The position numbers were made by a program, and so were the translations under genes. From contig JAFRDH010000022.1 of the NCBI GenBank assembly GCA_017403955.1, positions 1 to 64,000 of the forward strand: a DNA stretch of 64,000 nucleotides, read 5' to 3'. The DNA is from Mogibacterium sp. Lineage in GTDB: Bacteria; Bacillota; Clostridia; Peptostreptococcales; Anaerovoracaceae. Within the stretch, counting starts at the first letter, position 1; each line of letters opens with the position of its first letter. This document shows positions 1-64,000 of this stretch, piece by piece. The notes under the pieces are model-generated. The model worked only from the letters and a program-made list of their open reading frames with translations, was not told where the DNA came from and searched no databases.

Positions 1-131
1 GCAACAGATACTACTGGATAGTCACCAAAACCTGTGTGTGCAAAGCAATCTCCAAAGAAAAACTAGCCCTTGCGGGGCTAGTCAGTCTGTCCGATTACTA
101 TGCCGAACGGCACATGTTGAAGTTGATTTGA
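1..131 (+). CDS. Group II intron reverse transcriptase/maturase, C-terminal end (partial)
   Basis: This is the last 42 codons of an open frame that enters from the left edge (first whole codon at position 3) and ends with TGA at 129-131. The tail contains RYYW, KTCVCKAISKEKL and GLVSLSDYYAERH, which resembles the C-terminus of group II intron-encoded proteins (RYWRIA ... LxxxGLxSLxDYY). The identification rests mainly on the intron RNA domains that follow directly downstream. The active-site reverse transcriptase motifs lie outside the window, so nothing can be said about whether the protein is intact. Its last codons contain a 15-base sequence that recurs in the intron's domain V (see the repeat entry). 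Confidence 0.75.
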   Translation, partial: NRYYWIVTKTCVCKAISKEKLALAGLVSLSDYYAERHMLKLI

Positions 132-153
132 ACCGCAGTATGCCGAACGGCAC
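99..153 (+). repeat. 15-bp direct repeat, offset 40, shared by maturase tail and domain V
   Basis: TATGCCGAACGGCAC occurs at 99-113 (inside the maturase codons YAERH) and again at 139-153 (inside domain V). Each copy contains the self-complementary core TGCCG-AA-CGGCA. Two copies with unrelated flanks are not a CRISPR array. Either the maturase tail arose by duplication of a domain V fragment or the repeat marks a recombination scar. Confidence 0.85.
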
Positions 154-242
154 GTACGGTGGTGTGAAAGGGGCTACAAGTTAGCCCCTATTCGATTTGT
201 GTATTATTTGACACTTGTCTTACACACTTTGATCAATTTGTA

Positions 243-251
243 TGCTATAAT
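243..251 (+). promoter_or_regulatory. Extended -10 promoter of hpf
   Basis: TGC-TATAAT at 243-251 is a consensus -10 (TATAAT, 246-251) with an extended TGn. No good -35 sits 16-18 bases upstream. TTGACA at 208-213 is too far away (32 bases). The leader to the hpf start is about 95 bases and ends in GAGGAGGG. Confidence 0.6.
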
Positions 252-352
252 AATTGTGAGCAAGTATTGCCGCGAAGGAATAATGCAATAGATCGCCATT
301 CCGGACCAGTGATACGATCTGCTTTAGACAATAAAAAGAGGAGGGCCAGGAT

Positions 353-886
353 ATGAAGATCCAGATTTCGGCTAAGAATTACCCTATGAGCGAGAAGCTC
401 AGCAACTACATTGAGAAGAAACTTGGTAAACTTGACAAATACTTCAATGAGGATGTAACCGCCAATGTAGTTGTCTCCAAACTCAGAGACGTTCCGAAGT
501 TCGAGGCAACAATCAATGCTAAACAGGCTGTTTTCAGAGCAGAGATGGCTAATGACAGCATTTACGATGCAGTAGATATGGCCACAGAGAAACTCGCTAA
601 CCAGATGTCCAAGCTTAAGGGCAAGCTGGAGGCAAGATATAAAGAGAACAAAGCTCTGAAACTCGAATTCATTCCGGAGCCGGAGAGTGAAACCTTTGAT
701 GAAGAAATGGTCATCGTAAGAAGGAAACAGGTTGAGCTTGAACCAATGGTAGCAGAAGAGGCCGTTCTTCAGATGGAAATGCTCGGACATGACTTCTTCG
801 TTTTCCTCGATATGGATACGGATGCAGTCAGTGTTGTATATAAACGTAAAGGTAATGCATATGGTCTGATCGAAACAGACAGATAG
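353..886 (+). CDS. hpf: Ribosome hibernation promoting factor, long form
   Basis: The 177-residue protein has an N-terminal S30AE/YfiA-type domain (residues 1 to about 100, starting MKIQISAKNYPMSEKLSNYI) and a separate C-terminal domain (about 120-177) with the ending VVYKRKGNAYGLIETDR typical of the long form. Long Hpf dimerises 70S ribosomes into inactive 100S particles through the C-terminal domain when growth stops. The length is normal for the family. The start is fixed by GAGGAGGG about 8 bases upstream. It stands alone with its own extended -10 promoter and is followed after 37 bases by the LCP gene, so read-through into the envelope genes is possible. Confidence 0.95.
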   Translation: MKIQISAKNYPMSEKLSNYIEKKLGKLDKYFNEDVTANVVVSKLRDVPKFEATINAKQAVFRAEMANDSIYDAVDMATEKLANQMSKLKGKLEARYKENKALKLEFIPEPESETFDEEMVIVRRKQVELEPMVAEEAVLQMEMLGHDFFVFLDMDTDAVSVVYKRKGNAYGLIETDR

Positions 887-923
887 TAACACAGGATAAT
901 ATTTTACAAAAGGGGATCAAAGC

Positions 924-2522
924 ATGAGCCAGAAGGACTGGGATCCGGATGATCTGCTGGATTTTGACTATGGCAGGCCTGTGAATAGAAACGAGGTCAG
1001 CTCAGAACCAAACAACGGCAGCAGCCGGGGCAGTTCACAAGATTTTTACGAAGAATTAAAACAATATGAGGCATTAAGGAATCATGACGAAGAGCAGGCC
1101 GCCACGCAGCCTGCATCTTCGCGTGTCAAAGACCGCAAAGCCGCGATCAAAGCAGAGAAGAAAGCCGCAAAAAAGGAATCAAGAAAGTCTGCATTCAAAT
1201 CTTCCGCCAAGCCTGCGAAGCCTGTCCGCAAAGCAAAGAAATCTCTCCCTGCGGATGAGACTGAGGCTCTCAGACAGGCACAACAGGAAGCCTACGAGAG
1301 ATATCGCAGCAACTACAACAAGAACACGGTCAAGAGGAACAGACCTCGCAAAGCAGGTATCTTTACGAAGGGCCTTTCTCTCCTGTATCTTGCTGCAGTA
1401 GCTGTATTCGCAGTCGTAATGACTATTATTGATGTGCTTCCGTTCGGTATGCTTGTTGCGCTTTATGCTGTTCTTGCACTCCTGAGCCTGATAATTGTTA
1501 TTCAGCTGCGCAAAGACAACATCAGGAGGTGGGTCAGAGTCATTGCCTCACTTACTGCTGTTTTACTGATAGCCGGATACGGCGTGGGTTCTGCGTATGC
1601 TATGGGAACTCTCTCGTTCCTTAACTTTACATCGGTCAAGAACGAGAAGAAGGTCGCATCCATCACCAAGCAGCCGTTCAATGTCTGCATTACGGGAATG
1701 GATGTACGAGGAAAGATAGACACAGAAGGAAGATCTGACGTTAACATGCTTGTCACTGTCAATCCTAAGACTGAGCAGATATTGATGACCTCCATACCGA
1801 GAGACTATCAGATATATATGCCTGACAAGGATTATGCGATGGACAAGCTGACGCATACCGGTTTCTATGGTATCGAGACGACAATCGGTGCTGAGGAAGA
1901 CCTGTTTGACACGCAGATCAACTATTATGTCAAGGTCAATTTCTCAACAGTCAAGAGATTCATCGATGCCATAGGCGGAGTTGATGTTTACTCAGAATAC
2001 ACGTTCACACCTGTCAAAATGAAGTCCTGGACTGTACAGGAAGGTATGAACCATATGAATGGAAAGCAAGCACTTGCTTTTGCCAGAGAGCGTAAGGCCT
2101 TCCCGACAGGAGATAACCAGAGAATCAAGAATCAGCAGGCTGTATTCGAAGCTATGATCAAGAAAGCGACCAGCAGCAAGACCATGGTTCTCAGCTACAA
2201 TAAGATCATCTCCAACCTGAGAGACTATTTCAAGATGAGTATCAGCTCTGCGGAAATGAGAGCATTCATCAAGCTGCAGCTGGCCAAGAATCCTAGCTGG
2301 AAGATTTACAAGAATTCCGTTACGGGCGGCGATGGATCGATGCCTACATACTCGACCGGATCTGCTTATGCTTACGTAATGACACAGGATCAGGCCAGTA
2401 TAGATAATGCCAAAGCCCTCATAAACGGGGTGCTGAACGGAGACAAGCTCGATAAAGACGATGACGGAAAAGTATTTGTCGTCGGAGCAGAATCCGGCGG
2501 AGAGGAATCCTCCGGAGAATAA
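924..2522 (+). CDS. LytR-CpsA-Psr (LCP) family wall glycopolymer transferase
   Basis: The 532-residue protein starts with about 140 charged, cytoplasmic residues rich in Lys, Ala and Glu, then has three hydrophobic segments (about 146-165, 170-190 and 203-225). An extracytoplasmic LCP domain follows from about residue 252: VCITGMDVRG, SDVNMLVTVNP, SIPRDYQIYMP and LAFARERK carry the conserved Arg and Asp residues that bind the polyprenyl-pyrophosphate donor. LCP enzymes attach teichoic acid or other anionic polymers to peptidoglycan outside the membrane. The very acidic, Gly/Ser-rich C-terminus (ESGGEESSGE) is probably disordered. It lies 30 bases upstream of cdaA, in what looks like one envelope operon with cdaA and cdaR. 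The exact polymer is unknown. Confidence 0.92.
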   Translation: MSQKDWDPDDLLDFDYGRPVNRNEVSSEPNNGSSRGSSQDFYEELKQYEALRNHDEEQAATQPASSRVKDRKAAIKAEKKAAKKESRKSAFKSSAKPAKPVRKAKKSLPADETEALRQAQQEAYERYRSNYNKNTVKRNRPRKAGIFTKGLSLLYLAAVAVFAVVMTIIDVLPFGMLVALYAVLALLSLIIVIQLRKDNIRRWVRVIASLTAVLLIAGYGVGSAYAMGTLSFLNFTSVKNEKKVASITKQPFNVCITGMDVRGKIDTEGRSDVNMLVTVNPKTEQILMTSIPRDYQIYMPDKDYAMDKLTHTGFYGIETTIGAEEDLFDTQINYYVKVNFSTVKRFIDAIGGVDVYSEYTFTPVKMKSWTVQEGMNHMNGKQALAFARERKAFPTGDNQRIKNQQAVFEAMIKKATSSKTMVLSYNKIISNLRDYFKMSISSAEMRAFIKLQLAKNPSWKIYKNSVTGGDGSMPTYSTGSAYAYVMTQDQASIDNAKALINGVLNGDKLDKDDDGKVFVVGAESGGEESSGE

Positions 2523-2552
2523 TCAGAATAATACAGACAAAAGGGATAATAA

Positions 2553-3398
2553 ATGATAGACAATCTTTACGGACTATTTATGAGCATAAAGATAACTGAT
2601 GTCCTCGACATCGTTATCGTTGCATTTCTCCTGTACAAGATGTTCGGTTTTATCAAGGAAACCAGAGCACAGCAACTGTTCAGGGGAGTGCTTTTGATTG
2701 TCGGTATTTTCCTGCTGTCAGAACTCCTTAACTTAAGTTTGCTGAACTGGCTCCTGACAAGACTTATCACGGTAGGTCTTATCGCAGTGGTCATTCTTTT
2801 CCAGCCGGAGATCAGAAGAGGTCTTGAACAGATCGGTCGGAGAGGGATCCTGTCACGGCAGTTCAGAGATATCGGCAAAGAAGAGATTTACGCAACTGTC
2901 CACAAAATCGTCGATGCTGTTGACGATTTCTCTTCGACAAGAACCGGAGCGCTTATGGCGATCGAGCGTGAGACTATGCTCAATGATATTATTGAGAGCG
3001 GTGTAATTGTCGATGCCGAAATGTCTGTGCGTCTGCTTGGTAATTTGTTCTACGAAGGATCACCGCTTCATGACGGAGCCGTTATTATCAGAGGCGTAAG
3101 AGTGCATGCCGCAAGCTGCGTGCTCCCGCTCACAAGCCGTTCCAGCATCGGAAAGAATCTCGGGACCAGACACAGAGCAGGTGTCGGACTAAGTGAAGTA
3201 TCTGATGCTTTTGTAATTATCGTGTCCGAGGAGACAGGAGCCATCTCAGTAGCTCATAACGGAACGCTGAGAAGATTCCTCGACCTCAAGACACTTGAGA
3301 AGATGTTGCTTGATATCTATATCCCTGCAGGAGAAGATACGGACCTCCTGTCGAGGATCTTCAAGGGAGGTGTGTTCGGTGGAAAGAAAGAAGCCTGA
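2553..3398 (+). CDS. cdaA: Diadenylate cyclase CdaA (c-di-AMP synthase)
   Basis: The 281-residue protein has three N-terminal membrane helices (about 13-30, 40-56 and 60-80) followed by a DAC domain. The two signature motifs are visible: LHDGAVIIRG (D174-G-A) and GTRHRAGVG (R206-H-R), with SEETGAISVAHNG downstream. It condenses two ATP into c-di-AMP, which controls potassium and osmolyte transport and wall homeostasis. The next gene is the CdaR regulator with a 20-base overlap, the standard Bacillota arrangement, although glmM does not follow here. The length is typical. Confidence 0.96.
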   Translation: MIDNLYGLFMSIKITDVLDIVIVAFLLYKMFGFIKETRAQQLFRGVLLIVGIFLLSELLNLSLLNWLLTRLITVGLIAVVILFQPEIRRGLEQIGRRGILSRQFRDIGKEEIYATVHKIVDAVDDFSSTRTGALMAIERETMLNDIIESGVIVDAEMSVRLLGNLFYEGSPLHDGAVIIRGVRVHAASCVLPLTSRSSIGKNLGTRHRAGVGLSEVSDAFVIIVSEETGAISVAHNGTLRRFLDLKTLEKMLLDIYIPAGEDTDLLSRIFKGGVFGGKKEA

Positions 3399-4350
3399 CA
3401 ATCACCTCAAGGGTCTATCGGTCATCATCGCACTTCTCATATCCATTACTTCGTGGATCTATGTTGTATATAACTATGATCCGATGACCAGAGTAACTTA
3501 CCAGAATGTACCGATCACTTTCATAGGAGAAGATACGCTCGCGGACAAAGGCTACGCTTTATCGGATGTCAGTACAGAGTCTATTTATGTAACGCTCAAT
3601 CAGAAGCGTATAGAGTCTACCAAGATAGACGCAGATGACATCACTGTTGTTGCTGATGTAAGCAATGCCGTTGAAGGCAAAAACGGGATCAGCCTTGGAA
3701 TAGTCGGGCCGGAAGGGACGCAGCTTGTCGACAGTGAAGTAAGAACGATTTCTGTTACGGTAGAGCAGGCGGAGCGAGTGGAAGTAGGCATAGATGTCAT
3801 GTATCTTGATGAATCTGTGATCAATGTAGAGCCTATTGCAACAAATCTTACTTCGACCAAGGCAACTGTTATCGGGGCAACATCTACTGTTAAAACAGTA
3901 GAAAAAGCTGTGGCGTATATCGGCTATTCGGATACTGCCGAAGGGGCCGGAGTGTACACCAGAAACCTTGTAGCTGTTGACAGCCACGGTAATGAAGTTC
4001 AGCATATGGTGATCTATCCGGGCTCAGTCAATTTCAGTGCGGAGCATGGAGTCGTCAAGACAGTGGACCTTGTTCTGAAAACTGTAGATAACTCAGACGA
4101 TAATTACGAAAGAACAGTTGATGCACCTGATACGATTGCTGTCAAAGGCAGTTCGAGCGCGGTCGAATCTCTTTCAAGACTGGAAACTAAAGAGACAGAT
4201 ATCAGCTATATATATGAAGATTCTGACATTGAGCTGCAGGTCGATCTTCCTGAGGGTGTATATCTTGCTAATACATCAAGAGGAGTCAAGATGCATGTCA
4301 AAGTGACGGAAAAGGTCGAACCTGAAGAAAAAGAGGAAGATAACGGTTAA
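3379..4350 (+). CDS. cdaR: CdaR, YbbR-domain regulator of CdaA
   Basis: The 323-residue protein has a short cytoplasmic N-terminus, one membrane helix (LSVIIALLISITSWIYVVY, about 10-28) and an extracytoplasmic part built of repeated YbbR-like beta domains. CdaR binds CdaA and adjusts its activity. The frame is open from 3295, but that start lies deep inside cdaA. GTG at 3379 is preceded by GGGAGG with 8 bases spacing and gives the expected short N-terminus, so I chose it. It overlaps cdaA by 20 bases, which implies translational coupling. The C-terminus is acidic (EPEEKEEDNG). Confidence 0.9.
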   Translation: MERKKPDNHLKGLSVIIALLISITSWIYVVYNYDPMTRVTYQNVPITFIGEDTLADKGYALSDVSTESIYVTLNQKRIESTKIDADDITVVADVSNAVEGKNGISLGIVGPEGTQLVDSEVRTISVTVEQAERVEVGIDVMYLDESVINVEPIATNLTSTKATVIGATSTVKTVEKAVAYIGYSDTAEGAGVYTRNLVAVDSHGNEVQHMVIYPGSVNFSAEHGVVKTVDLVLKTVDNSDDNYERTVDAPDTIAVKGSSSAVESLSRLETKETDISYIYEDSDIELQVDLPEGVYLANTSRGVKMHVKVTEKVEPEEKEEDNG

Positions 4351-4366
4351 TAGCTAAAATAAAAAT

Positions 4367-4398
4367 CGCTGCGGCTTTGCCGCAGCGTATTTTTTTCG
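4367..4398. terminator. Bidirectional terminator between cdaR and the nucleotidyltransferase
   Basis: CGCTGCGGC (4367-4375), loop TTT, GCCGCAGCG (4379-4387) is followed by a T run on the plus strand and preceded by AAAAA, so it can also end the minus-strand gene arriving from the right. Confidence 0.88.
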
Positions 4399-4405
4399 GA
4401 TCAGA

Positions 4406-5314
4406 TTATCCCCAGAGCTCGACAGGGTATGTTCCATCTGCCTTGAGTGATGCGAATTTGGCTACTACTTCAGGTTTGTCTTCTTTGTATGTCACGCCGA
4501 ACCATTTGTCAGAAGAAGTGAGAACTTCATAAGTTGCAGTACCTTCTGTGATCTGTTTGTTGATCGGTGTCTGAATGTAATACTCGCCCTTCATAGGATT
4601 GGATCCCATGATCGTTGCAAGAGATTCTTTGAATCCCTCACGGAGTATATCCATATACTCCGCTCCGAATCCCCAGAGGTTCATCGAAACCGGTGCGTCA
4701 GCCGGGATCTCGAATTTGCTTCCGTCAGGGAGAGTATCTGTGATCCTGCCATCAGGTTCTCTTCCGACCTTGAGATGTTCGACAATGCTGACAAGCTTTC
4801 CGTCTTCAGCCTTGCAGATACCTCTTGAAACTGTGCCGTTCTCAGAAAGAGTCTTTTCGATCTCAAATCCCACCATACAATTGTGAGAAGCATCAGCTTT
4901 GGTTGTCAGGAACTCATAGATCTTGACAAAGCCTTCTCTGCCATAGTAATCGTCAGCGTTGATCACCGCGAAAGGAGCATCGATGATGTCTCTTGCGGAA
5001 AGGACCGCCTGACCTGTACCCCATGGTTTGGTCCTGCCTTCAGGAAGTTCGAATCCTTCAGGAAGATCGGTTACTTCCTGGAATGCATAATATGTGGTGT
5101 ATTTCTTCCCGGCTCCGTTTTCGATATGTTCTTTGAAGACCTCTTCGAAATCGTGCTTGATGATAAAGCATACTCTTCTGAATCCTGCCTGATATGCATC
5201 ATACAGACTGAAATCCATAATGATATCGCCTTGTTCGGTTATCTGGTCGAGCTGCTTATTTCCACCGTATCTGCTGCCCATACCTGCTGCCATTATTACA
5301 AGAATAGGTTCCAT
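4406..5314 (-). CDS. Sugar-phosphate nucleotidyltransferase family protein
   Basis: The 302-residue protein has an N-terminal nucleotidyltransferase (Rossmann-like) fold: VIMAAGMGSRYGGNKQLDQI is the NTP-binding loop, PWGTGQAVLSAR the base-binding segment and VINADDYYG the metal-binding Asp pair. Such enzymes couple a sugar-1-phosphate to a nucleoside triphosphate, most often UTP or dTTP with glucose-1-phosphate. This subfamily in Clostridia is usually annotated only generically, so I do not name the substrate. It is 20 bases downstream of gltX and probably co-transcribed with it. The convergent terminator at 4367 marks its end. Confidence 0.85.
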   Translation of the reverse strand: MEPILVIMAAGMGSRYGGNKQLDQITEQGDIIMDFSLYDAYQAGFRRVCFIIKHDFEEVFKEHIENGAGKKYTTYYAFQEVTDLPEGFELPEGRTKPWGTGQAVLSARDIIDAPFAVINADDYYGREGFVKIYEFLTTKADASHNCMVGFEIEKTLSENGTVSRGICKAEDGKLVSIVEHLKVGREPDGRITDTLPDGSKFEIPADAPVSMNLWGFGAEYMDILREGFKESLATIMGSNPMKGEYYIQTPINKQITEGTATYEVLTSSDKWFGVTYKEDKPEVVAKFASLKADGTYPVELWG

Positions 5315-5334
5315 TATTATTTGTTCCTCCTGTA

Positions 5335-7017
5335 TCAGTTGCTGAGTTTTTCGATTTCTCTTTTGATTCTGTCACGGACTACATCCTCTCCCATGATCTG
5401 CTGGATCGTCCACAGATCAGGTGAATTTGATCTTCCCATGAGAGCTATACGGATGACCGCGCTGACATGACCTACATGTCCTTTGTATTCCTCAGGATGC
5501 TTTTTGAAGTCTTTAGGCTTTGCGGCATATCCGAGATCTGTGGAAAGAGTTCTGATCTTTTCGAACCACTGTCCGTTATCATCGGAATGATCATATGTAT
5601 CGAGATACGCCTTGAGAATAGCTGCCGCATCTGCTGCTGCTTCCTGCGGATACTCATCCTCGATGGTAAATGACTCATCGAAGAAGTAGCTGATGAAGTC
5701 CATTATCTGTCTTGCATATACAAGGTCTGCTCTCGGACGGGCATCGTGACGGCCCATATCAAGCATAGCAGCAAGTTTGTCCATATCTTTGAATACATAT
5801 TCGAATTCCGGCGCGTAATCTTCAGACCATTTTCTGAGCCATGCAGCGAGTTCGGATGCCTCGATATGGAGCAGAGTGCTCTTGCTGACATCGTTGAGTT
5901 TGTTAAGGTCGAAAAGGGCGCCGCTGCTGGACATTTTTTCTGTAGTGAACTTGAAGTCGTCGATCGGCGCTTCAGGATCTGCAGCTCTCCATTCCTCGTA
6001 ATTGGAGTTGAGGATAGTGAGAAGATACTCTCTGACAGCTGCAGGGTGATATCCCTGGCTTCTGTAATAATCGAGTGAAAGTTCCGGGTCCTTTCTCTTG
6101 GAAAGTTTGCGCTTGTTGCCGTCTTCTCCGATTTTCATAAGCTGTGCGGTGTGGCAGTAAATCGGGAGCTCCCATCCGAGATCTTCGAAAAGCTCGACGT
6201 GGATCGGAAGGGAAGGGAGCCACTCTTCACCTCTTACGACATGTGTAGTGCGCATCAGATGGTCATCGACTACGTGCGCAAAGTGATATGTAGGGATCCC
6301 TGTCTGCTTGATGATTACGGTATCCTGGAAATTGTCAGGAACCGAGAGTTCTCCGCGGATCGCGTCTTTGACGATGTGCCTTGAAGTCTCTTCGGCAGAA
6401 ACATTAGGAACGCCTTTCGATTTAAGTCTGATGACAAAAGGGTCACCGGCCTTGATGCGGGCGCAGATCTCTTCCTCAACAGATTTGTCTTTGTCCCAGT
6501 CTCTGTACTTAGACCAGCCTGCGTAGATTCCCGGTGTGAGCTTGGCTGCTTCCTGCTGTTCTCTGACTTCGGAAATCTCTTCTTCGGAAAGGAAGCAAGG
6601 GTAGGCAAGGCCTTCCTCGAGAAGTTTGCCGGCAAATGTACGATAGATCTCGCCTCTGTGGCTCTGTGTGTAATCTCCGTACTCCCCGACGTCCCCGTTC
6701 TCCGTGACGCCTTCATCAAAATTGATGTCGAAGAAAGCAAGAGAAGAAATAATAGTCTCTACTGCGTTCTCTACGAATCTCTTGTCGTCAGTGTCCTCGA
6801 TTCTCAGGAAGAATTTACCTCCGCTCTGATGAGCGAGACGCTCATCTACGAATGCACCGTAGAGGTTGCCGAGGTGAATGAATCCTGTCGGGCTCGGACC
6901 GAGTCTTGTTACCATTGCGCCTTCAGGAAGATCGCGCGCAGGGTACATCGCTTCGTACTCCTCCGGCGTATGAGGATGTGAAGGATATATAAGATGAGCT
7001 AATTCTTTATTATTCAT
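5335..7017 (-). CDS. gltX: Glutamate-tRNA ligase
   Basis: The 560-residue class I synthetase carries the HIGH-type signature GPSPTGFIHLGNLYGAF (HLG at residues 48-50) and the KMSKS-type KLSKRKDP. It charges tRNA-Glu, and in many Clostridia also tRNA-Gln for later amidation. The protein is longer than the usual 470-500 residues because of an N-terminal extension of about 35 residues (YPSHPHTPEEYEAMYPARDLP) and an extended C-terminal anticodon-binding region. A consensus promoter lies just upstream, and the nucleotidyltransferase gene follows. A matching tRNA-Glu gene is in the window at 57190. Confidence 0.93.
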   Translation of the reverse strand: MNNKELAHLIYPSHPHTPEEYEAMYPARDLPEGAMVTRLGPSPTGFIHLGNLYGAFVDERLAHQSGGKFFLRIEDTDDKRFVENAVETIISSLAFFDINFDEGVTENGDVGEYGDYTQSHRGEIYRTFAGKLLEEGLAYPCFLSEEEISEVREQQEAAKLTPGIYAGWSKYRDWDKDKSVEEEICARIKAGDPFVIRLKSKGVPNVSAEETSRHIVKDAIRGELSVPDNFQDTVIIKQTGIPTYHFAHVVDDHLMRTTHVVRGEEWLPSLPIHVELFEDLGWELPIYCHTAQLMKIGEDGNKRKLSKRKDPELSLDYYRSQGYHPAAVREYLLTILNSNYEEWRAADPEAPIDDFKFTTEKMSSSGALFDLNKLNDVSKSTLLHIEASELAAWLRKWSEDYAPEFEYVFKDMDKLAAMLDMGRHDARPRADLVYARQIMDFISYFFDESFTIEDEYPQEAAADAAAILKAYLDTYDHSDDNGQWFEKIRTLSTDLGYAAKPKDFKKHPEEYKGHVGHVSAVIRIALMGRSNSPDLWTIQQIMGEDVVRDRIKREIEKLSN

Positions 7018-7055
7018 GATCAGTCTGATTCTCCTTGTTTGATTTTAACCATAAT

Positions 7056-7085
7056 ATTATATCTTATAGAGCGTGTTGATTTCAA
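7056..7085 (-). promoter_or_regulatory. Promoter of gltX
   Basis: Read on the minus strand, TTGAAA (7085-7080), an 18-base spacer and TATAAT (7061-7056) form a good sigma-A promoter about 40 bases before the gltX start. Confidence 0.65.
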
Positions 7086-7086
7086 T

Positions 7087-7115
7087 TTGAACAGCATGGC
7101 AAAACAAAATATAAT
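7087..7115 (+). promoter_or_regulatory. Promoter of the macrodomain gene
   Basis: TTGAAC (7087-7092), a 17-base spacer and TATAAT (7110-7115) lie 24 bases before the start codon. The -35 overlaps the -35 of the divergent gltX promoter by a few bases, so the two promoters are back to back. Confidence 0.75.
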
Positions 7116-7138
7116 ACTACAGAAAGGAGCGTGCTGAT

Positions 7139-7966
7139 ATGACACATGAGGAACAGAGAATCTGGCTGATAGCTAAGCTGAAGGCTGAAGTGCCGGGATA
7201 CAGCAGATTGCAGGTGCCGCGTGATGAAGATGAACAGCGGAACCTTCTCAGAGCGCTGATGAATATGAGGATGCCGAGACCGATAAGCGAGGAATTCCTT
7301 ACGACACAAGATGCATATCTCAGAAGAGAGAGCATTATGAAAGGCATAGTCGATGAGCTCACACTCGAGCCATGTGAAAGCGATCCGAGACTTTATATCT
7401 GGCAGGGCGACATAACAAGGCTTCGCGTCGATGCGATAGTCAATGCGGCAAACAGCGGAATGACCGGATGCTACCAGCCGCTCCATAACTGTATCGATAA
7501 CTGTATCCATTCGGCTGCCGGGATCAGATTGAGGCTCGAGTGTGCCCGGATAATGAACAGGCAGGGATATGAAGAACCAACAGGCAGAGCCAAGATCACT
7601 CCCGGTTATTGCCTGCCTGCTAAGTTTGTGCTGCATACTGTCGGGCCAATCGTCAGCGGACCTCTGACAGATGAACACAGAGAGCTTCTCAGATCAAGCT
7701 ACAGGTCATGCCTTGAACTTGCAGCTGAGAACAAGCTCAGGAGCGTTGCTTTCTGCTGCATATCAACCGGAGTATTCATGTTTCCGGCTCAGGAAGCTGC
7801 AAAAATAGCTGTCGATACTGTACGCAGTTTTCTTGACGAGCAGGAGGCAAGAAACAGCGAGATCGGATCATATCTGAACACCGATACGTATAAAGGAATA
7901 GAAAAAGTAATATTCAATGTCTTCTCAGACAGGGACCTTGAAATATATGAGAATATACTCGGGTAG
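7139..7966 (+). CDS. Zinc-type macrodomain protein-ADP-ribose hydrolase
   Basis: The 275-residue protein has an N-terminal helical extension (about 1-80) and then a macrodomain. Visible motifs are WQGDITRLRVDAIVNAANSGMTGC (from about residue 88, ADP-ribose binding), the zinc-site pattern MTGCYQPLHNCIDNCIH with its Cys and His ligands, and CISTGVFMFP for the distal phosphate. Family members remove mono-ADP-ribose from proteins. The zinc-macrodomain subclass is often encoded beside SirTM sirtuin and lipoylation genes, and none is present here. It has its own promoter and AAGGAG ribosome binding site. It could instead act on O-acetyl-ADP-ribose. Confidence 0.85.
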   Translation: MTHEEQRIWLIAKLKAEVPGYSRLQVPRDEDEQRNLLRALMNMRMPRPISEEFLTTQDAYLRRESIMKGIVDELTLEPCESDPRLYIWQGDITRLRVDAIVNAANSGMTGCYQPLHNCIDNCIHSAAGIRLRLECARIMNRQGYEEPTGRAKITPGYCLPAKFVLHTVGPIVSGPLTDEHRELLRSSYRSCLELAAENKLRSVAFCCISTGVFMFPAQEAAKIAVDTVRSFLDEQEARNSEIGSYLNTDTYKGIEKVIFNVFSDRDLEIYENILG

Positions 7967-8096
7967 ATAGTTGCTATACATATTAGCCAATAAATGTAGA
8001 TTAATTGCAATATATGACTAAAGTGTGTAATATTAGATAATAGAAAGAGAGAAACAATCAAATATCAAAAAACTGATCATAGGCAGGAGGAAAAGG

Positions 8097-9233
8097 TTGG
8101 GAAGTAATATAACAATAAAAGAAGTAGTAACCAAAGCGGAGCGGAGAGTTTTCGTAGATTTTCCGAACCGCTTTTATCGTGATGAGCCGAATTTTGTACC
8201 GGCCTTCTATGGCGATGATATGGCTGACTGGGATCCGAAGAAGAACCCGGCTTTCTCATATTGTGAAGCTAAGGCATTCCTGGCATACAAAGACGGCGAG
8301 GTCGTCGGCCGCATAGGCGCTATTCTCAGTCATGCCGCAAATGAGAAGTGGGGAACTAAGAGAATGAGATTTTCTCAGGTCGACTTCATCGATGACCGCG
8401 AGGTGTCGGGAGCACTTTTCAAGGCTGTAGAAGACTGGGCAAAAGAAAAGGGCATGACAGAGGTCCACGGGCCGCTGGGATTCTGCGATCTTGACCGTGA
8501 GGGAATGCTTGTTGAAGGATTTGACAAGAGAAGCATGTTCGTCACTTATTATAACAGGCCGTATTACATTGATCATCTGACGGAACTTGGCTATGTTAAA
8601 GACACAGACTGGATCGAGCATCTTATTCCTCTGAACGGATGGGATGATCCTAATTATAAGAGGCTCAAGAGGATCTCGGATGCAATGCTCAAAAGAACCG
8701 GTTTCCACAAAGCCGATGTCAAAAAGAAGTCCGACTTCAAACCGTATATCCGTAAGGTGTTTGAACTTGTCAACATAGCTTACGCTCCTTTGTACGGAGT
8801 AGTCGAACTGAATGAAGCACAGATCGAGAAATATACTAACAAATTTCTTCCTCTTGTAGATCCTGATTTCTGCTGTCTGATAGTAGATGACAATGACGAG
8901 CTCATGGGATTTGGTGTAGGGGCACCTTCTATGTCAGAAGCGATGAAGAAATGCCACGGACATCTTTTCCCGTTCGGATGGGCAGGAGTACTTAAATCAC
9001 TCAAGAAGAACGACACCTTGGATCTTTTCCTGATAGCTGTAAGGCCGGAACTCCAGAAAACAGGTATCAACGGCATCATTATGGAGCACCTTTTCACCGG
9101 ATGTAATAAACATGGTATAAGGCATGCAGAGACTGGTCCTCAACTCGAGACAAATAACAAGGTCCACAGCCAGTGGAAAATGTTCAATATTGAGCCTCAT
9201 AAGCGCCGCAGGTGCTTTATCAAACAGTTGTAG
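8097..9233 (+). CDS. YghO-like protein with GNAT-type fold
   Basis: The 378-residue protein starts with TTG, supported by AGGAGG 6 bases upstream. It has RFYRDEPNFVPAF near the N-terminus, a GNAT-like segment (AFLAYKDGEVVGRIGAILSH), a central GPLGFCDLDREGMLVEGFDKRS motif, and LIAVRPELQKTGINGIIMEHL followed by AETGPQLETNNKVHSQW near the end. This pattern matches the conserved but poorly characterised YghO family, which looks like a tandem or atypical acetyltransferase. No substrate is known to me. It is monocistronic: its own terminator follows within 25 bases. Confidence 0.7.
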   Translation: MGSNITIKEVVTKAERRVFVDFPNRFYRDEPNFVPAFYGDDMADWDPKKNPAFSYCEAKAFLAYKDGEVVGRIGAILSHAANEKWGTKRMRFSQVDFIDDREVSGALFKAVEDWAKEKGMTEVHGPLGFCDLDREGMLVEGFDKRSMFVTYYNRPYYIDHLTELGYVKDTDWIEHLIPLNGWDDPNYKRLKRISDAMLKRTGFHKADVKKKSDFKPYIRKVFELVNIAYAPLYGVVELNEAQIEKYTNKFLPLVDPDFCCLIVDDNDELMGFGVGAPSMSEAMKKCHGHLFPFGWAGVLKSLKKNDTLDLFLIAVRPELQKTGINGIIMEHLFTGCNKHGIRHAETGPQLETNNKVHSQWKMFNIEPHKRRRCFIKQL

Positions 9234-9257
9234 TTTCATGATAATATGCTATAATTT

Positions 9258-9293
9258 ATCGGTCGGCATCATAACCGGCCGATTTCTTTTTCC
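9258..9293 (+). terminator. Terminator after the YghO-like gene
   Basis: ATCGGTCGG (9258-9266), an 8-base loop and CCGGCCGAT (9275-9283) form a 9-bp stem with one G-T pair, followed by TTCTTTTT. Confidence 0.8.
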
Positions 9294-9334
9294 GAAATCG
9301 ATCATGATTTGAGTAATGTATCAAGGAAAAAATA

Positions 9335-10231
9335 ATGACAAATAATATAGATAAGAATGGAGATTACATCATAAGAGCGACAGCTGCAGGCGAGACGGTA
9401 AGAGCTTTTGCTATCAAATCCACTGAAATGGCTGCTGTTGCAAGAGAAACACATAAGACCCTGCCTGTAGTTACTGCTGCACTCGGAAGACTTCTGTCAG
9501 CAGGCGCTATGATGGGTTCGATGATGAAGGGCGATAAAGACAAGCTTACTCTTCAGATGAAAGGTGACGGGCCTATCGGACAGATCACGGTTACCGCCGA
9601 CAGTCACGGCAACGTCAAGGGCTTCCCGGCAAATCCGGCCGTGGATATTCCGAGAAAATACGCCGGCAAGCTTGATGTAGGCGGAGCTATCGGAAAAGGG
9701 CTCCTTACCGTTATCATGGACCTCGGTCTTAAAGAACCGTATAACGGGCAGGTTGAGATCCAGACCGGCGAGATCGGAGATGACCTCGCATATTACTTTA
9801 CGGTATCTGAGCAGACTCCATCTGCAGTCGGTCTCGGAGTCATGGTAGACACAGACAGTTCTGTCAAGCACTCAGGCGGTTTCATAATCCAGATCATGCC
9901 TGATGCAGCTGAAGAGACGATCGCCGCGATCGAAGAAAAAGTCTCCGGTGCAAAACCTGTTACGACAATGATGGAAGAAGGGATGTCGCCTGAAGATATT
10001 CTGGAGTATTATCTGGGTGATCTCGGTCTTGTCATAACGGAGACACTTCCGGTGAGATTCTATTGTGACTGTTCCAAAGAGAGAGTGGCCAGAGCTCTTG
10101 CCACGATCAGCACCAAGGATCTTGAAGATATCATCAATGATGGAGAAGAAATCGAAGTCAAGTGCTATTTCTGCAATTCCGCATACAAATTCGGTATCGA
10201 CGAACTCAGAGAAATCATGAAGAACCGCTGA
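9335..10231 (+). CDS. hslO: Redox-regulated chaperone Hsp33
   Basis: The 298-residue length is normal. The C-terminal zinc/redox switch is complete: C244-x-C246 (FYCDCS) and C277-x2-C280 (CYFC). When oxidised these cysteines release zinc and the protein becomes an ATP-independent holdase. The N-terminal domain shows the family pattern (IRATAAGETVRAFA, LGRLLSAGAMMGSMMKGD). It is followed after 19 bases by the YitT-like gene and probably shares its transcript. An oxidative-stress chaperone fits a strict anaerobe exposed to air. Confidence 0.95.
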   Translation: MTNNIDKNGDYIIRATAAGETVRAFAIKSTEMAAVARETHKTLPVVTAALGRLLSAGAMMGSMMKGDKDKLTLQMKGDGPIGQITVTADSHGNVKGFPANPAVDIPRKYAGKLDVGGAIGKGLLTVIMDLGLKEPYNGQVEIQTGEIGDDLAYYFTVSEQTPSAVGLGVMVDTDSSVKHSGGFIIQIMPDAAEETIAAIEEKVSGAKPVTTMMEEGMSPEDILEYYLGDLGLVITETLPVRFYCDCSKERVARALATISTKDLEDIINDGEEIEVKCYFCNSAYKFGIDELREIMKNR

Positions 10232-10250
10232 TCGGAAGAAAGGGAAGATA

Positions 10251-11129
10251 ATGGAATTAAGCAAGAAAACGCTTTACCGCGCGGCTATAACCGTGCTGGG
10301 CAATCTCACATATGCTATGGGAGTCAATCTCATGATCAGCCCGATCCATCTTTATAGCGGCGGATTCACAGGGATAACCCAGCTGATCAGGACTTTTCTT
10401 CTGGAATTTCTGCACATTCCGCAGATCCCGGGAGTCGATTACATGGGAATCATATATTTTCTGCTGAACCTTCCGTTCTTCCTCATGGCTTACAAGGTCA
10501 TGGGGCGGAAGTTCTGCATCACGACACTGATTTCCATAGGTATGGCCTCAGCATTCCTCACACTGATCCCTGTACCGGCCACACCGATAGTAGAAGACAG
10601 GATACTGGCATCTGTTGCCGGCGGCCTCGGATCGGGATTCGGAGCCGGACTTGTACTGAGAGCGGGAAGTTCTCAGGGCGGACAGGATCTGATCGGAGTA
10701 TGCCTTGCCAAAACACATCCGGATTTCAAGGTCGGAGCGATCGGGATCATCATCAGTGTATGCATCTATACGATATGTCTCTTCATGTATGATGTTCAGA
10801 CTGTTCTGTACTCGATCATCTTCGCGGTAGTTACCGGACTGCTTATTGACAAAGTGCATGTCCAGAACATCAAGATCCAGTGCATGATATTCACTAAGAA
10901 GGAAGGTGTTGCCGAAGCTATTCTCAGCAAGGTCAACAGAGGTGCTACCAGATGGGAAGGACTGGGTGCTTATACAAATGAAGATTCACATGTCATAGTT
11001 ACAGTTATTTCCAAGTATGAAGAGCCTCTTCTGAGGGAAGTCCTGGCAGAAGTCGATCCGGAAGCTTTCATGATAATCACAGACAAGATAAGGGTTGCAG
11101 GATATTTCCAGAAGAGATTCACAGAATGA
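10251..11129 (+). CDS. YitT family membrane protein (DUF161 and DUF2179)
   Basis: The 292-residue protein has five or six hydrophobic segments in the first 200 residues, with the YitT pattern GVNLMISPIHLYSGGFTGITQL and GLVLRAGSSQGGQDLIGV. A cytoplasmic C-terminal DUF2179 domain (about 205-290: CMIFTKKEGVAEAILSKVNRGATRWEGLGAYT) follows. The family is widespread in Bacillota and its transported substrate, if any, is unsettled. It follows hslO closely and ends at a perfect bidirectional terminator. Confidence 0.88.
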   Translation: MELSKKTLYRAAITVLGNLTYAMGVNLMISPIHLYSGGFTGITQLIRTFLLEFLHIPQIPGVDYMGIIYFLLNLPFFLMAYKVMGRKFCITTLISIGMASAFLTLIPVPATPIVEDRILASVAGGLGSGFGAGLVLRAGSSQGGQDLIGVCLAKTHPDFKVGAIGIIISVCIYTICLFMYDVQTVLYSIIFAVVTGLLIDKVHVQNIKIQCMIFTKKEGVAEAILSKVNRGATRWEGLGAYTNEDSHVIVTVISKYEEPLLREVLAEVDPEAFMIITDKIRVAGYFQKRFTE

Positions 11130-11137
11130 AGACATCA

Positions 11138-11163
11138 AAAAAGTGTGCCGCGGCACACTTTTT
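11138..11163. terminator. Perfect bidirectional terminator
   Basis: AAAAAGTGTGCCG (11138-11150) and CGGCACACTTTTT (11151-11163) are an uninterrupted palindrome with an A run on one side and a T run on the other. It serves both the YitT gene and the convergent exonuclease gene. Confidence 0.88.
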
Positions 11164-11920
11164 AGTCTTTTAATATCAGAGTCACAGGGCAGTGATCACT
11201 TCCGAATATCTCGGTCATGATGACTGAATCTTCGAGCTTAGGTCTGAGCCTGTCTGAGATGATGAAGTAGTCGATGCGCCACCCGGCGTTTTTCTCTCTG
11301 GCTTTGAACCTGTATGACCACCAGGAATAGGTGACTGTCTCAGGATACAGGTATCTGAATGTATCGGTGAAACCTGCGTCAAGAAGCTCTGTCATCTTGC
11401 CGCGCTCTTCATCAGAGAAACCAGCATTCCCGCGGTTGGTCTTAGGATTCTTCAGATCGATCTCGTTGTGAGCTACATTAAGGTCCCCGCAGTAAATAAC
11501 AGGTTTGACTTTGTCGAGCCCGCAAAGATAGTCCCTCATTGCATCCTCGAATTCGCATCTGTAATCGATCCTTTTGAGTCCGTCCTGCGCGTTAGGTGTG
11601 TAGCAGCATACGAGGTAGAACTCAGGATATTCCAATGTTATGACTCGTCCTTCGTCATCATGCCCGCCATTGAGCCCATAAGATACAGAAAGTGGTTCAC
11701 CGGCGGATTTCTTAGCGAAGATAGCTGTACCGGAATAGCCTTTCTTTTCTGCATAGTTATAGTATTCATAATAACCTTCAGGATGGAAGTCAGCCTGCCC
11801 GGCCTGCATTTTAGTCTCCTGCAGACAGAAGAAATCCGAGTCGCATTCATAGAATATTTCTTCGAATCCTTTACTCAGGACTGCTCTGAATCCGTTTACG
11901 TTCCAACTTGTGAATTTCAT
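11162..11920 (-). CDS. Exodeoxyribonuclease III / AP endonuclease
   Basis: The 252-residue protein has the complete ExoIII/AP-endonuclease motif set: SWNVNGFRAV at the N-terminus, LQETKMQ (metal-binding Glu), YCGDLNVAHNEID (catalytic Asp and Asn), YSWWSYR and FGSDHCPVTLIL (catalytic Asp-His). It cleaves abasic sites and trims 3' ends in base excision repair. It starts one base into the stop codon of the upstream GH25 gene (TAATG), so translation is coupled and the two belong to one minus-strand operon with the PLP enzyme gene. Confidence 0.94.
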   Translation of the reverse strand: MKFTSWNVNGFRAVLSKGFEEIFYECDSDFFCLQETKMQAGQADFHPEGYYEYYNYAEKKGYSGTAIFAKKSAGEPLSVSYGLNGGHDDEGRVITLEYPEFYLVCCYTPNAQDGLKRIDYRCEFEDAMRDYLCGLDKVKPVIYCGDLNVAHNEIDLKNPKTNRGNAGFSDEERGKMTELLDAGFTDTFRYLYPETVTYSWWSYRFKAREKNAGWRIDYFIISDRLRPKLEDSVIMTEIFGSDHCPVTLILKD

Positions 11921-13146
11921 TACTTCTTTGCCTCTTCCTCGCCTTTGCCCTCGATCGCGAATGGGACCATCATCCAGTTCTTGTATATGCCGATTCCACG
12001 TACTATTATGTAGCCTTTGTCCGGAGCCGTGTTCCTTACAACCGACAGAATATAATCGCGTCCTTCTTTGATGCCTCTTCCTTCGAATGTGATACCGAGT
12101 TTAGGTATCGCTCTGCGGTTCTTGAGTTTGGTGACACTCCGCTGGAAAGAGATATGACAGTTATTGATAGAGATGCGGTTCTTTTCGTTAGTTCCCGCGG
12201 CCTTTGTCTTGTATATCTTTTCCGGCTCAACGTACCAGTAATTCTGGTCGACTTTCCCTTCGATGCCCCCGACCTTTGCTTTGTCAGAGCACTGCCAGAA
12301 TGAATAATTCGCGTTAAGTCCCGCACGTTTATTGTATCTGGCGAGCCAGATAGTAGCCTCATCATCAAGGATGCTCGCATCCATGTAATTAGTCAGCATA
12401 TCGTAGTTCGCATAGACTGCCGATTCATAACCGGCAGCGTGGACTTTCTTGCAGAACGCGAGGACGATATCGTGATAGAAGGAAGCTGCGTACATTTCGC
12501 CGGCCTTGATCTTCTTGTCGAGACGTCCGTCAGGGAAAATCTCATAGTCGATGACCAAAGGCATCGTAATGTCATAAGACTTTACTGCGTTAATGAGAAA
12601 GTCAGCTTCTTCTTCTGCTTCTGCAGGAGTCAGAGCCTGTGAATAGAAATATGCTCCGACCATCAGGCCTGCTTTCGCGGCAGCTTTGGCATTCTTCCTG
12701 AAACAAGCATCTTCCTGAATGGCGCCGTCCTCAGCTCCTCTGTAGCCGGCTCTGATGAATACAAAATCCGCGCCGCTTGTCTTGACTTTCTTCCATTTGA
12801 TCTTGTCGCCGTTGTGCTCTGAGATATCGATGCCTCTCAGCGCAACACAATTCGAGAACCGATCGGCATGCTTGAAGCCCTTGTCGGACATGTAAACATC
12901 AGTAGCTGTCTGAGCCGCATTTACTCCTTTGATGATTTGTATCAGGACAAATAAAAGTATAATGACAGCCAGAATCAACTTGGATCTGGAGGTCAGCTTT
13001 ATTCTGCGGCGCCTCCTGACAGGTTTGCCTGATGAACGCTCTGCAGCCTGCTGGCGAAGCTCTTCTCTTCGCTTTGCCGTTTTCTCATTGCGGCGTTCCC
13101 TGCGCTTGGCTTCATAATCTGTATTCAAGTCAAATTTATCTGCCAT
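11920..13146 (-). CDS. Membrane-anchored GH25 lysozyme-like muramidase
   Basis: The 408-residue protein has a basic cytoplasmic N-terminus (about 1-50, many Arg/Lys), one membrane helix (LILAVIILLFVLIQIIKGV, about 55-75) and an extracytoplasmic GH25 domain (about 100-300). Catalytic features are visible: RGIDISEHNG, FVFIRAGYRG, YFYSQA and PLVIDYE with the acidic residues of the DxE type. GH25 enzymes cleave the MurNAc-GlcNAc bond in peptidoglycan. A beta-rich C-terminal part (about 310-400: HISFQRSVTKLKNRRAIPKLGITFEGR) may bind the wall. The type II anchor keeps it at the cell surface, suggesting wall remodelling rather than secretion. Confidence 0.9.
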   Translation of the reverse strand: MADKFDLNTDYEAKRRERRNEKTAKRREELRQQAAERSSGKPVRRRRRIKLTSRSKLILAVIILLFVLIQIIKGVNAAQTATDVYMSDKGFKHADRFSNCVALRGIDISEHNGDKIKWKKVKTSGADFVFIRAGYRGAEDGAIQEDACFRKNAKAAAKAGLMVGAYFYSQALTPAEAEEEADFLINAVKSYDITMPLVIDYEIFPDGRLDKKIKAGEMYAASFYHDIVLAFCKKVHAAGYESAVYANYDMLTNYMDASILDDEATIWLARYNKRAGLNANYSFWQCSDKAKVGGIEGKVDQNYWYVEPEKIYKTKAAGTNEKNRISINNCHISFQRSVTKLKNRRAIPKLGITFEGRGIKEGRDYILSVVRNTAPDKGYIIVRGIGIYKNWMMVPFAIEGKGEEEAKK

Positions 13147-13162
13147 CTGAAGCTCCTTATGA

Positions 13163-14188
13163 TCAGAACTCGTCAGTATGCATGTATTGCATCAATTCCT
13201 TCTCGAGTTCGACTCTGTGATGCTTGGTATAGATTCCCGGAAGTCCGCCTGTATGCATGAAGATCACTTTTGATCCCGGCGCGATCGCTCCGGACTTTGC
13301 CTTGTCATAAACGGCTTCGAAAGTTTTGCCTGTATAGCAAGGATCGATGATGATAGCCTCTTTGCGTGCAAGATAATACATGACATCTCTTACTTCTGCG
13401 ACTGCATTGTTGTAAGCACCGTGGATATAGTGAGTCTCGATAATAAAATCTTCCGGTGTTACGCCAAAGTCTTTGTCATAGAATTTGGATACCTTGAGAT
13501 AATAATCCCAGAGTGCAGAGAGGAGGTTTTCTTCATCGGTGCCTTCTCCGTCATACGGAAGTACATTGATGCCGACAAGTTTGAGCGAGGATCCGCATTC
13601 CTTGAACCCAAGAAGCATTCCGAGGTAAGTACCCATACTGCCTACGGTTACGTATACAGAAGCATCCTCAATACCAAGCTCACGAGCTTGTTTGTCAAGT
13701 TCTATCGCACATTCCATATAACCGAGCATACCGATCTCATTAGATCCGCCCATCGGTACATAGTAAACCTTTTCTCCTTCATTTGTATACTTGTCGATAA
13801 CTGCCTGACGTCCGGTCTCCATGTCTTTTACAAAATAGACAGGACATCCGAGCATTCCGTCAAGAAGAAGGTTTGCGCTGATTTCTCCGGGATATTCATC
13901 TGCAGTAACTATCGCACATTTAAGACCGTATTTTGTAGCAACAGCAGCAGTGAGTCTGCCGTGATTGGTCTGTGCGCCACCCTCAGTTATAAGCATTGTT
14001 GCACCCTGATCCAGCGCATCTTTAAGGAAATATTCGAGCTTGCGGAGCTTGTTTCCACCTGTAGCCAGATTGGTCAGGTCGTCTCTTTTGCAATAAACAT
14101 CTACCCCGAGATCAGCACTTACATTTTTTAGATGTTCAAGTGGAGTAGGAAGGTGAAGAATCTCAATTTTTTCGTGTCCCATCAACAT
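13163..14188 (-). CDS. D-cysteine desulfhydrase / ACC deaminase family PLP enzyme
   Basis: The 341-residue fold type II PLP enzyme shows LPTPLEHLKNVSADLGVDVYCKRDDLTNLATGGNKLRKLEY, in which K47 (GGNK) is the expected PLP lysine, plus ITEGGAQTNHGR and VTVGSMGTYLGMLLG for phosphate binding. Family members act on D-cysteine (releasing sulfide, ammonia and pyruvate) or on 1-aminocyclopropane-1-carboxylate. I cannot separate these from sequence alone, and D-cysteine desulfhydrase is the usual finding in Clostridia. The start is supported by GGAGGG 8 bases upstream. It leads a minus-strand operon with GH25 and exonuclease III. Confidence 0.82.
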   Translation of the reverse strand: MLMGHEKIEILHLPTPLEHLKNVSADLGVDVYCKRDDLTNLATGGNKLRKLEYFLKDALDQGATMLITEGGAQTNHGRLTAAVATKYGLKCAIVTADEYPGEISANLLLDGMLGCPVYFVKDMETGRQAVIDKYTNEGEKVYYVPMGGSNEIGMLGYMECAIELDKQARELGIEDASVYVTVGSMGTYLGMLLGFKECGSSLKLVGINVLPYDGEGTDEENLLSALWDYYLKVSKFYDKDFGVTPEDFIIETHYIHGAYNNAVAEVRDVMYYLARKEAIIIDPCYTGKTFEAVYDKAKSGAIAPGSKVIFMHTGGLPGIYTKHHRVELEKELMQYMHTDEF

Positions 14189-14297
14189 GTTGTTCGCCCT
14201 CCGAAGAATAATTATAGAAATATCTGCTTATAACAAATTGTAACACACTTAATACAATTATTGTTGCAAATAAATACAATCCAATACAGTCAGATAA

Positions 14298-14306
14298 TGT
14301 TATAAT
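14298..14306 (+). promoter_or_regulatory. Extended -10 promoter of the aminotransferase gene
   Basis: TGT-TATAAT at 14298-14306 is a consensus extended -10, with no convincing -35. The transcript would have a leader of about 60 bases containing the small inverted repeat AGTAC-GAGA-GTACT. Confidence 0.55.
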
Positions 14307-14374
14307 GTTAACAGACATATCAGTACGAGAGTACTTGTGTTATTCATTTGATGAAATATAAAGGAGATACTACT

Positions 14375-15568
14375 ATGGTTAATGAAAAGTACTACGGCTA
14401 TGGCACTGCGCCTAGCATCATTCGTGAGCTGTTCGCCTACGGACTGGAGCAGGCAAAGAAACTCGGAAAAGACAAAGTTTATGACTACTCACTTGGAAAT
14501 CCGAGCATACCTGCTCCGGCTAAAGTAAATGAAACAATCAAAAAGTTAGTAAACGAAGAAAGTTCGATTCTTCTGCACGGCTACTCAATGGCTCCTGGCT
14601 TTGAAGGCGCAAGAGAAGCTATCGCAGCTAATCTCAGAGAGAGATTTGATACAAACGCACAGGCAAGTGAGCTCTTCATGACATGCGGATGCGCACCTGC
14701 TCTTGTATCTGTTGCATGTGCTCTTACATGCAAGCCTGAAGACAATTTTGTTGTAATTGCTCCTTATTTTCCAGAATATAACGTATTCTTCACAGCTGGC
14801 GGCGGCAAGGTCAAAGTCGTTGAGGCTGATGTCCCTGATTTCCAGATCAATCTCGAAGCTCTTGAAGCAACTGTAGACGAGAACTCTGTTGCTGTTGTTA
14901 TCAACTCGCCTAACAACCCGTCCGGCGTAGTATATACCAAAGAAACTCTCGAGAAGATCGGTGCATTCCTCAAGAAGAAAGAAAAAGAATATGGACATCC
15001 TATCTATATCATCGCTGACGAGCCTTACAGAGAACTCGTATACGGCGATGCCAAGGTAACATTCATTCCTGAAGTATATGATAACACTATCGTATGCTAC
15101 TCCTGGTCCAAGAGCCTTTCACTCCCTGGTGAACGTATCGGCTACGTATACGTACCTGCAAAATGCGAAGACGGCAAAGCTGTTTATGCTGCTATCGCCG
15201 GTGCTGCAAGAGAAATCGGTTCTGTATGTCCTCCGACCCTTATCCAGAGAGTCGTTCAGGAATGCGTTGGATGTGCACCTGACCTCGTAGCTTATGACGA
15301 GAATAGAAATGACCTCTACAACGGCCTCGTTGAGATGGGTTATGAGTGCGCTAAGCCGGATGGAGCATTCTATCTGTTCATGAAGGCTCCTAACGGAGAC
15401 GATATGGCATTCTCCGAAGCTGCAAAGCTCGAAGAGAACATCCTGATCGTTCCTGGAACAGGCTTCCATTGCCCTGGATACCTCAGACTCGCATACTGCG
15501 TATCCAATGAAATGATCAAGAACTCTCTGCCGGGATTCAAGAGACTGATCGAGAAATACGGCAAATAA
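14375..15568 (+). CDS. PLP-dependent class I/II aminotransferase
   Basis: The 397-residue fold type I aminotransferase has YSLGNPSIPAP, INSPNNPSGVVY (cofactor Asn), IIADEPYRELVY (Asp and Tyr that hold PLP) and SWSKSLSLPGERIGY with K246 as the Schiff-base lysine. It probably transfers an amino group from an aspartate- or aromatic-type amino acid to 2-oxoglutarate. The substrate cannot be read from the sequence. The frame is open from 14348, but ATG 14375 has AAGGAG 8 bases upstream, so I use it. It stands alone between its own promoter and rpsT. Confidence 0.87.
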   Translation: MVNEKYYGYGTAPSIIRELFAYGLEQAKKLGKDKVYDYSLGNPSIPAPAKVNETIKKLVNEESSILLHGYSMAPGFEGAREAIAANLRERFDTNAQASELFMTCGCAPALVSVACALTCKPEDNFVVIAPYFPEYNVFFTAGGGKVKVVEADVPDFQINLEALEATVDENSVAVVINSPNNPSGVVYTKETLEKIGAFLKKKEKEYGHPIYIIADEPYRELVYGDAKVTFIPEVYDNTIVCYSWSKSLSLPGERIGYVYVPAKCEDGKAVYAAIAGAAREIGSVCPPTLIQRVVQECVGCAPDLVAYDENRNDLYNGLVEMGYECAKPDGAFYLFMKAPNGDDMAFSEAAKLEENILIVPGTGFHCPGYLRLAYCVSNEMIKNSLPGFKRLIEKYGK

Positions 15569-15596
15569 AAAAGTTTAAAAAATTGCCGTTTTCCCC

Positions 15597-15625
15597 TTGT
15601 AAAGGCAGACAGTATAACATATAAT
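15597..15625 (+). promoter_or_regulatory. Promoter of rpsT
   Basis: TTGTAA (15597-15602), a 17-base spacer and TATAAT (15620-15625) lie about 45 bases before the start codon, where strong promoters of ribosomal protein genes are expected. Confidence 0.7.
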
Positions 15626-15670
15626 AGCGGTTGCGAATTAATTCATTAAAAATGAAAGTGGGGTAAATTA

Positions 15671-15934
15671 ATGGCAAATATTAAATCCGCAAAGAAAAGA
15701 ATCAAAGTTATCGACAAGAAGACTGCTCGCAACATCAGAGTAAGAAATCACGTTAAGGATGCTGAGAAGGCATTCCTCGCAGCTGTAGAGGCTGGCAATG
15801 TTGAAGAAGCTGAAAAGGCTTTCAAGCATGCTGAGAAGAAGCTCATGCAGGCAGCAGCTAAGGGAACATATCACAAGAATACTGTATCCCGCAAAGTCGG
15901 CAGATTCGAGAGAAAGCTTAACGCTATTAAGTAA
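15671..15934 (+). CDS. rpsT: 30S ribosomal protein S20
   Basis: The 87-residue, Lys/Ala-rich helical protein begins MANIKSAKKRIKVIDKKT, the standard S20 N-terminus, and binds 16S rRNA in the small subunit. The length and composition are typical. The start has GTGGGGTAAATTA as a ribosome binding site. It is monocistronic with its own promoter and terminator. Confidence 0.97.
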   Translation: MANIKSAKKRIKVIDKKTARNIRVRNHVKDAEKAFLAAVEAGNVEEAEKAFKHAEKKLMQAAAKGTYHKNTVSRKVGRFERKLNAIK

Positions 15935-15972
15935 TCTCACCCGTCCCCACCCGCGTATAAGTTAAATACGCC

Positions 15973-16004
15973 AAACAGCCGGAGTGTCTCCCGGCTGTTT
16001 TTTA
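15973..16004 (+). terminator. Terminator of rpsT
   Basis: AAACAGCCGG (15973-15982), an 8-base loop and CCGGCTGTTT (15991-16000) are followed by more T residues. Confidence 0.88.
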
Positions 16005-16016
16005 TGTTCGAATTTG

Positions 16017-16045
16017 GGATATAGCAATTTTTGGGCGTAATATCC
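16017..16045. promoter_or_regulatory. Inverted repeat upstream of the fusion-enzyme operon, possible operator
   Basis: GGATAT (16017-16022) and ATATCC (16040-16045) flank 17 bases that contain TTGGGC (16031-16036), a weak -35 candidate with TATCAT (16053-16058) 16 bases further on. The arrangement could place a regulator over the promoter of the operon that starts at 16134. The evidence is only the symmetry. Confidence 0.3.
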
Positions 16046-16133
16046 AATACAATATCATATACATTCTGTTAAAATAATAATAATAAACCACGCCACGCGC
16101 GTGTATATCCCGACAATTTCATAAGGAGGAACT

Positions 16134-19109
16134 ATGTTTAGCATGTTGTTTTCACCTATGAATATTGGGACTTTGAGAGTGAAAAACAGAATAGTAATGA
16201 CAGCTGCAGAATTCAGTCTCGGAGAGCCAAGCGGCAAAGTAACACCGCGGCTTTCAGATTATTACGAGGAGAGGGCTAAAGGGGGAGTCGGCCTGATCAT
16301 TCCGGGAATCTGCAGAGTAAATGACATGGCAGGAGCGGCAACTTATACGCAGCTTGCCATGAGCCATGACTATCATATCGAGCCGATGCGCGAGATGGTG
16401 AGGAAGATACACAGTCATGGCGCAAAACTGGCGATACAGCTGCATCATGCCGGACGGCAGGGACTCGCCAGTTCTATCAATTCGCTTCCTGCCGTAATAC
16501 CACTGGCGGAACGGGTACCGAAAGTAATGGATCTTGTGTACAAATGCACCCCGATGCTCCTAGGCATGGAAGAAAAAGGCATATGTTTCTCGGTCCAGGC
16601 CCCGTCTGACTGCGAACTGTCACCGCATGGTGCTGCCCGACTGCACGGGATGAGCAGGAAAGAGATCAAAAAGCTTCAGAATGACTTTATCGATGCTGCG
16701 GAGAGATGCAAGAAAGCCGGCGTTGATGCAGTCGAACTTCATGGCGCGCACGGTTACCTTATACAGCAGTTCCTCTCGCCGAAGACCAATCTCCGGACAG
16801 ACGAATATGGCGGGAACTTCGAGAACCGTATGAGATTCCTTGAAGAGATCGTGCTTGGTATCAAGGAGCGCTGCGGCAAAGATTACCCGCTTATTGTAAG
16901 GCTTACAGTCGATGAGATGTATGACAGGATCGGACAGCCGGGAGTCGGGTATGATCTCGAGACAGGCAAAAGAATCGCAAAGCGGCTTGAGGAACTGGGC
17001 GTTGATGCGATCAATGTATCAAGCGCATGCTACGATGTTTATAATTGCTGGCTTGAGCCGACGACCTATGAGCCGGGTTGGCGAAAGTATCTTGCAAAAG
17101 CTATCAAGGAAACTGTGAATATCCCTGTAATTGCAGCAAATGTGATCCGCACGCCGGAACAGGCAGAGAAGCAGCTTGAGGAAGGATATCAGGACTTCGT
17201 AGCATCAGCACGGGCATTTATTTGTGACCCTCACTGGCCTGAGAAGGCAGAGGCAGGACACCCGGAGGATATTCGCAGATGTATCGGCTGCCTGAATTGT
17301 ATCCGCTCATTCATGACAAACGCGGGTGAAGGAAAGCCGGGCGAATGTGCTCTTAATATGAGCATCGCGAATGAAAGATTTTATTTCAATATGCCTCGCG
17401 ACGGACGCGGGCGAAAAGTGATAGTCATCGGCGCGGGACCTTCAGGCCTTACTGCAGCAAATACCATGGCAATGAGGGGATTTGACGTTGATTTATATGA
17501 AAAAAATACAAAAGCCGGCGGTCAGGTGATCGCGGCGGCATCGGGAAGCCATAAAGAGCGCCTGTACTGGGCGATAGAAGACCTGCTGACTGCCTGCAGG
17601 AAACAAGGCGTCAGGGTCCATCTCGGGACAGAGCTGACAGCACCTGAGATCATGGACAAGAAGCCTTATGCAGTGATCATTTCGACCGGAGGCAATCCTC
17701 TGAGACCCGGATCGATCCCGGGTATCAGAGGGAACAATGTTCTTGCAGCTCCGGATCTGCTTCTCGGAAAAGCATCTATCGTGAATTCCGACGTAGCAGT
17801 TATCGGTTCCGGAATGACGGGGCTTGAAACAACTGAATATCTTAATGAACACGGCAACAGAGTCACAGTGATCGAGATGGCGGATGAGATCGCCCCGGGA
17901 GCATGGTTCCAGCTTGTAGACGATGAGATGGAAAGAATCAGGCCATACGGTACCCGATTCATGATCGGTACTAAGCTTTGCTCTATCGAGGATGACGGAG
18001 TGATTGTAGAGAACGTTCAAAGCGGGAAGCAGGAGAAGATCAAAGCCGACCGCGTAGTTCTCGCTATGGGTGTTAGACCTGAGACTGCTCTGGCGGATAA
18101 GCTTTTAGAGCTGGGGGTCAAAAACGTTTATCGCACTGGTGATGCTGTTAAGAGTGGTACTATCGCTCATGCCTGCCACAGTGCATATGACACAGTAATG
18201 AAGATAGGCCGCGAAGATACTGTGGCTGTAACAAGGGAGACAGCTGGTATGGGCGGCCTGAACAAGTTAACAGAACTCGTATACAAGAAAGAGCTGGCTG
18301 AAATCAAAGGCAGGAACATACTTATTACCGGAGCATCGAGCGGTATAGGCAGGGAAGTTCTCGACAAGCTGTCAGAAATCTCAAAAGATAACAAAATCCT
18401 TGCGACCAGCAGAACGATCGAAAAACTGGAAGGCTATGGGAACAATGTTACGCTTTTCAACTGCGATGTCAGCACAAAAGAAGGAGTCGACAAATTGTTC
18501 GAGAAGGCGGAATCGCTTTTTGACAAGATCGATCTCGTGATCGCTAATGCCGGTGCTCCTTACTATGAGAAGTTCGATTATGTTGACTGGGAACGCATCC
18601 AGAACATATTCAATCTTAATACAATATCGCCAATTTATACATATACTAAATATCTTGAGCATCTTGACGGCAGGGAAGGTCATATCGTGTTCACGATCTC
18701 AGCAATGGGCGAGATGGCGATACCGGGATACGCTCTTTACACCGCGACGAAGTTTGCTATGAAAGGGTTCCAGGAAGAAATTAGACTTGAGGCGCCTGAG
18801 AACATCAAGGTGACTGCTGTTTATCCTGTATCAACTGCGACAAACTTTTTCAATGTCGGAGGAAATGGAATCGATGTCGGCCGTCCTTTCCCTGTACAGA
18901 AAGCCGAGGTAGTAGCTGAGCGGATGATCAGCGGAATCGAGAGTGCTAAGAAGCATGTCTATCCATGCCGTATCTGGAAGCCGTCAAAGTTGCTGATGAC
19001 GATAGTACCGCAGGTCAGAAGCGCGTACTGGAGCATTGAGAAAAACAGACTCAAGAAATTCCTCAGGAAGAAAGCAGAACTTGAAAACAAACTGGCTGAT
19101 AAACTGTGA
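16134..19109 (+). CDS. Fusion of an old-yellow-enzyme/dienoyl-CoA-reductase type flavoenzyme with a short-chain dehydrogenase
   Basis: The 991-residue protein has four parts. Residues 1 to about 370 are an FMN TIM barrel of the NADH:flavin oxidoreductase type (FSPMNIGTLRVKNRIVM, QLHHAGRQG, DAVELHGAHGYLIQQFLSP). C383, C386, C389 and C405 are suitable ligands for one [4Fe-4S] cluster. Residues about 425-700 hold FAD and NAD(P) folds (GAGPSGLTA, GSGMTGLE). This three-part layout matches 2,4-dienoyl-CoA reductase, BaiCD/BaiH and trimethylamine dehydrogenase relatives. Residues about 727-970 are a classical SDR with TGASSGIG (about 732-739) and the triad S856, Y869, K873 (YTATK). It could therefore reduce a conjugated C=C and reduce or oxidise a carbonyl/hydroxyl on the same substrate, for example a steroid-like or terpenoid enone. 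The substrate is inference. The start has AAGGAGG. Confidence 0.88.
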   Translation: MFSMLFSPMNIGTLRVKNRIVMTAAEFSLGEPSGKVTPRLSDYYEERAKGGVGLIIPGICRVNDMAGAATYTQLAMSHDYHIEPMREMVRKIHSHGAKLAIQLHHAGRQGLASSINSLPAVIPLAERVPKVMDLVYKCTPMLLGMEEKGICFSVQAPSDCELSPHGAARLHGMSRKEIKKLQNDFIDAAERCKKAGVDAVELHGAHGYLIQQFLSPKTNLRTDEYGGNFENRMRFLEEIVLGIKERCGKDYPLIVRLTVDEMYDRIGQPGVGYDLETGKRIAKRLEELGVDAINVSSACYDVYNCWLEPTTYEPGWRKYLAKAIKETVNIPVIAANVIRTPEQAEKQLEEGYQDFVASARAFICDPHWPEKAEAGHPEDIRRCIGCLNCIRSFMTNAGEGKPGECALNMSIANERFYFNMPRDGRGRKVIVIGAGPSGLTAANTMAMRGFDVDLYEKNTKAGGQVIAAASGSHKERLYWAIEDLLTACRKQGVRVHLGTELTAPEIMDKKPYAVIISTGGNPLRPGSIPGIRGNNVLAAPDLLLGKASIVNSDVAVIGSGMTGLETTEYLNEHGNRVTVIEMADEIAPGAWFQLVDDEMERIRPYGTRFMIGTKLCSIEDDGVIVENVQSGKQEKIKADRVVLAMGVRPETALADKLLELGVKNVYRTGDAVKSGTIAHACHSAYDTVMKIGREDTVAVTRETAGMGGLNKLTELVYKKELAEIKGRNILITGASSGIGREVLDKLSEISKDNKILATSRTIEKLEGYGNNVTLFNCDVSTKEGVDKLFEKAESLFDKIDLVIANAGAPYYEKFDYVDWERIQNIFNLNTISPIYTYTKYLEHLDGREGHIVFTISAMGEMAIPGYALYTATKFAMKGFQEEIRLEAPENIKVTAVYPVSTATNFFNVGGNGIDVGRPFPVQKAEVVAERMISGIESAKKHVYPCRIWKPSKLLMTIVPQVRSAYWSIEKNRLKKFLRKKAELENKLADKL

Positions 19110-19121
19110 AAGGAGACCAAG

Positions 19122-20270
19122 ATGGCTAATATTCATGATATTACAAGAGATCAATGGATGCTGAGAGGGCCGCTTGCCAGAAAAGGTTATGACTGGTGGT
19201 GGCATTCAATGACTGCAGAGAACGCCGAGACAGGCGAACTCAAGCCTTTCTACGTTGAATTTTTCACCTGCAACCCTGCCTGGGCACAGGATGAGCCTGT
19301 TATCGTCTGGAATGATCCTGAAAAACAGAAAGCAGGCGTACTTCCATCGTACCTTATGGTCAATGTCGGATTCTGGGGAGAAGAGCACGGACAGCTTCAC
19401 AGATTTTTCTCCCTGAAAGATGTCAACATCCACGCAAATGCTCCTTATAGCATCACCGCAGGCGATTGCAGATGCAGCGAAGTACATACGGAAGGATCCG
19501 TTACAGTTACTCCTGAGGAAGCCGCTGCACATCCTGAGTGGATGAGTGATGCCGGTTCGATGAGCTGGAAATTCGATATCCGCAAGGAGATCGCTTTCCA
19601 TGTAGGATATGGCGCAAGCAAATTCTTCAGAGCCATCAACGCATTTGAAATGTTCTGGCACGCTGAGGGCATGAAGTCCGCATTCACTGGCGAGATCATA
19701 CTTAACGGTGTAAAATACATTCTGAGGCCTGAGACATGTAACGGCTATTCAGATAAGAACTGGGGCGGAGACTTTACCAGCCCTTGGGTATGGCTGTCTT
19801 CTAACAATCTCAAGAGCATGATCACGGGCAAGAAGCTTGAGAACAGCGTGTTCAATATCGGCGGGGGAAGACCTAAGGTATTCTTCTATGCACTCAACAG
19901 AAAGCTGCTCGGAGAATTCTACTACGAAGGCAAGGACTATGAGTTTAACTTCTCGAAGTTCTGGACGCTGTCGCGCACTAAGTTCGATTGCTGGGAGACC
20001 GATGATGAGATCCACTGGCATGTACTGCAGACGACAAGGAACGCCAAACTGGACACACAGATCCGCTGCTATAAAAAAGATATGCTGAATATCAAGTATG
20101 AAGCGCCGACCGGATACAAGAAGCACAACAGACTATGGAACGGAGGCAACGGAACCGGTACTCTCAAACTGTACGAGCGTTCGTTATTCGGACGTAAGGA
20201 GAAGCTGATCGATGAAGTATATGCTGAAGGCATAGGATGCGAATACGGCGAATACTGTGATCCGGAATAA
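19122..20270 (+). CDS. Tocopherol cyclase-like / calycin-type protein
   Basis: The 382-residue protein has no signal peptide or membrane helix and is very rich in Trp. Its pattern (GYDWWWHSMTAENAETGELKPFYVEFF near the start, NGYSDKNWGGDFTSPWVWLSSNN near the middle) resembles the tocopherol cyclase / carotenoid hydratase-like (CrtC, AttH) superfamily, two tandem lipocalin-like barrels that bind hydrophobic isoprenoids. Plant tocopherol cyclase closes the chromanol ring. Bacterial homologues are mostly uncharacterised. It lies 12 bases after the fusion-enzyme gene with a GGAGA ribosome binding site, so it should act on the same lipophilic compound or hold it as a carrier. The exact activity is unknown. 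Confidence 0.7.
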   Translation: MANIHDITRDQWMLRGPLARKGYDWWWHSMTAENAETGELKPFYVEFFTCNPAWAQDEPVIVWNDPEKQKAGVLPSYLMVNVGFWGEEHGQLHRFFSLKDVNIHANAPYSITAGDCRCSEVHTEGSVTVTPEEAAAHPEWMSDAGSMSWKFDIRKEIAFHVGYGASKFFRAINAFEMFWHAEGMKSAFTGEIILNGVKYILRPETCNGYSDKNWGGDFTSPWVWLSSNNLKSMITGKKLENSVFNIGGGRPKVFFYALNRKLLGEFYYEGKDYEFNFSKFWTLSRTKFDCWETDDEIHWHVLQTTRNAKLDTQIRCYKKDMLNIKYEAPTGYKKHNRLWNGGNGTGTLKLYERSLFGRKEKLIDEVYAEGIGCEYGEYCDPE

Positions 20271-20295
20271 ATAATATACGCGAAAGGTTTTAGTT

Positions 20296-22272
20296 ATGAA
20301 ATCATGTACTGGAAAAATCCTCAAGGTGGATCTGACTGCTGGAACTACTTCAGTCGAGAAGATACCTGATGAGATATATGAAGCTGTTCTCTCCGGAAAA
20401 GGTCTCGGAGCATGGTATCTGTACAAGAATATACCTGCCGGAGCTGATCCTCTCGGACCTGAGAATATTTTGGGCTTCTGTTCCGGTGCGCTTACAGGGA
20501 CGGGCGCTTTCATGACCGGCAGATGGACTGTTGTATGCAAAAGTCCGCTGACCGGCGGATGGGGAGATGCCAACTGCGGTGGAGTCTTTTCGTCTGCGAT
20601 CAAGCAGTGCGGCTATGATGCTATATTCTTTTCAGGCATATCGGAGAAACCGGTGTATCTCTACTGCGACAACAAAGGCGCTGAGATCCGCGATGCTTCC
20701 GGATACTGGGGCCTCGATGCTGTCGAGTCCGAAAACAGGCTCCGGGAAGACAATTCACGCGGCAAGAAACCTTGTATCGCAGTGATTGGCCAGGCAGGCG
20801 AAAACCTGTCCCTGATATCCGGTATTTGTAATGAAGGTGGCAGGATAGCAGCAAGAAGCGGCGTTGGGGCAGTGATGGGGAGCAAGAAACTTAAGGCTGT
20901 TGTTCTTGCGGGCAGCAAGCCTATGCCATGCGCGGATCCTGACGCAGTGAAGGCGCTTTCAAAGGAACTTGGCCGCAAGATCAACAAGATGTGGATTCCT
21001 AAAGGCCTCGGAGGCGGCATCGGATTGATGGGAGTAGGTATGGGAAAGAGCCCTCTTGCTCTTCCGATGGATGGATCCATGACCGCATATCTGTTCCGGG
21101 AATGGGGTACGCCTTCGAATACTCCGCTGGCTGTCACAAGTGGTGACGGACCTCTCAAAAACTGGTCTGCCGGGCCAAATGAAGTACACGGAATGCGTTT
21201 GGCTATGGATTATAATCCTGAAAAGATCAATAAAATAGAAGAGGCGAAGTATCATTGCTATTCCTGTCCTCTGGGCTGCGGAGGCAGGCTGGACATCAGC
21301 GGAATCGACTACAGTGAGTACTACGAGACACATAAACCGGAATATGAGACACTTCAGGCTTTCGGGCCACTGTGCGTCAACAGAGACCTCAGATCCGTCC
21401 TGTATATGAATGAACTGCTCAACAGAGCTGGTATGGATTCGATTTCGGCGGGGAATACTGTTGCCTGGGCGATCGAGTGCTACGAGAACGGAATCATCAC
21501 CAAAGAACAGACTGACGGACTCGAACTCAAATGGGGCAATTACGAAGCTGAAATAGAACTTCTCCGCAAAATGATCAGCAGAGAAGGATTTGGTAATGAT
21601 CTGGCAGATGGGGTCAAACGTGCAGCCGAAAAGTATGGCGGCAAGGAATATGCCATGCATGTCGGAGGGCAGGAACCGGGAATGCATGATACGCGTAATG
21701 ACCCGCAGCTCGGCATTCATATGGTCGCGGAACCTGCACCGGGCAAACATACTATCGGCATGTCGATCCAGTACGGTGCGATGTCACTTTGCGATATCTG
21801 CAGCTGGGCACCGCCTGCGACTCTCCATCCAAAATCGGAGGATCTCGAACCGACTGAGAATATCGCACTTATCTCCAAAGCAAACGCCTGCTATTCGATG
21901 CTTTTCGATGGTATAGGCGGATGCTATTATGCCGAGATGATGGGTGTTCATATGTACAAAGCCATCGAGTACATCAACGCTGCAGCGGGATGGAATTACG
22001 ATGGAGATCATTATATGGAAATCGGGGCAAGGATCCAGACAATAAGGCAGATGTTCAATGTCAAACACGGATACGAGCCTTCAAAGGTCAAACTTCCAAA
22101 GCGTATGCAGGGCATGCCGCCTCTTAAGACGGGTCCGCTCAAAGGTGTAACGCTCAAAAATGATGAACAAGTGGCTGCGCACTGGAAAGCATTCGGCTGG
22201 GATGAAAAGACCGGACACCCTCTGCCGGAGACGGTAGAAATGCTTGGAATAAACAGATTGATGGAGATGTGA
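20296..22272 (+). CDS. Aldehyde:ferredoxin oxidoreductase (AOR) family tungsten enzyme
   Basis: The 658-residue protein opens with KILKVDLTAGTTSVEKIP and has GAWYLYKNIP, AGENLSLISGI, RSGVGAVMGSKKLKAVV and the Fe-S ligand motif C321-x2-C324-x3-C328 (HCYSCPLGC), with a fourth Cys candidate in FDGIGGCYY. AOR enzymes hold a bis-pterin tungsten centre next to one [4Fe-4S] cluster and exchange electrons with ferredoxin. Besides aldehyde oxidation, the family includes BamB, which reduces benzoyl-CoA rings. The neighbouring 2[4Fe-4S] ferredoxin and MoaD (3 genes within 470 bases) are a typical support set. In this operon it may act on the carbonyl of the same compound handled by the fusion enzyme. 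Confidence 0.9.
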   Translation: MKSCTGKILKVDLTAGTTSVEKIPDEIYEAVLSGKGLGAWYLYKNIPAGADPLGPENILGFCSGALTGTGAFMTGRWTVVCKSPLTGGWGDANCGGVFSSAIKQCGYDAIFFSGISEKPVYLYCDNKGAEIRDASGYWGLDAVESENRLREDNSRGKKPCIAVIGQAGENLSLISGICNEGGRIAARSGVGAVMGSKKLKAVVLAGSKPMPCADPDAVKALSKELGRKINKMWIPKGLGGGIGLMGVGMGKSPLALPMDGSMTAYLFREWGTPSNTPLAVTSGDGPLKNWSAGPNEVHGMRLAMDYNPEKINKIEEAKYHCYSCPLGCGGRLDISGIDYSEYYETHKPEYETLQAFGPLCVNRDLRSVLYMNELLNRAGMDSISAGNTVAWAIECYENGIITKEQTDGLELKWGNYEAEIELLRKMISREGFGNDLADGVKRAAEKYGGKEYAMHVGGQEPGMHDTRNDPQLGIHMVAEPAPGKHTIGMSIQYGAMSLCDICSWAPPATLHPKSEDLEPTENIALISKANACYSMLFDGIGGCYYAEMMGVHMYKAIEYINAAAGWNYDGDHYMEIGARIQTIRQMFNVKHGYEPSKVKLPKRMQGMPPLKTGPLKGVTLKNDEQVAAHWKAFGWDEKTGHPLPETVEMLGINRLMEM

Positions 22273-22273
22273 C

Positions 22274-22504
22274 ATGGCAGCAAAGAAAGAACCCCATTTT
22301 AGCTACAGGAACTGTGTCAGCTGCAGCATCTGCGTGCAGGCTTGTCCTGTCGGCGCACTTGATCTGACACGGCCGGGCAAGAGCGGCAGATACAGGAATT
22401 TTTTCCCGGAACTGGTGAATGACAGATGCATAGGGTGCAGCATGTGTGCGAAGAGCTGCCCTATGGAATGCATCAACATGACAGCAGTATTTGATGGAGA
22501 ATAG
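22274..22504 (+). CDS. 2[4Fe-4S] ferredoxin-type electron carrier
   Basis: The 76-residue protein has two cluster motifs, NCVSCSICVQACPVG and RCIGCSMCAKSCPM, each C-x2-C-x2-C-x3-C-P. It starts one base after the AOR stop codon, so it is almost certainly translated with it and serves as its electron partner or small subunit. The basic N-terminus (MAAKKEPHFSYR) and an insert between the clusters distinguish it from soluble clostridial ferredoxin. Confidence 0.92.
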   Translation: MAAKKEPHFSYRNCVSCSICVQACPVGALDLTRPGKSGRYRNFFPELVNDRCIGCSMCAKSCPMECINMTAVFDGE

Positions 22505-22511
22505 AGGCCTC

Positions 22512-22745
22512 ATGAGAGTCAAAGTTTTCCCGCCTCGAGGCTGTGACAGAAGTGCTCTTGATGAAAGGTCATGGGTCGAATTGCCTGAAGGCAGCAATGT
22601 AGGCGATGTGCTTAGATTGATAAAATGCAGCCCGGTGAAGGCAAAGTTGCTTCTTGTGAGCGTAAACGGGGAGCATGCAAGGCTTGGCAGAGAACTCAGA
22701 GACGGAGACGTCGTGGGCTTCTTTTCACTTGTCTCAGGGGGCTGA
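22512..22745 (+). CDS. MoaD/ThiS-like sulfur carrier for the AOR cofactor
   Basis: The 77-residue protein has a beta-grasp outline and ends in the diagnostic Gly-Gly (SLVSGG), the residue pair adenylated and thiocarboxylated in MoaD. It delivers sulfur to the pterin that becomes the tungsten ligand. The frame is open from 22491, inside the ferredoxin gene, but ATG 22512 has AGAGG just upstream and gives a normal MoaD N-terminus (MRVKVFPPRG). AOR genes often have a dedicated MoaD, and this window has two such pairs. Confidence 0.88.
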   Translation: MRVKVFPPRGCDRSALDERSWVELPEGSNVGDVLRLIKCSPVKAKLLLVSVNGEHARLGRELRDGDVVGFFSLVSGG

Positions 22746-22790
22746 TACCTGCGGGAACAGGCTGTAATTCAAAATGAAATAATCGGTAAC

Positions 22791-22830
22791 GGGCAATGCG
22801 GCAAAAGTATCTGCATTGCCCATTTCTTTA
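22791..22830 (+). terminator. Terminator of the fusion-enzyme/AOR operon
   Basis: GGGCAATGC (22791-22799), a 13-base loop and GCATTGCCC (22813-22821) are followed by ATTTCTTTA. It separates this operon from the surface-protein operon downstream. Confidence 0.7.
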
Positions 22831-22884
22831 TGAATTTTTGGAATATGCTATATTGCGTATGATGATAATCATTTCCTCTATTTA

Positions 22885-22893
22885 TGATATAAT
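22885..22893 (+). promoter_or_regulatory. Extended -10 promoter of the surface-protein operon
   Basis: TGA-TATAAT at 22885-22893 is a consensus extended -10 in an AT-rich stretch, 36 bases before the NTPase gene. The sequence TTGCGTATGAT just upstream (22853-22863) also occurs in the ilvE operator. Confidence 0.6.
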
Positions 22894-22929
22894 TTTTCAA
22901 ATTGCAGGAGTGGATCAGAGAGGGTAATA

Positions 22930-23439
22930 ATGGCGAGACATATCATTATTGCAGGGAAACGGCATGTAGGCAAGACGACTCTTGTCAACAGACTGCTTGA
23001 GGGGCAAAGCAGGCCGTTATACGGATTCCGGACAGCAGCCGGGAAAAGCATGAAGAAAGGCTGCAGGTCTTTTTTCATCCATCCTGCCGGTGCTCTGACA
23101 AGAACCGAGACAGAAGAGAATCATATCGGTGACGGCAACGGAATACAGCGCATTGCATATCCTGAAGCATTTGACAATTACGGTGTCAGATGTCTTGAAG
23201 CAGCAGATGACGGGATCATAGTAATGGATGAACTCGGATTCATGGAACAGGATGCAGAGAGATTCTGCAGCAGGGTACTGGAACTTCTGGATGGAGACAT
23301 TCCCGTACTAGCGACTGCAAAGTCCGGACACGATATAGATTTTCTCAACAAGATCCTCAGTCATCCGAATGCGGATGTTTACTACATCACGATCGAGAAC
23401 CGTGATGAACTGTATGAACTTCTGAAAGACAGACTGTGA
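22930..23439 (+). CDS. THEP1-like nucleoside-triphosphatase
   Basis: The 169-residue P-loop protein has Walker A GKRHVGKTT (residues 9-17) and Walker B GIIVMDELGFME with the Asp-Glu pair, followed by an ATAKSGHD sensor-like segment. This matches the THEP1/NTPase_1 family of small soluble NTP hydrolases. Some relatives lie near molybdenum or tungsten cofactor genes, and a role in GTP-dependent metal or cofactor handling is plausible but unproven. It is the first gene of the long plus-strand unit that continues with exported proteins only 18 bases later, so its product may serve the importer. Confidence 0.78.
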   Translation: MARHIIIAGKRHVGKTTLVNRLLEGQSRPLYGFRTAAGKSMKKGCRSFFIHPAGALTRTETEENHIGDGNGIQRIAYPEAFDNYGVRCLEAADDGIIVMDELGFMEQDAERFCSRVLELLDGDIPVLATAKSGHDIDFLNKILSHPNADVYYITIENRDELYELLKDRL

Positions 23440-23457
23440 TTATGCGGGGGAGGATAT

Positions 23458-24918
23458 ATGTATAATCGTGGAATTAGTCTGAAAAGCAATATTACAGCGG
23501 TAATCAGGACCATGCTGATTTTGGCCTTGTTTACCGCTGTTCTTTTATTTTCCCGGAGTTTTGTCTTTGCGGAAGACGCCGGGATCACGGTTCAGCTGAA
23601 AGGAGAGACTGTCAGATCATTCAGCATGGAAGAACTGCAGCAGATAGCAGCAGAAGAGGGAGATCTGTCATATGTTTTCTCGGGATGGAACACATTCCCG
23701 ACTTACAGAAAGTTCACGGTCAAAGGGCCGACGATACGTAAGCTCCTCGAAGAGGCAGGTGTGATAAATGATGTGACTGACACAGGTACTGTCACTTTCT
23801 CAGATGGAGTTTATAAGGTAAGCCTTACCGGAGCTCAGCTTTTCGGAGAGAAAAGATATTGCTATCCGCAAGGTAATCTTGTGGATCCGATTAAGGGGAT
23901 CATACCGGCAGAGTCGTATGATGGTGCAACAGGGATCGAAGCGGTGCTGTCGATAGGACCGAGCAATGAAGATCCGACACTTTACATCGGTCAGGTCGCA
24001 CCGAATGAAGAGAACCGGCCTGCTTTCGTTCACTATCTTAAGTATATCAATATAAGCACCTTACCTGCACCTGTATGCGGAACTGTCGAGTCTGTTCCTG
24101 CAAGCGGATCGGTCTGCGGTAAGGGAAGCGAAATCATTCTGAAAGGAAACCTGAGCAGTCAGGAGTATATCTATTACACATGGGACGAAAGTGCGGCACC
24201 TGACTATGGCAGTGTGATGTACAATAGCGGTGCCAATCAGGGAATTGACACGATCCCTGTTCTTCCGGACAAATACGGCATTTTCCATCTGAGTGTGAAA
24301 GTCAAGGGGTATGGCAAACAGGATGGTGATGTCCAAGTATTTGAGTTCAAAGTATTGCCGGATGCCCCTGTGGGCGTGAAAGCTGTTCCTGCATCCTATC
24401 ATTCAGCTAAAGTCACATGGAACGGCACAAGTGATGCGAGCGGATATAGAATCTACAGAGCTTTGGGTTCGGGCACTCCTGTTTTCTATAAAGAAGTCGG
24501 GCCAGGGGTCCTGTCCTTGACAGATACAAACCTGAATACCGGAACTGCATATACCTATCAAATCACGTCTATCGTAGATCAGTACGGGACTTCTTGGGAA
24601 AGTCCTTGCTCGCTGAAAGTAAGCGCCAGACCGGCATTGACAAAACCTACCGTCAAACTGACTGCCAGGAAGAAGCAGGTGACCGTTAAGTGGAGTAAGG
24701 TTTCTGGTGCAAGCGGATACGTGATCTACAGATCAACCAAAAAGTCATCCGGATTCAAGGCTGTGAAGACAATCAAGAGCGGAAAGACTGTAAAGTTCGT
24801 AAATAAAAAACTCAAGAAAGGCAAGAAATATTATTTCAAAGTCAGAGCATACAGAACCGTAAGCGGAAAGAAAGTCTACGGAAGCTATTCAGCAGTAAAA
24901 GCTGCAAAAGCCAAATAA
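23458..24918 (+). CDS. Exported protein with a sulfite-oxidase-fold-like domain and two fibronectin type III domains
   Basis: The 486-residue protein has a signal peptide (basic start, hydrophobic 17-34, cleavage near VFA/ED at about 38). Residues about 42-200 (FSMEELQQIAAEEGDLSYVFSGWN, GPTIRKLLEEAGV, VTFSDGVYKVSLTGAQL) resemble the YedY/sulfite-oxidase beta fold without its metal-binding Cys. Residues about 205-300 look like a chitobiase-type beta domain. Residues about 300-395 and 396-486 are FN3 domains; the last is extremely Lys-rich (KKLKKGKKYYFKVRAY), consistent with binding to anionic wall polymer. No LPXTG anchor is present. The gene lies between the NTPase and the giant surface protein. 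Confidence 0.7.
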   Translation: MYNRGISLKSNITAVIRTMLILALFTAVLLFSRSFVFAEDAGITVQLKGETVRSFSMEELQQIAAEEGDLSYVFSGWNTFPTYRKFTVKGPTIRKLLEEAGVINDVTDTGTVTFSDGVYKVSLTGAQLFGEKRYCYPQGNLVDPIKGIIPAESYDGATGIEAVLSIGPSNEDPTLYIGQVAPNEENRPAFVHYLKYINISTLPAPVCGTVESVPASGSVCGKGSEIILKGNLSSQEYIYYTWDESAAPDYGSVMYNSGANQGIDTIPVLPDKYGIFHLSVKVKGYGKQDGDVQVFEFKVLPDAPVGVKAVPASYHSAKVTWNGTSDASGYRIYRALGSGTPVFYKEVGPGVLSLTDTNLNTGTAYTYQITSIVDQYGTSWESPCSLKVSARPALTKPTVKLTARKKQVTVKWSKVSGASGYVIYRSTKKSSGFKAVKTIKSGKTVKFVNKKLKKGKKYYFKVRAYRTVSGKKVYGSYSAVKAAKAK

Positions 24919-24979
24919 ATGATTTGTTATTCATTACACCAATCAGTGTGGGTATTGTTATTGATAAAAGGAGGAAAGT

Positions 24980-27900
24980 ATGCAAGCCGGATTGAAATGG
25001 AAGACCGCAGCTTCGAGACTTCTGGTCGCTTTGATAGCAGTTGCGATGATCTTCACAATGACTCCAACGCTTGGCATGACAGCCTATGCGGAGGACGGAG
25101 CAGGATCGGAGACACAGACTCCGGTACTCGTAGTTACAGGTCAGGGTGTTCTTGGCAACGGGGGCGTATATAGCGCTGAAAACGTTTCCCGCGAAAGATC
25201 CTATACTCTGGATGAATTAAAAGAATTTGGTGATGACTATGTTGTTTACAGCCAGAAGTACTCAGCAAAGAAATCTAAGGATCCATTTGCAGAGAACTAT
25301 TTTCTGGTAGACGGAGTCAAATTAGCAGCTCTCCTCGGAAAAGAGGAAAGCGCTGTAGATGACGATGTCTTTGTGTATGCGACTGATGGCTATTATGTTC
25401 AGTTCCTTCATGACGCACAATATGTAAACGGAAGGACGAAGACCGTAGGACTGGAAAACCCAAGATATTTCTATGATCTCAGTACGAAAGAAAAGGGTGA
25501 ACAGGTTCCTGCAGTAATAGGATGGGCAGATGTCAATACCGGGCTCACAGATGGTTCGACTCCGGAAAAACTTCCACCGGGCAAGCCTGAGGCTCTCGGA
25601 TTTCTCAGACTGTACTGCGGCCAACTTGATGCAGAAGGCGGTGGTGCTGCAGACATGAACCAGTCTCTGTTCAATGGTAATAGCGTAGATGCCCAAGTCA
25701 ATAAGATCCAGGAAGGCGCTGCTGTAAGCGAGACGGCACTTACAGTAGGCAGTAATACCTACACTCGTGCTGACGTTCTTATGATGCCGTTTGCTGATGC
25801 AAGTTATACATATCTGAATTCCAAAAATGTGGAAATCACGGATTTTGTCCGCGGAGTGCCGATGTCGGTCCTCCTGGATGGATATAACGATACTGATGTT
25901 GTGACATTCTCATCAGCCGATGATTATCCGGTAAAAGCAAGCGGATATACTGTGAAGCAGCTTATAGATAATGACTATATGCTTGCTTACGAGGCAGGAA
26001 GCAGTGCCTCAGAATTCGCAGGTGTCTATGACACCGCAAAAAATGATCCGTCAATATACGGATTCTTCCGCCTGTATGGCGCTGATGAAAACGGAAAGCC
26101 TGCAAAGATGGTAGACAATATCACAGTGACCGCGGCTTCCGGTGAAGATTATTCCAACAGTCCGTACAAGCATATCACCAATGGAGGACAAGGTGGAGAT
26201 TCGCCGTATAATATCGATTCGATTACCGGTGCTACACTGACAGTAGAAGGACCCGGCGTGAAGTCAAGTGTTCCTGTATCTGTTCGTGATCTCGAAGGCA
26301 GAGATGCCGGAATAAAGAGAGCTGATTATACTGATAAGCGTGACGGCAGTGATATAGCGAGGACCTACGAGGGTATTGATCTGCACTTCATACTTAATAA
26401 CATGACAAGCGGTGATAATGGTATCAAGCTGACAGACAAAGCTCAGAAGGTGCTGATCAAAAACAGAAACCGCAAAACTATTGCTGAATTCACAATGGAT
26501 CAGGTCGAGGAAGCTCACAACAGCGGGACTCCGATCTTAGTAGCGTATGGAACATCTCTGACAGACGGAACCAATATACGCCCGTTTGTATTCAACAATG
26601 GTGCAGGGGCAGATCCGCAGCTCGGGAATGAAGATGGCTGCATCAAGCTCGTTTACAATAAAGAATCCATAACGGGGGATACCAACGACAAGTACAATAC
26701 TTTCGGCAATATGGCATATATTTATGTCGCTGAGGCTGATACCCCGGGATACAAGCATGACAAAGCTCCGTATAAGTCACCGGAAATCTCCAATTATCTT
26801 CTGACCGTGACAGGTGAAAAAATCGGACGGGAAGTCAACTATACTGTTGACGAACTCGAAAATATGGTTGAATACGGTGAAGGCGGCGCTCCGGATAATA
26901 ATGGCATGGGATACCGGGATGAGTATAGTCTTGCTAATTCCAACTATTGGTATGTAAATGAATACGAAGGCGTACAACTGTGGAAATTGCTTCTGAAATC
27001 AGGTCTTGATCCGGCTTTGGCCGATGATGATAAGACGATCGTCAGCTCCACAGCAACTGATGGCTATGCTTCTACCGATAAATTCACAGTCAAGCAGGTT
27101 GCCGACCCTGACAGCTTCGGATTCTATGAGAAGAACCCGCTGGATCAGAATGACGGAACATATGAGGGCAATGAAAATATCCGTGAAGGAGATAACGTGG
27201 ACACCGGGGACAAGCTCAGAACAGGATATCCGGTTCTCGTCGCATATGGTGTTAACGGTTATCCGTATGTGGAGAAGAGCTCGCAAGAAGGATATCTCTC
27301 AGGCCTTCAGAATGATGGAGGTCCGCTCCGTATTATTTCCGGAAAACTGAAATACAATCACGCTAACGGATCCAACCAGGCAAAATATCTCGACAAGGTT
27401 GTTGTAGGAGATAACACATATCATTACAGCACTCATAAATACCACAGTAAGGATGTCTACAAGAATCTGGCAAATACAGAGCTCAGTATTCAGATCCTTA
27501 ACGGCCAGAGTGAAGATGCTTCGGCAATTGATAAGGTCACCTATACGATCGGGGACATTGAGAAAAGTATCTATGAGGATCTGACACGTGTCCAGTTGAG
27601 TGTTGCAAAGGTCAAGAACTATTATGGCCAGACTAAAAACGGAAAGGTATTCAGTGATCTCTATGAGGGCATGAATCTCGCTTTCTTCCTGACAGATATT
27701 GTTGAGATCCCGGGATACAAAGGCACGATTACTTTCAGCAACGGTACGGACCAGATAACGATGAATCTGGAGGACGTACTGAAGGCAAAAGGAAGTAATG
27801 CTGCAACAGGAATAGGCGGACTATATCCTGTCATAGCATATGCTAAGAACGGAGCACCGCTCGTAGCTACCAAAAATGCAGAAGACGGTTATGAAAGTGA

Positions 27901-30900
27901 AGTTACGCTTGCAGAGGGCACAGAGTATCAGAACACAATCACTGTTAAAAACAACGGCGGTCCGCTGCAGCTGATTTTCCCGACGATCGACGGAAATGCA
28001 GAGATGTCAGAAAAGACTATCACCGGCATCAACTCGATTACGGTCAACCTGGCAGCTGACAAATACGCACATATCGAGGCGCCGTATGATTCTTACAAGG
28101 ACAATAAGGTCACAATCTCAGGTGAGGGTACAAGGCTGACAGAACCTAAGGACTTTACTGTTTCTCAGCTTGAAGGCAAGCAGACTATTGCATTTACCGG
28201 TGATTACAGCATCCTTGACAGCGAAGGAGCTACCTCGCAGTTAAGATACCGCGGTATCAATTTGTATGCACTGCTTACCTCTACCGCAGTAGGACTCAAG
28301 ACTAATGCTGACAAGGTAATAATTACTACGACAGACGGCAAATCAAAGGAATTCTCACTTTCGGAGATAAGAAATACATACACTAACACTGTCACAGGAC
28401 AGACAGGACTGCCGGTACTCCTTGCTTACGGCAAAGGTATTGCAGGCGGCGAGGATATGGAGGATGGAAAACCTCTGGTAGAAAGCAAGTCAAGTGCCGG
28501 ATATGATAGTAATTACAGCAATTCCGGAGGACCTGTAAGGCTTGTGGTCGGTCAGAAGGATGCTGAAGATGTCAACAGCGGAAACAATCTGAAGTTCGTC
28601 AGCTCCATCGAAGTTACAGGATCTGATATGGTGAGCTGGAACCATAGCGTAAATGATACTTTCAAGCAATATCTTTCTGAAAAAGTTGCAGTTCAGGTCG
28701 TAGACAAACAAGGCACAGAACTGTTCAGCAAAGATTACACTGTGGAAGAAATCGAAGCTAATACATCATTAGTAGAACGTATTTCTGCACAGACCACTCA
28801 GATCAATACATGGGAAGGCATTGATTTCTGGGGATTCATACAGCAGGAGTGCAAGGGTATCAAAGGCATAGAAAATCCTGTTACAATTGATGTAAGAGCG
28901 AACGATGGATATACCAAAGATCTCCGCTCGATCTTTGCTCTTGAAGAACTGCAGAACGGTATCAAGGATGGAACAGAGTACAAACCGATACTCCTCGCTT
29001 ATGCTATAGACGGACTTCCATTGACTACAGGAAATCCAAAACAGCCGACGCAGTTCCCTGACGGTGAAGGTTATGATGCTACTGTCGGAAACAACGGTGG
29101 ACCGATAAGATTGGTCACCCATAAGAATCAGGGTGCATCGCTCTCTTGTGTATCAAGCATAAAGATCACCGTCGGCGAGGGCGGCAGTTCCGATCCTGAA
29201 GAACCTGCTGCATTCACTATCAAAGGACTCGGCTCCGGTGATATCGGCCTTTCGATAGAAGATATCGCTAACACAAAGAACAGCGCAGGTGATGTCGTAG
29301 GAAAGGCCGAAGGCACATATATTACCAAAGGGACCTCCAAGAAGGTAAAGGGCATTCTGCTTAAGAATCTGCTGGCGAATTACGGCGTGAGCATGGATGA
29401 TGCTGTTATCACGCTGCATACTCCTGACGGATTCGAAACCTCAGGTAAGGGTGCTTCATACAACAATATTTCGTTCAAGCAGGCTGCAGATCAGAAATAC
29501 TTCCTAGCATATCAGGAATGGAACGCAGAGGCGAATGAGTGGAAGGATATCGATGATATCGTCAAGAACACAGATGTCCACACAAACCTCAGGATGTACC
29601 GCAATTACTGCGAAGCGAACGGACTGGATAATCAGACAGAATGGCTTGATGAATGCAATAATATTATTGCGATCACTGTTGAACTGCCTGATATGACAGT
29701 ATTCAAAGAATACCCTGTCAACGCTGTTCGGTCCACTTGGATGGACAAAGACGGCACTCTCCTTGTCGGAACATACGGAAGTGGTCTCAATATCAAGAAA
29801 GCCGGAGATAAGGAGTTCACCGTTCTGAATACCAAGAGCGATCCTGCACTCAAGACTAATTTCACTTCTGCTGTTGCAGCAGATGCTGAAGGTGGTATCT
29901 GGGTCAGCCAGAATGCAAGTTATACTGAACCGGACAACAATCAGGGTGTTATGTATATCAAGGATGGAGAGATCACCCAGTACACTGTTGAAGCAAATCC
30001 GGGAACGATTCCGCACAACTACGTACAGGCTATCAAAGTCGATACTGACGGCAAGGTATGGTTCGGATCATTCGGTGGACTTACGATCTATGATCCTGCA
30101 GCCGGTACATGGACGACCTATAATAAGACAGACAAAGACTTCCCTGCTACATCGATCAATACCATAACACTTGATGGCCAGGGCGGAGCATGGCTCGGAT
30201 TCTATCCGGACGGAGCAGGTACAGAAGCAGATCCTTATACAGGCGGATTCTGCTATATCGATAAGGACGGCAATGTCAGCAAGAAGACGACACTCGTCGG
30301 AGAAATGACTTCTGACAATACGACTGACAATACGACGAGCAAACTTGCTCAGGCATGGATACGCAGTATCGCTATCGATAAGAAAGGAACCGTATGGGCA
30401 GTTGCTGCAGGTACTAACCTTGAAGAGAATGAGGGAGGTACGATATTCAAGATCAAGTCCGGGTCGTCAGCACCGGATAACACTTATACCGGTAAAGAAG
30501 TCTTCGGCGATTATCTGAACGGAAGCACAACGACCGAAGTCAGAGTAGTTGCAGTCGACAAGGACGGATCGCTCTGGTTCGGAACATCTGCAGATGGCGT
30601 GCTCAAAGTAGACAATCCGAAGATCAATGCTGAGGGCAAGATGGATGTTTCTGTACAGTACGCTAAGGAGACCGGTTCATGGAGCGCGGCAAACATGAAC
30701 AATGTCTACAGCATAGATTTCTGGAATGACGGAACTGTTTATGTCGGAGCTGCAGGCGGTCTGATGGTACTCGGTGAGGAGCCACAGGGCGGCGGAGATG
30801 AACCAGGAACAGAGCCTACCGGAGATGCAACCGCTGAAGATGCAGCACTGACGATCACCGGAGATGCACTTGCAAGAGACGGATATTTCTCGATCAAGGG

Positions 30901-32311
30901 CATCAAGAACTGGGAAGGCATCAATAAACTGGATGCTACATTCCATACAAAGAATTCTGCAGGAACAGAAGAAGACATCGCAGTTCAGGGTGCAACTCTG
31001 GAGAACATCTTCAATGTCGTAGGACTTGCAGAAGGTGCAGAGATAGATAGTGTAGATATCTTCTCTGCGGATGGAAAGCAGATTACATATACAGCAGAAA
31101 AGGCACTTGGAACAAGCCTTGACGGCAACAAAGCTATGTTCATCTGGACCGAAGGTACTGCCAAAGTCCAGAAGGTCGTAGTCGGACAGTTCGAAGAGGG
31201 CGAAAGCAATAAGGGCCTGTGGGCAAAAGACGCTATCAGGATCGTAGTCAATGCGAAGAGCGGCGACGAACCTGCTGTGGATCCTGCAGCAGTAGCAGAT
31301 GAGATCAGTGCTCTCCCTCAGACAGTCACTGTCGATGACAAAGACGCGATCGAGAAAGCAAGAGCAGACTTTGATGCTCTGACCGATGAGCAAAAGGAAG
31401 AGCTGCCTGCAGGAACTGAAGAGAAACTCCAGGCAGCAGAAGCAAAACTCGAAGCAGCTGAAGCTAGGGCAGCTGCAGAAGAAGCGCAGCAGCAGGCAGC
31501 AGCTGCTGAACAGGCAGCTGCAGAGGCACGCGCAGCGCAGGCCGAAGCAGAACAGGCAGCTGCAGAGGCACAGGCGGCCGCGGAGACAGCAAATCAGAAT
31601 GCCGCAGAAGCACAGGCGGCTCAGGCGGCAGCAGAGGAAGCTGCAGCCAATGCACAGGCAGCTCAGGCGGCAGCAGAGGAAGCTGCAGCCAAGGCACAGG
31701 CGGCGCAGGCCGAAGCAGAAGCAAAACAAGCCGAAGCAGAAGCAGCACAGGCAGCTGCAGAGCAGGCAGCACAGGAGGCAACGACCGGATCCGCTGAGTT
31801 AGTATCAGCAATCAGCGAACTTGCTAATACTGTAGTAGATGCCGCATCTGCAGGTTATACCGCTGCTAAGTACACAGCTGATACATACAAGCCTTATGCA
31901 GAGGCTCTTGAAGCAGCAAAGGCTGTGATGCAGAAGGCAGACGCTACAGTGTCAGAGATGAAGGCAGCAAACGATGCACTTGCTGCAGCTAAGGCAGCTC
32001 TTGTAGAGAAATCAGCTAACACTCTGACAGCTAAGGGCAAGACGATCAAGATCAAGAAAAAGACGATCAAGAAGAAGACTCTGAAGTATGCAGCCAAGAA
32101 AGCATTCACGGTGAGCAAGGCTCAGGGAACTGTGACTTACAAGAAGACCAAGGGCAACAAGAAGATAACAGTTGCCAAGAACGGAAAGATCACCGTTAAG
32201 AAGGGACTTAAGAAGGGAACCTACAAGATCAAGGTCAAAGTCACAGCTGCTGGTAATGACAACTATTTGGCAGGCAGCAAGACTGTCACAGTCACTATCA
32301 AAGTCAAGTAA
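24980..32311 (+). CDS. Giant surface protein with about nine sulfite-oxidase-fold-like domains, a beta propeller and a coiled-coil wall-associated tail
   Basis: The 2443-residue protein has a signal peptide (cleavage near AYA/EDG, about 37). I see about nine related domains, roughly at 45-240, 254-390, 419-600, 604-820, 834-1030, 1039-1215, 1234-1400, 1411-1572 and 1957-2094. Each repeats the order: beta strand, [Y/F]T-x-[DE][DE]L, a G-[VI]-x-L-x-x-L-L segment, a D-G-Y turn, P[VI]L[VI]AY and NGGP[VIL]R[VIL]. This resembles the Oxidored_molyb fold with the catalytic Cys missing. Residues 1574-1930 are a propeller of the ligand-binding sensor type (DKDGTLLVGTYGSGL, DTDGKVWFGSFGGL). Residues 2097-2270 are an Ala/Gln/Glu coiled coil, 2272-2350 a FIVAR-like helix bundle and 2349-2443 a Lys-rich Ig-like domain. 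DSITGAT at 413-419 matches the FMN-attachment motif. The ligand is unknown. Confidence 0.72.
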   Translation: MQAGLKWKTAASRLLVALIAVAMIFTMTPTLGMTAYAEDGAGSETQTPVLVVTGQGVLGNGGVYSAENVSRERSYTLDELKEFGDDYVVYSQKYSAKKSKDPFAENYFLVDGVKLAALLGKEESAVDDDVFVYATDGYYVQFLHDAQYVNGRTKTVGLENPRYFYDLSTKEKGEQVPAVIGWADVNTGLTDGSTPEKLPPGKPEALGFLRLYCGQLDAEGGGAADMNQSLFNGNSVDAQVNKIQEGAAVSETALTVGSNTYTRADVLMMPFADASYTYLNSKNVEITDFVRGVPMSVLLDGYNDTDVVTFSSADDYPVKASGYTVKQLIDNDYMLAYEAGSSASEFAGVYDTAKNDPSIYGFFRLYGADENGKPAKMVDNITVTAASGEDYSNSPYKHITNGGQGGDSPYNIDSITGATLTVEGPGVKSSVPVSVRDLEGRDAGIKRADYTDKRDGSDIARTYEGIDLHFILNNMTSGDNGIKLTDKAQKVLIKNRNRKTIAEFTMDQVEEAHNSGTPILVAYGTSLTDGTNIRPFVFNNGAGADPQLGNEDGCIKLVYNKESITGDTNDKYNTFGNMAYIYVAEADTPGYKHDKAPYKSPEISNYLLTVTGEKIGREVNYTVDELENMVEYGEGGAPDNNGMGYRDEYSLANSNYWYVNEYEGVQLWKLLLKSGLDPALADDDKTIVSSTATDGYASTDKFTVKQVADPDSFGFYEKNPLDQNDGTYEGNENIREGDNVDTGDKLRTGYPVLVAYGVNGYPYVEKSSQEGYLSGLQNDGGPLRIISGKLKYNHANGSNQAKYLDKVVVGDNTYHYSTHKYHSKDVYKNLANTELSIQILNGQSEDASAIDKVTYTIGDIEKSIYEDLTRVQLSVAKVKNYYGQTKNGKVFSDLYEGMNLAFFLTDIVEIPGYKGTITFSNGTDQITMNLEDVLKAKGSNAATGIGGLYPVIAYAKNGAPLVATKNAEDGYESEVTLAEGTEYQNTITVKNNGGPLQLIFPTIDGNAEMSEKTITGINSITVNLAADKYAHIEAPYDSYKDNKVTISGEGTRLTEPKDFTVSQLEGKQTIAFTGDYSILDSEGATSQLRYRGINLYALLTSTAVGLKTNADKVIITTTDGKSKEFSLSEIRNTYTNTVTGQTGLPVLLAYGKGIAGGEDMEDGKPLVESKSSAGYDSNYSNSGGPVRLVVGQKDAEDVNSGNNLKFVSSIEVTGSDMVSWNHSVNDTFKQYLSEKVAVQVVDKQGTELFSKDYTVEEIEANTSLVERISAQTTQINTWEGIDFWGFIQQECKGIKGIENPVTIDVRANDGYTKDLRSIFALEELQNGIKDGTEYKPILLAYAIDGLPLTTGNPKQPTQFPDGEGYDATVGNNGGPIRLVTHKNQGASLSCVSSIKITVGEGGSSDPEEPAAFTIKGLGSGDIGLSIEDIANTKNSAGDVVGKAEGTYITKGTSKKVKGILLKNLLANYGVSMDDAVITLHTPDGFETSGKGASYNNISFKQAADQKYFLAYQEWNAEANEWKDIDDIVKNTDVHTNLRMYRNYCEANGLDNQTEWLDECNNIIAITVELPDMTVFKEYPVNAVRSTWMDKDGTLLVGTYGSGLNIKKAGDKEFTVLNTKSDPALKTNFTSAVAADAEGGIWVSQNASYTEPDNNQGVMYIKDGEITQYTVEANPGTIPHNYVQAIKVDTDGKVWFGSFGGLTIYDPAAGTWTTYNKTDKDFPATSINTITLDGQGGAWLGFYPDGAGTEADPYTGGFCYIDKDGNVSKKTTLVGEMTSDNTTDNTTSKLAQAWIRSIAIDKKGTVWAVAAGTNLEENEGGTIFKIKSGSSAPDNTYTGKEVFGDYLNGSTTTEVRVVAVDKDGSLWFGTSADGVLKVDNPKINAEGKMDVSVQYAKETGSWSAANMNNVYSIDFWNDGTVYVGAAGGLMVLGEEPQGGGDEPGTEPTGDATAEDAALTITGDALARDGYFSIKGIKNWEGINKLDATFHTKNSAGTEEDIAVQGATLENIFNVVGLAEGAEIDSVDIFSADGKQITYTAEKALGTSLDGNKAMFIWTEGTAKVQKVVVGQFEEGESNKGLWAKDAIRIVVNAKSGDEPAVDPAAVADEISALPQTVTVDDKDAIEKARADFDALTDEQKEELPAGTEEKLQAAEAKLEAAEARAAAEEAQQQAAAAEQAAAEARAAQAEAEQAAAEAQAAAETANQNAAEAQAAQAAAEEAAANAQAAQAAAEEAAAKAQAAQAEAEAKQAEAEAAQAAAEQAAQEATTGSAELVSAISELANTVVDAASAGYTAAKYTADTYKPYAEALEAAKAVMQKADATVSEMKAANDALAAAKAALVEKSANTLTAKGKTIKIKKKTIKKKTLKYAAKKAFTVSKAQGTVTYKKTKGNKKITVAKNGKITVKKGLKKGTYKIKVKVTAAGNDNYLAGSKTVTVTIKVK
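31621..31704 (+). repeat. 42-bp tandem repeat in the coiled-coil coding region
   Basis: The block starting TCAGGCGGCAGCAGAGGA at 31621 recurs at 31663, a period of 42 bases, which is 14 residues or two heptads. Shorter imperfect copies extend over about 31430-31790. Such repeats are expected to vary in number between strains. Confidence 0.8.
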
Positions 32312-32332
32312 ATATAACTAAAATCTGCATAA

Positions 32333-32373
32333 CCAACAGCAGCTCTCTCCATACAAGGGGAGAGCTGTTGTGG
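32333..32373 (+). terminator. Hairpin between the giant protein and the ABC importer, likely an attenuator
   Basis: AGCTCTCTCC (32341-32350), loop ATACAA, GGGGAGAGCT (32357-32366) forms 10 pairs, extended by CCAAC/GTTG across a small bulge. There is no real T run, so full termination is doubtful. Partial termination or 3'-end protection would lower importer expression relative to the surface protein. Confidence 0.45.
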
Positions 32374-32409
32374 TAAAATATGGATGATATCATCTTGACA
32401 GGAGCTGCG

Positions 32410-33447
32410 ATGCAGAGAAGCATTACCGGAACTACAAATAAACATACAGGGAGGCTGGTGATACCGGTTCTCTTTGTTGTTTTGCTTGCTCTGATCATGG
32501 CATGCCTGTGCATAGGCAAATATCAGATATCGCCGGCTGAATGCATCAGGATCCTTAGCGGGAAGATCGCAGGAACGCAGCAGACATGGGACGGAATGGA
32601 CGAGAACATGCTCATCGGAGTAAGACTTCCGCGAGTCATGGCTGCAGTCATTGTCGGAGCTGCGCTTGCTCTTTCGGGTGCAGTCTATCAGGGAATATTC
32701 AGGAATCCGCTTGTATCCCCTGACTTTCTCGGTGTTTCGAGCGGAGCATGCGTCGGAGCAGCAGTTGCTATTCTGATGGCTATGCCGTCTGTGATGATCC
32801 AGGTATCAGCATTTGCAGGCGGAATTATTGCAGTGGCAGTCACTATGCTGATCCCGAGGATGCTCAGGAGTGATTCCGGCATCATGCTCGTGCTTGCGGG
32901 AATAATCGTAGGCGGAGCGATGTCATCTATACTCGGATTCATCAAATATATCGCAGATCCAGAGACACAGCTTGCCGCTATAACTTACTGGCAGCTCGGA
33001 AGCTTTGCCTACGTAGACAACAAGGCTGTAGTCAGCATACTTCCGCTGAGCATAATAGCCGCTGTGGTCCTTCTTGCTATGTCGTGGTGGATCAACATCC
33101 TTTCGCTTGGCGAACAGGAAGCCAAAAGCCTCGGAGCAAGGGTCAATGTCATGCGTGGGATCTGTATCGTCTGTTCGACAGTGCTCACAGCGGGTGCTGT
33201 CTGCATATCCGGAACGATAGGATGGGTCGGTCTTGTCATACCTCATTTCGGAAGAATGATCGCAGGATCAGATAATAGAGTATTGCTGCCGGCATCGATG
33301 ATCATAGGCAGTATTTTCATGCTTTTTGTAGATACAGTGACAAGGATCGCAGGACCGGCGGAAATGCCGGTGAGCATACTGACCGGCCTTATCGGAGCAC
33401 CGTTCTTCGCATGGCTTCTGTACCGTCAGCGTCATATTTTGAGATAG
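32410..33447 (+). CDS. FecCD-type ABC importer permease
   Basis: The 345-residue protein has about ten hydrophobic helices and the BtuC/FecCD pattern: VRLPRVMAAVIVGAALALSGAVYQGIFRNPLVSPDFLGVSSGA and GTIGWVGLVIPHFGRMIAG. The family imports iron chelates, haem, cobalamin and, in MolB, molybdate or tungstate. The frame is open from 32380, but ATG 32410 has AGGAG 5 bases upstream. The ATPase and binding lipoprotein genes follow directly, giving a complete importer in the order permease, ATPase, binding protein. Confidence 0.92.
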   Translation: MQRSITGTTNKHTGRLVIPVLFVVLLALIMACLCIGKYQISPAECIRILSGKIAGTQQTWDGMDENMLIGVRLPRVMAAVIVGAALALSGAVYQGIFRNPLVSPDFLGVSSGACVGAAVAILMAMPSVMIQVSAFAGGIIAVAVTMLIPRMLRSDSGIMLVLAGIIVGGAMSSILGFIKYIADPETQLAAITYWQLGSFAYVDNKAVVSILPLSIIAAVVLLAMSWWINILSLGEQEAKSLGARVNVMRGICIVCSTVLTAGAVCISGTIGWVGLVIPHFGRMIAGSDNRVLLPASMIIGSIFMLFVDTVTRIAGPAEMPVSILTGLIGAPFFAWLLYRQRHILR

Positions 33448-33453
33448 AGCCGC

Positions 33454-34242
33454 ATGGATAATTTGATTTATGAAGTAAGCAACATAACATTCAGATACCC
33501 CGGCTACGAACGCAACGTGCTCGCCGGAGCCTCTCTTACTTTGCGAAAAGGAGAGATACTCTGCATTCTCGGACCGAATGGCGCAGGCAAAACAACACTT
33601 TTGTCATGTATGGCGGGGTTGCTCAAACCTCTGTCCGGAACGATAAAGCTTTGCGGCAAGGACATAAGCGGCATGAGCGAAAGAGAGATCGCAAAGCTCA
33701 CCGGTTTTGTTCCTCAGCAGCATATACCGGCTTTCGACTACAGCGTCCTTGATTTTGTCCTCATGGGAAGAGCACCGCATACCGGGATATTCAGCAGACC
33801 GGGTGCAGAAGAGAAAGCGCGCTGCCTTGAAGTTCTTGAGAATATGGGACTTGGGGCAATTGCTGATAAATCATATCTGGATATCAGCGGAGGCGAGAGG
33901 CAGCAGCTTCTTATAGCCCGCGCAGTCATACAAAGTCCCGAAGCTATTTTGTTCGACGAACCGACTGCTCACCTTGATTACGGCAATCAGCACCGGACGC
34001 TTCGCAGGATCAAACAGATGGCTTCTGAAGGATATTCTGTCGTCATCACTACGCACAACCCGGATCATGCCCTTCTTCTCGGAGATAAGGCAGCGATCGT
34101 CAGCAGGGACGGCTCTGTCATCCAGGGGACAAGTGAAGAGATCCTTACTGAAGAAAGACTAAGCAGCGTCTACGGAATGGATATAAAGATAAGATACATA
34201 GAAGAGCTTGGGAGGACAGCATGTCTGGTGCCGGGATTATGA
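33454..34242 (+). CDS. ABC importer ATP-binding protein (FecE/BtuD type)
   Basis: The 262-residue ATPase has Walker A GPNGAGKTTL, a Q-loop (TGFVPQQH), signature LDISGGERQQL, Walker B AILFDEPTAHLD and the switch His in TTHNPDHAL. It powers the adjacent FecCD-type permease. Its start is 6 bases after the permease stop, and its end overlaps the binding-protein gene by 22 bases, which implies coupled translation. The length is normal. Confidence 0.95.
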   Translation: MDNLIYEVSNITFRYPGYERNVLAGASLTLRKGEILCILGPNGAGKTTLLSCMAGLLKPLSGTIKLCGKDISGMSEREIAKLTGFVPQQHIPAFDYSVLDFVLMGRAPHTGIFSRPGAEEKARCLEVLENMGLGAIADKSYLDISGGERQQLLIARAVIQSPEAILFDEPTAHLDYGNQHRTLRRIKQMASEGYSVVITTHNPDHALLLGDKAAIVSRDGSVIQGTSEEILTEERLSSVYGMDIKIRYIEELGRTACLVPGL

Positions 34243-35315
34243 GCAGATTCAGGAATAGGTCTATAGCACTCATCCTCATTTCGTTCCTGATACTGTCTTC
34301 TGCTATGCTCGCAGGATGCAGCAAAGACAGTACACCCGGAAATGGGCCCGATCAGGATTCTTACGGAACGATAGTTTCGGAGACAGGTGAAGAACTCACT
34401 GTCATTGATCAGGCGGGAAGGGAAGTCACGGTAACCAGAGATCCTGAATCGATAGCTCTCTGCTACAGGGTCGTCATAAGATTCCTGATCAATCTCGGAG
34501 TTGGCGACAGGATCACCGGAATAGGCAAATCCGAAGCGTTTCTTGAGGAAGTACAGCCATCATTAAAAGATTGTACTGATGTCGGCAAGGGGGTCGCGGA
34601 TATAGAAGCCCTTGCAGAACTTAAGCCTGAACTGTTCATCCATAAAGCCTCGGACACTGAGACTCTGGAGGCTGTTCAGAAGATAGGCATTCCGTCGATC
34701 GGTATAAATGTCGAGACTCCTGAAGATATGATCGTTGCGGTCGATCTGCTAGGCAAAGTATGCGGAGCAGAAGAAAAGGCACAGCAGATCGCAGAGTATT
34801 ACAGGAACAGCATCAGCAGGTCAGAAGAGATGACCTCTCAGATAGATGAAGGTGAGAGGAAAACTGCCATTGTCATGGGGTCTTCAATAGGGAAGGTCGC
34901 TGACGGCTCAATGCTGCAGGGCAGGATGCTTGAAACAGCCGGTGCGGTCAACTGCGCCGGAGAACTGAAAGCAACTGAACTATGGCCTAATGCCGGAACA
35001 GAACAGATCTTCAGCTGGGATCCCGATTATATCTTCATTACAGGCAGCGAAGGGAGAGTCTATTCTGCAGAAGATATATATAATGACCCTTCATGGTCAG
35101 AACTCAAGGCAGTAAAGAACAAACACGTGTTGACTATCCCGTCAGAGAAGGACTCATGGGAGTTCCCGGGAGTGCTGAGTGCTCTTGGGATCGAGTACAT
35201 GATATCTGCCATGTATCCTGAACTGATCAGTGAAGAAGAACTGGAAAAAGATGTCGGAGCGCTCTATGAACTTGCTTACGGCAGAGCATATACAAGAGAA
35301 GAATTAGGTTATTGA
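34221..35315 (+). CDS. ABC importer substrate-binding lipoprotein (BtuF/FecB fold)
   Basis: The 364-residue lipoprotein has a signal sequence ending in a lipobox (SSAMLAGC, C33), a short linker and a type III periplasmic-binding domain (TVIDQAGREVTVTRDPESIALC, GVGDRITGIGKSE, VADIEALAELKPELFIH, EDIYNDPSWSELKAVKNKHV). The fold is that of cobalamin, haem, siderophore or molybdate/tungstate (MolA) receptors. The ligand cannot be read from the sequence. The position between two tungsten-enzyme operons makes tungstate or molybdate a reasonable guess. The start has GGAGG 5 bases upstream. Confidence 0.9.
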   Translation: MSGAGIMSRFRNRSIALILISFLILSSAMLAGCSKDSTPGNGPDQDSYGTIVSETGEELTVIDQAGREVTVTRDPESIALCYRVVIRFLINLGVGDRITGIGKSEAFLEEVQPSLKDCTDVGKGVADIEALAELKPELFIHKASDTETLEAVQKIGIPSIGINVETPEDMIVAVDLLGKVCGAEEKAQQIAEYYRNSISRSEEMTSQIDEGERKTAIVMGSSIGKVADGSMLQGRMLETAGAVNCAGELKATELWPNAGTEQIFSWDPDYIFITGSEGRVYSAEDIYNDPSWSELKAVKNKHVLTIPSEKDSWEFPGVLSALGIEYMISAMYPELISEEELEKDVGALYELAYGRAYTREELGY

Positions 35316-35338
35316 TCAAACCTTGCAGATGAGATCGA

Positions 35339-36715
35339 ATGGATAAGAGTACAAAGAGATCAACGGGAATACTAGCATGTCTTGCAGCAGCATTTCTTGT
35401 GCTGTCACAGGTGCTGTGGTTCCTTCCTGTACTCACTTTTGCCGAAACTGCGGGAGATGTCCTTGTAGTCAGAGTCCAGTACTATGGTGAGATCGGAGAC
35501 AAGGTCCGCGAGAAAGCACGTTTTACAAGGGATGAGCTTGAGTCGATGGGCGCGGCGACTTACTATTACTCGAATATCACAAGGGTCGGTACAGTTATGT
35601 CTATGGCTGCATACGGACCTGAAGTAATGACAATAATTGAGAATGCCGGAATAGATCCCGGCTCTATTCAGAATGTCACATTCAGGACAACGGATGGATA
35701 CACGCGTAACTTCACGGTCGGAGGGCATCTGACGGCCACAAAGTACTACTATCCGAATCTGTCCTCATGTTACGAGAGGAATGAAGAGGGGAATGCTTTG
35801 ACCCCTCTCGAAGGCGCGACTGAAGGACGTGAGGTCGTTCCTGCTATTCTGGCTCTGGAGTTCGGCGAGAGCAAAGAACCGGGGATATTCGCTGAAGATC
35901 TTCCGATGAGCACCAAGAAAACCTACAGATTCTGTATGGGACAGTCAGATCTGACCGAGGGGAAGATGACAAATCCTAACGATGGCGGGGGAGATATCTC
36001 ATCCATGGAATCCTGCCACAGCATCTACGGTATCGATATTACTCTTGCGGGTTCCCCGATATACGGCATGAGTCTTGATCTCGATGATCCTGAGATCAAA
36101 GTCGGCAGCATGAAGAAGATCTCTGTCAGCTTCGATGTAGAAGATGCATTCGAAGGAGCTTTTACCGCAGAAGATCTCGAATGGATCAGCAGCGATCCGT
36201 CTATTGCGGAAGTAAACGAAAAAGGCGAGGTAACTGTCCATAAAAACGGGACAGTGACTATTACAGCTATAGCGCCTGACGGGACAACAGCATCTATCAC
36301 AGTGAACGGAACAGGGGAAGAGAAAGAACCTGATAAAGACACAAAGACGGAGACCAAGCCTTCGAAGAAGTCCAATACCACCAAGACCCAAAAGGACGAC
36401 AACAAAAAGACAAACAACGATACCGTAGTCAAAAAAGAAGACAAGAAAGAAGTTAAGAAAGAAGATAAGGCAGAAGAAAATGCCAAAGCGAGGCCTGTTT
36501 CTCTAAACATCCATGAGATCGTAATAGGGGATATGGTAGTAGAGGAGACCTCCGGAACTGAAGAATTCAGAAACAAAATGGCAGATGATGCAACGCCTCT
36601 TGATGCAGCGCGCACGTATGACCCTGCGGCAGCCGCAGGAACTGCAGCCGGAGCGGGCGCGCTTTGCGGCATGGGAGCAATAGCCAGAATTATAAGTTAT
36701 CGCAGGAATTTTTAA
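35339..36715 (+). CDS. Membrane-anchored surface protein with a sulfite-oxidase-fold-like domain and a bacterial Ig-like domain
   Basis: The 458-residue protein has a signal peptide (helix about 10-30, cleavage near TFA/ETA). Residues about 35-235 (ARFTRDELESMGAATYYYSNI, VTFRTTDGYTRNFTVGG, VVPAILALEFGE) repeat the fold seen in the giant protein. Residues about 240-320 are a Big_2-like Ig domain (WISSDPSIAEVNEKGEVTVHKNGTVTITAIAPDG). A charged, Lys/Glu/Asp/Thr linker of about 60 residues follows, then a short hydrophobic stretch with a basic end (CGMGAIARIISYRRNF) that could anchor it in the membrane. It precedes the ExbB-like channel by 11 bases, suggesting that the two membrane components touch. 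Confidence 0.68.
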   Translation: MDKSTKRSTGILACLAAAFLVLSQVLWFLPVLTFAETAGDVLVVRVQYYGEIGDKVREKARFTRDELESMGAATYYYSNITRVGTVMSMAAYGPEVMTIIENAGIDPGSIQNVTFRTTDGYTRNFTVGGHLTATKYYYPNLSSCYERNEEGNALTPLEGATEGREVVPAILALEFGESKEPGIFAEDLPMSTKKTYRFCMGQSDLTEGKMTNPNDGGGDISSMESCHSIYGIDITLAGSPIYGMSLDLDDPEIKVGSMKKISVSFDVEDAFEGAFTAEDLEWISSDPSIAEVNEKGEVTVHKNGTVTITAIAPDGTTASITVNGTGEEKEPDKDTKTETKPSKKSNTTKTQKDDNKKTNNDTVVKKEDKKEVKKEDKAEENAKARPVSLNIHEIVIGDMVVEETSGTEEFRNKMADDATPLDAARTYDPAAAAGTAAGAGALCGMGAIARIISYRRNF

Positions 36716-36726
36716 AGGAGTTACAT

Positions 36727-37401
36727 ATGTCAGAAGCTGTAAAAGATGTGCTGAGGGTGATAAGTGAATCCTTGCAGATCCCGACGATCATAATCCTGAT
36801 CATACTGATGGCAATTGCGATCGTAATGCTTGGCGGAATTATTGCTGAGTATTTCACTGACCACAGAAAGCTGAAAACAAGTATACCTGATCTGATCGAT
36901 ATACTGCAGAACAAAAGCTCATCGGAAATGATGAAGTCTATTGAGTATGCCGAAATACTTAAACGGCAGAAGGCAGCGCTGATTCATCTGCTGAGAAGGA
37001 TCTCTTATTCGGATAATACTCGTGAAGCACTTGCACGCCAGCTGATCGCAGATGAAGAGGCGAGATACAGGAAGATCACCAAGATCACGGATATTATAGC
37101 CAGAGTAGCTCCTATGTTCGGACTCATGGGAACACTCATCCCGCTCGGGCCGGGGCTTATAGCGCTAGGACAAGGCGATACCAAAACTTTGTCGGATTCA
37201 CTTCTGATCGCGTTCGACACAACAGTAGCCGGACTGATCACAGGTGCTGTTGCATATGTTGTCTCCGGGATCCGCAAAAGCTGGTACGAACAGTATATGG
37301 TAGCGCTTGAAACGCTTATGGAGACTGTCCTTGAGGAACAGGCGAACGAACGTATGAAGGCATATATGAGACTCAAAGAGAAGGAAGAGTCAGGTAGATA
37401 G
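36727..37401 (+). CDS. MotA/TolQ/ExbB-family ion channel protein
   Basis: The 224-residue protein has one N-terminal membrane helix (about 17-38) and two near the C-terminal half (about 128-150 and 163-186), with the family motif VAPMFGLMGTLIPLGPGLIALGQGD and AFDTTVAGLITGAVAYVV. Such proteins form an ion-driven motor with an ExbD/TolR/MotB-like partner. In diderms they energise outer-membrane transport, but this organism appears to be monoderm. The frame is open from 36664. ATG 36727 has AGGAG 6 bases upstream and is chosen. The DUF2149 gene 9 bases downstream is the likely partner. Confidence 0.88.
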   Translation: MSEAVKDVLRVISESLQIPTIIILIILMAIAIVMLGGIIAEYFTDHRKLKTSIPDLIDILQNKSSSEMMKSIEYAEILKRQKAALIHLLRRISYSDNTREALARQLIADEEARYRKITKITDIIARVAPMFGLMGTLIPLGPGLIALGQGDTKTLSDSLLIAFDTTVAGLITGAVAYVVSGIRKSWYEQYMVALETLMETVLEEQANERMKAYMRLKEKEESGR

Positions 37402-37410
37402 GAGGCTGTC

Positions 37411-37722
37411 ATGAGACTTAGCAAAGGGAAAGGTCTTCGCGTCAGATATCAGGACGATGACTTCAGCCCTATGGAGGGCGTGGGCAATATGGCTGATGCC
37501 ATGCTGGTTTTCGCGTGCGGTATCCTGCTTGCTCTTATCATAAGCTGGAATGTTGAAATTACCGAGCGCGGCGAGATCAACCATGATATCGGCAATAAAT
37601 ATGAAGTAGAAGGGATCGGTGACGAAGCCGTTGAAACAGTTGATCCGGCCGAAGGCCTTGTGGAGATGGGAAAAGTCTACCGCGACCCTGAAACAGGAAA
37701 ATACTACGTCATAGAGGACTAA
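37411..37722 (+). CDS. DUF2149 family protein, probable ExbD/TolR-like partner
   Basis: The 103-residue protein has a short cytoplasmic N-terminus (RYQDDDFSPMEGVGNMADAM), one membrane helix (about 28-47, MLVFACGILLALIISW) and a small acidic extracytoplasmic domain. This is the topology of ExbD/TolR, and the DFSPMEGVGNMADAMLVFACG block matches DUF2149, which accompanies MotA/TolQ/ExbB proteins in methanogens and some Clostridia. An Asp near the start of the helix could serve in ion translocation. The function is inferred from pairing and topology. It has AGGAGG before ATG. Confidence 0.8.
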   Translation: MRLSKGKGLRVRYQDDDFSPMEGVGNMADAMLVFACGILLALIISWNVEITERGEINHDIGNKYEVEGIGDEAVETVDPAEGLVEMGKVYRDPETGKYYVIED

Positions 37723-37746
37723 AGATCACAACGAGAACCGGACAAA

Positions 37747-38235
37747 ATGAAGATACTGAAAAGGACATCAGTCCTCGTATTATTGGTAATAGCGGTGATG
37801 ATGCTGACCGCGTGCGGCACGGATGAGATTGATATCAGTTCGTACGCTGATCAGCAGATAGTTCTGACCGGCATAGAAGATGAGCCTGTCGTCATTTCGA
37901 TTGCCGATCTGAAGGCCATGAAGTGCAAGACACTCAAGGCTGAGAGTACGAGCGATAAGATCGGCAAAGTCAAAGCCACCGGCCCCGAACTCGGCACTGT
38001 GCTTGAGAAGTACGGCGCTAAGAAAGAAGACTTCTCCAAGATGATCATCTGCGGCTCAGATGAATATGATGTGAAGCTGCTTAAGGACTACATCACAGAG
38101 CACGATATCTATCTTGCTTTCGGAATAGACGGTCAGCCTCTTGATGAGGAGAGCCTTCCATGCAGGATCATAATCCCAAACTCAGACTCAGCGTACTGGG
38201 TCCGCATGGTCACCTCAATAGAATTCATAAAGTGA
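37747..38235 (+). CDS. Lipoprotein with a single sulfite-oxidase-fold-like domain
   Basis: The 162-residue lipoprotein has lipobox MLTAC (C23). The mature part gives the cleanest view of the fold repeated in the large surface proteins: VLTGIEDEPVVISIADLKAM, KATGPELGTVLEKYGAK, DIYLAFGIDGQPLDEESLPCRIIIPNSDSAYWVRMVTSIEFI. This parallels the Oxidored_molyb domain (ADLKAL ... GVPLxxLL ... LAYxxNGxPLP..G.PxRLVVP ... WVKWLTxIEV). The conserved Cys that binds molybdenum is not in its expected place, so catalysis is unlikely and ligand binding more likely. It ends the unit, just before a bidirectional terminator. Confidence 0.75.
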   Translation: MKILKRTSVLVLLVIAVMMLTACGTDEIDISSYADQQIVLTGIEDEPVVISIADLKAMKCKTLKAESTSDKIGKVKATGPELGTVLEKYGAKKEDFSKMIICGSDEYDVKLLKDYITEHDIYLAFGIDGQPLDEESLPCRIIIPNSDSAYWVRMVTSIEFIK

Positions 38236-38255
38236 TCTTATTATTTGACAGAATC

Positions 38256-38299
38256 AAAAGCCCTCCGGGGGGGTCTGAGAACTCACCGGAGGGCTTTTT
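38256..38299. terminator. Bidirectional terminator between the surface operon and the second AOR operon
   Basis: AAAAGCCCTCCGG (38256-38268) and CCGGAGGGCTTTT (38286-38298) form a 13-bp perfect stem with A and T runs on both strands. It ends both convergent operons. Confidence 0.92.
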
Positions 38300-38326
38300 G
38301 CATACTTTGTTCAATAATCGATATCT

Positions 38327-39076
38327 TTATACATCATAGCCGAATGTGTCTGCCATGACTTTTGCCATACGTTCTTTACGGCAGTTTTCGCAGAGGCATT
38401 CCGGCTCGTTGCCGCTTCTTTTTGCAGCTTCATCTATCTGTTCCTGTGTGCCGATGACAGCTCCGCATTTTGAGCAATGGACCAGTTCGAAGGTCTTGCC
38501 CCAGATAGTGCGGGTCTTGAAATCTTCTGTCATTTCAATAGCTTTGGTTGGGCATACCTTTGCGCAGGCTCCGCAACCGATGCAGACACTGCTCGGATCT
38601 CCGTATGGAGTTGAGATCGCCTTGGTGATACCTCTGTTGACTGTGGAGATCGCTCCTACAGAAAGCGAACCGCAGACCTTCGCGCAGAGTCCGCACATAA
38701 CACATTTCTCCCCGTCGATCTTGAGGAATCTGTCGATTTCAGGAGCTTTGTAGTATTTGCACATTCTCTGGATCTCAGGGCTTTCCGGCGCACGCTTGGC
38801 GAGAAGGGTGAGTATCATTCCGCGCTCGCGGCGTATCTTTTCACTGTCAGTTTCTACCTCTATCTCGCTGTTTACAGGATATACGCAGGAAACTACGACG
38901 CTCTTGCGTCCGCGGTCAGTGATTTCTACGATGCAAAGACGGCAGGCACCCATGCCTTCCTCTATTGAGTCATGCTGGCAAAGTGTCGGGATCGTGATCC
39001 CGTTGCGTCTTGCTATGTTGAGCAGGAATTCGCCTTTTTCACAGGCACATTCTTTTCCGTTGATTTTGATGATCAT
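38327..39076 (-). CDS. NuoG/HydA-N-terminal-like iron-sulfur subunit
   Basis: The 249-residue protein has a plant-type [2Fe-2S] domain (IPTLCQHDSIEEGMGACRLC ... VVSCVYP), then two [4Fe-4S] motifs (CVMCGLCAKVC and CIGCGACAKVCP), and a Cys-rich C-terminus (HCSKCGAVIG, CLCENCRK) that may bind zinc or another cluster. This equals the N-terminal electron wire of NuoG or HndD without a catalytic domain. The frame is open to 39118, but ATG 39076 follows GGGAGG and gives the normal MIIKINGKE start. It overlaps the NuoF-like gene by 4 bases. It probably links the NADH subunit to the AOR or to ferredoxin. Confidence 0.88.
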   Translation of the reverse strand: MIIKINGKECACEKGEFLLNIARRNGITIPTLCQHDSIEEGMGACRLCIVEITDRGRKSVVVSCVYPVNSEIEVETDSEKIRRERGMILTLLAKRAPESPEIQRMCKYYKAPEIDRFLKIDGEKCVMCGLCAKVCGSLSVGAISTVNRGITKAISTPYGDPSSVCIGCGACAKVCPTKAIEMTEDFKTRTIWGKTFELVHCSKCGAVIGTQEQIDEAAKRSGNEPECLCENCRKERMAKVMADTFGYDV

Positions 39077-40866
39077 TTTGCCTGCCTCCCTTCTGTAAGT
39101 ACTGCATCGAAGCGGCATGTCTCACGGCAGCTGCCGCATGAGATGCACTTCTCCGGGTCAATGCTGTGAGGCTGCTTGACTGTTCCGGAAATAGCACCTG
39201 CTGGACAAGCTCTTGCGCAGGATGTACATCCGCGGCATTTATCAGGATCTATCCTGAATGAAGTGAGGGCTTTGCAGACGCCGGCAGGACAACGATGCTC
39301 AAGGATATGTGCTTCATACTCATCACGGAAATATTTAAGTGTTGTGAGTACCGGATTCGGTGCAGATTTGCCGAGAGCACAAAGCGAGCAGTCGATCATC
39401 GTTTCTCCAAGTGCTTCGAGGAGATCGAGATCTTCAATAGTCCCGCGTCCTTCGCATATATCTGTCAGGATCTCGAGCATCTGCTTGAGACCTTCACGGC
39501 AAGGTGTGCACTTACCGCATGATTCACCGCAAAGGAAGTTGACATAGTATCTGGCGACATCTACCATGCAGCTTCTGTCATCCATTACGATCATTCCGCC
39601 TGATCCCATCATAGCACCGTATTCTTTGAGCGTATCAAAGTCTACAGGAAGATCGAGCATGCTTTCAGGGATACATCCGCCTGAAGGACCGCCGGTCTGA
39701 ACTGCTTTGAATGGTCTGTCGCCCTTGAGACCGCCGCCTATTTCGAAGATGAGCTTCCTGAGGGTAGTACCCATCGGGACTTCGACAAGACCAGTTCTCT
39801 TGACTTTACCTACCAGTGCGAAAACCTTGGTCCCTTTGCTGTTCTCTGTTCCGACAGAAGCAAAAGCTTTGCCGCCGTGGCTGATGATAAACGGAACATT
39901 GGCGAGTGTCTCGACATTATTGAGGACTGTAGGCTGGTTCCAGAGACCTCTCTGAACGGAACGGATATATTTTGCTCTAGGCTCTCCGACTTTGCCTTCT
40001 ACTGACTGCATGAGAGCTGTGGATTCTCCGCAGACAAAAGCACCTCCGCCGCGGACTACTTCAAGATGAAGTTTGCGCCCGGTCCCGCAGATATCGTCAC
40101 CGATAAAGCCGGCTTCTTCCGCATCAGCAAGAGCTTTTTTGATATTATGGACAGCGAGGTTGTACTCGTCTCTTATGTACAGATAGCCTTGCTCTGCTCC
40201 GATCGAAAGGGCACATATCGCAAGACCTTCAATGACGCTGTGAGGATCGCCTTCAAGTATCGATCTGTCCATGAAAGCACCCGGGTCACCTTCGTCACCA
40301 TTGCAGGCAACATATTTCGGGAAGTTGTCATAACCGAGAGCTGTACGCCATTTGCGTCCTGTCGGGAAGCCTGCGCCTCCTCGTCCGCGAAGACCCGAAG
40401 CATCGATCTCGTCGATGATCTCTTCAGGAGTCATGTTGAGAGCTTTCTTCAAAGCCTCATAGCCGCCTGAAGCGATATAATCGGAGATGTCCGCAGGTGA
40501 GATCTTACCGATATTGCGAAGGGCGATCTTCATCTGAGGTGCGTAGAACGGATTCTCGTCCTGGCTTCTTACGCGTTCACCGCTGTCACTCTTATACAGG
40601 AGCCTCTCTACAAGCTCGCCGTTTCTGATCGTTTTCTCGAGGATCTCGCTGACATCGGATACTTTGACATGATAGTAGGAGATCTCGTCAGGAAGAATCG
40701 TTACAAGCGGACCGTTTTCGCAGAATCCGTTGCATCCTGTACGCTTGATATCGCATTCGACATTGATGCCGTCTGCACCATGCGTAAGACGCTCAAACTC
40801 TTCAGCTACTTTGGCACTGCCGTTTGCAAGGCATCCTGTACCGCAGCAAATACGGATCGTTCTCAT
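39073..40866 (-). CDS. NuoF/HndC-like NADH-binding flavoprotein subunit
   Basis: The 597-residue protein has an N-terminal thioredoxin-like [2Fe-2S] domain (CCGTGCLANG ... TGCNGFCENGP), the NADH site GRGGAGFPTGRKW, the FMN site ACNGDEGDPGAF, RGGGAFVCGESTALM, the N3-type cluster ESCGKCTPCREG, and a C-terminal ferredoxin domain with two [4Fe-4S] motifs (CRGCTSCARACP, CISCGSCRETC). This is the layout of NuoF-like subunits in soluble NAD-reducing and electron-bifurcating complexes. It sits between NuoE-like and NuoG-like genes downstream of an AOR gene, so the complex should connect aldehyde oxidation to NAD and probably ferredoxin. Confidence 0.93.
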   Translation of the reverse strand: MRTIRICCGTGCLANGSAKVAEEFERLTHGADGINVECDIKRTGCNGFCENGPLVTILPDEISYYHVKVSDVSEILEKTIRNGELVERLLYKSDSGERVRSQDENPFYAPQMKIALRNIGKISPADISDYIASGGYEALKKALNMTPEEIIDEIDASGLRGRGGAGFPTGRKWRTALGYDNFPKYVACNGDEGDPGAFMDRSILEGDPHSVIEGLAICALSIGAEQGYLYIRDEYNLAVHNIKKALADAEEAGFIGDDICGTGRKLHLEVVRGGGAFVCGESTALMQSVEGKVGEPRAKYIRSVQRGLWNQPTVLNNVETLANVPFIISHGGKAFASVGTENSKGTKVFALVGKVKRTGLVEVPMGTTLRKLIFEIGGGLKGDRPFKAVQTGGPSGGCIPESMLDLPVDFDTLKEYGAMMGSGGMIVMDDRSCMVDVARYYVNFLCGESCGKCTPCREGLKQMLEILTDICEGRGTIEDLDLLEALGETMIDCSLCALGKSAPNPVLTTLKYFRDEYEAHILEHRCPAGVCKALTSFRIDPDKCRGCTSCARACPAGAISGTVKQPHSIDPEKCISCGSCRETCRFDAVLTEGRQAK

Positions 40867-40869
40867 CTT

Positions 40870-41346
40870 CTAGCCCTCCTTCCTGTAAGAATCAAGTACT
40901 CCCGGAAGCTTTTCCATAGTCATCTTACCATAGTAGGTATCATCGATGACCATTACAGGCGCAAGAGCACATGAACCAAGGCAGTTTACAAGCTCAAGAC
41001 TGAAGAGACCGTCATCCGTGGTCTCACCGTCAGTGATCCCGAGAGCTCTTGTGATGCCCTCAACGAGAGTCATAGAACCTCTGATATGACAAGCGGTACC
41101 ATCGCAAAGCTTGATGATGTGCTTGCCCTTAGGTTTGAGAGAAAGAGCCTTGTAAAAAGTAGCCATGGAGTAAAGGGAAGAAAGAGGTACTCCGAGGTAA
41201 TCGGAAAGAGCCTCAAGGCCTTCTCTTGGTATATATTGGAATTCATGCTGCAGATCCTGCATGATAGCAAGACTGTAATGCTGATCGGCAGGGTAACTCT
41301 GCAATATTTCTTTGATCTTATCTGTATCGACAGGCAATTTAAGCAC
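40870..41346 (-). CDS. NuoE-like [2Fe-2S] subunit
   Basis: The 158-residue thioredoxin-like ferredoxin has the four cluster ligands in CDGTACHIRGS (C-x4-C) and NCLGSCALAP (C-x3-C), plus YSMATFYKAL and HEFQYIPREGLEAL typical of NuoE. It forms the electron-transfer pair with the NuoF-like subunit whose gene starts 4 bases downstream. The length is normal. Confidence 0.94.
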   Translation of the reverse strand: MLKLPVDTDKIKEILQSYPADQHYSLAIMQDLQHEFQYIPREGLEALSDYLGVPLSSLYSMATFYKALSLKPKGKHIIKLCDGTACHIRGSMTLVEGITRALGITDGETTDDGLFSLELVNCLGSCALAPVMVIDDTYYGKMTMEKLPGVLDSYRKEG

Positions 41347-41358
41347 CTACCTTTCTTA

Positions 41359-41643
41359 TTAACCCCCTGCAACAACAGGGAAGATGTTTACAGTATCAGT
41401 ATCCACAAGAGGAGTCCGGATCCCTTGCAGGAATTCTATTCTGCGGCCGTTGACAAAGATGATCGACCGCTCGTTGACCTGTTCTCCGTCAGGAGTCAGT
41501 AGTTCTGCACGGAACTTATTACCGTATTTGTCTGCTATCTGATGGCAGAGATCGTATACGGAAGATGCTTTTTCCGGCCATTCCAACTCCTTGCATCCGG
41601 CAAAATCAGGATCTCTGTAGAACGCGAAGAACTTGACGATCAT
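41359..41643 (-). CDS. MoaD-like sulfur carrier of the second AOR operon
   Basis: The 94-residue beta-grasp protein (VKFFAFYRDPDFAG ... NGRRIEFLQGIRTPLVDTDTVNIFPVVAGG) ends in Gly-Gly, as required for thiocarboxylate formation. It lies between the AOR and the NuoE-like genes. Its sequence differs clearly from the MoaD at 22512, so each AOR has its own carrier. Confidence 0.88.
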   Translation of the reverse strand: MIVKFFAFYRDPDFAGCKELEWPEKASSVYDLCHQIADKYGNKFRAELLTPDGEQVNERSIIFVNGRRIEFLQGIRTPLVDTDTVNIFPVVAGG

Positions 41644-41672
41644 AATAATTCCTCTCTTGAATAATGCACCAA

Positions 41673-41702
41673 ATCCGGACGCGGCAAAAACCGCATCCGG
41701 AT
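41673..41702 (-). promoter_or_regulatory. Strong intra-operon hairpin between AOR and moaD
   Basis: ATCCGGACGCGG (41673-41684) and CCGCATCCGGAT (41691-41702) pair at 11 of 12 positions around CAAAAA. There is no T run after it on the minus strand, so it is more likely an mRNA stabiliser or partial attenuator that keeps AOR mRNA more abundant than the downstream genes. Confidence 0.55.
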
Positions 41703-41733
41703 CAGATAAAACCTATTATTACTTTTGATTGTA

Positions 41734-43539
41734 TCACAGACCAAGTTCTGCGTCTTTGGCCGGAAGTGGAATACCTTCGCTGTCCCATCCGCGGACTGCA
41801 TAGTATTCTTTGAGCATGGTCTCAAGCTCACTGACTTTGCCCTTCGCAGGTCCGTTCTTGAGTGCTTCTCTGAGAAGACGAGGAGGAAGTGTGTCTTTTT
41901 CAACACCGGCTACGATATTGAACTTCTTCTCGAGGTTCCAGATACGCTCACCCTTGAGCAGGATCTCTTCATCAGACTCATCATCCCAGCCGCATGCTTC
42001 TCTCAGCATTGCAGCTATCTCCGGAAGTCCCTGTCCGAATGTTGTGAACAGGCAGATGCCGGAGGAGTCGCAGAGTGCTGTGAGATCCTGGAAGATCTTG
42101 AGTGTTGCAGCCTTGCCTTCCGTTACCAGTGGGTCCATAGCCATAGGGATACCGAGTACCTCAGGAGAGATCATGTATCCTCTTACATGGCAGCCGCCTC
42201 TGTTGGAAGTAGCGTAGTTAAGACCGATACCCTGGATAGCACGTCCGTCATAAGCAGGCATTTCCTGTTTCTTTACTGACATAGAGAGTTCAGGGTGTCC
42301 GTATTTCTCGGCCATACGGTATGAACCGAGTCCCAGGATCTTGCCGAAGCCTTCGCCTTTGCAAGTCATCTCTGTTGCATCGACCATTGCCTGAGCATCA
42401 CCGAATCTCAGCGGGAATCCGATTTCTTCTTCTTTGATGCATCCCATCTCGAAGAGCTCCATTGCGCAAGCGATGGTAGCACCCATCGTGATAGGGTCGA
42501 GACCGTACTGGTTGCAGAGGAAGTTAGCTTTGCAGACAGCTCCGAGATCTGTGACTCCGCAGTCTGAACCGAATGACCAGCCTGCCTCGTACTCAGGACC
42601 TTCGCCTCTTGACTTGAATGCTCCGCTCTGGATGTCTACAAGTCTGCCGCATCCGATCGAGCAGCCGAAGCAGCCCTTGTTACGGATAAGGTGTCTTGCT
42701 GCCAGAGTTTCGCCTGAAATGTCGTCAGCCTGTGGGAAGAGTGCTCCGTCACGACCGTTGTTGACAGGAAGTCCGCCCACGCTGTTTACGATGTTTACAA
42801 GAATCATTGTACCGAGCTGTCCAAGTCCTGCACCTGTTACAGGATGTGCTGCGAGCTGAGCTCTTGCTGCAGCGCAAACCTCGAAGAATTTGTCAGGATG
42901 AGCAACCTTGACAGATTTAGTTCCCTTGACAGCGATAGCTTTGAGCTTCTTTGAACCCATTACAGCTCCTGTGCCTCCACGGCCGGCTGCACGGTGCTTG
43001 TCGTTCATGATACCTGCGAAAAGTACACCTTCTTCAGCTGCTTTGGAGATGGTAGCTACTCTGAAGTTCTCGCCGCATTCAGCATACAGAGCTTCTGTAG
43101 CATCGAATACATCTGTTCCCCAGATAAACTCAGCATCTCTGAGCTCGATGATATCATCGCTTATATACAGATATACAGGCTTCTCGGAGATACCTTCGAA
43201 GATAATGCCGTCATATCCTGCATATTTGAGCTCAGGCCCGAAATGTCCGCCTGAGTTGGAAGCTTCGATCGTTCCTGTAAGAGGGGATTTACAAATTACG
43301 TTGTAACGTCCTGATGATGTTGCAAATGTTCCGGTCAGAGGACCTGTCATGAAAATGAGGTTGTTTCCCGGTCCGAATACATCGCACTTAGGATCGCACT
43401 CATCGCAGAAATACTTGGTTCCGAGACCTCTTGCACCTACGAAATCTCTTGCACTCTTGTCATTGAGAGGCTCTTTGGTGATTTTACCTGTTCCGAGATT
43501 TACCCGGATGATTGTTCCAACATATCCGTTATTCATCAC
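41734..43539 (-). CDS. AOR family tungsten oxidoreductase, catalytic subunit
   Basis: The 601-residue protein opens with YVGTIIRVNLGTGKITKEPL and has RGLGTKYFCDE, GRYNVICKSPLTGTIEASNSGGHFG, RGGTGAVMGSKKLKAI, the cluster ligands C290-x2-C293-x3-C297 (GCFGCSIGC) and the downstream DSSGICLFT Cys. These are the hallmarks of bis-pterin tungsten enzymes that oxidise aldehydes to acids at very low potential. Together with the 4Fe-4S subunit and NuoE/F/G-like proteins it resembles the NAD-linked, electron-bifurcating tungsten aldehyde oxidoreductases reported from gut anaerobes. The substrate range is unknown. Confidence 0.93.
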   Translation of the reverse strand: MMNNGYVGTIIRVNLGTGKITKEPLNDKSARDFVGARGLGTKYFCDECDPKCDVFGPGNNLIFMTGPLTGTFATSSGRYNVICKSPLTGTIEASNSGGHFGPELKYAGYDGIIFEGISEKPVYLYISDDIIELRDAEFIWGTDVFDATEALYAECGENFRVATISKAAEEGVLFAGIMNDKHRAAGRGGTGAVMGSKKLKAIAVKGTKSVKVAHPDKFFEVCAAARAQLAAHPVTGAGLGQLGTMILVNIVNSVGGLPVNNGRDGALFPQADDISGETLAARHLIRNKGCFGCSIGCGRLVDIQSGAFKSRGEGPEYEAGWSFGSDCGVTDLGAVCKANFLCNQYGLDPITMGATIACAMELFEMGCIKEEEIGFPLRFGDAQAMVDATEMTCKGEGFGKILGLGSYRMAEKYGHPELSMSVKKQEMPAYDGRAIQGIGLNYATSNRGGCHVRGYMISPEVLGIPMAMDPLVTEGKAATLKIFQDLTALCDSSGICLFTTFGQGLPEIAAMLREACGWDDESDEEILLKGERIWNLEKKFNIVAGVEKDTLPPRLLREALKNGPAKGKVSELETMLKEYYAVRGWDSEGIPLPAKDAELGL

Positions 43540-44009
43540 TACGCCTCCTCTCCGATAAGATCTCTGTACTGTGCGCTTACAGCAGCTCTTTTGTCATGGA
43601 TCGCATCAGTTTCAACGAATTCAAGAGCATGTCCCGGGCAGTATTTTACGCACTTCGGGTCGCCGTCGCACAGATCGCATTTGAACACTTTGCTTACGAG
43701 AGGATGATAGGAGATGTTGCCGAGAGGGCATGCGTTGGAGCACATCTTGCATCCGATACATTTTCTGTAGTTGATAACGACAGCATTATGTTCATTGCGG
43801 GTGATGGCTTTTACAGGACATACCTTCATGCATGAAGGCTCTTCACACTGAAGGCACATCATTGGAATAGCAACAGCTGCTTTCTCATATTCGAAGACAT
43901 GGACATTGGCAAGTTTCGGATTGAATTCTCCGAAGTGACCGAATGAGCATGCCAGCTCACATGTACGGCAGCCTATGCACTTTTCCGGTTTTACTATTAT
44001 TTGTTTCAT
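43539..44009 (-). CDS. HycB-like 4Fe-4S electron-transfer subunit of the AOR complex
   Basis: The 156-residue protein has four cluster motifs: CIGCRTCELAC, CLQCEEPSCMKVCP, CIGCKMCSNACP and CDLCDGDPKCVKYCP, as in HycB, DmsB and AorA. It should wire the tungsten subunit to the NuoE/F/G-like module. The frame is open to 44039. AGGAGG at about 44040-44045 is too close to GTG 44039 and too far from ATG 44009, and TTG 44027 is a third option with 11 bases spacing. I prefer 44009 because homologues begin right at MKQIIVKPEKC. Its stop overlaps the AOR start by one base. Confidence 0.85.
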   Translation of the reverse strand: MKQIIVKPEKCIGCRTCELACSFGHFGEFNPKLANVHVFEYEKAAVAIPMMCLQCEEPSCMKVCPVKAITRNEHNAVVINYRKCIGCKMCSNACPLGNISYHPLVSKVFKCDLCDGDPKCVKYCPGHALEFVETDAIHDKRAAVSAQYRDLIGEEA

Positions 44010-44110
44010 AGACTTGCGGGCATACAAAAAGCCCTTCACCTCCTCTTTGTTAATGAGTTTGCTTAATATTATCTACAAATTAATTGTAGTATATGTATAT
44101 TCGGAAATAT

Positions 44111-44135
44111 AATATGCAGAAGGGTATTGCATATT
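44111..44135. promoter_or_regulatory. LysR-type operator between the AOR operon and its divergent regulator
   Basis: AATATGCA (44111-44118), 9 bases, TGCATATT (44128-44135) is a perfect 8-bp inverted repeat that contains a T-N11-A style LysR box. It lies between the divergent AOR operon and the LysR gene and abuts the -35 of the LysR promoter (44134-44139). Confidence 0.7.
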
Positions 44136-44163
44136 GCTTTTTGGAATAAGAAGAGGATATAAT
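44134..44163 (+). promoter_or_regulatory. Promoter of the LysR gene, near-leaderless
   Basis: TTGCTT (44134-44139), an 18-base spacer and TATAAT (44158-44163) predict a transcript start near 44170, only about 3 bases before the preferred ATG at 44173. There is no ribosome binding site in between, so the mRNA may be leaderless. Confidence 0.55.
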
Positions 44164-44172
44164 CCACATACC

Positions 44173-45054
44173 ATGAACATACAGAATTTAAGATATTTCG
44201 CAATAGTGGCCAAGCTCGAAAATGTTTCGAGAGCAGCGGAGCTGACGCACACGTCTCAGTCATCGATTTCCAAGAATATCCTGACACTGGAGGAGGAACT
44301 TGGGATCAAGCTGTTCGACAGACACGGCAAAAAGCTTGTACTTAACGATGCCGGCAAAAGATTTCTCGAAAGCTGCGACAAAATCCTTCAGGAAACCGAT
44401 TCTGTGACGAAGGATCTGCATCATATGTCCGTCGGAGGGGATAATGTGATAAGGATAAGCGCAAGAGGAATGGACCCGCATCTCTTTGCGTGCATGGCGA
44501 TGTTCAGGGTCTCTTATCCTGAAGTGGAATATGCAATAGACTCTATTCCGGAGAGGAACGAGCTTCCTGACATCAATGAATATGACATGATCATATACCC
44601 GGATGAGATCAAATACAGCAAGTTCAAAGGCGTTCCTTTCTACAATGAGAAATACTATTTCGCAGTAAGAGGGGACAATCCACTCGCACAGAGAGTTTCG
44701 CTTCCGGTCAAAATGATGAACGATCTGCATTTTGTATTTCTGAGACATCAGACCGAGTATGAGTACCCGTTCCATGTATGTCTGGCACAGAATATAAGGA
44801 TGTCTACAGTCAATTTCGCGGATACGGAGGATCTTCACAGGCAGATGATCGCGCACGGGATCGCAGTTGGGTTCGTATCCGAAGGAAGTGCGGAAATATA
44901 CAGGAATGACAGCAGGATCAAACTGCTTCATCTGACCGATGACAGATTCACCAGGCGGATGAAACTTTGCTTCAAAAGAGAAAAGCACCTGTCCCCGATG
45001 GCAAGTGCTTTCAAAGAATATATGGTCAGTTATTTCAATCTCCAAATTGAATGA
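44173..45054 (+). CDS. LysR-family transcriptional regulator of the AOR operon
   Basis: The 293-residue protein has an N-terminal winged helix-turn-helix (MNIQNLRYFAIVAKLENVSRAAELTHTSQSSISKNILTLEEELGIKLFDRHGKKL) and an effector-binding domain of periplasmic-binding-protein type (about 88-290). It is divergent from the tungsten AOR operon and faces a perfect inverted repeat, so it most likely controls that operon and itself in response to an aldehyde, acid or metal signal (inference). The frame is open from 44134, but the conserved N-terminus starts at ATG 44173. It overlaps the end of the convergent ThiF-like gene by 20 bases. Confidence 0.87.
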   Translation: MNIQNLRYFAIVAKLENVSRAAELTHTSQSSISKNILTLEEELGIKLFDRHGKKLVLNDAGKRFLESCDKILQETDSVTKDLHHMSVGGDNVIRISARGMDPHLFACMAMFRVSYPEVEYAIDSIPERNELPDINEYDMIIYPDEIKYSKFKGVPFYNEKYYFAVRGDNPLAQRVSLPVKMMNDLHFVFLRHQTEYEYPFHVCLAQNIRMSTVNFADTEDLHRQMIAHGIAVGFVSEGSAEIYRNDSRIKLLHLTDDRFTRRMKLCFKREKHLSPMASAFKEYMVSYFNLQIE

Positions 45055-45712
45055 TGTCGAAGTCCATTTCCTTCAGTGAGCCTGTAAGCAGTTTCCCGTC
45101 CAGCGGGGTAGCTCTCCCGCAGAGGCATCTTACGGCCAGAGCTGACTCAATGCTTGCGCATGCTGCAGGCGTGAAAGAAAGTGAAGTAGATATGGTCTTA
45201 GGAGGTGCCTGATAATACAACTCATGGAGCAGCCGTGATCCGGGCGGTACGACCATCGCCTGAAGATCCCAGCCTCTGATCGCTCCGTGGATGATCGTCA
45301 GCCCTGCTTCTTCTGCGGCATCTTCCAGAATAAGTCTTGCTTCGACGCTGTCAAGAGCATCAACAACAAGATCGACGCCCGTCATCAAGGTGACGGCGTT
45401 TTCTTTTGTAATGAATTCGCAGACCGGTCTGACTTCGATCTCGGGATCGATCGAATTGACTCTCGCTGCGGCAGCTTCTGCTTTTAAACAGCCGAGATTA
45501 TCCGATGTGCTGAGGATCTGACGGTTGAGGTTGGAGTCTGTGAAAGTATCACCATCCACTACGGTCAGTTTTCCTACGCCGACCCTTGCGAGATTTTCAA
45601 TGATATTACCTCCGAGTCCTCCGCAGCCGGCAATAAGAACATGGCTCTCAGCCAGCTTGTCCATATCTTCTTCTGAAAGAGCAGGTATGTTGCGTATATG
45701 TCGTTCTCTCAT
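45035..45712 (-). CDS. ThiF/MoeB/HesA-family adenylyltransferase
   Basis: The 225-residue E1-like protein has the ATP-binding loop VLIAGCGGLGGNIIENLARVGVG (about 26-48), VVDGDTFTDSNLNRQ with the catalytic Arg, and DLVVDALDSVEARLILEDAA. MoeB-type enzymes adenylate the Gly-Gly end of MoaD. With two MoaD genes nearby, this is the probable activator. It is shorter than full MoeB (about 250) and lacks a clear C-terminal double CxxC zinc site. It overlaps the upstream FAD oxidoreductase gene by 4 bases. Confidence 0.85.
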   Translation of the reverse strand: MRERHIRNIPALSEEDMDKLAESHVLIAGCGGLGGNIIENLARVGVGKLTVVDGDTFTDSNLNRQILSTSDNLGCLKAEAAAARVNSIDPEIEVRPVCEFITKENAVTLMTGVDLVVDALDSVEARLILEDAAEEAGLTIIHGAIRGWDLQAMVVPPGSRLLHELYYQAPPKTISTSLSFTPAACASIESALAVRCLCGRATPLDGKLLTGSLKEMDFDIIQFGD

Positions 45713-46626
45713 AATGATTTTCCCCCCAACAGTTGTCCGAGCTTATCCCCTTGTGCTGATGCGCTGTCCGCTATTTCATGGACATAGTCTGAGTTGCCGC
45801 AGAAATGGATCCACTCAGGATATCCGTTCTTTCCGAGCAGAGGCTCAGCCAGAGTTTTGTCAGGTATAAGCCCAAGTGCAGTTATAAGCGTGTCACATTC
45901 AATAAACGAATCTGTTCCGGTGTCCAGATGATGCAGAGTTACACCTGTAATATCCGGGAAACCGTGGATCTCAGTTACTGTGGAATTCAGGATCACAGGT
46001 ATGCCATATGCTTTGATGCATTCTTCCTGATTCCTCTTCATGCCCCCGAGAGTATCTCTGATTTCAGCCATTCCGGTCACGGTTTTGCCAAGAAGAACGA
46101 ATCTCCTTGCCATTATCTGACCGATATCACCGCTGCCGAGGATGAATATTCTGCGGCCAATATCATAATGACCCAGATTGATCATTTCCTGAGCTTCACC
46201 TGCAGTATATACTCCTGCCGGCCTTGTGCCGGATACAGGAAGAGACCATACAGATCTCTCGCTGCAGCCTGTCGCGAGAATACAATCCCTGAAGGTGATA
46301 TTGGTCAGTCCGGAAGTGTTGACTGCCAGCGCGGTCCGGTCAGGTGCGATCGAAATGATACGGGTCTCCGGAAGATATCCGGATCCGGAATCTGCGAATT
46401 TGCGGAATTCCTGCTCGAGATACTCAGGACCAGTCATATCCATGCCGTATCTGCCCGCCCCGAATCCTTTGTGTATGCACTGGGGAAGTATCCCGCCGGG
46501 TGTCTGCCTCTCATCAGCAACAAGAACATTCTGCCCGAGGCGCGCCGCAGCAGCAGCGGCTGCAAGTCCCGCGGCACCGCTTCCTATCACCAGAATATCC
46601 ACTGAAAGTTCTTTGATTGCTGTCAT
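45709..46626 (-). CDS. FAD-dependent pyridine-nucleotide oxidoreductase
   Basis: The 305-residue protein has an N-terminal FAD loop (ILVIGSGAAGLAAAAAAARLG), GRYGMDMTGPEYLEQEF, a second dinucleotide-binding loop (IFILGSGDIGQIMARR) and a final FAD motif (HFCGNSDYVHEIADSASAQG). It resembles the small FAD subunit that pairs with GlpA/HcnB-like proteins, and the divergent gene at 46739 is exactly such a partner. The open frame extends to 46827, but ATG 46626 has AAGGA upstream and the standard N-terminus. The substrate is unknown. It is coupled by 4 bases to the ThiF-like gene. Confidence 0.82.
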   Translation of the reverse strand: MTAIKELSVDILVIGSGAAGLAAAAAAARLGQNVLVADERQTPGGILPQCIHKGFGAGRYGMDMTGPEYLEQEFRKFADSGSGYLPETRIISIAPDRTALAVNTSGLTNITFRDCILATGCSERSVWSLPVSGTRPAGVYTAGEAQEMINLGHYDIGRRIFILGSGDIGQIMARRFVLLGKTVTGMAEIRDTLGGMKRNQEECIKAYGIPVILNSTVTEIHGFPDITGVTLHHLDTGTDSFIECDTLITALGLIPDKTLAEPLLGKNGYPEWIHFCGNSDYVHEIADSASAQGDKLGQLLGGKSL

Positions 46627-46681
46627 CTGATTTCCTTTGAGAATACTGCATCCGGTAATGATCCACATAATGCTATCATGA

Positions 46682-46710
46682 TTGAAGGCGTCCCGCAAAT
46701 AAGATATATT
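46682..46710 (+). promoter_or_regulatory. Promoter of the GlpA-like/moeA operon
   Basis: TTGAAG (46682-46687), a 17-base spacer and TATATT (46705-46710) lie 28 bases before the start at 46739, which has GAGGGGG as ribosome binding site. Confidence 0.5.
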
Positions 46711-46738
46711 TACGTTAGGAATAACGAGGGGGCATGAC

Positions 46739-48148
46739 ATGCGAAAAGTAGACGTACTGGTGATCGGAGCCGGCCTTCTGGGATGCTTCACGGCAAGGAA
46801 TCTTGTCAGATATGACATCGACGTCATCGTTCTGGAGCAGCACGATGATGTGTGCCGCGGGATATCAAAGGCTAATACCGGGATAATCTACTCCGGGTAT
46901 GATCACAAACCGGGATCTGAAAAATACAAACTCTGTGTTCAGGCAAACGAAGAATTTGATCAGCTTTGCCGTGATCTTGATGTGCCTTTCAAAAGAACAG
47001 GATCTCTCATGGTCGGATATGGGCCGGCTGCAGACAGGGTGATAAAGAAGAAATTTAATGACGGTCTCCAAGGCGGCATCAAAGGTATCAGACTGCTTGA
47101 AGACAGTGAAGCTGAGAGGATGGAGCCTGCGCTCAGACCGGGAATCACATCAGCCCTGTATTCTGAGAGTACCGGAACAGTCGATCCCTGGGAGCTTTGC
47201 ATCGCGGCATATGAGAATGCTGCTTCAAACGGAGCCGTGTTCGTATTCGGAGCCAAAGTGATCTCGGTCAAGAGAGAGAATAACGGATTTACCATCGGGA
47301 CTGAGAGCGAAACGTATCATGCGTCAGCTGTAGTCAACGCCGCGGGACTCTCTTCTGACAAAATCAGAGAAATGACCGAAAGCCCCGACGTAAGACTTTA
47401 CCCGACATCAGCGGATTATATAGTCCTGGACAAGGATTCAGGGCAGACCGTTCAACATATCATTTTCCATGAAGGAGAGGATGGCAAGGGTCTCACTCTT
47501 GTGCCGACGGTCGACGGCAACCTTCTGATAGGACCTGATACCAGGCCTTCACCTGAAGAAGAGATCATTGCAGAAGACATGAGAACTGCTGCAGAGGGAT
47601 TCGATGCGCTTCGCGATATGTGTGAAATGGTAGTGCCGGGACTGGATCTCGGAAGGCAGATAAGAACATTCGGATCTATGAGACCGAATCCTTTCAAAGT
47701 CTATGAAGAGAACGGTGTGGTGCTAAGAAGTGATAAGAGTATCAAGGATATAAGGATAATGGAAGAGGACGGCCTTTTAAGCCTGATCGGCATCAAAACT
47801 CCGGGGCTCACCTTCTCGAATGTGCTGGGAAGACTTACAGCAGACAAGGCCGCGTCATATATAGGAAAGGCTGAACTCCGGGCGGATTTCGATCCGGTGA
47901 GAAAAGGCATAATCAGAGCAAGAGACCTGACACTGGGGGAAAGGGCAGATATGATCGCAAAGGATCCCGGATATGGGGAGATCATCTGCTCATGCATGGA
48001 TGTCACTGCATCAGAGATACGTCAGGCGATCCGGCGCGGCGCTGATGACTTCGAAGCTATCAGACGCAGGACGGGCTGCGGGATGGGAAAGTGTCAGGGC
48101 AGCCGCTGCAGGAAGAGAATGATGGACATTCTCAGAAGGGAAGGATAG
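46739..48148 (+). CDS. GlpA/LhgO-like FAD oxidoreductase with C-terminal BFD-type [2Fe-2S] domain
   Basis: The 469-residue protein has an FAD loop VLVIGAGLLGCFTARNLVRYD, the DAO-family pattern NTGIIYSGYD, VVNAAGLSSDKI and LIGPDTRPSPE, and a C-terminal [2Fe-2S] domain (ICSCMDVTASEIRQAI ... RRTGCGMGKCQGSRC). Relatives oxidise glycerol-3-phosphate, L-2-hydroxyglutarate or similar 2-hydroxy acids. The usual GlpB/GlpC partners are not downstream, but a small FAD oxidoreductase is divergent. It is followed after 2 bases by moeA, so it is tied to cofactor genes. It may supply a redox step for the tungsten enzymes or be a separate dehydrogenase. Confidence 0.82.
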   Translation: MRKVDVLVIGAGLLGCFTARNLVRYDIDVIVLEQHDDVCRGISKANTGIIYSGYDHKPGSEKYKLCVQANEEFDQLCRDLDVPFKRTGSLMVGYGPAADRVIKKKFNDGLQGGIKGIRLLEDSEAERMEPALRPGITSALYSESTGTVDPWELCIAAYENAASNGAVFVFGAKVISVKRENNGFTIGTESETYHASAVVNAAGLSSDKIREMTESPDVRLYPTSADYIVLDKDSGQTVQHIIFHEGEDGKGLTLVPTVDGNLLIGPDTRPSPEEEIIAEDMRTAAEGFDALRDMCEMVVPGLDLGRQIRTFGSMRPNPFKVYEENGVVLRSDKSIKDIRIMEEDGLLSLIGIKTPGLTFSNVLGRLTADKAASYIGKAELRADFDPVRKGIIRARDLTLGERADMIAKDPGYGEIICSCMDVTASEIRQAIRRGADDFEAIRRRTGCGMGKCQGSRCRKRMMDILRREG

Positions 48149-48150
48149 AG

Positions 48151-49383
48151 ATGGATCTTCTCAAAGTCGACAGCATAGATGATGCAGTCCGCAAACTCAA
48201 AAAATGCTGCGGAGCAGGTTTTGCAGCAACAGAACTCGCGGGACTTGAAACAGCTGCGGGCAGAGTGCTCGCTGAAAATATAATATCTGCTGAGGATATT
48301 CCCCCATACAGAAGATCCGCGGTAGACGGTTATGCTGTCAGGAGCAGGGATGTAGGTGCTGCCGGGGATATGATCCCTACAATGCTCAAGATAACAGGAG
48401 AGATCGCGGCAGGACAGGATCCGGGCGATACCACAGTGGACAAAGGATGCTGTGTATACGTATCCACCGGGAGCGCTGTGCCTGAAGGCGCTGATGCTGT
48501 CGTAATGGTCGAATACTGCGAATCATTCGGCGGGAACATGCTGGCGGTGTCAAAAGCAGCTTCACCTGGAGAGCATGTGGTCCGTGCAGGAGAAGACATG
48601 CAGAAAGGAGATGTCATCCTGCAAAAGGGCCGGAAACTCCGTGCTCAGGATATCGGAGTACTTGCGGCTCTTGGGATCACTGTAATTCCTGTGTTCAGAC
48701 CATGGGATATCACGATCATTTCGACAGGAGATGAGCTTGTCAGACCGGATGAGACACCTGGTCCCGGGCAGATCCGCGATATCAATTCATATACTATCAA
48801 TGCGAGGAGCATAAGTGAGGGCTTCAATGTCCTCAGAATAGTTGTCCTCAGGGACGAAAGAAACCACATAATCGATGCTCTTGCAGATGCATCTGCAGGT
48901 AGTGATGTAGTGGTAATATCCGGTGGAAGTTCAAAAGGATTCAAGGATATGACTGCAGAACTGATCGGTGAAGTCGCAGACTCAGGTGTCCTGACCCACG
49001 GGATCGCCGCAAAACCGGGCAAGCCGACAATAACAGGCTTTGACAGCAAAAGCGGGACGATCTATCTTGGACTTCCGGGACACCCTGCTGCAGCGCTCAT
49101 GGTCTATGAACAGATACTGATAAGGCTGTGGCGCGACCTGACAAGGCAGGAAGACGATCTGACGGTAAAAGCGAGAATAACTGCCAATATCCCGTCAGCA
49201 CCGGGCAGAAGGACATTCCAGCTCATACGCTTCAGAGATGAAGAGATGACAGAGGCAGAACCGGTGATAGCCAAATCCGGCATGATCTCACCTATGAGCA
49301 TTGCAGACGGATATTTCGAGATGAGTGAGAACCGTGAGGGCGTCAAGGCAGGAGACATAGTAGAGATAAGGCTCTGGAGATAA
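48151..49383 (+). CDS. moeA: Molybdopterin molybdenumtransferase MoeA (first copy)
   Basis: The 410-residue protein has the MoeA domain order: ILSAEDIPPYRRSAVDGYAVRS-like segment near 50, TGSAVPEGADAVVMVE, the MoCF-type nucleotide-binding domain (ISTGDELVRPDE, DINSYTI, VVISGGSSKGFKDMTAE, GIAAKPGKPTITG, GLPGHPAAALM) and a C-terminal beta domain. It inserts metal into adenylylated pterin. The frame is open from 48091, but ATG 48151 with AAGGGAAGG gives the normal N-terminus. The second moeA follows by 20 bases. Confidence 0.93.
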   Translation: MDLLKVDSIDDAVRKLKKCCGAGFAATELAGLETAAGRVLAENIISAEDIPPYRRSAVDGYAVRSRDVGAAGDMIPTMLKITGEIAAGQDPGDTTVDKGCCVYVSTGSAVPEGADAVVMVEYCESFGGNMLAVSKAASPGEHVVRAGEDMQKGDVILQKGRKLRAQDIGVLAALGITVIPVFRPWDITIISTGDELVRPDETPGPGQIRDINSYTINARSISEGFNVLRIVVLRDERNHIIDALADASAGSDVVVISGGSSKGFKDMTAELIGEVADSGVLTHGIAAKPGKPTITGFDSKSGTIYLGLPGHPAAALMVYEQILIRLWRDLTRQEDDLTVKARITANIPSAPGRRTFQLIRFRDEEMTEAEPVIAKSGMISPMSIADGYFEMSENREGVKAGDIVEIRLWR

Positions 49384-49403
49384 GAAGAGATAAGGGTGCG
49401 AAA

Positions 49404-51308
49404 ATGAAGAGGAATCTGTATCTTACAACAACGCCTGTGGAAGAGGCGAAAGCAATCTATCTGGATGCCATTAAGGAAGACATAAAGCCTCAATCTGAAA
49501 ATGTCAGAGTAATAGATGCGCTCGGACGCGTTACCTCCGGGGCTGTATATGCCAAGTATTCATCACCGCTTTACAATTCAGCAGCGATGGATGGTATAGC
49601 TGTGATCGCGGCAAGGACCGAAGGCGCGTCAGAATCAACACCAATCCTCCTTAAGCCGGAGACTGACTATGTAATAGTCGATACCGGGGATCCTGTCCGC
49701 AAACCGTATGATGCGGTGATCATGGCGGAGGATACACAGGAGACTGACGAAGGGATGGTCATCCGTTCTGCTGCTCCTTCCTGGCAGCACATCAGACCTG
49801 TAGGTGAGGATATCGTCGAAGGAGAGATGATCCTGACAAGATGTCACAGGATCAGGCCGATAGATATTGGGGTACTGCTATCAGGCGGAGTTACAGAAAT
49901 ATCGGTTTTCAGAAGTCCGCGTGTAGGCATCATCCCGACGGGTACTGAGATCGTCGAACCATATGAAGACCCGGAGGAAGGCGACATCATCGAGTCGAAT
50001 TCGAGGATGTTCGAAGCCATGATAAGGGAAAATGGAGGACTGCCTCACAGATACGATATCGTCAGGGATGATTATGAAGAGATCAAAGCCTGTGTGCTTG
50101 CAGCGGTAGGTGAAAATGACATCGTGATCGTCAATGCCGGTTCGAGCGCGGGCACTGAGGACTATACAGTCCATATACTAAGGGAGATCGGTGAGGTATT
50201 CATCCACGGAGTGGCCATGAAGCCGGGCAAACCGGTCATTCTTGCAAAGGTCAATGGCAAGCCGGTCATCGGGATACCGGGCTATCCGGTCTCCGCGTAT
50301 CTGGCGGTGGAAAATTTTGTATTTCCTGTGCTGAGAGCGTTCACCGGGCTCAAAGAGACACAGAGCAGGACGATCCGTGCAGTTCTTTCAAGACGCCTGG
50401 TCTCATCCCTCAAGCACAGAGAGTATGTACGTGTAAGAGTGGGCAAGGTCGGCGGAAGATATACAGCAGCTCCTCTTGCGAGAGGAGCAGGGGCGGCAAT
50501 GAGTATGGTCAAAGCAGACGGATTCTGCGTGATACCTCAGGAATCTGAAGGATATGAAGCAGGGGACACCGTTTCTGTCGGTCTGTTCGGCCCGGAGGAT
50601 GAGATCAACAGGACTATTGTATGCACCGGAAGCCACGATCTTCTGCTCGATGTCATAGCTGATCTTATGTCCGGAGAGCCTGAAGGGATCAGGCTTTCAA
50701 GCACACATGTAGGCAGTCTCGGCGGGCTTATGGCTCTGAGGAGAGGCGAAGCGCATATAGCACCGACCCATCTCCTTGATGAGAAGACCGGTATTTACAA
50801 CGAATCCTATATACGGATGCTGTTCCCGGGAGAGGAAATGATCCTTGTAAAAGGTGTGAAACGAATACAGGGGATCATGACCGCTGCAGGCAACCCTCTC
50901 GGGATCCGCGATATCGAGGATCTTACCAGAGTCCGCTTTGTGAACAGACAGCGCGGCGCAGGTACGAGAGTTCTCCTTGACTACAAGCTGAGTCAGGCAG
51001 GTATTTCGCCTGAAGAGGTCGAGGGATATGATGCAGAAGCTGCTACCCACATGGCGGTCGCAGCACAGGTCGCGAGCGGAGAAGCTGACTGCGGGATGGG
51101 AGTTCTCTCAGCCGCTAAAGCCATGGGGCTCGACTTCATTCCGGTCGGAGAAGAAGAATATGATTTCGCCATGAGACCTGAGACACTCGGAATGCCGGAA
51201 ATGAAGAGCTTCCTCAGGCTCCTTTCGAGCGATGATTTCAGAAGCCGTCTGGAAGAACTCGGAGGATACTCTCTCGAAGGCTCAGGAGAGATCAGGCGCA
51301 TTGTGTAG
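49404..51308 (+). CDS. MoeA fused to a periplasmic-binding-protein-like domain
   Basis: The 634-residue protein has a complete MoeA part (about 1-400: SAAMDGIAVIA, GIIPTGTEIVEPYED, GDIIESNSRM, IVNAGSSAGTEDYT, GVAMKPGKPVILA, GIPGYPVSAYLA). A PBP-like domain (about 410-634: VCTGSHDLLLDVIADLM, STHVGSLGGLMALRRGEAHIAPTHLLDE, VNRQRGAGTRVLLDYKL, MGVLSAAKAMGLDFIPV) resembles the substrate domain of molybdate-responsive proteins. The extra domain may sense or deliver oxyanion or substrate. Two different MoeA proteins side by side are common where both tungsten and molybdenum enzymes are made. Which copy serves which metal cannot be read here. Confidence 0.9.
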   Translation: MKRNLYLTTTPVEEAKAIYLDAIKEDIKPQSENVRVIDALGRVTSGAVYAKYSSPLYNSAAMDGIAVIAARTEGASESTPILLKPETDYVIVDTGDPVRKPYDAVIMAEDTQETDEGMVIRSAAPSWQHIRPVGEDIVEGEMILTRCHRIRPIDIGVLLSGGVTEISVFRSPRVGIIPTGTEIVEPYEDPEEGDIIESNSRMFEAMIRENGGLPHRYDIVRDDYEEIKACVLAAVGENDIVIVNAGSSAGTEDYTVHILREIGEVFIHGVAMKPGKPVILAKVNGKPVIGIPGYPVSAYLAVENFVFPVLRAFTGLKETQSRTIRAVLSRRLVSSLKHREYVRVRVGKVGGRYTAAPLARGAGAAMSMVKADGFCVIPQESEGYEAGDTVSVGLFGPEDEINRTIVCTGSHDLLLDVIADLMSGEPEGIRLSSTHVGSLGGLMALRRGEAHIAPTHLLDEKTGIYNESYIRMLFPGEEMILVKGVKRIQGIMTAAGNPLGIRDIEDLTRVRFVNRQRGAGTRVLLDYKLSQAGISPEEVEGYDAEAATHMAVAAQVASGEADCGMGVLSAAKAMGLDFIPVGEEEYDFAMRPETLGMPEMKSFLRLLSSDDFRSRLEELGGYSLEGSGEIRRIV

Positions 51309-51315
51309 GCATTTG

Positions 51316-51324
51316 TGATATAAT
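51316..51324 (+). promoter_or_regulatory. Extended -10 promoter of lepA
   Basis: TGA-TATAAT at 51316-51324, 8 bases after the moeA-PBP stop, is identical to the extended -10 of the surface-protein operon. The leader to lepA is about 40 bases. Confidence 0.6.
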
Positions 51325-51371
51325 AACCATTACGGTTTTACACCCCGAGATCATTACAACACGAGGTATAA

Positions 51372-53180
51372 ATGAGTTATTTAGATAATATTAGGAATTT
51401 CAGCATTATTGCTCATATAGATCACGGCAAATCGACACTTGCAGACCGTCTTATTGAGAAGACGGGTCTTGTCGAAGCCAGAGATATGAAGGAGCAATAT
51501 CTTGATAATATGGACATCGAGAGGGAGAGGGGAATAACGATCAAACTCCAGACCACACGTCTCAAGTATAAGGCAGCTGATGGCCAGGAGTATATCCTCA
51601 ACCTGATCGATACACCGGGACATGTCGACTTCAACTATGAAGTTTCCCGCTCACTGGCTGCGTGCGACGGAGCCGTTCTTGTCGTAGACGCGACACAGGG
51701 AGTCGAGGCTCAGACGCTCGGCAACGTTTATCTGGCGCTGGATGAGGACCTTGAGATCCTGCCGGTCCTGAACAAAATGGATCTGGATTCTGCCAGACCG
51801 GATGACGCCAGAGCAGAAATAGAAGATATCATCGGACTTGATGCGTCTGAGGCGCCGGAGATCTCCGCAAAGACAGGAATGGGTATCGACGAGATGCTTG
51901 AGAAACTGATCGAAGTCATTCCTCATCCGGAAGGAGACCCGGACGGCAAGCTCAAAGCTCTCATATTTGACTCTTATTATGACAGCTACAAAGGCGTGAT
52001 CATCTATACAAGAATTTTTGACGGAAGAGTCAGGCGCGGCGATATCATCAGGATGATGAACACCGGCAAGAACTACGAAGTCACAGAGGTAGGATACTGT
52101 ATCCCGGGAACGGTCCCGGCTGATGAACTGAAGGCCGGCGAAGTAGGCTATATATGCGGAAGCATCAAGCAGGTAGCAGATGCCCGTGTCGGTGATACGA
52201 TCACACTCGCATCAAACCCTGCAGAGGCGCCTCTCAAAGGATACAAGAAAGCGCAGTCCATGGTTTACTGCGGTATCTTCCCGGCAGAAGGCGAGAAATA
52301 TGAAAATGTCAAAGACGCTCTTGAGAAACTCCAGGTAAACGATGCTGCGTTCAATTTTGAACCTGAGAATTCTGCAGCTCTCGGCTACGGCTTCAGATGC
52401 GGATTCCTAGGACTCCTGCACATGGACGTCATCACAGAGAGACTTGCGAGAGAATTCGATCTCGATGTCATCACGACACTTCCTTCTGTAGTATATAAAG
52501 TCGTCATGAAGGACGGCCGTGTGCTGGATATTCAGAATCCTTCCAACCTGCCTGATCCGACACTTATCGCTCATATCGAGGAGCCGATAGTTAAAGCGGA
52601 TATCATGACACCTAACGAATACGTCGGAAGCATCATGTCGCTTTGCCAGAACAGGCGCGGCAACATGATACACATGGAATACCTTACCAAGACACGTGTA
52701 CAGCTCCATTATGAGATCCCGCTCAACGAGGTCATCTACGATTTCTTCGATGCGCTGAAGTCCAGGACACGCGGCTACGCATCGCTTGACTATGAGTTCC
52801 TGAGATATCAGACAGCTAAGCTTGTCAAACTGGATATCCTGCTGAACCGTGAGCAGATAGATGCTCTGAGCACTATCGTGCCTGAGGAAGAAGCGATGGC
52901 TAAGGGCAGAGGCATCTGCGAGAAGCTCAAGGACATCATTCCGAGGCATCAGTTCGAAGTCCCGATCCAGGCAGCGATCGGACAGAAGATCATTGCCCGC
53001 GAGACCGTTAGAGCATATCGTAAGGACGTTCTTGCAAAGTGCTACGGCGGTGATATCACCCGTAAGAAAAAGCTCCTCGAGAAGCAGAAAGCCGGCAAGA
53101 AGAGAATGCGCCAGTTCGGTACGGTAACGGTACCTCAGGAGGCATTCACTGAAGTACTCAAGCTCGATGACGGCAGATAA
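51372..53180 (+). CDS. lepA: Elongation factor 4 (LepA)
   Basis: The 602-residue translational GTPase has [14 protein letters not shown] (P loop), RGITIKLQ (switch I), DTPGHVDF and NKMDLDSA, plus the LepA-specific C-terminal end ([28 protein letters not shown]). It back-translocates or rescues stalled ribosomes under stress. The length is exactly that of the family. It starts the housekeeping segment after the cofactor island, with its own promoter. Confidence 0.97.
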
Positions 53181-53195
53181 CAGATAATTCAGAAG

Positions 53196-53855
53196 ATGAA
53201 TAAGATCCGTTTCAGGATAGTTCTTAATATAATCATTATTGCAGCTTCAATCGGCGCGTGGCTTGTGATGGTTTTTGCCAAAGGCGGCATGCTGACAGAC
53301 ACAGGGCTGAGAAGCCTTAAGTATTTTACGGTGCTCTCGAATTTATTCGAGGGCACTGCGTGTATTATCTGGATCCTGGCGGTTTCATGCATCAGACCGG
53401 ATGAGAATAAAATCATTCGTGCAGAGAAGATCAAATATATGGCTGCAGTTTCCGTTGCATTGACTTTTATTACGGTCATGACGTTCCTCGGACCGCTTTA
53501 CGGATATATCTCGATGCTGTCCGGCGTGAACTTCTTCCTGCATCTCTTCGTCCCGGTCGCGGCTCTGGCGGAATGCATTTTCATTTCAGATACCGAGTAC
53601 ACTAAGGCGGATAATCGCCTGGCGGTCGTACCGATGCTTATTTACGGCGCCGCATATATTGGCAATACGCTGATCAACGGGATCGGTGAATGGCCGGACA
53701 CCAACGACTGGTATAGTTTTCTGACCTGGGGATATCCAATAGGCTTTGTGATCTTTGCAGTCCTCATATTCCTGACATGGCTCACCGGAGCGATCCTCAG
53801 GAAAATCAATAATTATTATGACAGAAAGGCCTCCGAAGGCGGAGACGGTGAATGA
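53196..53855 (+). CDS. Pr6Pr-like six-helix membrane protein
   Basis: The 219-residue protein has about six hydrophobic segments (about 8-28, 43-65, 82-102, 108-128, 145-165, 178-202) and motifs such as LRSLKYFTVLSNLFEG and GVNFFLHLFVPV, which fit the Pr6Pr family of uncharacterised bacterial membrane proteins. It begins 15 bases after lepA and its end overlaps hemW by 38 bases. No function can be inferred from the context. Confidence 0.7.
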   Translation: MNKIRFRIVLNIIIIAASIGAWLVMVFAKGGMLTDTGLRSLKYFTVLSNLFEGTACIIWILAVSCIRPDENKIIRAEKIKYMAAVSVALTFITVMTFLGPLYGYISMLSGVNFFLHLFVPVAALAECIFISDTEYTKADNRLAVVPMLIYGAAYIGNTLINGIGEWPDTNDWYSFLTWGYPIGFVIFAVLIFLTWLTGAILRKINNYYDRKASEGGDGE

Positions 53856-55083
53856 TTTGGCATTGAAGACAGGCCTGTATCTGCATTTTCCATTCTGCGT
53901 GAAAAAGTGCAATTACTGCGCTTTTCTTTCTTTTGATGCAGAAGGTTCCCCACGCAAGGAATATACAGAAGCGATGATCAAAGAGATCGAGACAAGGGGG
54001 CTGTTCTTTAATCATGAAAGAGAGATAGACAGTGTGTACCTTGGAGGCGGAACTCCGAGCGTCATGGATGTTTCGCAGCTTTCGCTGATCATGAAGGCAG
54101 TCAGGAAGAATTTTGACATCAAGTCCGATGCTGAGATCACGATCGAAGCAAATCCGGGTACTCTCGGCAAGACAGACAGAGTGACCCGCACCAAGCTCCA
54201 GGCTTACCGATTCATGGGGGTCAACCGGCTTTCGATGGGAGTTCAGTCGATGAACAACGACAGACTCCATCTGCTTGGCCGTATACATACTGCTGAGGAT
54301 GTAATAAGAGACTTCAGAATGGCGCGTGAAGCAGGATTTGACAATATCAATCTTGACCTTATTTTTTCCGTTCCGGGAGAGACGACTGAAGATGCACTGA
54401 AAGATGCAGAGGCAATAATCGCTCTCGGACCGGAACACATTTCATGCTATAGTCTGCAGCTCGAAGAAGGGACTCCGTTCTATGAAATGGCAGATCAGGG
54501 TCTCATAACTGAAGTGGATGATGAAGAGGACCGCAGGACTTATCACGAGATATGCAGCCTGCTCAAAAAGTCGGGATATGAGCACTATGAAATAAGCAAT
54601 TTTGCCAGACTGGCGGATGAGGACATAGGAAAGGATCCTGATGCTGTCAGCCCGTTCAGATCAATACACAACTCCGGATACTGGGACATGTCTGATTATA
54701 TGGGGATCGGGCTCGGAGCAAGCGGCTTTATCTCAAGGATCAGATACCGCAATACACCGGACCTCAATGAGTATCTGACGTTCTTCAGAGAACATGATCC
54801 TGCAGATATATATATTTCGGATATTCCGTCCGCTGAATACCACATCAACAGCGAGTTTGACATGCTCAGTGAAAAGGTCTTCACGGGACTCCGCAGAAGG
54901 GAAGGAATCAAATACAGCGAGACAGGTCTTACAGAAGAAGAGTTCTGGCGGGTATTCTCGTACGGAAGAAAAGAAGCCGAAAGATTTTCCGAACAGGGGC
55001 TCTTGATAATTGACAAAGAAGGCCTTAGACTTACAGAAAAAGGGATAGATATCAGCAATTCCATCATGGCTGAATTCGTATAA
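53818..55083 (+). CDS. hemW: HemW, radical SAM haem-handling protein
   Basis: The 421-residue protein carries the radical SAM motif in [13 protein letters not shown] (C-x3-C-x2-C), [10 protein letters not shown] (SAM binding), [14 protein letters not shown] and [14 protein letters not shown] typical of HemW. HemW was long called an oxygen-independent coproporphyrinogen III oxidase but acts as a haem chaperone. It normally lies downstream of lepA, as here. ATG 53818 lacks a clear ribosome binding site, and GTG 53848 in the same frame is an alternative that would remove 10 residues and shorten the overlap. Confidence 0.92.
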
Positions 55084-55120
55084 TCAGCAAAGATCACTAA
55101 TCACAGAAAAGGAGATCAGT

Positions 55121-56605
55121 ATGAAGCATTATATTATGGCTCTCGATCAGGGCACTACCAGCTCCAGAACTATTATCTATGATAAGAACGGAAGCATCAT
55201 CTCTGTAGTTCAGAGAGAGTTCACACAGATATTCCCTCATGAAGGCTGGGTCGAGCACGATCCAATGGAGATATGGGCGTCTCAGATGGGAACTGCTCAG
55301 GAAGCGATCCTCAAGGCCGGTCTTACATACAAGAATATTGCAGCCATCGGTATCACCAATCAGAGAGAGACTACTGTAGTATGGGACAAGAAGACAGGCG
55401 AGCCTGTATATAATGCGATCGTATGGCAGTGCAGAAGAACAGCGGATTACGCAGCAAGACTCAAACCGCACGAAGATATGATCAGAGCCAAAACAGGACT
55501 CCTTGCAGATCCATACTTCAGCGGGACAAAGCTTGCCTGGATCCTCGACAATGTTCCGGGGGTAAGAGCAAGAGCCGAAAGAGGCGAGCTGCTGTTCGGC
55601 ACGATCGAAAGCTGGCTCATATGGAAGATGACAGGCGGAGAAGTACATGTTTCTGACTATTCCAACGCTTGCAGAACGATGCTCTTCAACATCAATACTC
55701 TGAAGTGGGATGAGGAACTCTGCTCACTTCTCAATATTCCTATGTGTATGCTGCCTGAGCCTGTTGAATGTTCAGCAAACTACGGTGAGACCATCAGCGA
55801 ACTGTTCGGCGGACCGATCCCTATCACAGGATCTGCCGGAGACCAGCAGGCAGCACTTTTCGGCGAGGCATGCTTCAATGAAGGCGACATCAAGAGCACT
55901 TACGGAACAGGTAATTTCCTGCTGCTCAACACAGGAGAAAAGCCTGTAACTTCGAAAAACGGCCTGCTGACGACTATTGCCTGGGGACTTAACGGAAAAG
56001 TCAATTATGCTCTTGAAGGTTCGGTATTCGTTTGCGGAGCTGCTGTACAGTGGCTGAGAGACCAGATGAAGTTCTTCCGCAGCGCACCTGAATCAGAAGA
56101 GATCGCTGCACAAGTACCTGATGCGGGTGGTGTATATGTTGTACCTGCATTCGTCGGCCTCGGAGCACCTTATTGGGATCCTGAGGCAAGAGGCGCTATG
56201 TTCGGGATCACAAGAGGAACGACCAGAGAACATATCGTAAGAGCCACACTCCAGTCGCTGGTATATCAGAATGAAGATCTGCTGGCTGCTATGGTCGCAG
56301 ATACCGGCAAAGAGATCACAACTCTTAAGGTCGACGGAGGCGCAGCTCTGAATGATCTTCTCATGCAGTTCCAGGCGGATATTTCCGATGTGGACATCGT
56401 CAGATATGCATCGATCGAGTCAACATCGCTTGGAGCGGCATATCTCGCGGGTCTTGCGGTAGGATATTATGACGGACTCGCAGATATTATCGCAAGCAAA
56501 GAAATCGCTAAGACCTTCAAGCCATCTCTTGGCGAGAAGACAAGAAAGGAGAAGCTTGCCGGCTGGCACAGGGCAGTCAGAGCTACAAGAGCATTCCACG
56601 AATGA
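55121..56605 (+). CDS. glpK: Glycerol kinase
   Basis: The 494-residue FGGY kinase starts [19 protein letters not shown] and has [25 protein letters not shown] and the C-terminal [19 protein letters not shown] motif. It phosphorylates glycerol to glycerol-3-phosphate. A glycerol facilitator gene is absent. The GlpA-like gene at 46739 could in principle use the product but is 7 kb away. AAAGGAGATC precedes ATG. A GNAT gene overlaps its end by 4 bases. Confidence 0.95.
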
Positions 56606-57105
56606 TAACTGAAAGATTTGAATTCAGAGATATAAGGCCTGATGAAAGAGATCAGGCAGCAGAAATAGAACAAATAGTATTCCCGCCGAACGAAGTAGTG
56701 CTCCCTGACGATGTCAGGGAGCATGCTGAGGTCGCACCGGACTTATTCCTGGTTGCCGTTGACAGAGAGACCGGGCTTGTCGCAGGATTTCTGTACGGAC
56801 TTGCCACGGATGAGCAATCATTTAGGGACGAATACTTCACGGACGTTTCTCTTTATAAACCACAAGGGGAGAATATAGTATTGCTCGGACTTGACGTACG
56901 GCCTGAATACCAGGGACAGGGTCTGGGAAGAGCCATAATGACTGAATATTCCAGGAGAGAAAAGAAAAAAGGTCGCAAAAGACTTATACTTACATGCCTC
57001 GAGAATCTGGTAGGAATGTATGAAAAGTTCGGATTTGTTGATTTGGGTATTTCCGGATCTTCATGGGGCGGTGAAGAGTGGCACGAAATGGTCAAGAACC
57101 TTTAA
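56602..57105 (+). CDS. GNAT-family N-acetyltransferase
   Basis: The 167-residue protein has the GNAT core: [54 protein letters not shown] (acetyl-CoA-binding V-x-P-x-x-Q-x-x-G-x-G) and [20 protein letters not shown]. It resembles arylalkylamine or polyamine-type acetyltransferases, but the acceptor is unknown. It starts inside the glpK stop region (ATGA overlap), so it is co-translated with glpK. Confidence 0.88.
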
Positions 57106-57138
57106 CGGAAAAATCTTGATAAAACTTTAAAATACCAG

Positions 57139-57167
57139 TAGACAAAACGTTTTTAATCAGTTATAAT
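57139..57167 (+). promoter_or_regulatory. Promoter of tRNA-Glu
   Basis: TAGACA (57139-57144), a 17-base spacer and TATAAT (57162-57167) lie 23 bases before the tRNA, a near-consensus promoter. Confidence 0.8.
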
Positions 57168-57189
57168 ACCACTTGCGCATGAAAAATGT

Positions 57190-57264
57190 GGCGCATTGGT
57201 CAAGAGGTTAAGACGTCGCCCTCTCACGGCGGAATCTGGGGTTCGATTCCCCAATGCGCTACCA
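57190..57264 (+). tRNA. tRNA-Glu, anticodon CTC, CCA encoded
   Basis: The acceptor stem GGCGCAT (57190-57196) pairs with ATGCGCT. The anticodon stem TCGCC/GGCGG closes the loop CTCTCAC with anticodon CTC, which reads GAG. The T arm is TGGGG-TTCGATT-CCCCA-like, and the 3' end is ACCA. The first pair is G-T, acceptable for this tRNA. A usual TTC tRNA-Glu must be elsewhere. Confidence 0.95.
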
Positions 57265-57266
57265 AG

Positions 57267-57299
57267 ACAAACCCTGCTAACAGCAGGGTTTGTTTTTTT
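57267..57299 (+). terminator. Terminator of tRNA-Glu
   Basis: ACAAACCCTGCT (57267-57278), loop AAC, AGCAGGGTTTGT (57282-57293) and a T run form a 12-bp perfect intrinsic terminator. Confidence 0.95.
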
Positions 57300-57303
57300 C
57301 TGA

Positions 57304-57334
57304 TGTGACAGTGGGGACGGTTCTCTTTGACACA
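57304..57334 (+). repeat. REP-like sequence of the kind linked to RAYT transposases
   Basis: TGTGACAGTGGGGACGGTTC followed by TCTTTGACACA has imperfect terminal symmetry (TGTGNCA / TGACACA) and a GGGGACGGTTCT core that I recognise from intergenic repeats near REP-associated tyrosine transposases in Bacillota. No transposase is nearby, so it would be a non-autonomous copy. Only one copy is in this window. Confidence 0.5.
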
Positions 57335-57372
57335 TTTCAGATCGTGTCTGCAGAGCAGTTCTCCTTCAGGTT

Positions 57373-57516
57373 ACTGTAAAGGTCGGCTTAAAGCAGACAA
57401 GTTGTCATGAAATATCATAAAAAGCAGGCTTTTCGGAGCTTGTTTTATTTTTTTTACTGTAAAATTTGCACTCTGCGGTCGGGATTGTCATGAAAAACCG
57501 CCATTTTTCATGACAA
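57373..57516. repeat. Two-unit direct repeat ending in a 13-bp perfect inverted repeat
   Basis: ACTGTAAA occurs at 57373 and 57456, each followed exactly 29 bases later by TTGTCATGAAA (57402 and 57485). The second TTGTCATGAAAAA (57485-57497) is the left arm of a perfect inverted repeat closed by CCGCCA and completed by TTTTTCATGACAA (57504-57516). The fixed spacing over an 83-base offset suggests a duplicated recognition unit or a small mobile remnant. No coding frame explains it. Confidence 0.6.
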
Positions 57517-57638
57517 ACGACGATATAACAAGAGATTCTTACATTAACTGCAGACTTGACCCGACAGAGCAATACACTGTATGGCTCGAGAGAAAAGCGA
57601 AACAGAATGAGTGAGATCGTCAGATTCGGAGCAATCTC

Positions 57639-57665
57639 ATTATCATACTTTTTGCGTATGATAAT
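57639..57665. promoter_or_regulatory. Probable LysR operator upstream of ilvE
   Basis: ATTATCATAC (57639-57648), spacer TTTTTGC, GTATGATAAT (57656-57665) is a perfect 10-bp inverted repeat 118 bases before ilvE. Its reverse complement matches the glnN site at 59822 at 21 of 22 positions. Confidence 0.65.
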
Positions 57666-57732
57666 TCAAAAGATATATGTATTACAAATAGTAACGCGAA
57701 AAGTGTATTATTAAGTATTAATTATTGTAAAT

Positions 57733-57747
57733 AGGCACTTTGTGCCT
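57733..57747 (+). other. Small leader hairpin before ilvE
   Basis: AGGCAC (57733-57738), loop TTT, GTGCCT (57742-57747) lies 36 bases before the start codon, probably in the 5' leader. The remaining stretch 57517-57783 holds no convincing gene. Confidence 0.4.
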
Positions 57748-57783
57748 GAAACTGTAATATAAGCTGAGGTATGGAGGACGCAG

Positions 57784-58866
57784 ATGGATTATAACTTTCC
57801 TGTAACAAAAACAACTACACCAAAGGAAAAGCCAACAGATTGTAAGTCACTCGGATTCGGTAAGTACTTTACGGACCATATGTTTATTATGGATTATGAT
57901 GAAGGACAGGGTTGGCATGACGGAAGAATCGTGCCTTACGGACCTATATGCTTTGACCCGGGTTCAACTACACTTCACTATGGACAGATGATGTTTGAAG
58001 GACTCAAGGCCTATCGTAATCCTGAGGGAGGACTCAACCTGTTCCGCCCTGACATGAATGCAAAGCGTCTCAATAACACCAATGAGCGTATGTGCATTCC
58101 GCCAATGGATGAGGAATTGTTCCTTGCTGCTGTAAAAGCTATCGTCAAAGTAGATGAGGACTGGACACCGACAGATCCGGGAACATCCCTTTATGTCAGA
58201 CCTTTCATCGTTTCACCTGAGGTCAGCTTCTCGGTACTGCCTGCGAAGAAGTACTGGTTCATAATAATACTCTGCGCTGTTGGTGCATACTATGAAGGTA
58301 ATGAGAGCAAGCTCCACGGCAGCCGTATTCTGGTAGAAGAGAAATACATCCGTGCCGCTATCGGGGGTACCGGATATGCCAAAACAGCAGGTAACTATGC
58401 TTGCGGTATGATCGCTTCCATCAAGGCCAAAGAGCATGGCTGCGAGGAAGTATTATGGCTCGACTCATATGAGCACCGTTATGTAGAAGAAGTCGGCACA
58501 TCCAATGCTTTCTTCAAGATAGGAGACACCATAGTCACTCCTGAATTATCCGGATCCATTCTTCCGGGCGTGACCCGTGACAGCACGATCCAGCTTCTGC
58601 GCAAATGGGGCTATAACGTTGAAGAACGCCGCATAGAACTTAAAGAGATATTTGACGCTATCGAGAACGGCACACTCAAAGAGGCTTGGGCAACAGGAAC
58701 AGCTTGCGTTATCTCACCGATTGGAGTCCTTAACTACAAGGGAGAAGACTTTGTTATCAATAACGAAGTTGTCGGCGATGTCAGCCAGCGTCTCTATGAC
58801 AGCCTGTACGGAATGCAGACCGGCAAGCTCCCTGATGAGATGGGCAACTGGATAGTCAGAATTTAG
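57784..58866 (+). CDS. ilvE: Branched-chain amino acid aminotransferase
   Basis: The 360-residue fold type IV aminotransferase has HYGQMMFEGLKAYRN, FRPDMNAKRLNNTNERMCIP, RPFIVSP, GTGYAKTAGNYA with K200 as the PLP lysine, and EVGTSNAFF. It interconverts Leu, Ile and Val with their 2-oxo acids, using glutamate. The length fits the long BCAT group. GGAGG stands 7 bases before ATG. A LysR gene follows 5 bases later, and the operator at 57639 suggests control by that regulator. Confidence 0.95.
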   Translation: MDYNFPVTKTTTPKEKPTDCKSLGFGKYFTDHMFIMDYDEGQGWHDGRIVPYGPICFDPGSTTLHYGQMMFEGLKAYRNPEGGLNLFRPDMNAKRLNNTNERMCIPPMDEELFLAAVKAIVKVDEDWTPTDPGTSLYVRPFIVSPEVSFSVLPAKKYWFIIILCAVGAYYEGNESKLHGSRILVEEKYIRAAIGGTGYAKTAGNYACGMIASIKAKEHGCEEVLWLDSYEHRYVEEVGTSNAFFKIGDTIVTPELSGSILPGVTRDSTIQLLRKWGYNVEERRIELKEIFDAIENGTLKEAWATGTACVISPIGVLNYKGEDFVINNEVVGDVSQRLYDSLYGMQTGKLPDEMGNWIVRI

Positions 58867-58871
58867 TTAAT

Positions 58872-59756
58872 ATGGAACTCAGGACCCTACAGTATTTTGT
58901 TACTGTTGCAGAGGAACTTAATATAACAAGGGCGGCAGAAAAACTGCATATGAGCCAGCCACCTCTCAGCGCACAGATCAAGAATCTTGAAACAGAACTC
59001 GATACGCTCCTGTTCATACGCGGCAAGAGACATCTCAAACTGACTGAATCCGGTCAGCTTCTGTACAGACGTGCCAAGGACATATTGAGCCTTTCAGAGA
59101 GAACAAAAGCAGAAGTTCTCTCTATGGGAGAAGGGATGCGCGGGACCATATCGATCGGACTTGTCGAGGGTATGGCTCCGGATATAGCCGCGGAGTGGTT
59201 TGCAGGCTTCATGAAGCAGCATACGAATGTCAGGTTCAGGATCCTCGATGGCAGCACAGACGACTTGCTTGAGAAGCTGCGGAGCGGAATCATCAGTCTG
59301 GCTGTTATCACATCGCCATGCGATCATTCACTTTTGCACAGCTTCCATGTTGGCGAGGAGCAGATGGCAGCTCTGATGAGCAAGTCGCATCCTCTGGCTC
59401 AGGCGACCGGACGCAAAGTGAGTGTCGGTGATCTGGTTGGCGAAAATCTGATCGTACCAAGCAGGAAAGCTCTGATAGATACCATATACAAGTGGTTCAG
59501 AGAAGTGAATGCTGAGCCGAGGATAGTATGTGAGATGGACAGCTACCTCGATGCAGCGGCGCTTGCCGGCAGACAGGTAGGTATCAGTATCTATCCGAGG
59601 ACAGCATACATTCCTAATGATTCGCTTGTCTTCAAGGAGATAGCCGGGCGGGGCAGGAAGATGGAGTACCTGTTCGTGTGGCGTAAAGGCCATCCTCTTC
59701 CGGTGATCGAGGAGACTTTCATAGATTATGTCAAAGCCATGATAGCCGCGGAATAA
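58872..59756 (+). CDS. LysR-family transcriptional regulator
   Basis: The 294-residue protein has a winged helix-turn-helix (MELRTLQYFVTVAEELNITRAAEKLHMSQPPLSAQIKNLETELDTLLFIRGKRHLKLT) and a CynR/CbbR-like effector domain (about 90-290). It lies directly downstream of ilvE and upstream of glnN, both of which carry nearly the same operator-like sequence, so it may coordinate branched-chain amino acid and glutamine synthesis. The start has no strong ribosome binding site, so translation may be coupled to ilvE. Confidence 0.88.
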   Translation: MELRTLQYFVTVAEELNITRAAEKLHMSQPPLSAQIKNLETELDTLLFIRGKRHLKLTESGQLLYRRAKDILSLSERTKAEVLSMGEGMRGTISIGLVEGMAPDIAAEWFAGFMKQHTNVRFRILDGSTDDLLEKLRSGIISLAVITSPCDHSLLHSFHVGEEQMAALMSKSHPLAQATGRKVSVGDLVGENLIVPSRKALIDTIYKWFREVNAEPRIVCEMDSYLDAAALAGRQVGISIYPRTAYIPNDSLVFKEIAGRGRKMEYLFVWRKGHPLPVIEETFIDYVKAMIAAE

Positions 59757-59791
59757 GAAAAGGACACGGAGAATACCGTGACCGGTAATAC

Positions 59792-59821
59792 AGCGCTCGC
59801 ATTTTAGGCGGGCGCTTTTTT
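59792..59821 (+). terminator. Terminator of the ilvE-lysR operon
   Basis: AGCGCTCGC (59792-59800), a 7-base loop and GCGGGCGCT (59808-59816) form 9 pairs with one G-T, followed by six T residues that run directly into the operator-like site. Confidence 0.85.
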
Positions 59822-59843
59822 CATACGCAAAAAATATGATAAT
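59822..59843. promoter_or_regulatory. Operator-like site upstream of glnN, shared with ilvE
   Basis: The 22 bases begin CATACGCAAAAA and end TATGATAAT. They match the reverse complement of the ilvE site at 57639-57665 except for one base (A for G). The outer symmetry is lost on the left side. It lies 109 bases before the glnN start. Confidence 0.6.
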
Positions 59844-59912
59844 GCCAATGATATATATATTTCATTCAGAAAAGATAAAGGATTATCTTAAGAGTATATT
59901 TTTTTCGCCTAA

Positions 59913-59925
59913 GCCGCTCTGCGGC
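59913..59925 (+). other. Small hairpin in the glnN leader
   Basis: GCCGC (59913-59917), loop TCT, GCGGC (59921-59925) lies 26 bases before ATG, between an AT-rich promoter region and the ribosome binding site AAAGGGG. Confidence 0.4.
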
Positions 59926-59951
59926 AAGAGGGATAGAGAAAGGGGTGAATT

Positions 59952-62042
59952 ATGAGTACAGTATCTGACTATTTCGGCTCAATGGTATTTGATGACAAGG
60001 TCATGCGTTCGATGCTCTCTGCAGATGTTTATCGTTCAATGCGCAAAACGATCAATCAGGGCGACCCTCTGAATCCGGAAATAGCTAATGCTGTCGCCCA
60101 GGCGATGAAGAACTGGGCTGTGTCCAAAGGCGCAACTCATTTTACCCACTGGTTCCAGCCTCTGAACGGTGTCACTGCCGAAAAACATGACAGTTTTATT
60201 CAGGGTTCTCCTGATGGCGGCGTGATTATGGACTTCTCAGGCAAGGAGCTCATCAAGGGCGAGCCTGATGCTTCGTCATTTCCATCCGGAGGTCTGAGAG
60301 CGACATTTGAAGCCAGAGGTTACACGGCGTGGGATCCGACGTCCTATGCTTTTATCAAAGACAAAACACTCTGTATTCCGACGGCTTTCTGCTCATACAG
60401 CGGAGAGACGATGGATGAGAAGACCTCTCTGTTGAGATCGATGGATGCATTGAACAGACAGGCGCTGAGAGTACTTCATATACTTGGGAATGATTCCGTG
60501 AAAAGGGTACAGGCGGTAGCAGGCGCTGAGCAGGAATACTTCCTGGTACCGCACGATCTTTATGAACAGAGACCGGATCTGAGATTCACCGGACGCACTT
60601 TGTTCGGAGTCATGCCGCCTAAGGGGCAGGAGCTTGACGACCACTATTTCGGACCGATCAAGCCTGAGATAACAAGATTTATGATGGAACTCAATGATGA
60701 ACTGTGGAAACTTGGGGTCCTGGCCAAAACAGAACATAATGAGGTCGCGCCATCACAGCACGAGCTCGCATGCATATATACGAAAGTCAATGTTACGGCT
60801 GACCAGAACCAGCTTGTAATGGAGATGATCAAAAAGGTGGCAGAGCGCCACGGATTCGTTGCGCTGCTCCATGAAAAACCTTTTGACGGGGTCAATGGCA
60901 GCGGCAAACATAATAACTGGTCTCTTTCAACGGACAAGGGTATCAATCTGATATCTCCCGGAGATACACCGCATGATAACGCGCAGTTCCTCCTATTTCT
61001 CTGCGCGGTCATCCGTGCGGTGGATAAATATCAGGATCTGCTGAGAATATCTGTTGCATCTGCCAGCAACGATCACAGGCTTGGCGCAAATGAGGCGCCT
61101 CCTGCTGTCATTTCCATGTTCCTCGGGGATGAACTGACAGCGGTCCTCAAGTCGATCGAGGAGGATCTGCCGTATGAGAAAGATGGCGATGTACTGATGA
61201 GGCTGGGGACGGAAGTTCTTCCGGGTTTCAGCAGGGACAACACCGACAGAAACAGGACGTCACCATTTGCGTTTACAGGAAACAAGTTCGAATTCCGTAT
61301 GCCGGGCTCGATGGGCGGGATCGCTTTTCCTAACACAGTCATCAACAGCGCAGTTGCTGACTCACTTGAATATTTTGCAGACAGTCTTGAAGGAACCACA
61401 GATGCAGCCTCCGATATATACGAATTGGTCAGAAAGACTTTGAAAGACCACGGAAGGATCATTTTTAACGGTGACGGATATACGGATGAGTGGATCAGAG
61501 AAGCAGAAAGAAGAGGGTTATCAAATTACAGGACCACTGCAGATTGTGTACCGCATCTTCTCGATGAGAAAAATGTGGATATGCTGATGCGTCAGGGTGT
61601 GTTCACCCGGTCTGAGCTTGAGTCAAGATGCGAAGTCATGCTGGAGAACTATTGCAAGACAATATGCATCGAGGCAAGGACGATGAGATCTATGGCTATG
61701 AAGAGGATAGCCCCTTCAATAGAGAGATATACTGCTGAACTTGCCCGAAATCTTACCGATAAGAAAAGTGCAGTACCTGATGTTTCATGCAGATTTGAAG
61801 AAAAGATGATCAGATTCCTCTCGCAGCAGACAGACCGCATCTATGATGACGTGGATGCACTTCTGGAGGTGCTGGGTATGCTGGAAGGAATCGATTATAA
61901 GCAGGACGCTGAAATGATCAGGGACAGATTGCTTCCGGCAATGGAACAACTGAGGGCAGACAGTGATGCCGCAGAGAATGTCACTTCCAAAGCATTCTGG
62001 CCGCTGCCTAACTATGGACTGCTGTTGTTCGGCGAGAAATAG
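59952..62042 (+). CDS. glnN: Type III glutamine synthetase
   Basis: The 696-residue protein is a GSIII (GlnN) enzyme: KGATHFTHWFQPLNG, GRTLFGVMPPKGQELDDHYFG, KTEHNEVAPSQHELA (metal-binding Glu and His), NGSGKHNNWSLS and NRTSPFAFTGNKFEFR are all present. It makes glutamine from glutamate, ammonia and ATP and is a dodecamer of larger subunits than GSI. The gene is followed by asnB after 12 bases, forming an amide-nitrogen operon, and has an operator-like site upstream. Confidence 0.96.
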   Translation: MSTVSDYFGSMVFDDKVMRSMLSADVYRSMRKTINQGDPLNPEIANAVAQAMKNWAVSKGATHFTHWFQPLNGVTAEKHDSFIQGSPDGGVIMDFSGKELIKGEPDASSFPSGGLRATFEARGYTAWDPTSYAFIKDKTLCIPTAFCSYSGETMDEKTSLLRSMDALNRQALRVLHILGNDSVKRVQAVAGAEQEYFLVPHDLYEQRPDLRFTGRTLFGVMPPKGQELDDHYFGPIKPEITRFMMELNDELWKLGVLAKTEHNEVAPSQHELACIYTKVNVTADQNQLVMEMIKKVAERHGFVALLHEKPFDGVNGSGKHNNWSLSTDKGINLISPGDTPHDNAQFLLFLCAVIRAVDKYQDLLRISVASASNDHRLGANEAPPAVISMFLGDELTAVLKSIEEDLPYEKDGDVLMRLGTEVLPGFSRDNTDRNRTSPFAFTGNKFEFRMPGSMGGIAFPNTVINSAVADSLEYFADSLEGTTDAASDIYELVRKTLKDHGRIIFNGDGYTDEWIREAERRGLSNYRTTADCVPHLLDEKNVDMLMRQGVFTRSELESRCEVMLENYCKTICIEARTMRSMAMKRIAPSIERYTAELARNLTDKKSAVPDVSCRFEEKMIRFLSQQTDRIYDDVDALLEVLGMLEGIDYKQDAEMIRDRLLPAMEQLRADSDAAENVTSKAFWPLPNYGLLLFGEK

Positions 62043-62054
62043 AGAGGTGTGATC

Positions 62055-63692
62055 ATGTGTACATTGATGACTACGACAGGAAGCCTCACAACATTAACGG
62101 AATTCAGAGAGGCTTTCGCACTTACAAAATACAGAGGACCGGATGATACACGGCTGATCGATACCGCTGAACATAAGGTGATCGCCGCACAGGAAGAGAC
62201 TTCCGGGAGCTGCAATACTTTCAGAAGAGGAATCATGGGCTTTCACAGACTGGCCATTATGGGACTGACGCCTGAAGGGATGCAGCCGTTCATCAGAAAC
62301 AGTTGCAGCGTTGTTTGTAACGGTGAGCTGTATGGCTTTGAAATAATGAAGAAGGAGCTCGAATCAAAGGGGTATACATTTTGTTCAGGTTCAGATTGTG
62401 AGCTCCTGCTGCCTCTGTGGTTTGAGTATGGGGCAGAAATGTTCGATATGCTTGATGCTGAGTTCGCCTGCGTCATCTATGACGGCAGGACTGACGAATT
62501 TATAGCAGCAAGGGATCCGATTGGCATCAGACCGCTTTACTACGGTTATGATGGGGAAGGATGTATCGCATTTGCAAGTGAGCCGAAAAGTCTCCTTGCG
62601 ATCTGTGAGAAAGTAATGCCTTTCCCGCCGGGATGTTACTGGCGTAACGGGGGTTTTACAAGATACCGCGACATGACTCTTGTAAAAGAACATGAAACGG
62701 GCGATCTTGACGAAATATGCCGCAACATCAGGACAAAACTGACAGAAGGGGTCAGGAAGCGTCTTGTGGCTGATGCCAATGTAGGATTTCTTCTTTCAGG
62801 AGGGCTGGATTCTTCGCTGGTATGCTCAATTGCAGCGAGAGAGTCGGATCAACCGATAAAGACATTCGCTATCGGCATGGATATCGATGCGATAGATCTG
62901 AAATATGCGCGGACGGTCGCAGATTATATAGGAAGCGATCACACTGAAGTGATCATGACAAAGCAGGATGTTCTTGACGCTCTGGAATATGTAATTTATC
63001 TGCTGGGAACATTCGATATAACCACGATAAGAGCATCGATGGGCATGTATCTGGTATGCAAGGCGATCCATGAGAATACAGATATAAGAGTTCTTCTCAC
63101 TGGTGAGATATCTGACGAACTGTTCGGATATAAATATACTGATTTTGCTCCGGATGCTGCAGAGTTCCAGGAAGAGGCATGCAAAAGGATAAGAGAACTG
63201 CATATGTATGATGTTCTCAGAGCCGACAGGTGTATTTCAGGCAACAGCATTGAAGGAAGAGTACCGTTCGGAGATCTTGATTTCGTGGATTATGTGATGT
63301 CGATCGATCCTGAGATCAAGATGAATAAATATGGTAAAGGAAAGTATCTGCTTCGAAAAGCGTTCGAGGGAGATTATCTGCCTGATGAAATACTGTGGAG
63401 AGAAAAGGCTGCGTTTTCTGATGCGGTCGGTCACTCAATGGTCGATGACCTCAAGGAATTTGCAGAGTCTCAGTATACAGACGAGGAATTCAGGAGCGGC
63501 TGCAGTAAATATTCCTATGCAAGACCATTCACCAAGGAATCGCTTCTGTACAGGGAGATATTCGAGAAATATTATCCGGGACAGGCGGAAATGATAATTG
63601 ACTTCTGGATGCCTAACAAAAAATGGGATGGCTGCGATGTAGATGATCCGTCAGCCAGAGTCCTATCCAACTATGGAGACAGTGGGAGATGA
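62055..63692 (+). CDS. asnB: Glutamine-hydrolysing asparagine synthetase
   Basis: The 545-residue protein begins Met-Cys, and Cys2 becomes the N-terminal nucleophile of the class II glutaminase domain (about 2-210: [52 protein letters not shown]). The C-terminal synthase has the PP-loop [13 protein letters not shown] and [13 protein letters not shown]. The frame is open from GTG 62049, but the need for Cys2 fixes ATG 62055. It makes asparagine from aspartate and glutamine. It follows glnN, and its stop abuts the pyrG start. Confidence 0.94.
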
Positions 63693-63697
63693 TCGAG

Positions 63698-64000
63698 ATG
63701 AACAAAAAGTACATTTTCGTTACAGGCGGTGTTGTTTCCGGTCTCGGGAAGGGCATTACTGCAGCTTCCCTGGGAAGACTTCTCAAGGCGAGAGGACTCA
63801 AGGTAGCTGCCCAGAAACTGGACCCGTATATAAATGTCGATCCGGGAACAATGAGTCCGTTCCAGCATGGAGAGGTATTTGTGACTGATGATGGTGCAGA
63901 GACTGATCTGGATCTGGGACATTATGAGAGATTCATTGATGAAGATCTCAACAGATATTCAAATCTGACCACAGGCAAGGTCTACTGGAATGTTCTGAAT
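63698..64000 (+). CDS. pyrG: CTP synthase, N-terminal part (runs off the window)
   Basis: The visible 101 codons begin [26 protein letters not shown] and continue [40 protein letters not shown], the synthetase (amidoligase) domain of PyrG with its P loop and Mg-binding Asp. It makes CTP from UTP and glutamine, so this end of the window groups three glutamine-linked enzymes. ATG 63698 has GGGAG 9 bases upstream. ATG 63689 in the same frame overlaps the asnB stop but has no room for a ribosome binding site. Confidence 0.96.

Follow-up and report, generated by a model that had tools for sequence, protein, structure and literature searches.

A Mogibacterium operon built on sulfite-oxidase-like domains: a candidate system for catching the tungsten/molybdenum pterin cofactor at the cell surface and importing it

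Which ligand is collected by an operon that links repeated sulfite-oxidase-like domains on the cell surface to an ABC importer and an ExbB-like channel? We followed this question in the gut bacterium Mogibacterium sp., contig JAFRDH010000022.1 (positions 1 to 64,000; this whole stretch of 64,000 nucleotides is called the window) and in its relatives. Our assessment is that the operon probably serves to catch a tungsten/molybdenum pterin cofactor (Tuco, and perhaps Moco as well) at the cell surface and to import it in an energised way.

The operon (22930-38235) consists of ten co-directional genes, all on the + strand. A sequence-only reading had described nine genes of THEP1, sulfite-oxidase-like, FecCD, ExbB and DUF2149 content; the content stands, but the count should be ten. 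The first gene (22930..23439, 169 aa) codes for a THEP1-like NTPase (NTPase_1 PF03266, 1.6e-21), and in the relative L072 the gene that follows the riboswitch, 29 nt further on, is likewise THEP1-like. It is followed by an exported protein (OXM-FN3; 23458..24918, 486 aa) with an Oxidored_molyb-type (OXM) domain at about nt 23485-23886 (OXM profile 6e-23) and an fn3 match (2.4e-9), and by a giant surface protein (24980..32311, 2443 aa) with eight or nine OXM domains and a Reg_prop propeller (8.2e-15). The importer comprises a FecCD/BtuC-type permease (32380..33447, 355 aa; PF01032, 4.6e-85), an ABC transporter ATPase (33454..34242, 262 aa; ABC_tran PF00005, 6.5e-30) and a substrate-binding lipoprotein (SBP; 34221..35315, 364 aa; Peripla_BP_2 PF01497, 7.2e-27). 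Downstream lie genes for an OXM-Big2-TM protein (OXM-TM; 35339..36715, 458 aa; OXM profile 1e-38, Big_2 2.9e-10), an ExbB/TolQ/MotA-like channel (36664..37401; MotA_ExbB PF01618, 2.8e-12), whose true start is probably internal to this gene model, a DUF2149 protein (37411..37722; PF09919, 3.7e-9) and an OXM lipoprotein (37747..38235, 162 aa; Oxidored_molyb 1e-10, 41.9 bits against a cut-off of 24). The Pfam assignments for NTPase_1, FecCD, ABC_tran, Peripla_BP_2, MotA_ExbB, DUF2149 and the lipoprotein's Oxidored_molyb lie above the curated cut-offs. The bidirectional terminator that had been proposed is visible as a hairpin stem read directly from the sequence at about 38256-38299, though the pattern scan does not list it; for the proposed promoter the scan gives no particular site its support, with 22 sites against 22.9 expected.

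Profile comparisons support the earlier suggestion that the three exported proteins and the lipoprotein have a common Oxidored_molyb/SUOX fold. An iterated lipoprotein-family profile finds one domain each in OXM-FN3 and OXM-TM and nine in the giant (aa 13-181, 228-384, 400-539, 573-781, 816-988, 1017-1189, 1204-1366, 1388-1566 and 1939-2092), with domain E values of 6e-11 to 1e-38 that are flattered because the matched sequences were already inside the profile; untrimmed, it also pulled in two DUF2149 proteins via its signal-peptide part. After trimming of the signal peptide, eight domains are found in the giant (816-988 being lost) and again one each in OXM-FN3 and OXM-TM. A profile built purely from giant-protein domains recovers relatives' lipoproteins at 3.4e-8 to 8.7e-7 (448 proteins) and misses the window's own. 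Pfam Oxidored_molyb matches a relative's giant protein at 1.6e-13 and the window's giant not at all at E<=1, and when giant domain 4 was set against the lipoprotein family in a single shallow profile-profile alignment, the match fell short of significance (probability 2.2%). The lipoprotein, the one protein modelled, is predicted to have the expected fold: the solved structures that match its model best are those of sulfite oxidases and of the pterin-binding PruR proteins, in a PDB ranking confined to Foldseek's own hits, so that unlisted folds may also match. It is thus, like PruR, a small exported SUOX-fold domain in prediction, and its family has an invariant Trp, a candidate counterpart of PruR Trp160. 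A missing metal Cys, also claimed before, is seen in the giant (7 of 9 domains without any Cys) and in the aligned OXM domains (67 of 100 Cys-free, Cys in at most 7 of 99 rows of any well-filled column), but the window lipoprotein has three Cys in its mature part. By the giant and aligned-domain counts, the Mo-ligating Cys of sulfite oxidase and MsrP enzymes is lacking.

The sequence-only reading had made its proposal depend on the gene set occurring together elsewhere, and indeed the set was found again in relatives and its core across Clostridia. In the window, the operon is flanked by two of the genome's three aldehyde:ferredoxin oxidoreductases, AOR1 (20296..22272, + strand; AFOR_N 2.6e-71) and AOR2 (41734..43539, - strand; AFOR_N 1.2e-78). 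Upstream on the + strand are a small ferredoxin (22274-22504) and a MoaD/ThiS-like protein ending in GG (22491-22745), both named by eye from their translations; the island also holds cofactor genes for ThiF (MoeB-like; 45035-45712, - strand), MoeA (48091-49383, + strand) and MoeA-PBP (49404-51308, + strand). All 9 window-type genomes have an AOR, in 7 of them at most about 25 kb from DUF2149. Mo/W genes lie near 15 of 29 FecCD-type loci, 8 of 33 OXM loci without FecCD, 1 of 17 loci with neither and none of 5 CobN-type loci, against 2 of 37 control stretches; these counts were dereplicated by ExbB, with controls drawn from 13 of the genomes, and leave out 14 loci whose ExbB was lost in ORF picking (4 of these with Mo/W genes). 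The difference between FecCD-type loci and controls (Fisher p=2.8e-5) has to be read with the fact that several FecCD loci are from Mogibacterium, where the AOR neighbour is common by descent, and relatedness affects all Fisher values.

Of the 29 OXM loci scanned, 14 have the Moco/Tuco riboswitch RF01055 (45-71 bits, cut-off 36), 29-689 nt ahead of the next gene in the 11 loci measured; none of the 6 loci in which OXM was not detected has it (Fisher p=0.06). It was not found in the other 15 OXM loci, some of which are cut upstream, and the window and same-genus L228 yielded no riboswitch. P3 is absent by eye in 8 of 9 aligned examples, and RF01055 without P3 is described as the form linked to Tuco (PMC2408646). 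Since at least 15 Moco RNAs are reported for Syntrophomonas wolfei in the same source, the single match beside an operon of that species (L120) weighs little. Cobalamin riboswitches occur at 2 of the 6 ExbB-DUF2149 loci without detected OXM (CobN and DUF4430 types) and only there; none was found among the 29 OXM loci scanned, and for the window type we set a cobalamin reading aside. The blastp label DUF4430 on Syntrophomonas-type proteins seems due to SLH domains, Pfam DUF4430 matching in 0 of 3 (L097, L099 and L122).

Some relatives carrying the set seem to have lost genes for making the cofactor. MoaA has no match in 14 of 55 carrier genomes, of which all 14 also lack MoaC and 13 lack MoeA; completeness is unknown for 10 of the 14, and related genes could drop out of an assembly together. 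In G200, the stretch from which MoeA has been lost is unbroken. An AOR is present in 7 of the MoaA-less carriers and the riboswitch in 5 (L039, L072, L093, L098 and L109), with both in L039 and L072. MoaC loss is not specific to the operon, because MoaC is also missing from seven AOR genomes outside the family that gave no match to DUF2149 (one has a completeness rating of 100%); within the family, MoaC is absent from 3 of 10 AOR genomes with the FecCD-type operon versus 0 of 13 without DUF2149 (p=0.07). The genome from which the window comes contains MoaA, MoaC, three MoeA and a ModA-like gene recognised by eye and therefore need not import the cofactor; the first three kinds of gene rule out obligate auxotrophy for it.

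The ExbB family profile aligns with E. coli ExbB/TolQ (hhalign, probability 95%, E 1.9e-8), so that homology to ExbB/TolQ/MotA is found by this route as well as by PF01618. In 62 of 87 cases (not dereplicated), the gene immediately before ExbB codes for an OXM protein. In the window this is OXM-TM, in which the OXM and Big2 domains are followed by a charged linker and a C-terminal hydrophobic segment, and which is a candidate force-transmitting partner of ExbB. The DUF2149 protein is ExbD-like by position. Its one hydrophobic segment carries an Asp invariant in 27 sequences; this residue pairs with Asp25 of ExbD in an alignment of 19 columns that is not significant (probability 2.7%). No ExbD match was found in the PDB at E<=1, and the statistics lend no support to calling it a proven ExbD.

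On the cofactor reading that we prefer, OXM proteins outside the cell would bind the cofactor, or a pterin closely derived from it, in a sulfite-oxidase-like pocket, having left the cell without it because their export is probably via Sec. RR is absent from the first 30 residues of OXM-FN3; a Tat-like pattern in 3 of 238 OXM proteins counts against this reading. The cofactor would pass to the membrane-anchored OXM-TM, whose C-terminal helix may touch the ExbB-like/DUF2149 proton channel, and proton flow could power the release of the ligand or its transfer, in the manner of Ton systems. By way of the OXM lipoprotein and the SBP the cofactor would reach the FecCD-type importer, and once inside it would be loaded onto tungsten oxidoreductases; THEP1 may take part in its handling. 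The PruR pocket, described as too small for Moco (PMC13259868), and the reported instability of free Moco (PMC9793310) count against this scheme.

The main rival is uptake of tungstate or molybdate, with WO4/MoO4 bound by the OXM domains and SBP and a MolABC-like importer replacing TupABC in tungsten-using Clostridia, which we regard as possible but rather unlikely. Among solved structures the SBP is closest to 4hn9 (1.8e-35) and 4ovk (3.2e-21), followed by HI_1472 (3psa, which we take to be MolA; 1.6e-14) and BtuF (3e-4). A FecCD permease with a MolA-like SBP is thus present by sequence similarity, with 4hn9 and 4ovk nearer; that the SBP is nearer MolA than BtuF suits an oxyanion and counts against the cofactor. 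As MolA, HI_1472 would be the binding component of MolBC-A, a Type II importer reported to take molybdate and tungstate (PMC4031551), and RF01055 is also described upstream of molybdate transporters (PMC2408646). Operon and TupA are complementary across genomes: TupA-like genes occur in 0 of 7 window-type genomes with an AOR near DUF2149 versus 9 of 13 family AOR genomes without DUF2149 (p=0.005), the latter a lower bound because some family matches are unclassified or without a readable locus, and all TupA assignments depend on a sequence motif. For all window-type genomes the figures are 2 of 9 versus 9 of 13 (Fisher p=0.08), and in G193 and G278 a TupA-like gene coexists with the operon. 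Oxyanion uptake leaves unexplained, however, the genomes that have an AOR and the operon but no MoaA, MoaC or MoeA match (two also with the riboswitch), because such cells would be unable to convert tungstate into cofactor. The nearest solved relatives of the OXM fold bind pterins, and near OXM operons of some more distant Clostridia an ECF transporter takes the place of the FecCD importer; ECF transporters usually carry organic ligands or cations.

Haem, iron or other tetrapyrrole uptake by the Hmu-like system of a monoderm seems most improbable, even though HmuU/HmuV, encoded in the haem operons of Bacteroidota, are ExbB-like plus DUF2149 proteins (PMC10434189, PMC12583661) and Shr-like_HID domains stand alongside OXM in L097 and L122. 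It is weakened by the lack of a CobN match in the genome (95% complete) and by RF01055, rather than cobalamin, control of OXM relatives. A Fur-like palindrome at 22858 (4 of 19 mismatches) would also suit it, but is not kept in the upstream stretches of six relatives (at least 7 mismatches), and Fur control was rejected. Of the ligands named by the sequence-only reading, whose parts list fits, the pterin cofactor (preferred) or an oxyanion is thus favoured and a tetrapyrrole disfavoured for the OXM type, because of the PruR and sulfite-oxidase matches, the Moco/Tuco riboswitches and the restriction of cobalamin riboswitches to loci without OXM, all of them indirect. A surface redox module, with electrons passing between flavinylated OXM proteins and AOR metabolism and an incidental role for the importer, would account for a motif of the presumably flavinylation-like class in the giant (DSITGATLT, 26216..26242, + strand, aa 413-421), for its conservation (SITGATLT-type in 12 other OXM gene models, 8.7 versus 0.36 per 100,000 aa, duplicate-locus models included) and for ApbE genes inside the OXM operons of L046, L068, L074 and L078; the giant's weak FMN_bind match is under the Pfam cut-off. 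It is very doubtful given the dedicated SBP-FecCD importer, the cofactor riboswitch in relatives and a window operon that encodes no haem or Fe-S carrier. Pterin sensing as in PruR-DcpA signalling would explain the PruR fold match, yet we find it hard to credit: neither DcpA nor DTB, and no GGDEF/EAL or kinase partner, is found among the ten gene products, which do include an importer and an ExbB-like channel.

Returning to cofactor import, there is in our judgement an even chance that this is the first bacterial scavenging system for intact W/Mo cofactor, with sulfite-oxidase-like receptors on a monoderm surface, a Ton-like ExbB-DUF2149 motor, an inverted TonB-like OXM protein and a FecCD or ECF importer, by which some gut Clostridia run tungsten enzymes without MoaA, MoaC, MoeA or TupABC, and that loci under cobalamin riboswitches reuse the motor together with CobN or transcobalamin-like DUF4430 proteins, which would make it a general cofactor-harvesting chassis. 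No bacterial Moco/Tuco importer was among the literature matches listed, which cover the literature in part. If true, this would explain AOR genomes without TupA and cofactor-biosynthesis genes, assign a function to DUF2149 and to the sulfite-oxidase-like proteins on clostridial surfaces, point to the cofactor as a commodity shared within gut communities, and make its uptake directly testable in strains unable to make it.

Among known systems, the operon resembles TonB-ExbB-ExbD in having an ExbB homologue, a DUF2149 protein in which a membrane Asp is conserved (ExbD-like by position) and a third, membrane-anchored protein with a charged linker. The TonB helix is N-terminal, whereas the anchored window protein has a C-terminal helix and an OXM head, in an organism expected, from its Mogibacterium relatives, to have no outer membrane. 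The MolBC-A molybdate/tungstate importer is resembled in the SBP match to HI_1472 and in the permease, MolB being of the FecCD type as in the window operon; MolABC is not known to include surface OXM proteins, ExbB or DUF2149. TupABC, whose TupA-like genes lie in AOR islands of operon-free relatives (as in same-genus G259), uses another binding-protein family and is without a surface module. PruR of Proteobacteria is described as a single periplasmic domain that takes small pterins and signals to DcpA (PMC13259868), whereas here OXM domains are repeated in surface giants that go together with an ExbB-like channel and an importer. HmuYRSTUV shares the ExbB-like and DUF2149 pair within an uptake operon, but the ten genes include no TonB-dependent receptor, HmuY or CobN/HmuS de-chelatase and have OXM proteins instead, with relatives controlled by RF01055. 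Dietary Moco uptake in C. elegans, in which mature Moco is reported to be taken from outside (PMC9793310), is an animal system, and its likeness to the Mogibacterium operon lies in acquisition from outside rather than in known shared genes.

A run of ten genes occupies 22930-38235 on the + strand; of the earlier claim of nine co-directional genes, the common direction stands and the number does not. Pfam and iterated profiles assign the products to a THEP1-like NTPase, three exported proteins with sulfite-oxidase-like (Oxidored_molyb, here OXM) domains, an OXM lipoprotein, a FecCD permease, an ABC ATPase, a Peripla_BP_2 lipoprotein (34221-35315), an ExbB/MotA-like channel and a DUF2149 protein. 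The window genome is 2.2 Mb in 25 contigs and 95% complete. The sequence-only reading had proposed that the exported proteins and the lipoprotein have one fold in common, and the profiles argue for this: a profile built solely from the domains of the giant OXM proteins (in the window 24980-32311) recovered the lipoproteins of relatives in a reverse test. One shallow profile comparison of a giant domain with the lipoprotein family gave no significant match. A flavinylation-like motif, PYNxDxITGATLTxEGPG, is conserved in the giant proteins (window copy at 26216-26242), ApbE genes lie inside the OXM operons of relatives L046, L068, L074 and L078, and the giant may carry covalent FMN. Its C-terminal part (31300-32311) comprises an Ala/Glu/Gln-rich region and then a Lys-rich tail, perhaps a wall-spanning or attachment segment. 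Ahead of the operon, a Fur-box-like palindrome (22858-22876, 4 mismatches in 19) is not conserved in the six relatives compared.

DUF2149 occurs in 28 of the 297 genomes of the order, and eight other family genomes (L031, L033, L039, L040, L046, L047, L048 and L050) encode counterparts of most of the ten, arranged as in the window, so that the gene set does recur elsewhere, as the sequence-only reading would have it. An ExbB alignment scan of named genomes gave at least 571 relatives, and among the best 80, which were retained, most of the nearest belong to Mogibacterium MAGs of ruminant-gut origin. The loci studied contain 94 ExbB genes, a number that includes duplicate loci from the same genome. 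For 87 of them a same-strand gene lies close upstream, and in 62 of these cases it encodes an OXM protein; by eye, most of these proteins terminate in a single hydrophobic segment and a basic tail, like the window's OXM-Big2 protein (OXM-TM, 35339-36715). The core of the system is the trio of OXM-TM, ExbB and DUF2149. FecCD importers surround it in the Mogibacterium-like types, and ECF transporters lie near it in L099 (Syntrophomonas), L122 (Petroclostridium) and L130 (S component) by Pfam, and in L097, L102, L111 and L118 by eye. In L099, a TrmO-FmdE fusion gene (13823-14650) is directly 3' of the ECF transporter. Multidomain proteins of L097 (3731-7405) and L122 (5238-7859) join OXM with SLH, Shr-like haemoglobin-interacting and Fn3_assoc domains, and are also matched by the NCBIfam diheme_GEGP model. 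A second FecCD-ExbB type (L032, L044, L045, L052), in which no RF01055 was found, neighbours FdhD, MobB-FdhD, DUF364, a methyltransferase, XdhC or a short AOR-like protein.

The Moco/Tuco (molybdenum/tungsten pterin cofactor) riboswitch, RF01055, was present in 14 of 29 OXM loci scanned: five in a set of six (L039, L040, L047, L048, L050), two in a set of eight (L070, L072), four in a set of seven (L097 with two copies, L109, L111, L120) and three in a further seven (L093, L098, L101). It was absent from OXM locus L037, from the window and from same-genus L228. Measured in 11 of the 14 loci, the next gene lies 29-689 nt away and is an OXM gene except in L072 (a THEP1-like gene), L111 (a protein with no detected OXM domain) and one L097 copy (by eye, a gene resembling an ECF S component). 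By eye, P3 is absent in 8 of 9 aligned examples; Regulski et al. 2008 (PMC2408646) associate the P3-less form with the tungsten cofactor, count at least 15 Moco/Tuco RNAs in Syntrophomonas wolfei, and also mention an operon of that species containing genes with no assigned function. RF01055 is absent from six ExbB-DUF2149 loci in which no OXM domain was detected, and two of these (L041:13072-13250 and L042:13281-16955) carry cobalamin riboswitches, one operon being of a CobN type, with CobN/DUF2162, and the other of a DUF4430 type, with transcobalamin-like proteins. This suggests that the same motor has a B12/corrinoid variant, and because the two riboswitches divide between OXM and OXM-less loci, we read the family as one motor with different cofactor receptors. 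In L034, L035, L036 and L038, the protein upstream of ExbB has the same C-terminal hydrophobic segment and no detectable OXM domain, and the four genomes gave no MoaC or AFOR_N match; this type likely serves another ligand.

Some carriers of operon relatives appear unable to make the cofactor. In 14 of the 55 carrier genomes no MoaA match was obtained; all 14 also lacked a MoaC match and 13 a MoeA match, in genomes of which four have known completeness (99, 95, 94 and 92%). MoaC was present in all six MoaA-positive genomes checked alongside, and G000 and G264 each encode three MoeA proteins. A point of caution is that MoaC was also without a match in seven aldehyde:ferredoxin oxidoreductase (AOR) genomes of other families with no DUF2149 match. 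Seven of the 14 MoaA-lacking carriers encode AORs: G187 has two, G200 three and G220 one, and in L068 (where the contig end truncates the gene), L072, L078 and L085 an AOR adjoins the operon. In G200, a gapless stretch runs from a NuoE gene through AOR2 and a MoeB-like gene to unrelated genes, and the MoeA genes of the window island are absent. The operon locus carries the riboswitch in five of the 14 (G187, G304, G315, G317, G323), and both riboswitch and AOR occur in G187 and G304. A cell that senses Moco/Tuco and builds tungsten enzymes without being able to synthesise the cofactor would be expected to acquire it externally, and it is mainly for this reason that we prefer cofactor import over oxyanion uptake. 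The sequence-only proposal, in which the domains bind a ligand at the surface and pass it to the lipoproteins and importer, is thus far supported in part.

Uptake of tungstate or molybdate, which we hold to be rather unlikely, is kept alive by the resemblance in sequence of the Peripla_BP_2 lipoprotein to HI_1472, presumably MolA. The operon is flanked by two of the genome's three AOR genes (AOR1, 20296-22272, +; AOR2, 41734-43539, -) and followed in the island by ThiF and two MoeA genes, with MoaC and MoaA further along the contig and, by eye, ModABC-like, XdhC-like and Mo-hydroxylase genes. Among 29 dereplicated FecCD-type loci, 15 have Mo/W genes, vs 2 of 37 control stretches drawn from 13 of the genomes (p=2.8e-5, a value inflated by relatedness). 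Same-genus G259 keeps the order AOR1 (86% identical), NuoG-like gene (88%), AOR2 (94%) and ferredoxin (95%), with only 743 nt from AOR1 to the NuoG-like gene vs about 16 kb in the window; the AOR1-proximal portion of this gap can be aligned to the window, and a TupA-like gene lies further on. TupA-like proteins, counted by a sequence motif that we assume separates TupA from PstS, occur in 9 of 13 family AOR genomes without DUF2149 (10 with the doubtful G022), in 2 of 9 genomes with window-type operons (G193, G278) and in none of the seven of these with an AOR within about 25 kb of DUF2149; PF12849, the TupA/PstS family, is without a match in the window genome. A survey describes TupABC as nearly universal among microbes that have class I-IV tungsten oxidoreductases (PMC13328260). 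Upstream of AOR1, 16134-20270 encodes an old-yellow-enzyme/pyridine-nucleotide oxidoreductase/SDR fusion and a tocopherol-cyclase-like protein. In same-genus L224, L225 and L228, AOR1 likewise adjoins a relative of at least one of these two.

The ExbB-DUF2149 pair is common to the window operon and the Bacteroidota Hmu haem operon, where it corresponds to HmuU/HmuV and has been interpreted as energising import (PMC10434189, PMC12583661). By analogy, OXM-TM may transmit the force in cofactor import, like a TonB of inverted topology. The likeness of DUF2149 to ExbD rests solely on one aligned Asp.
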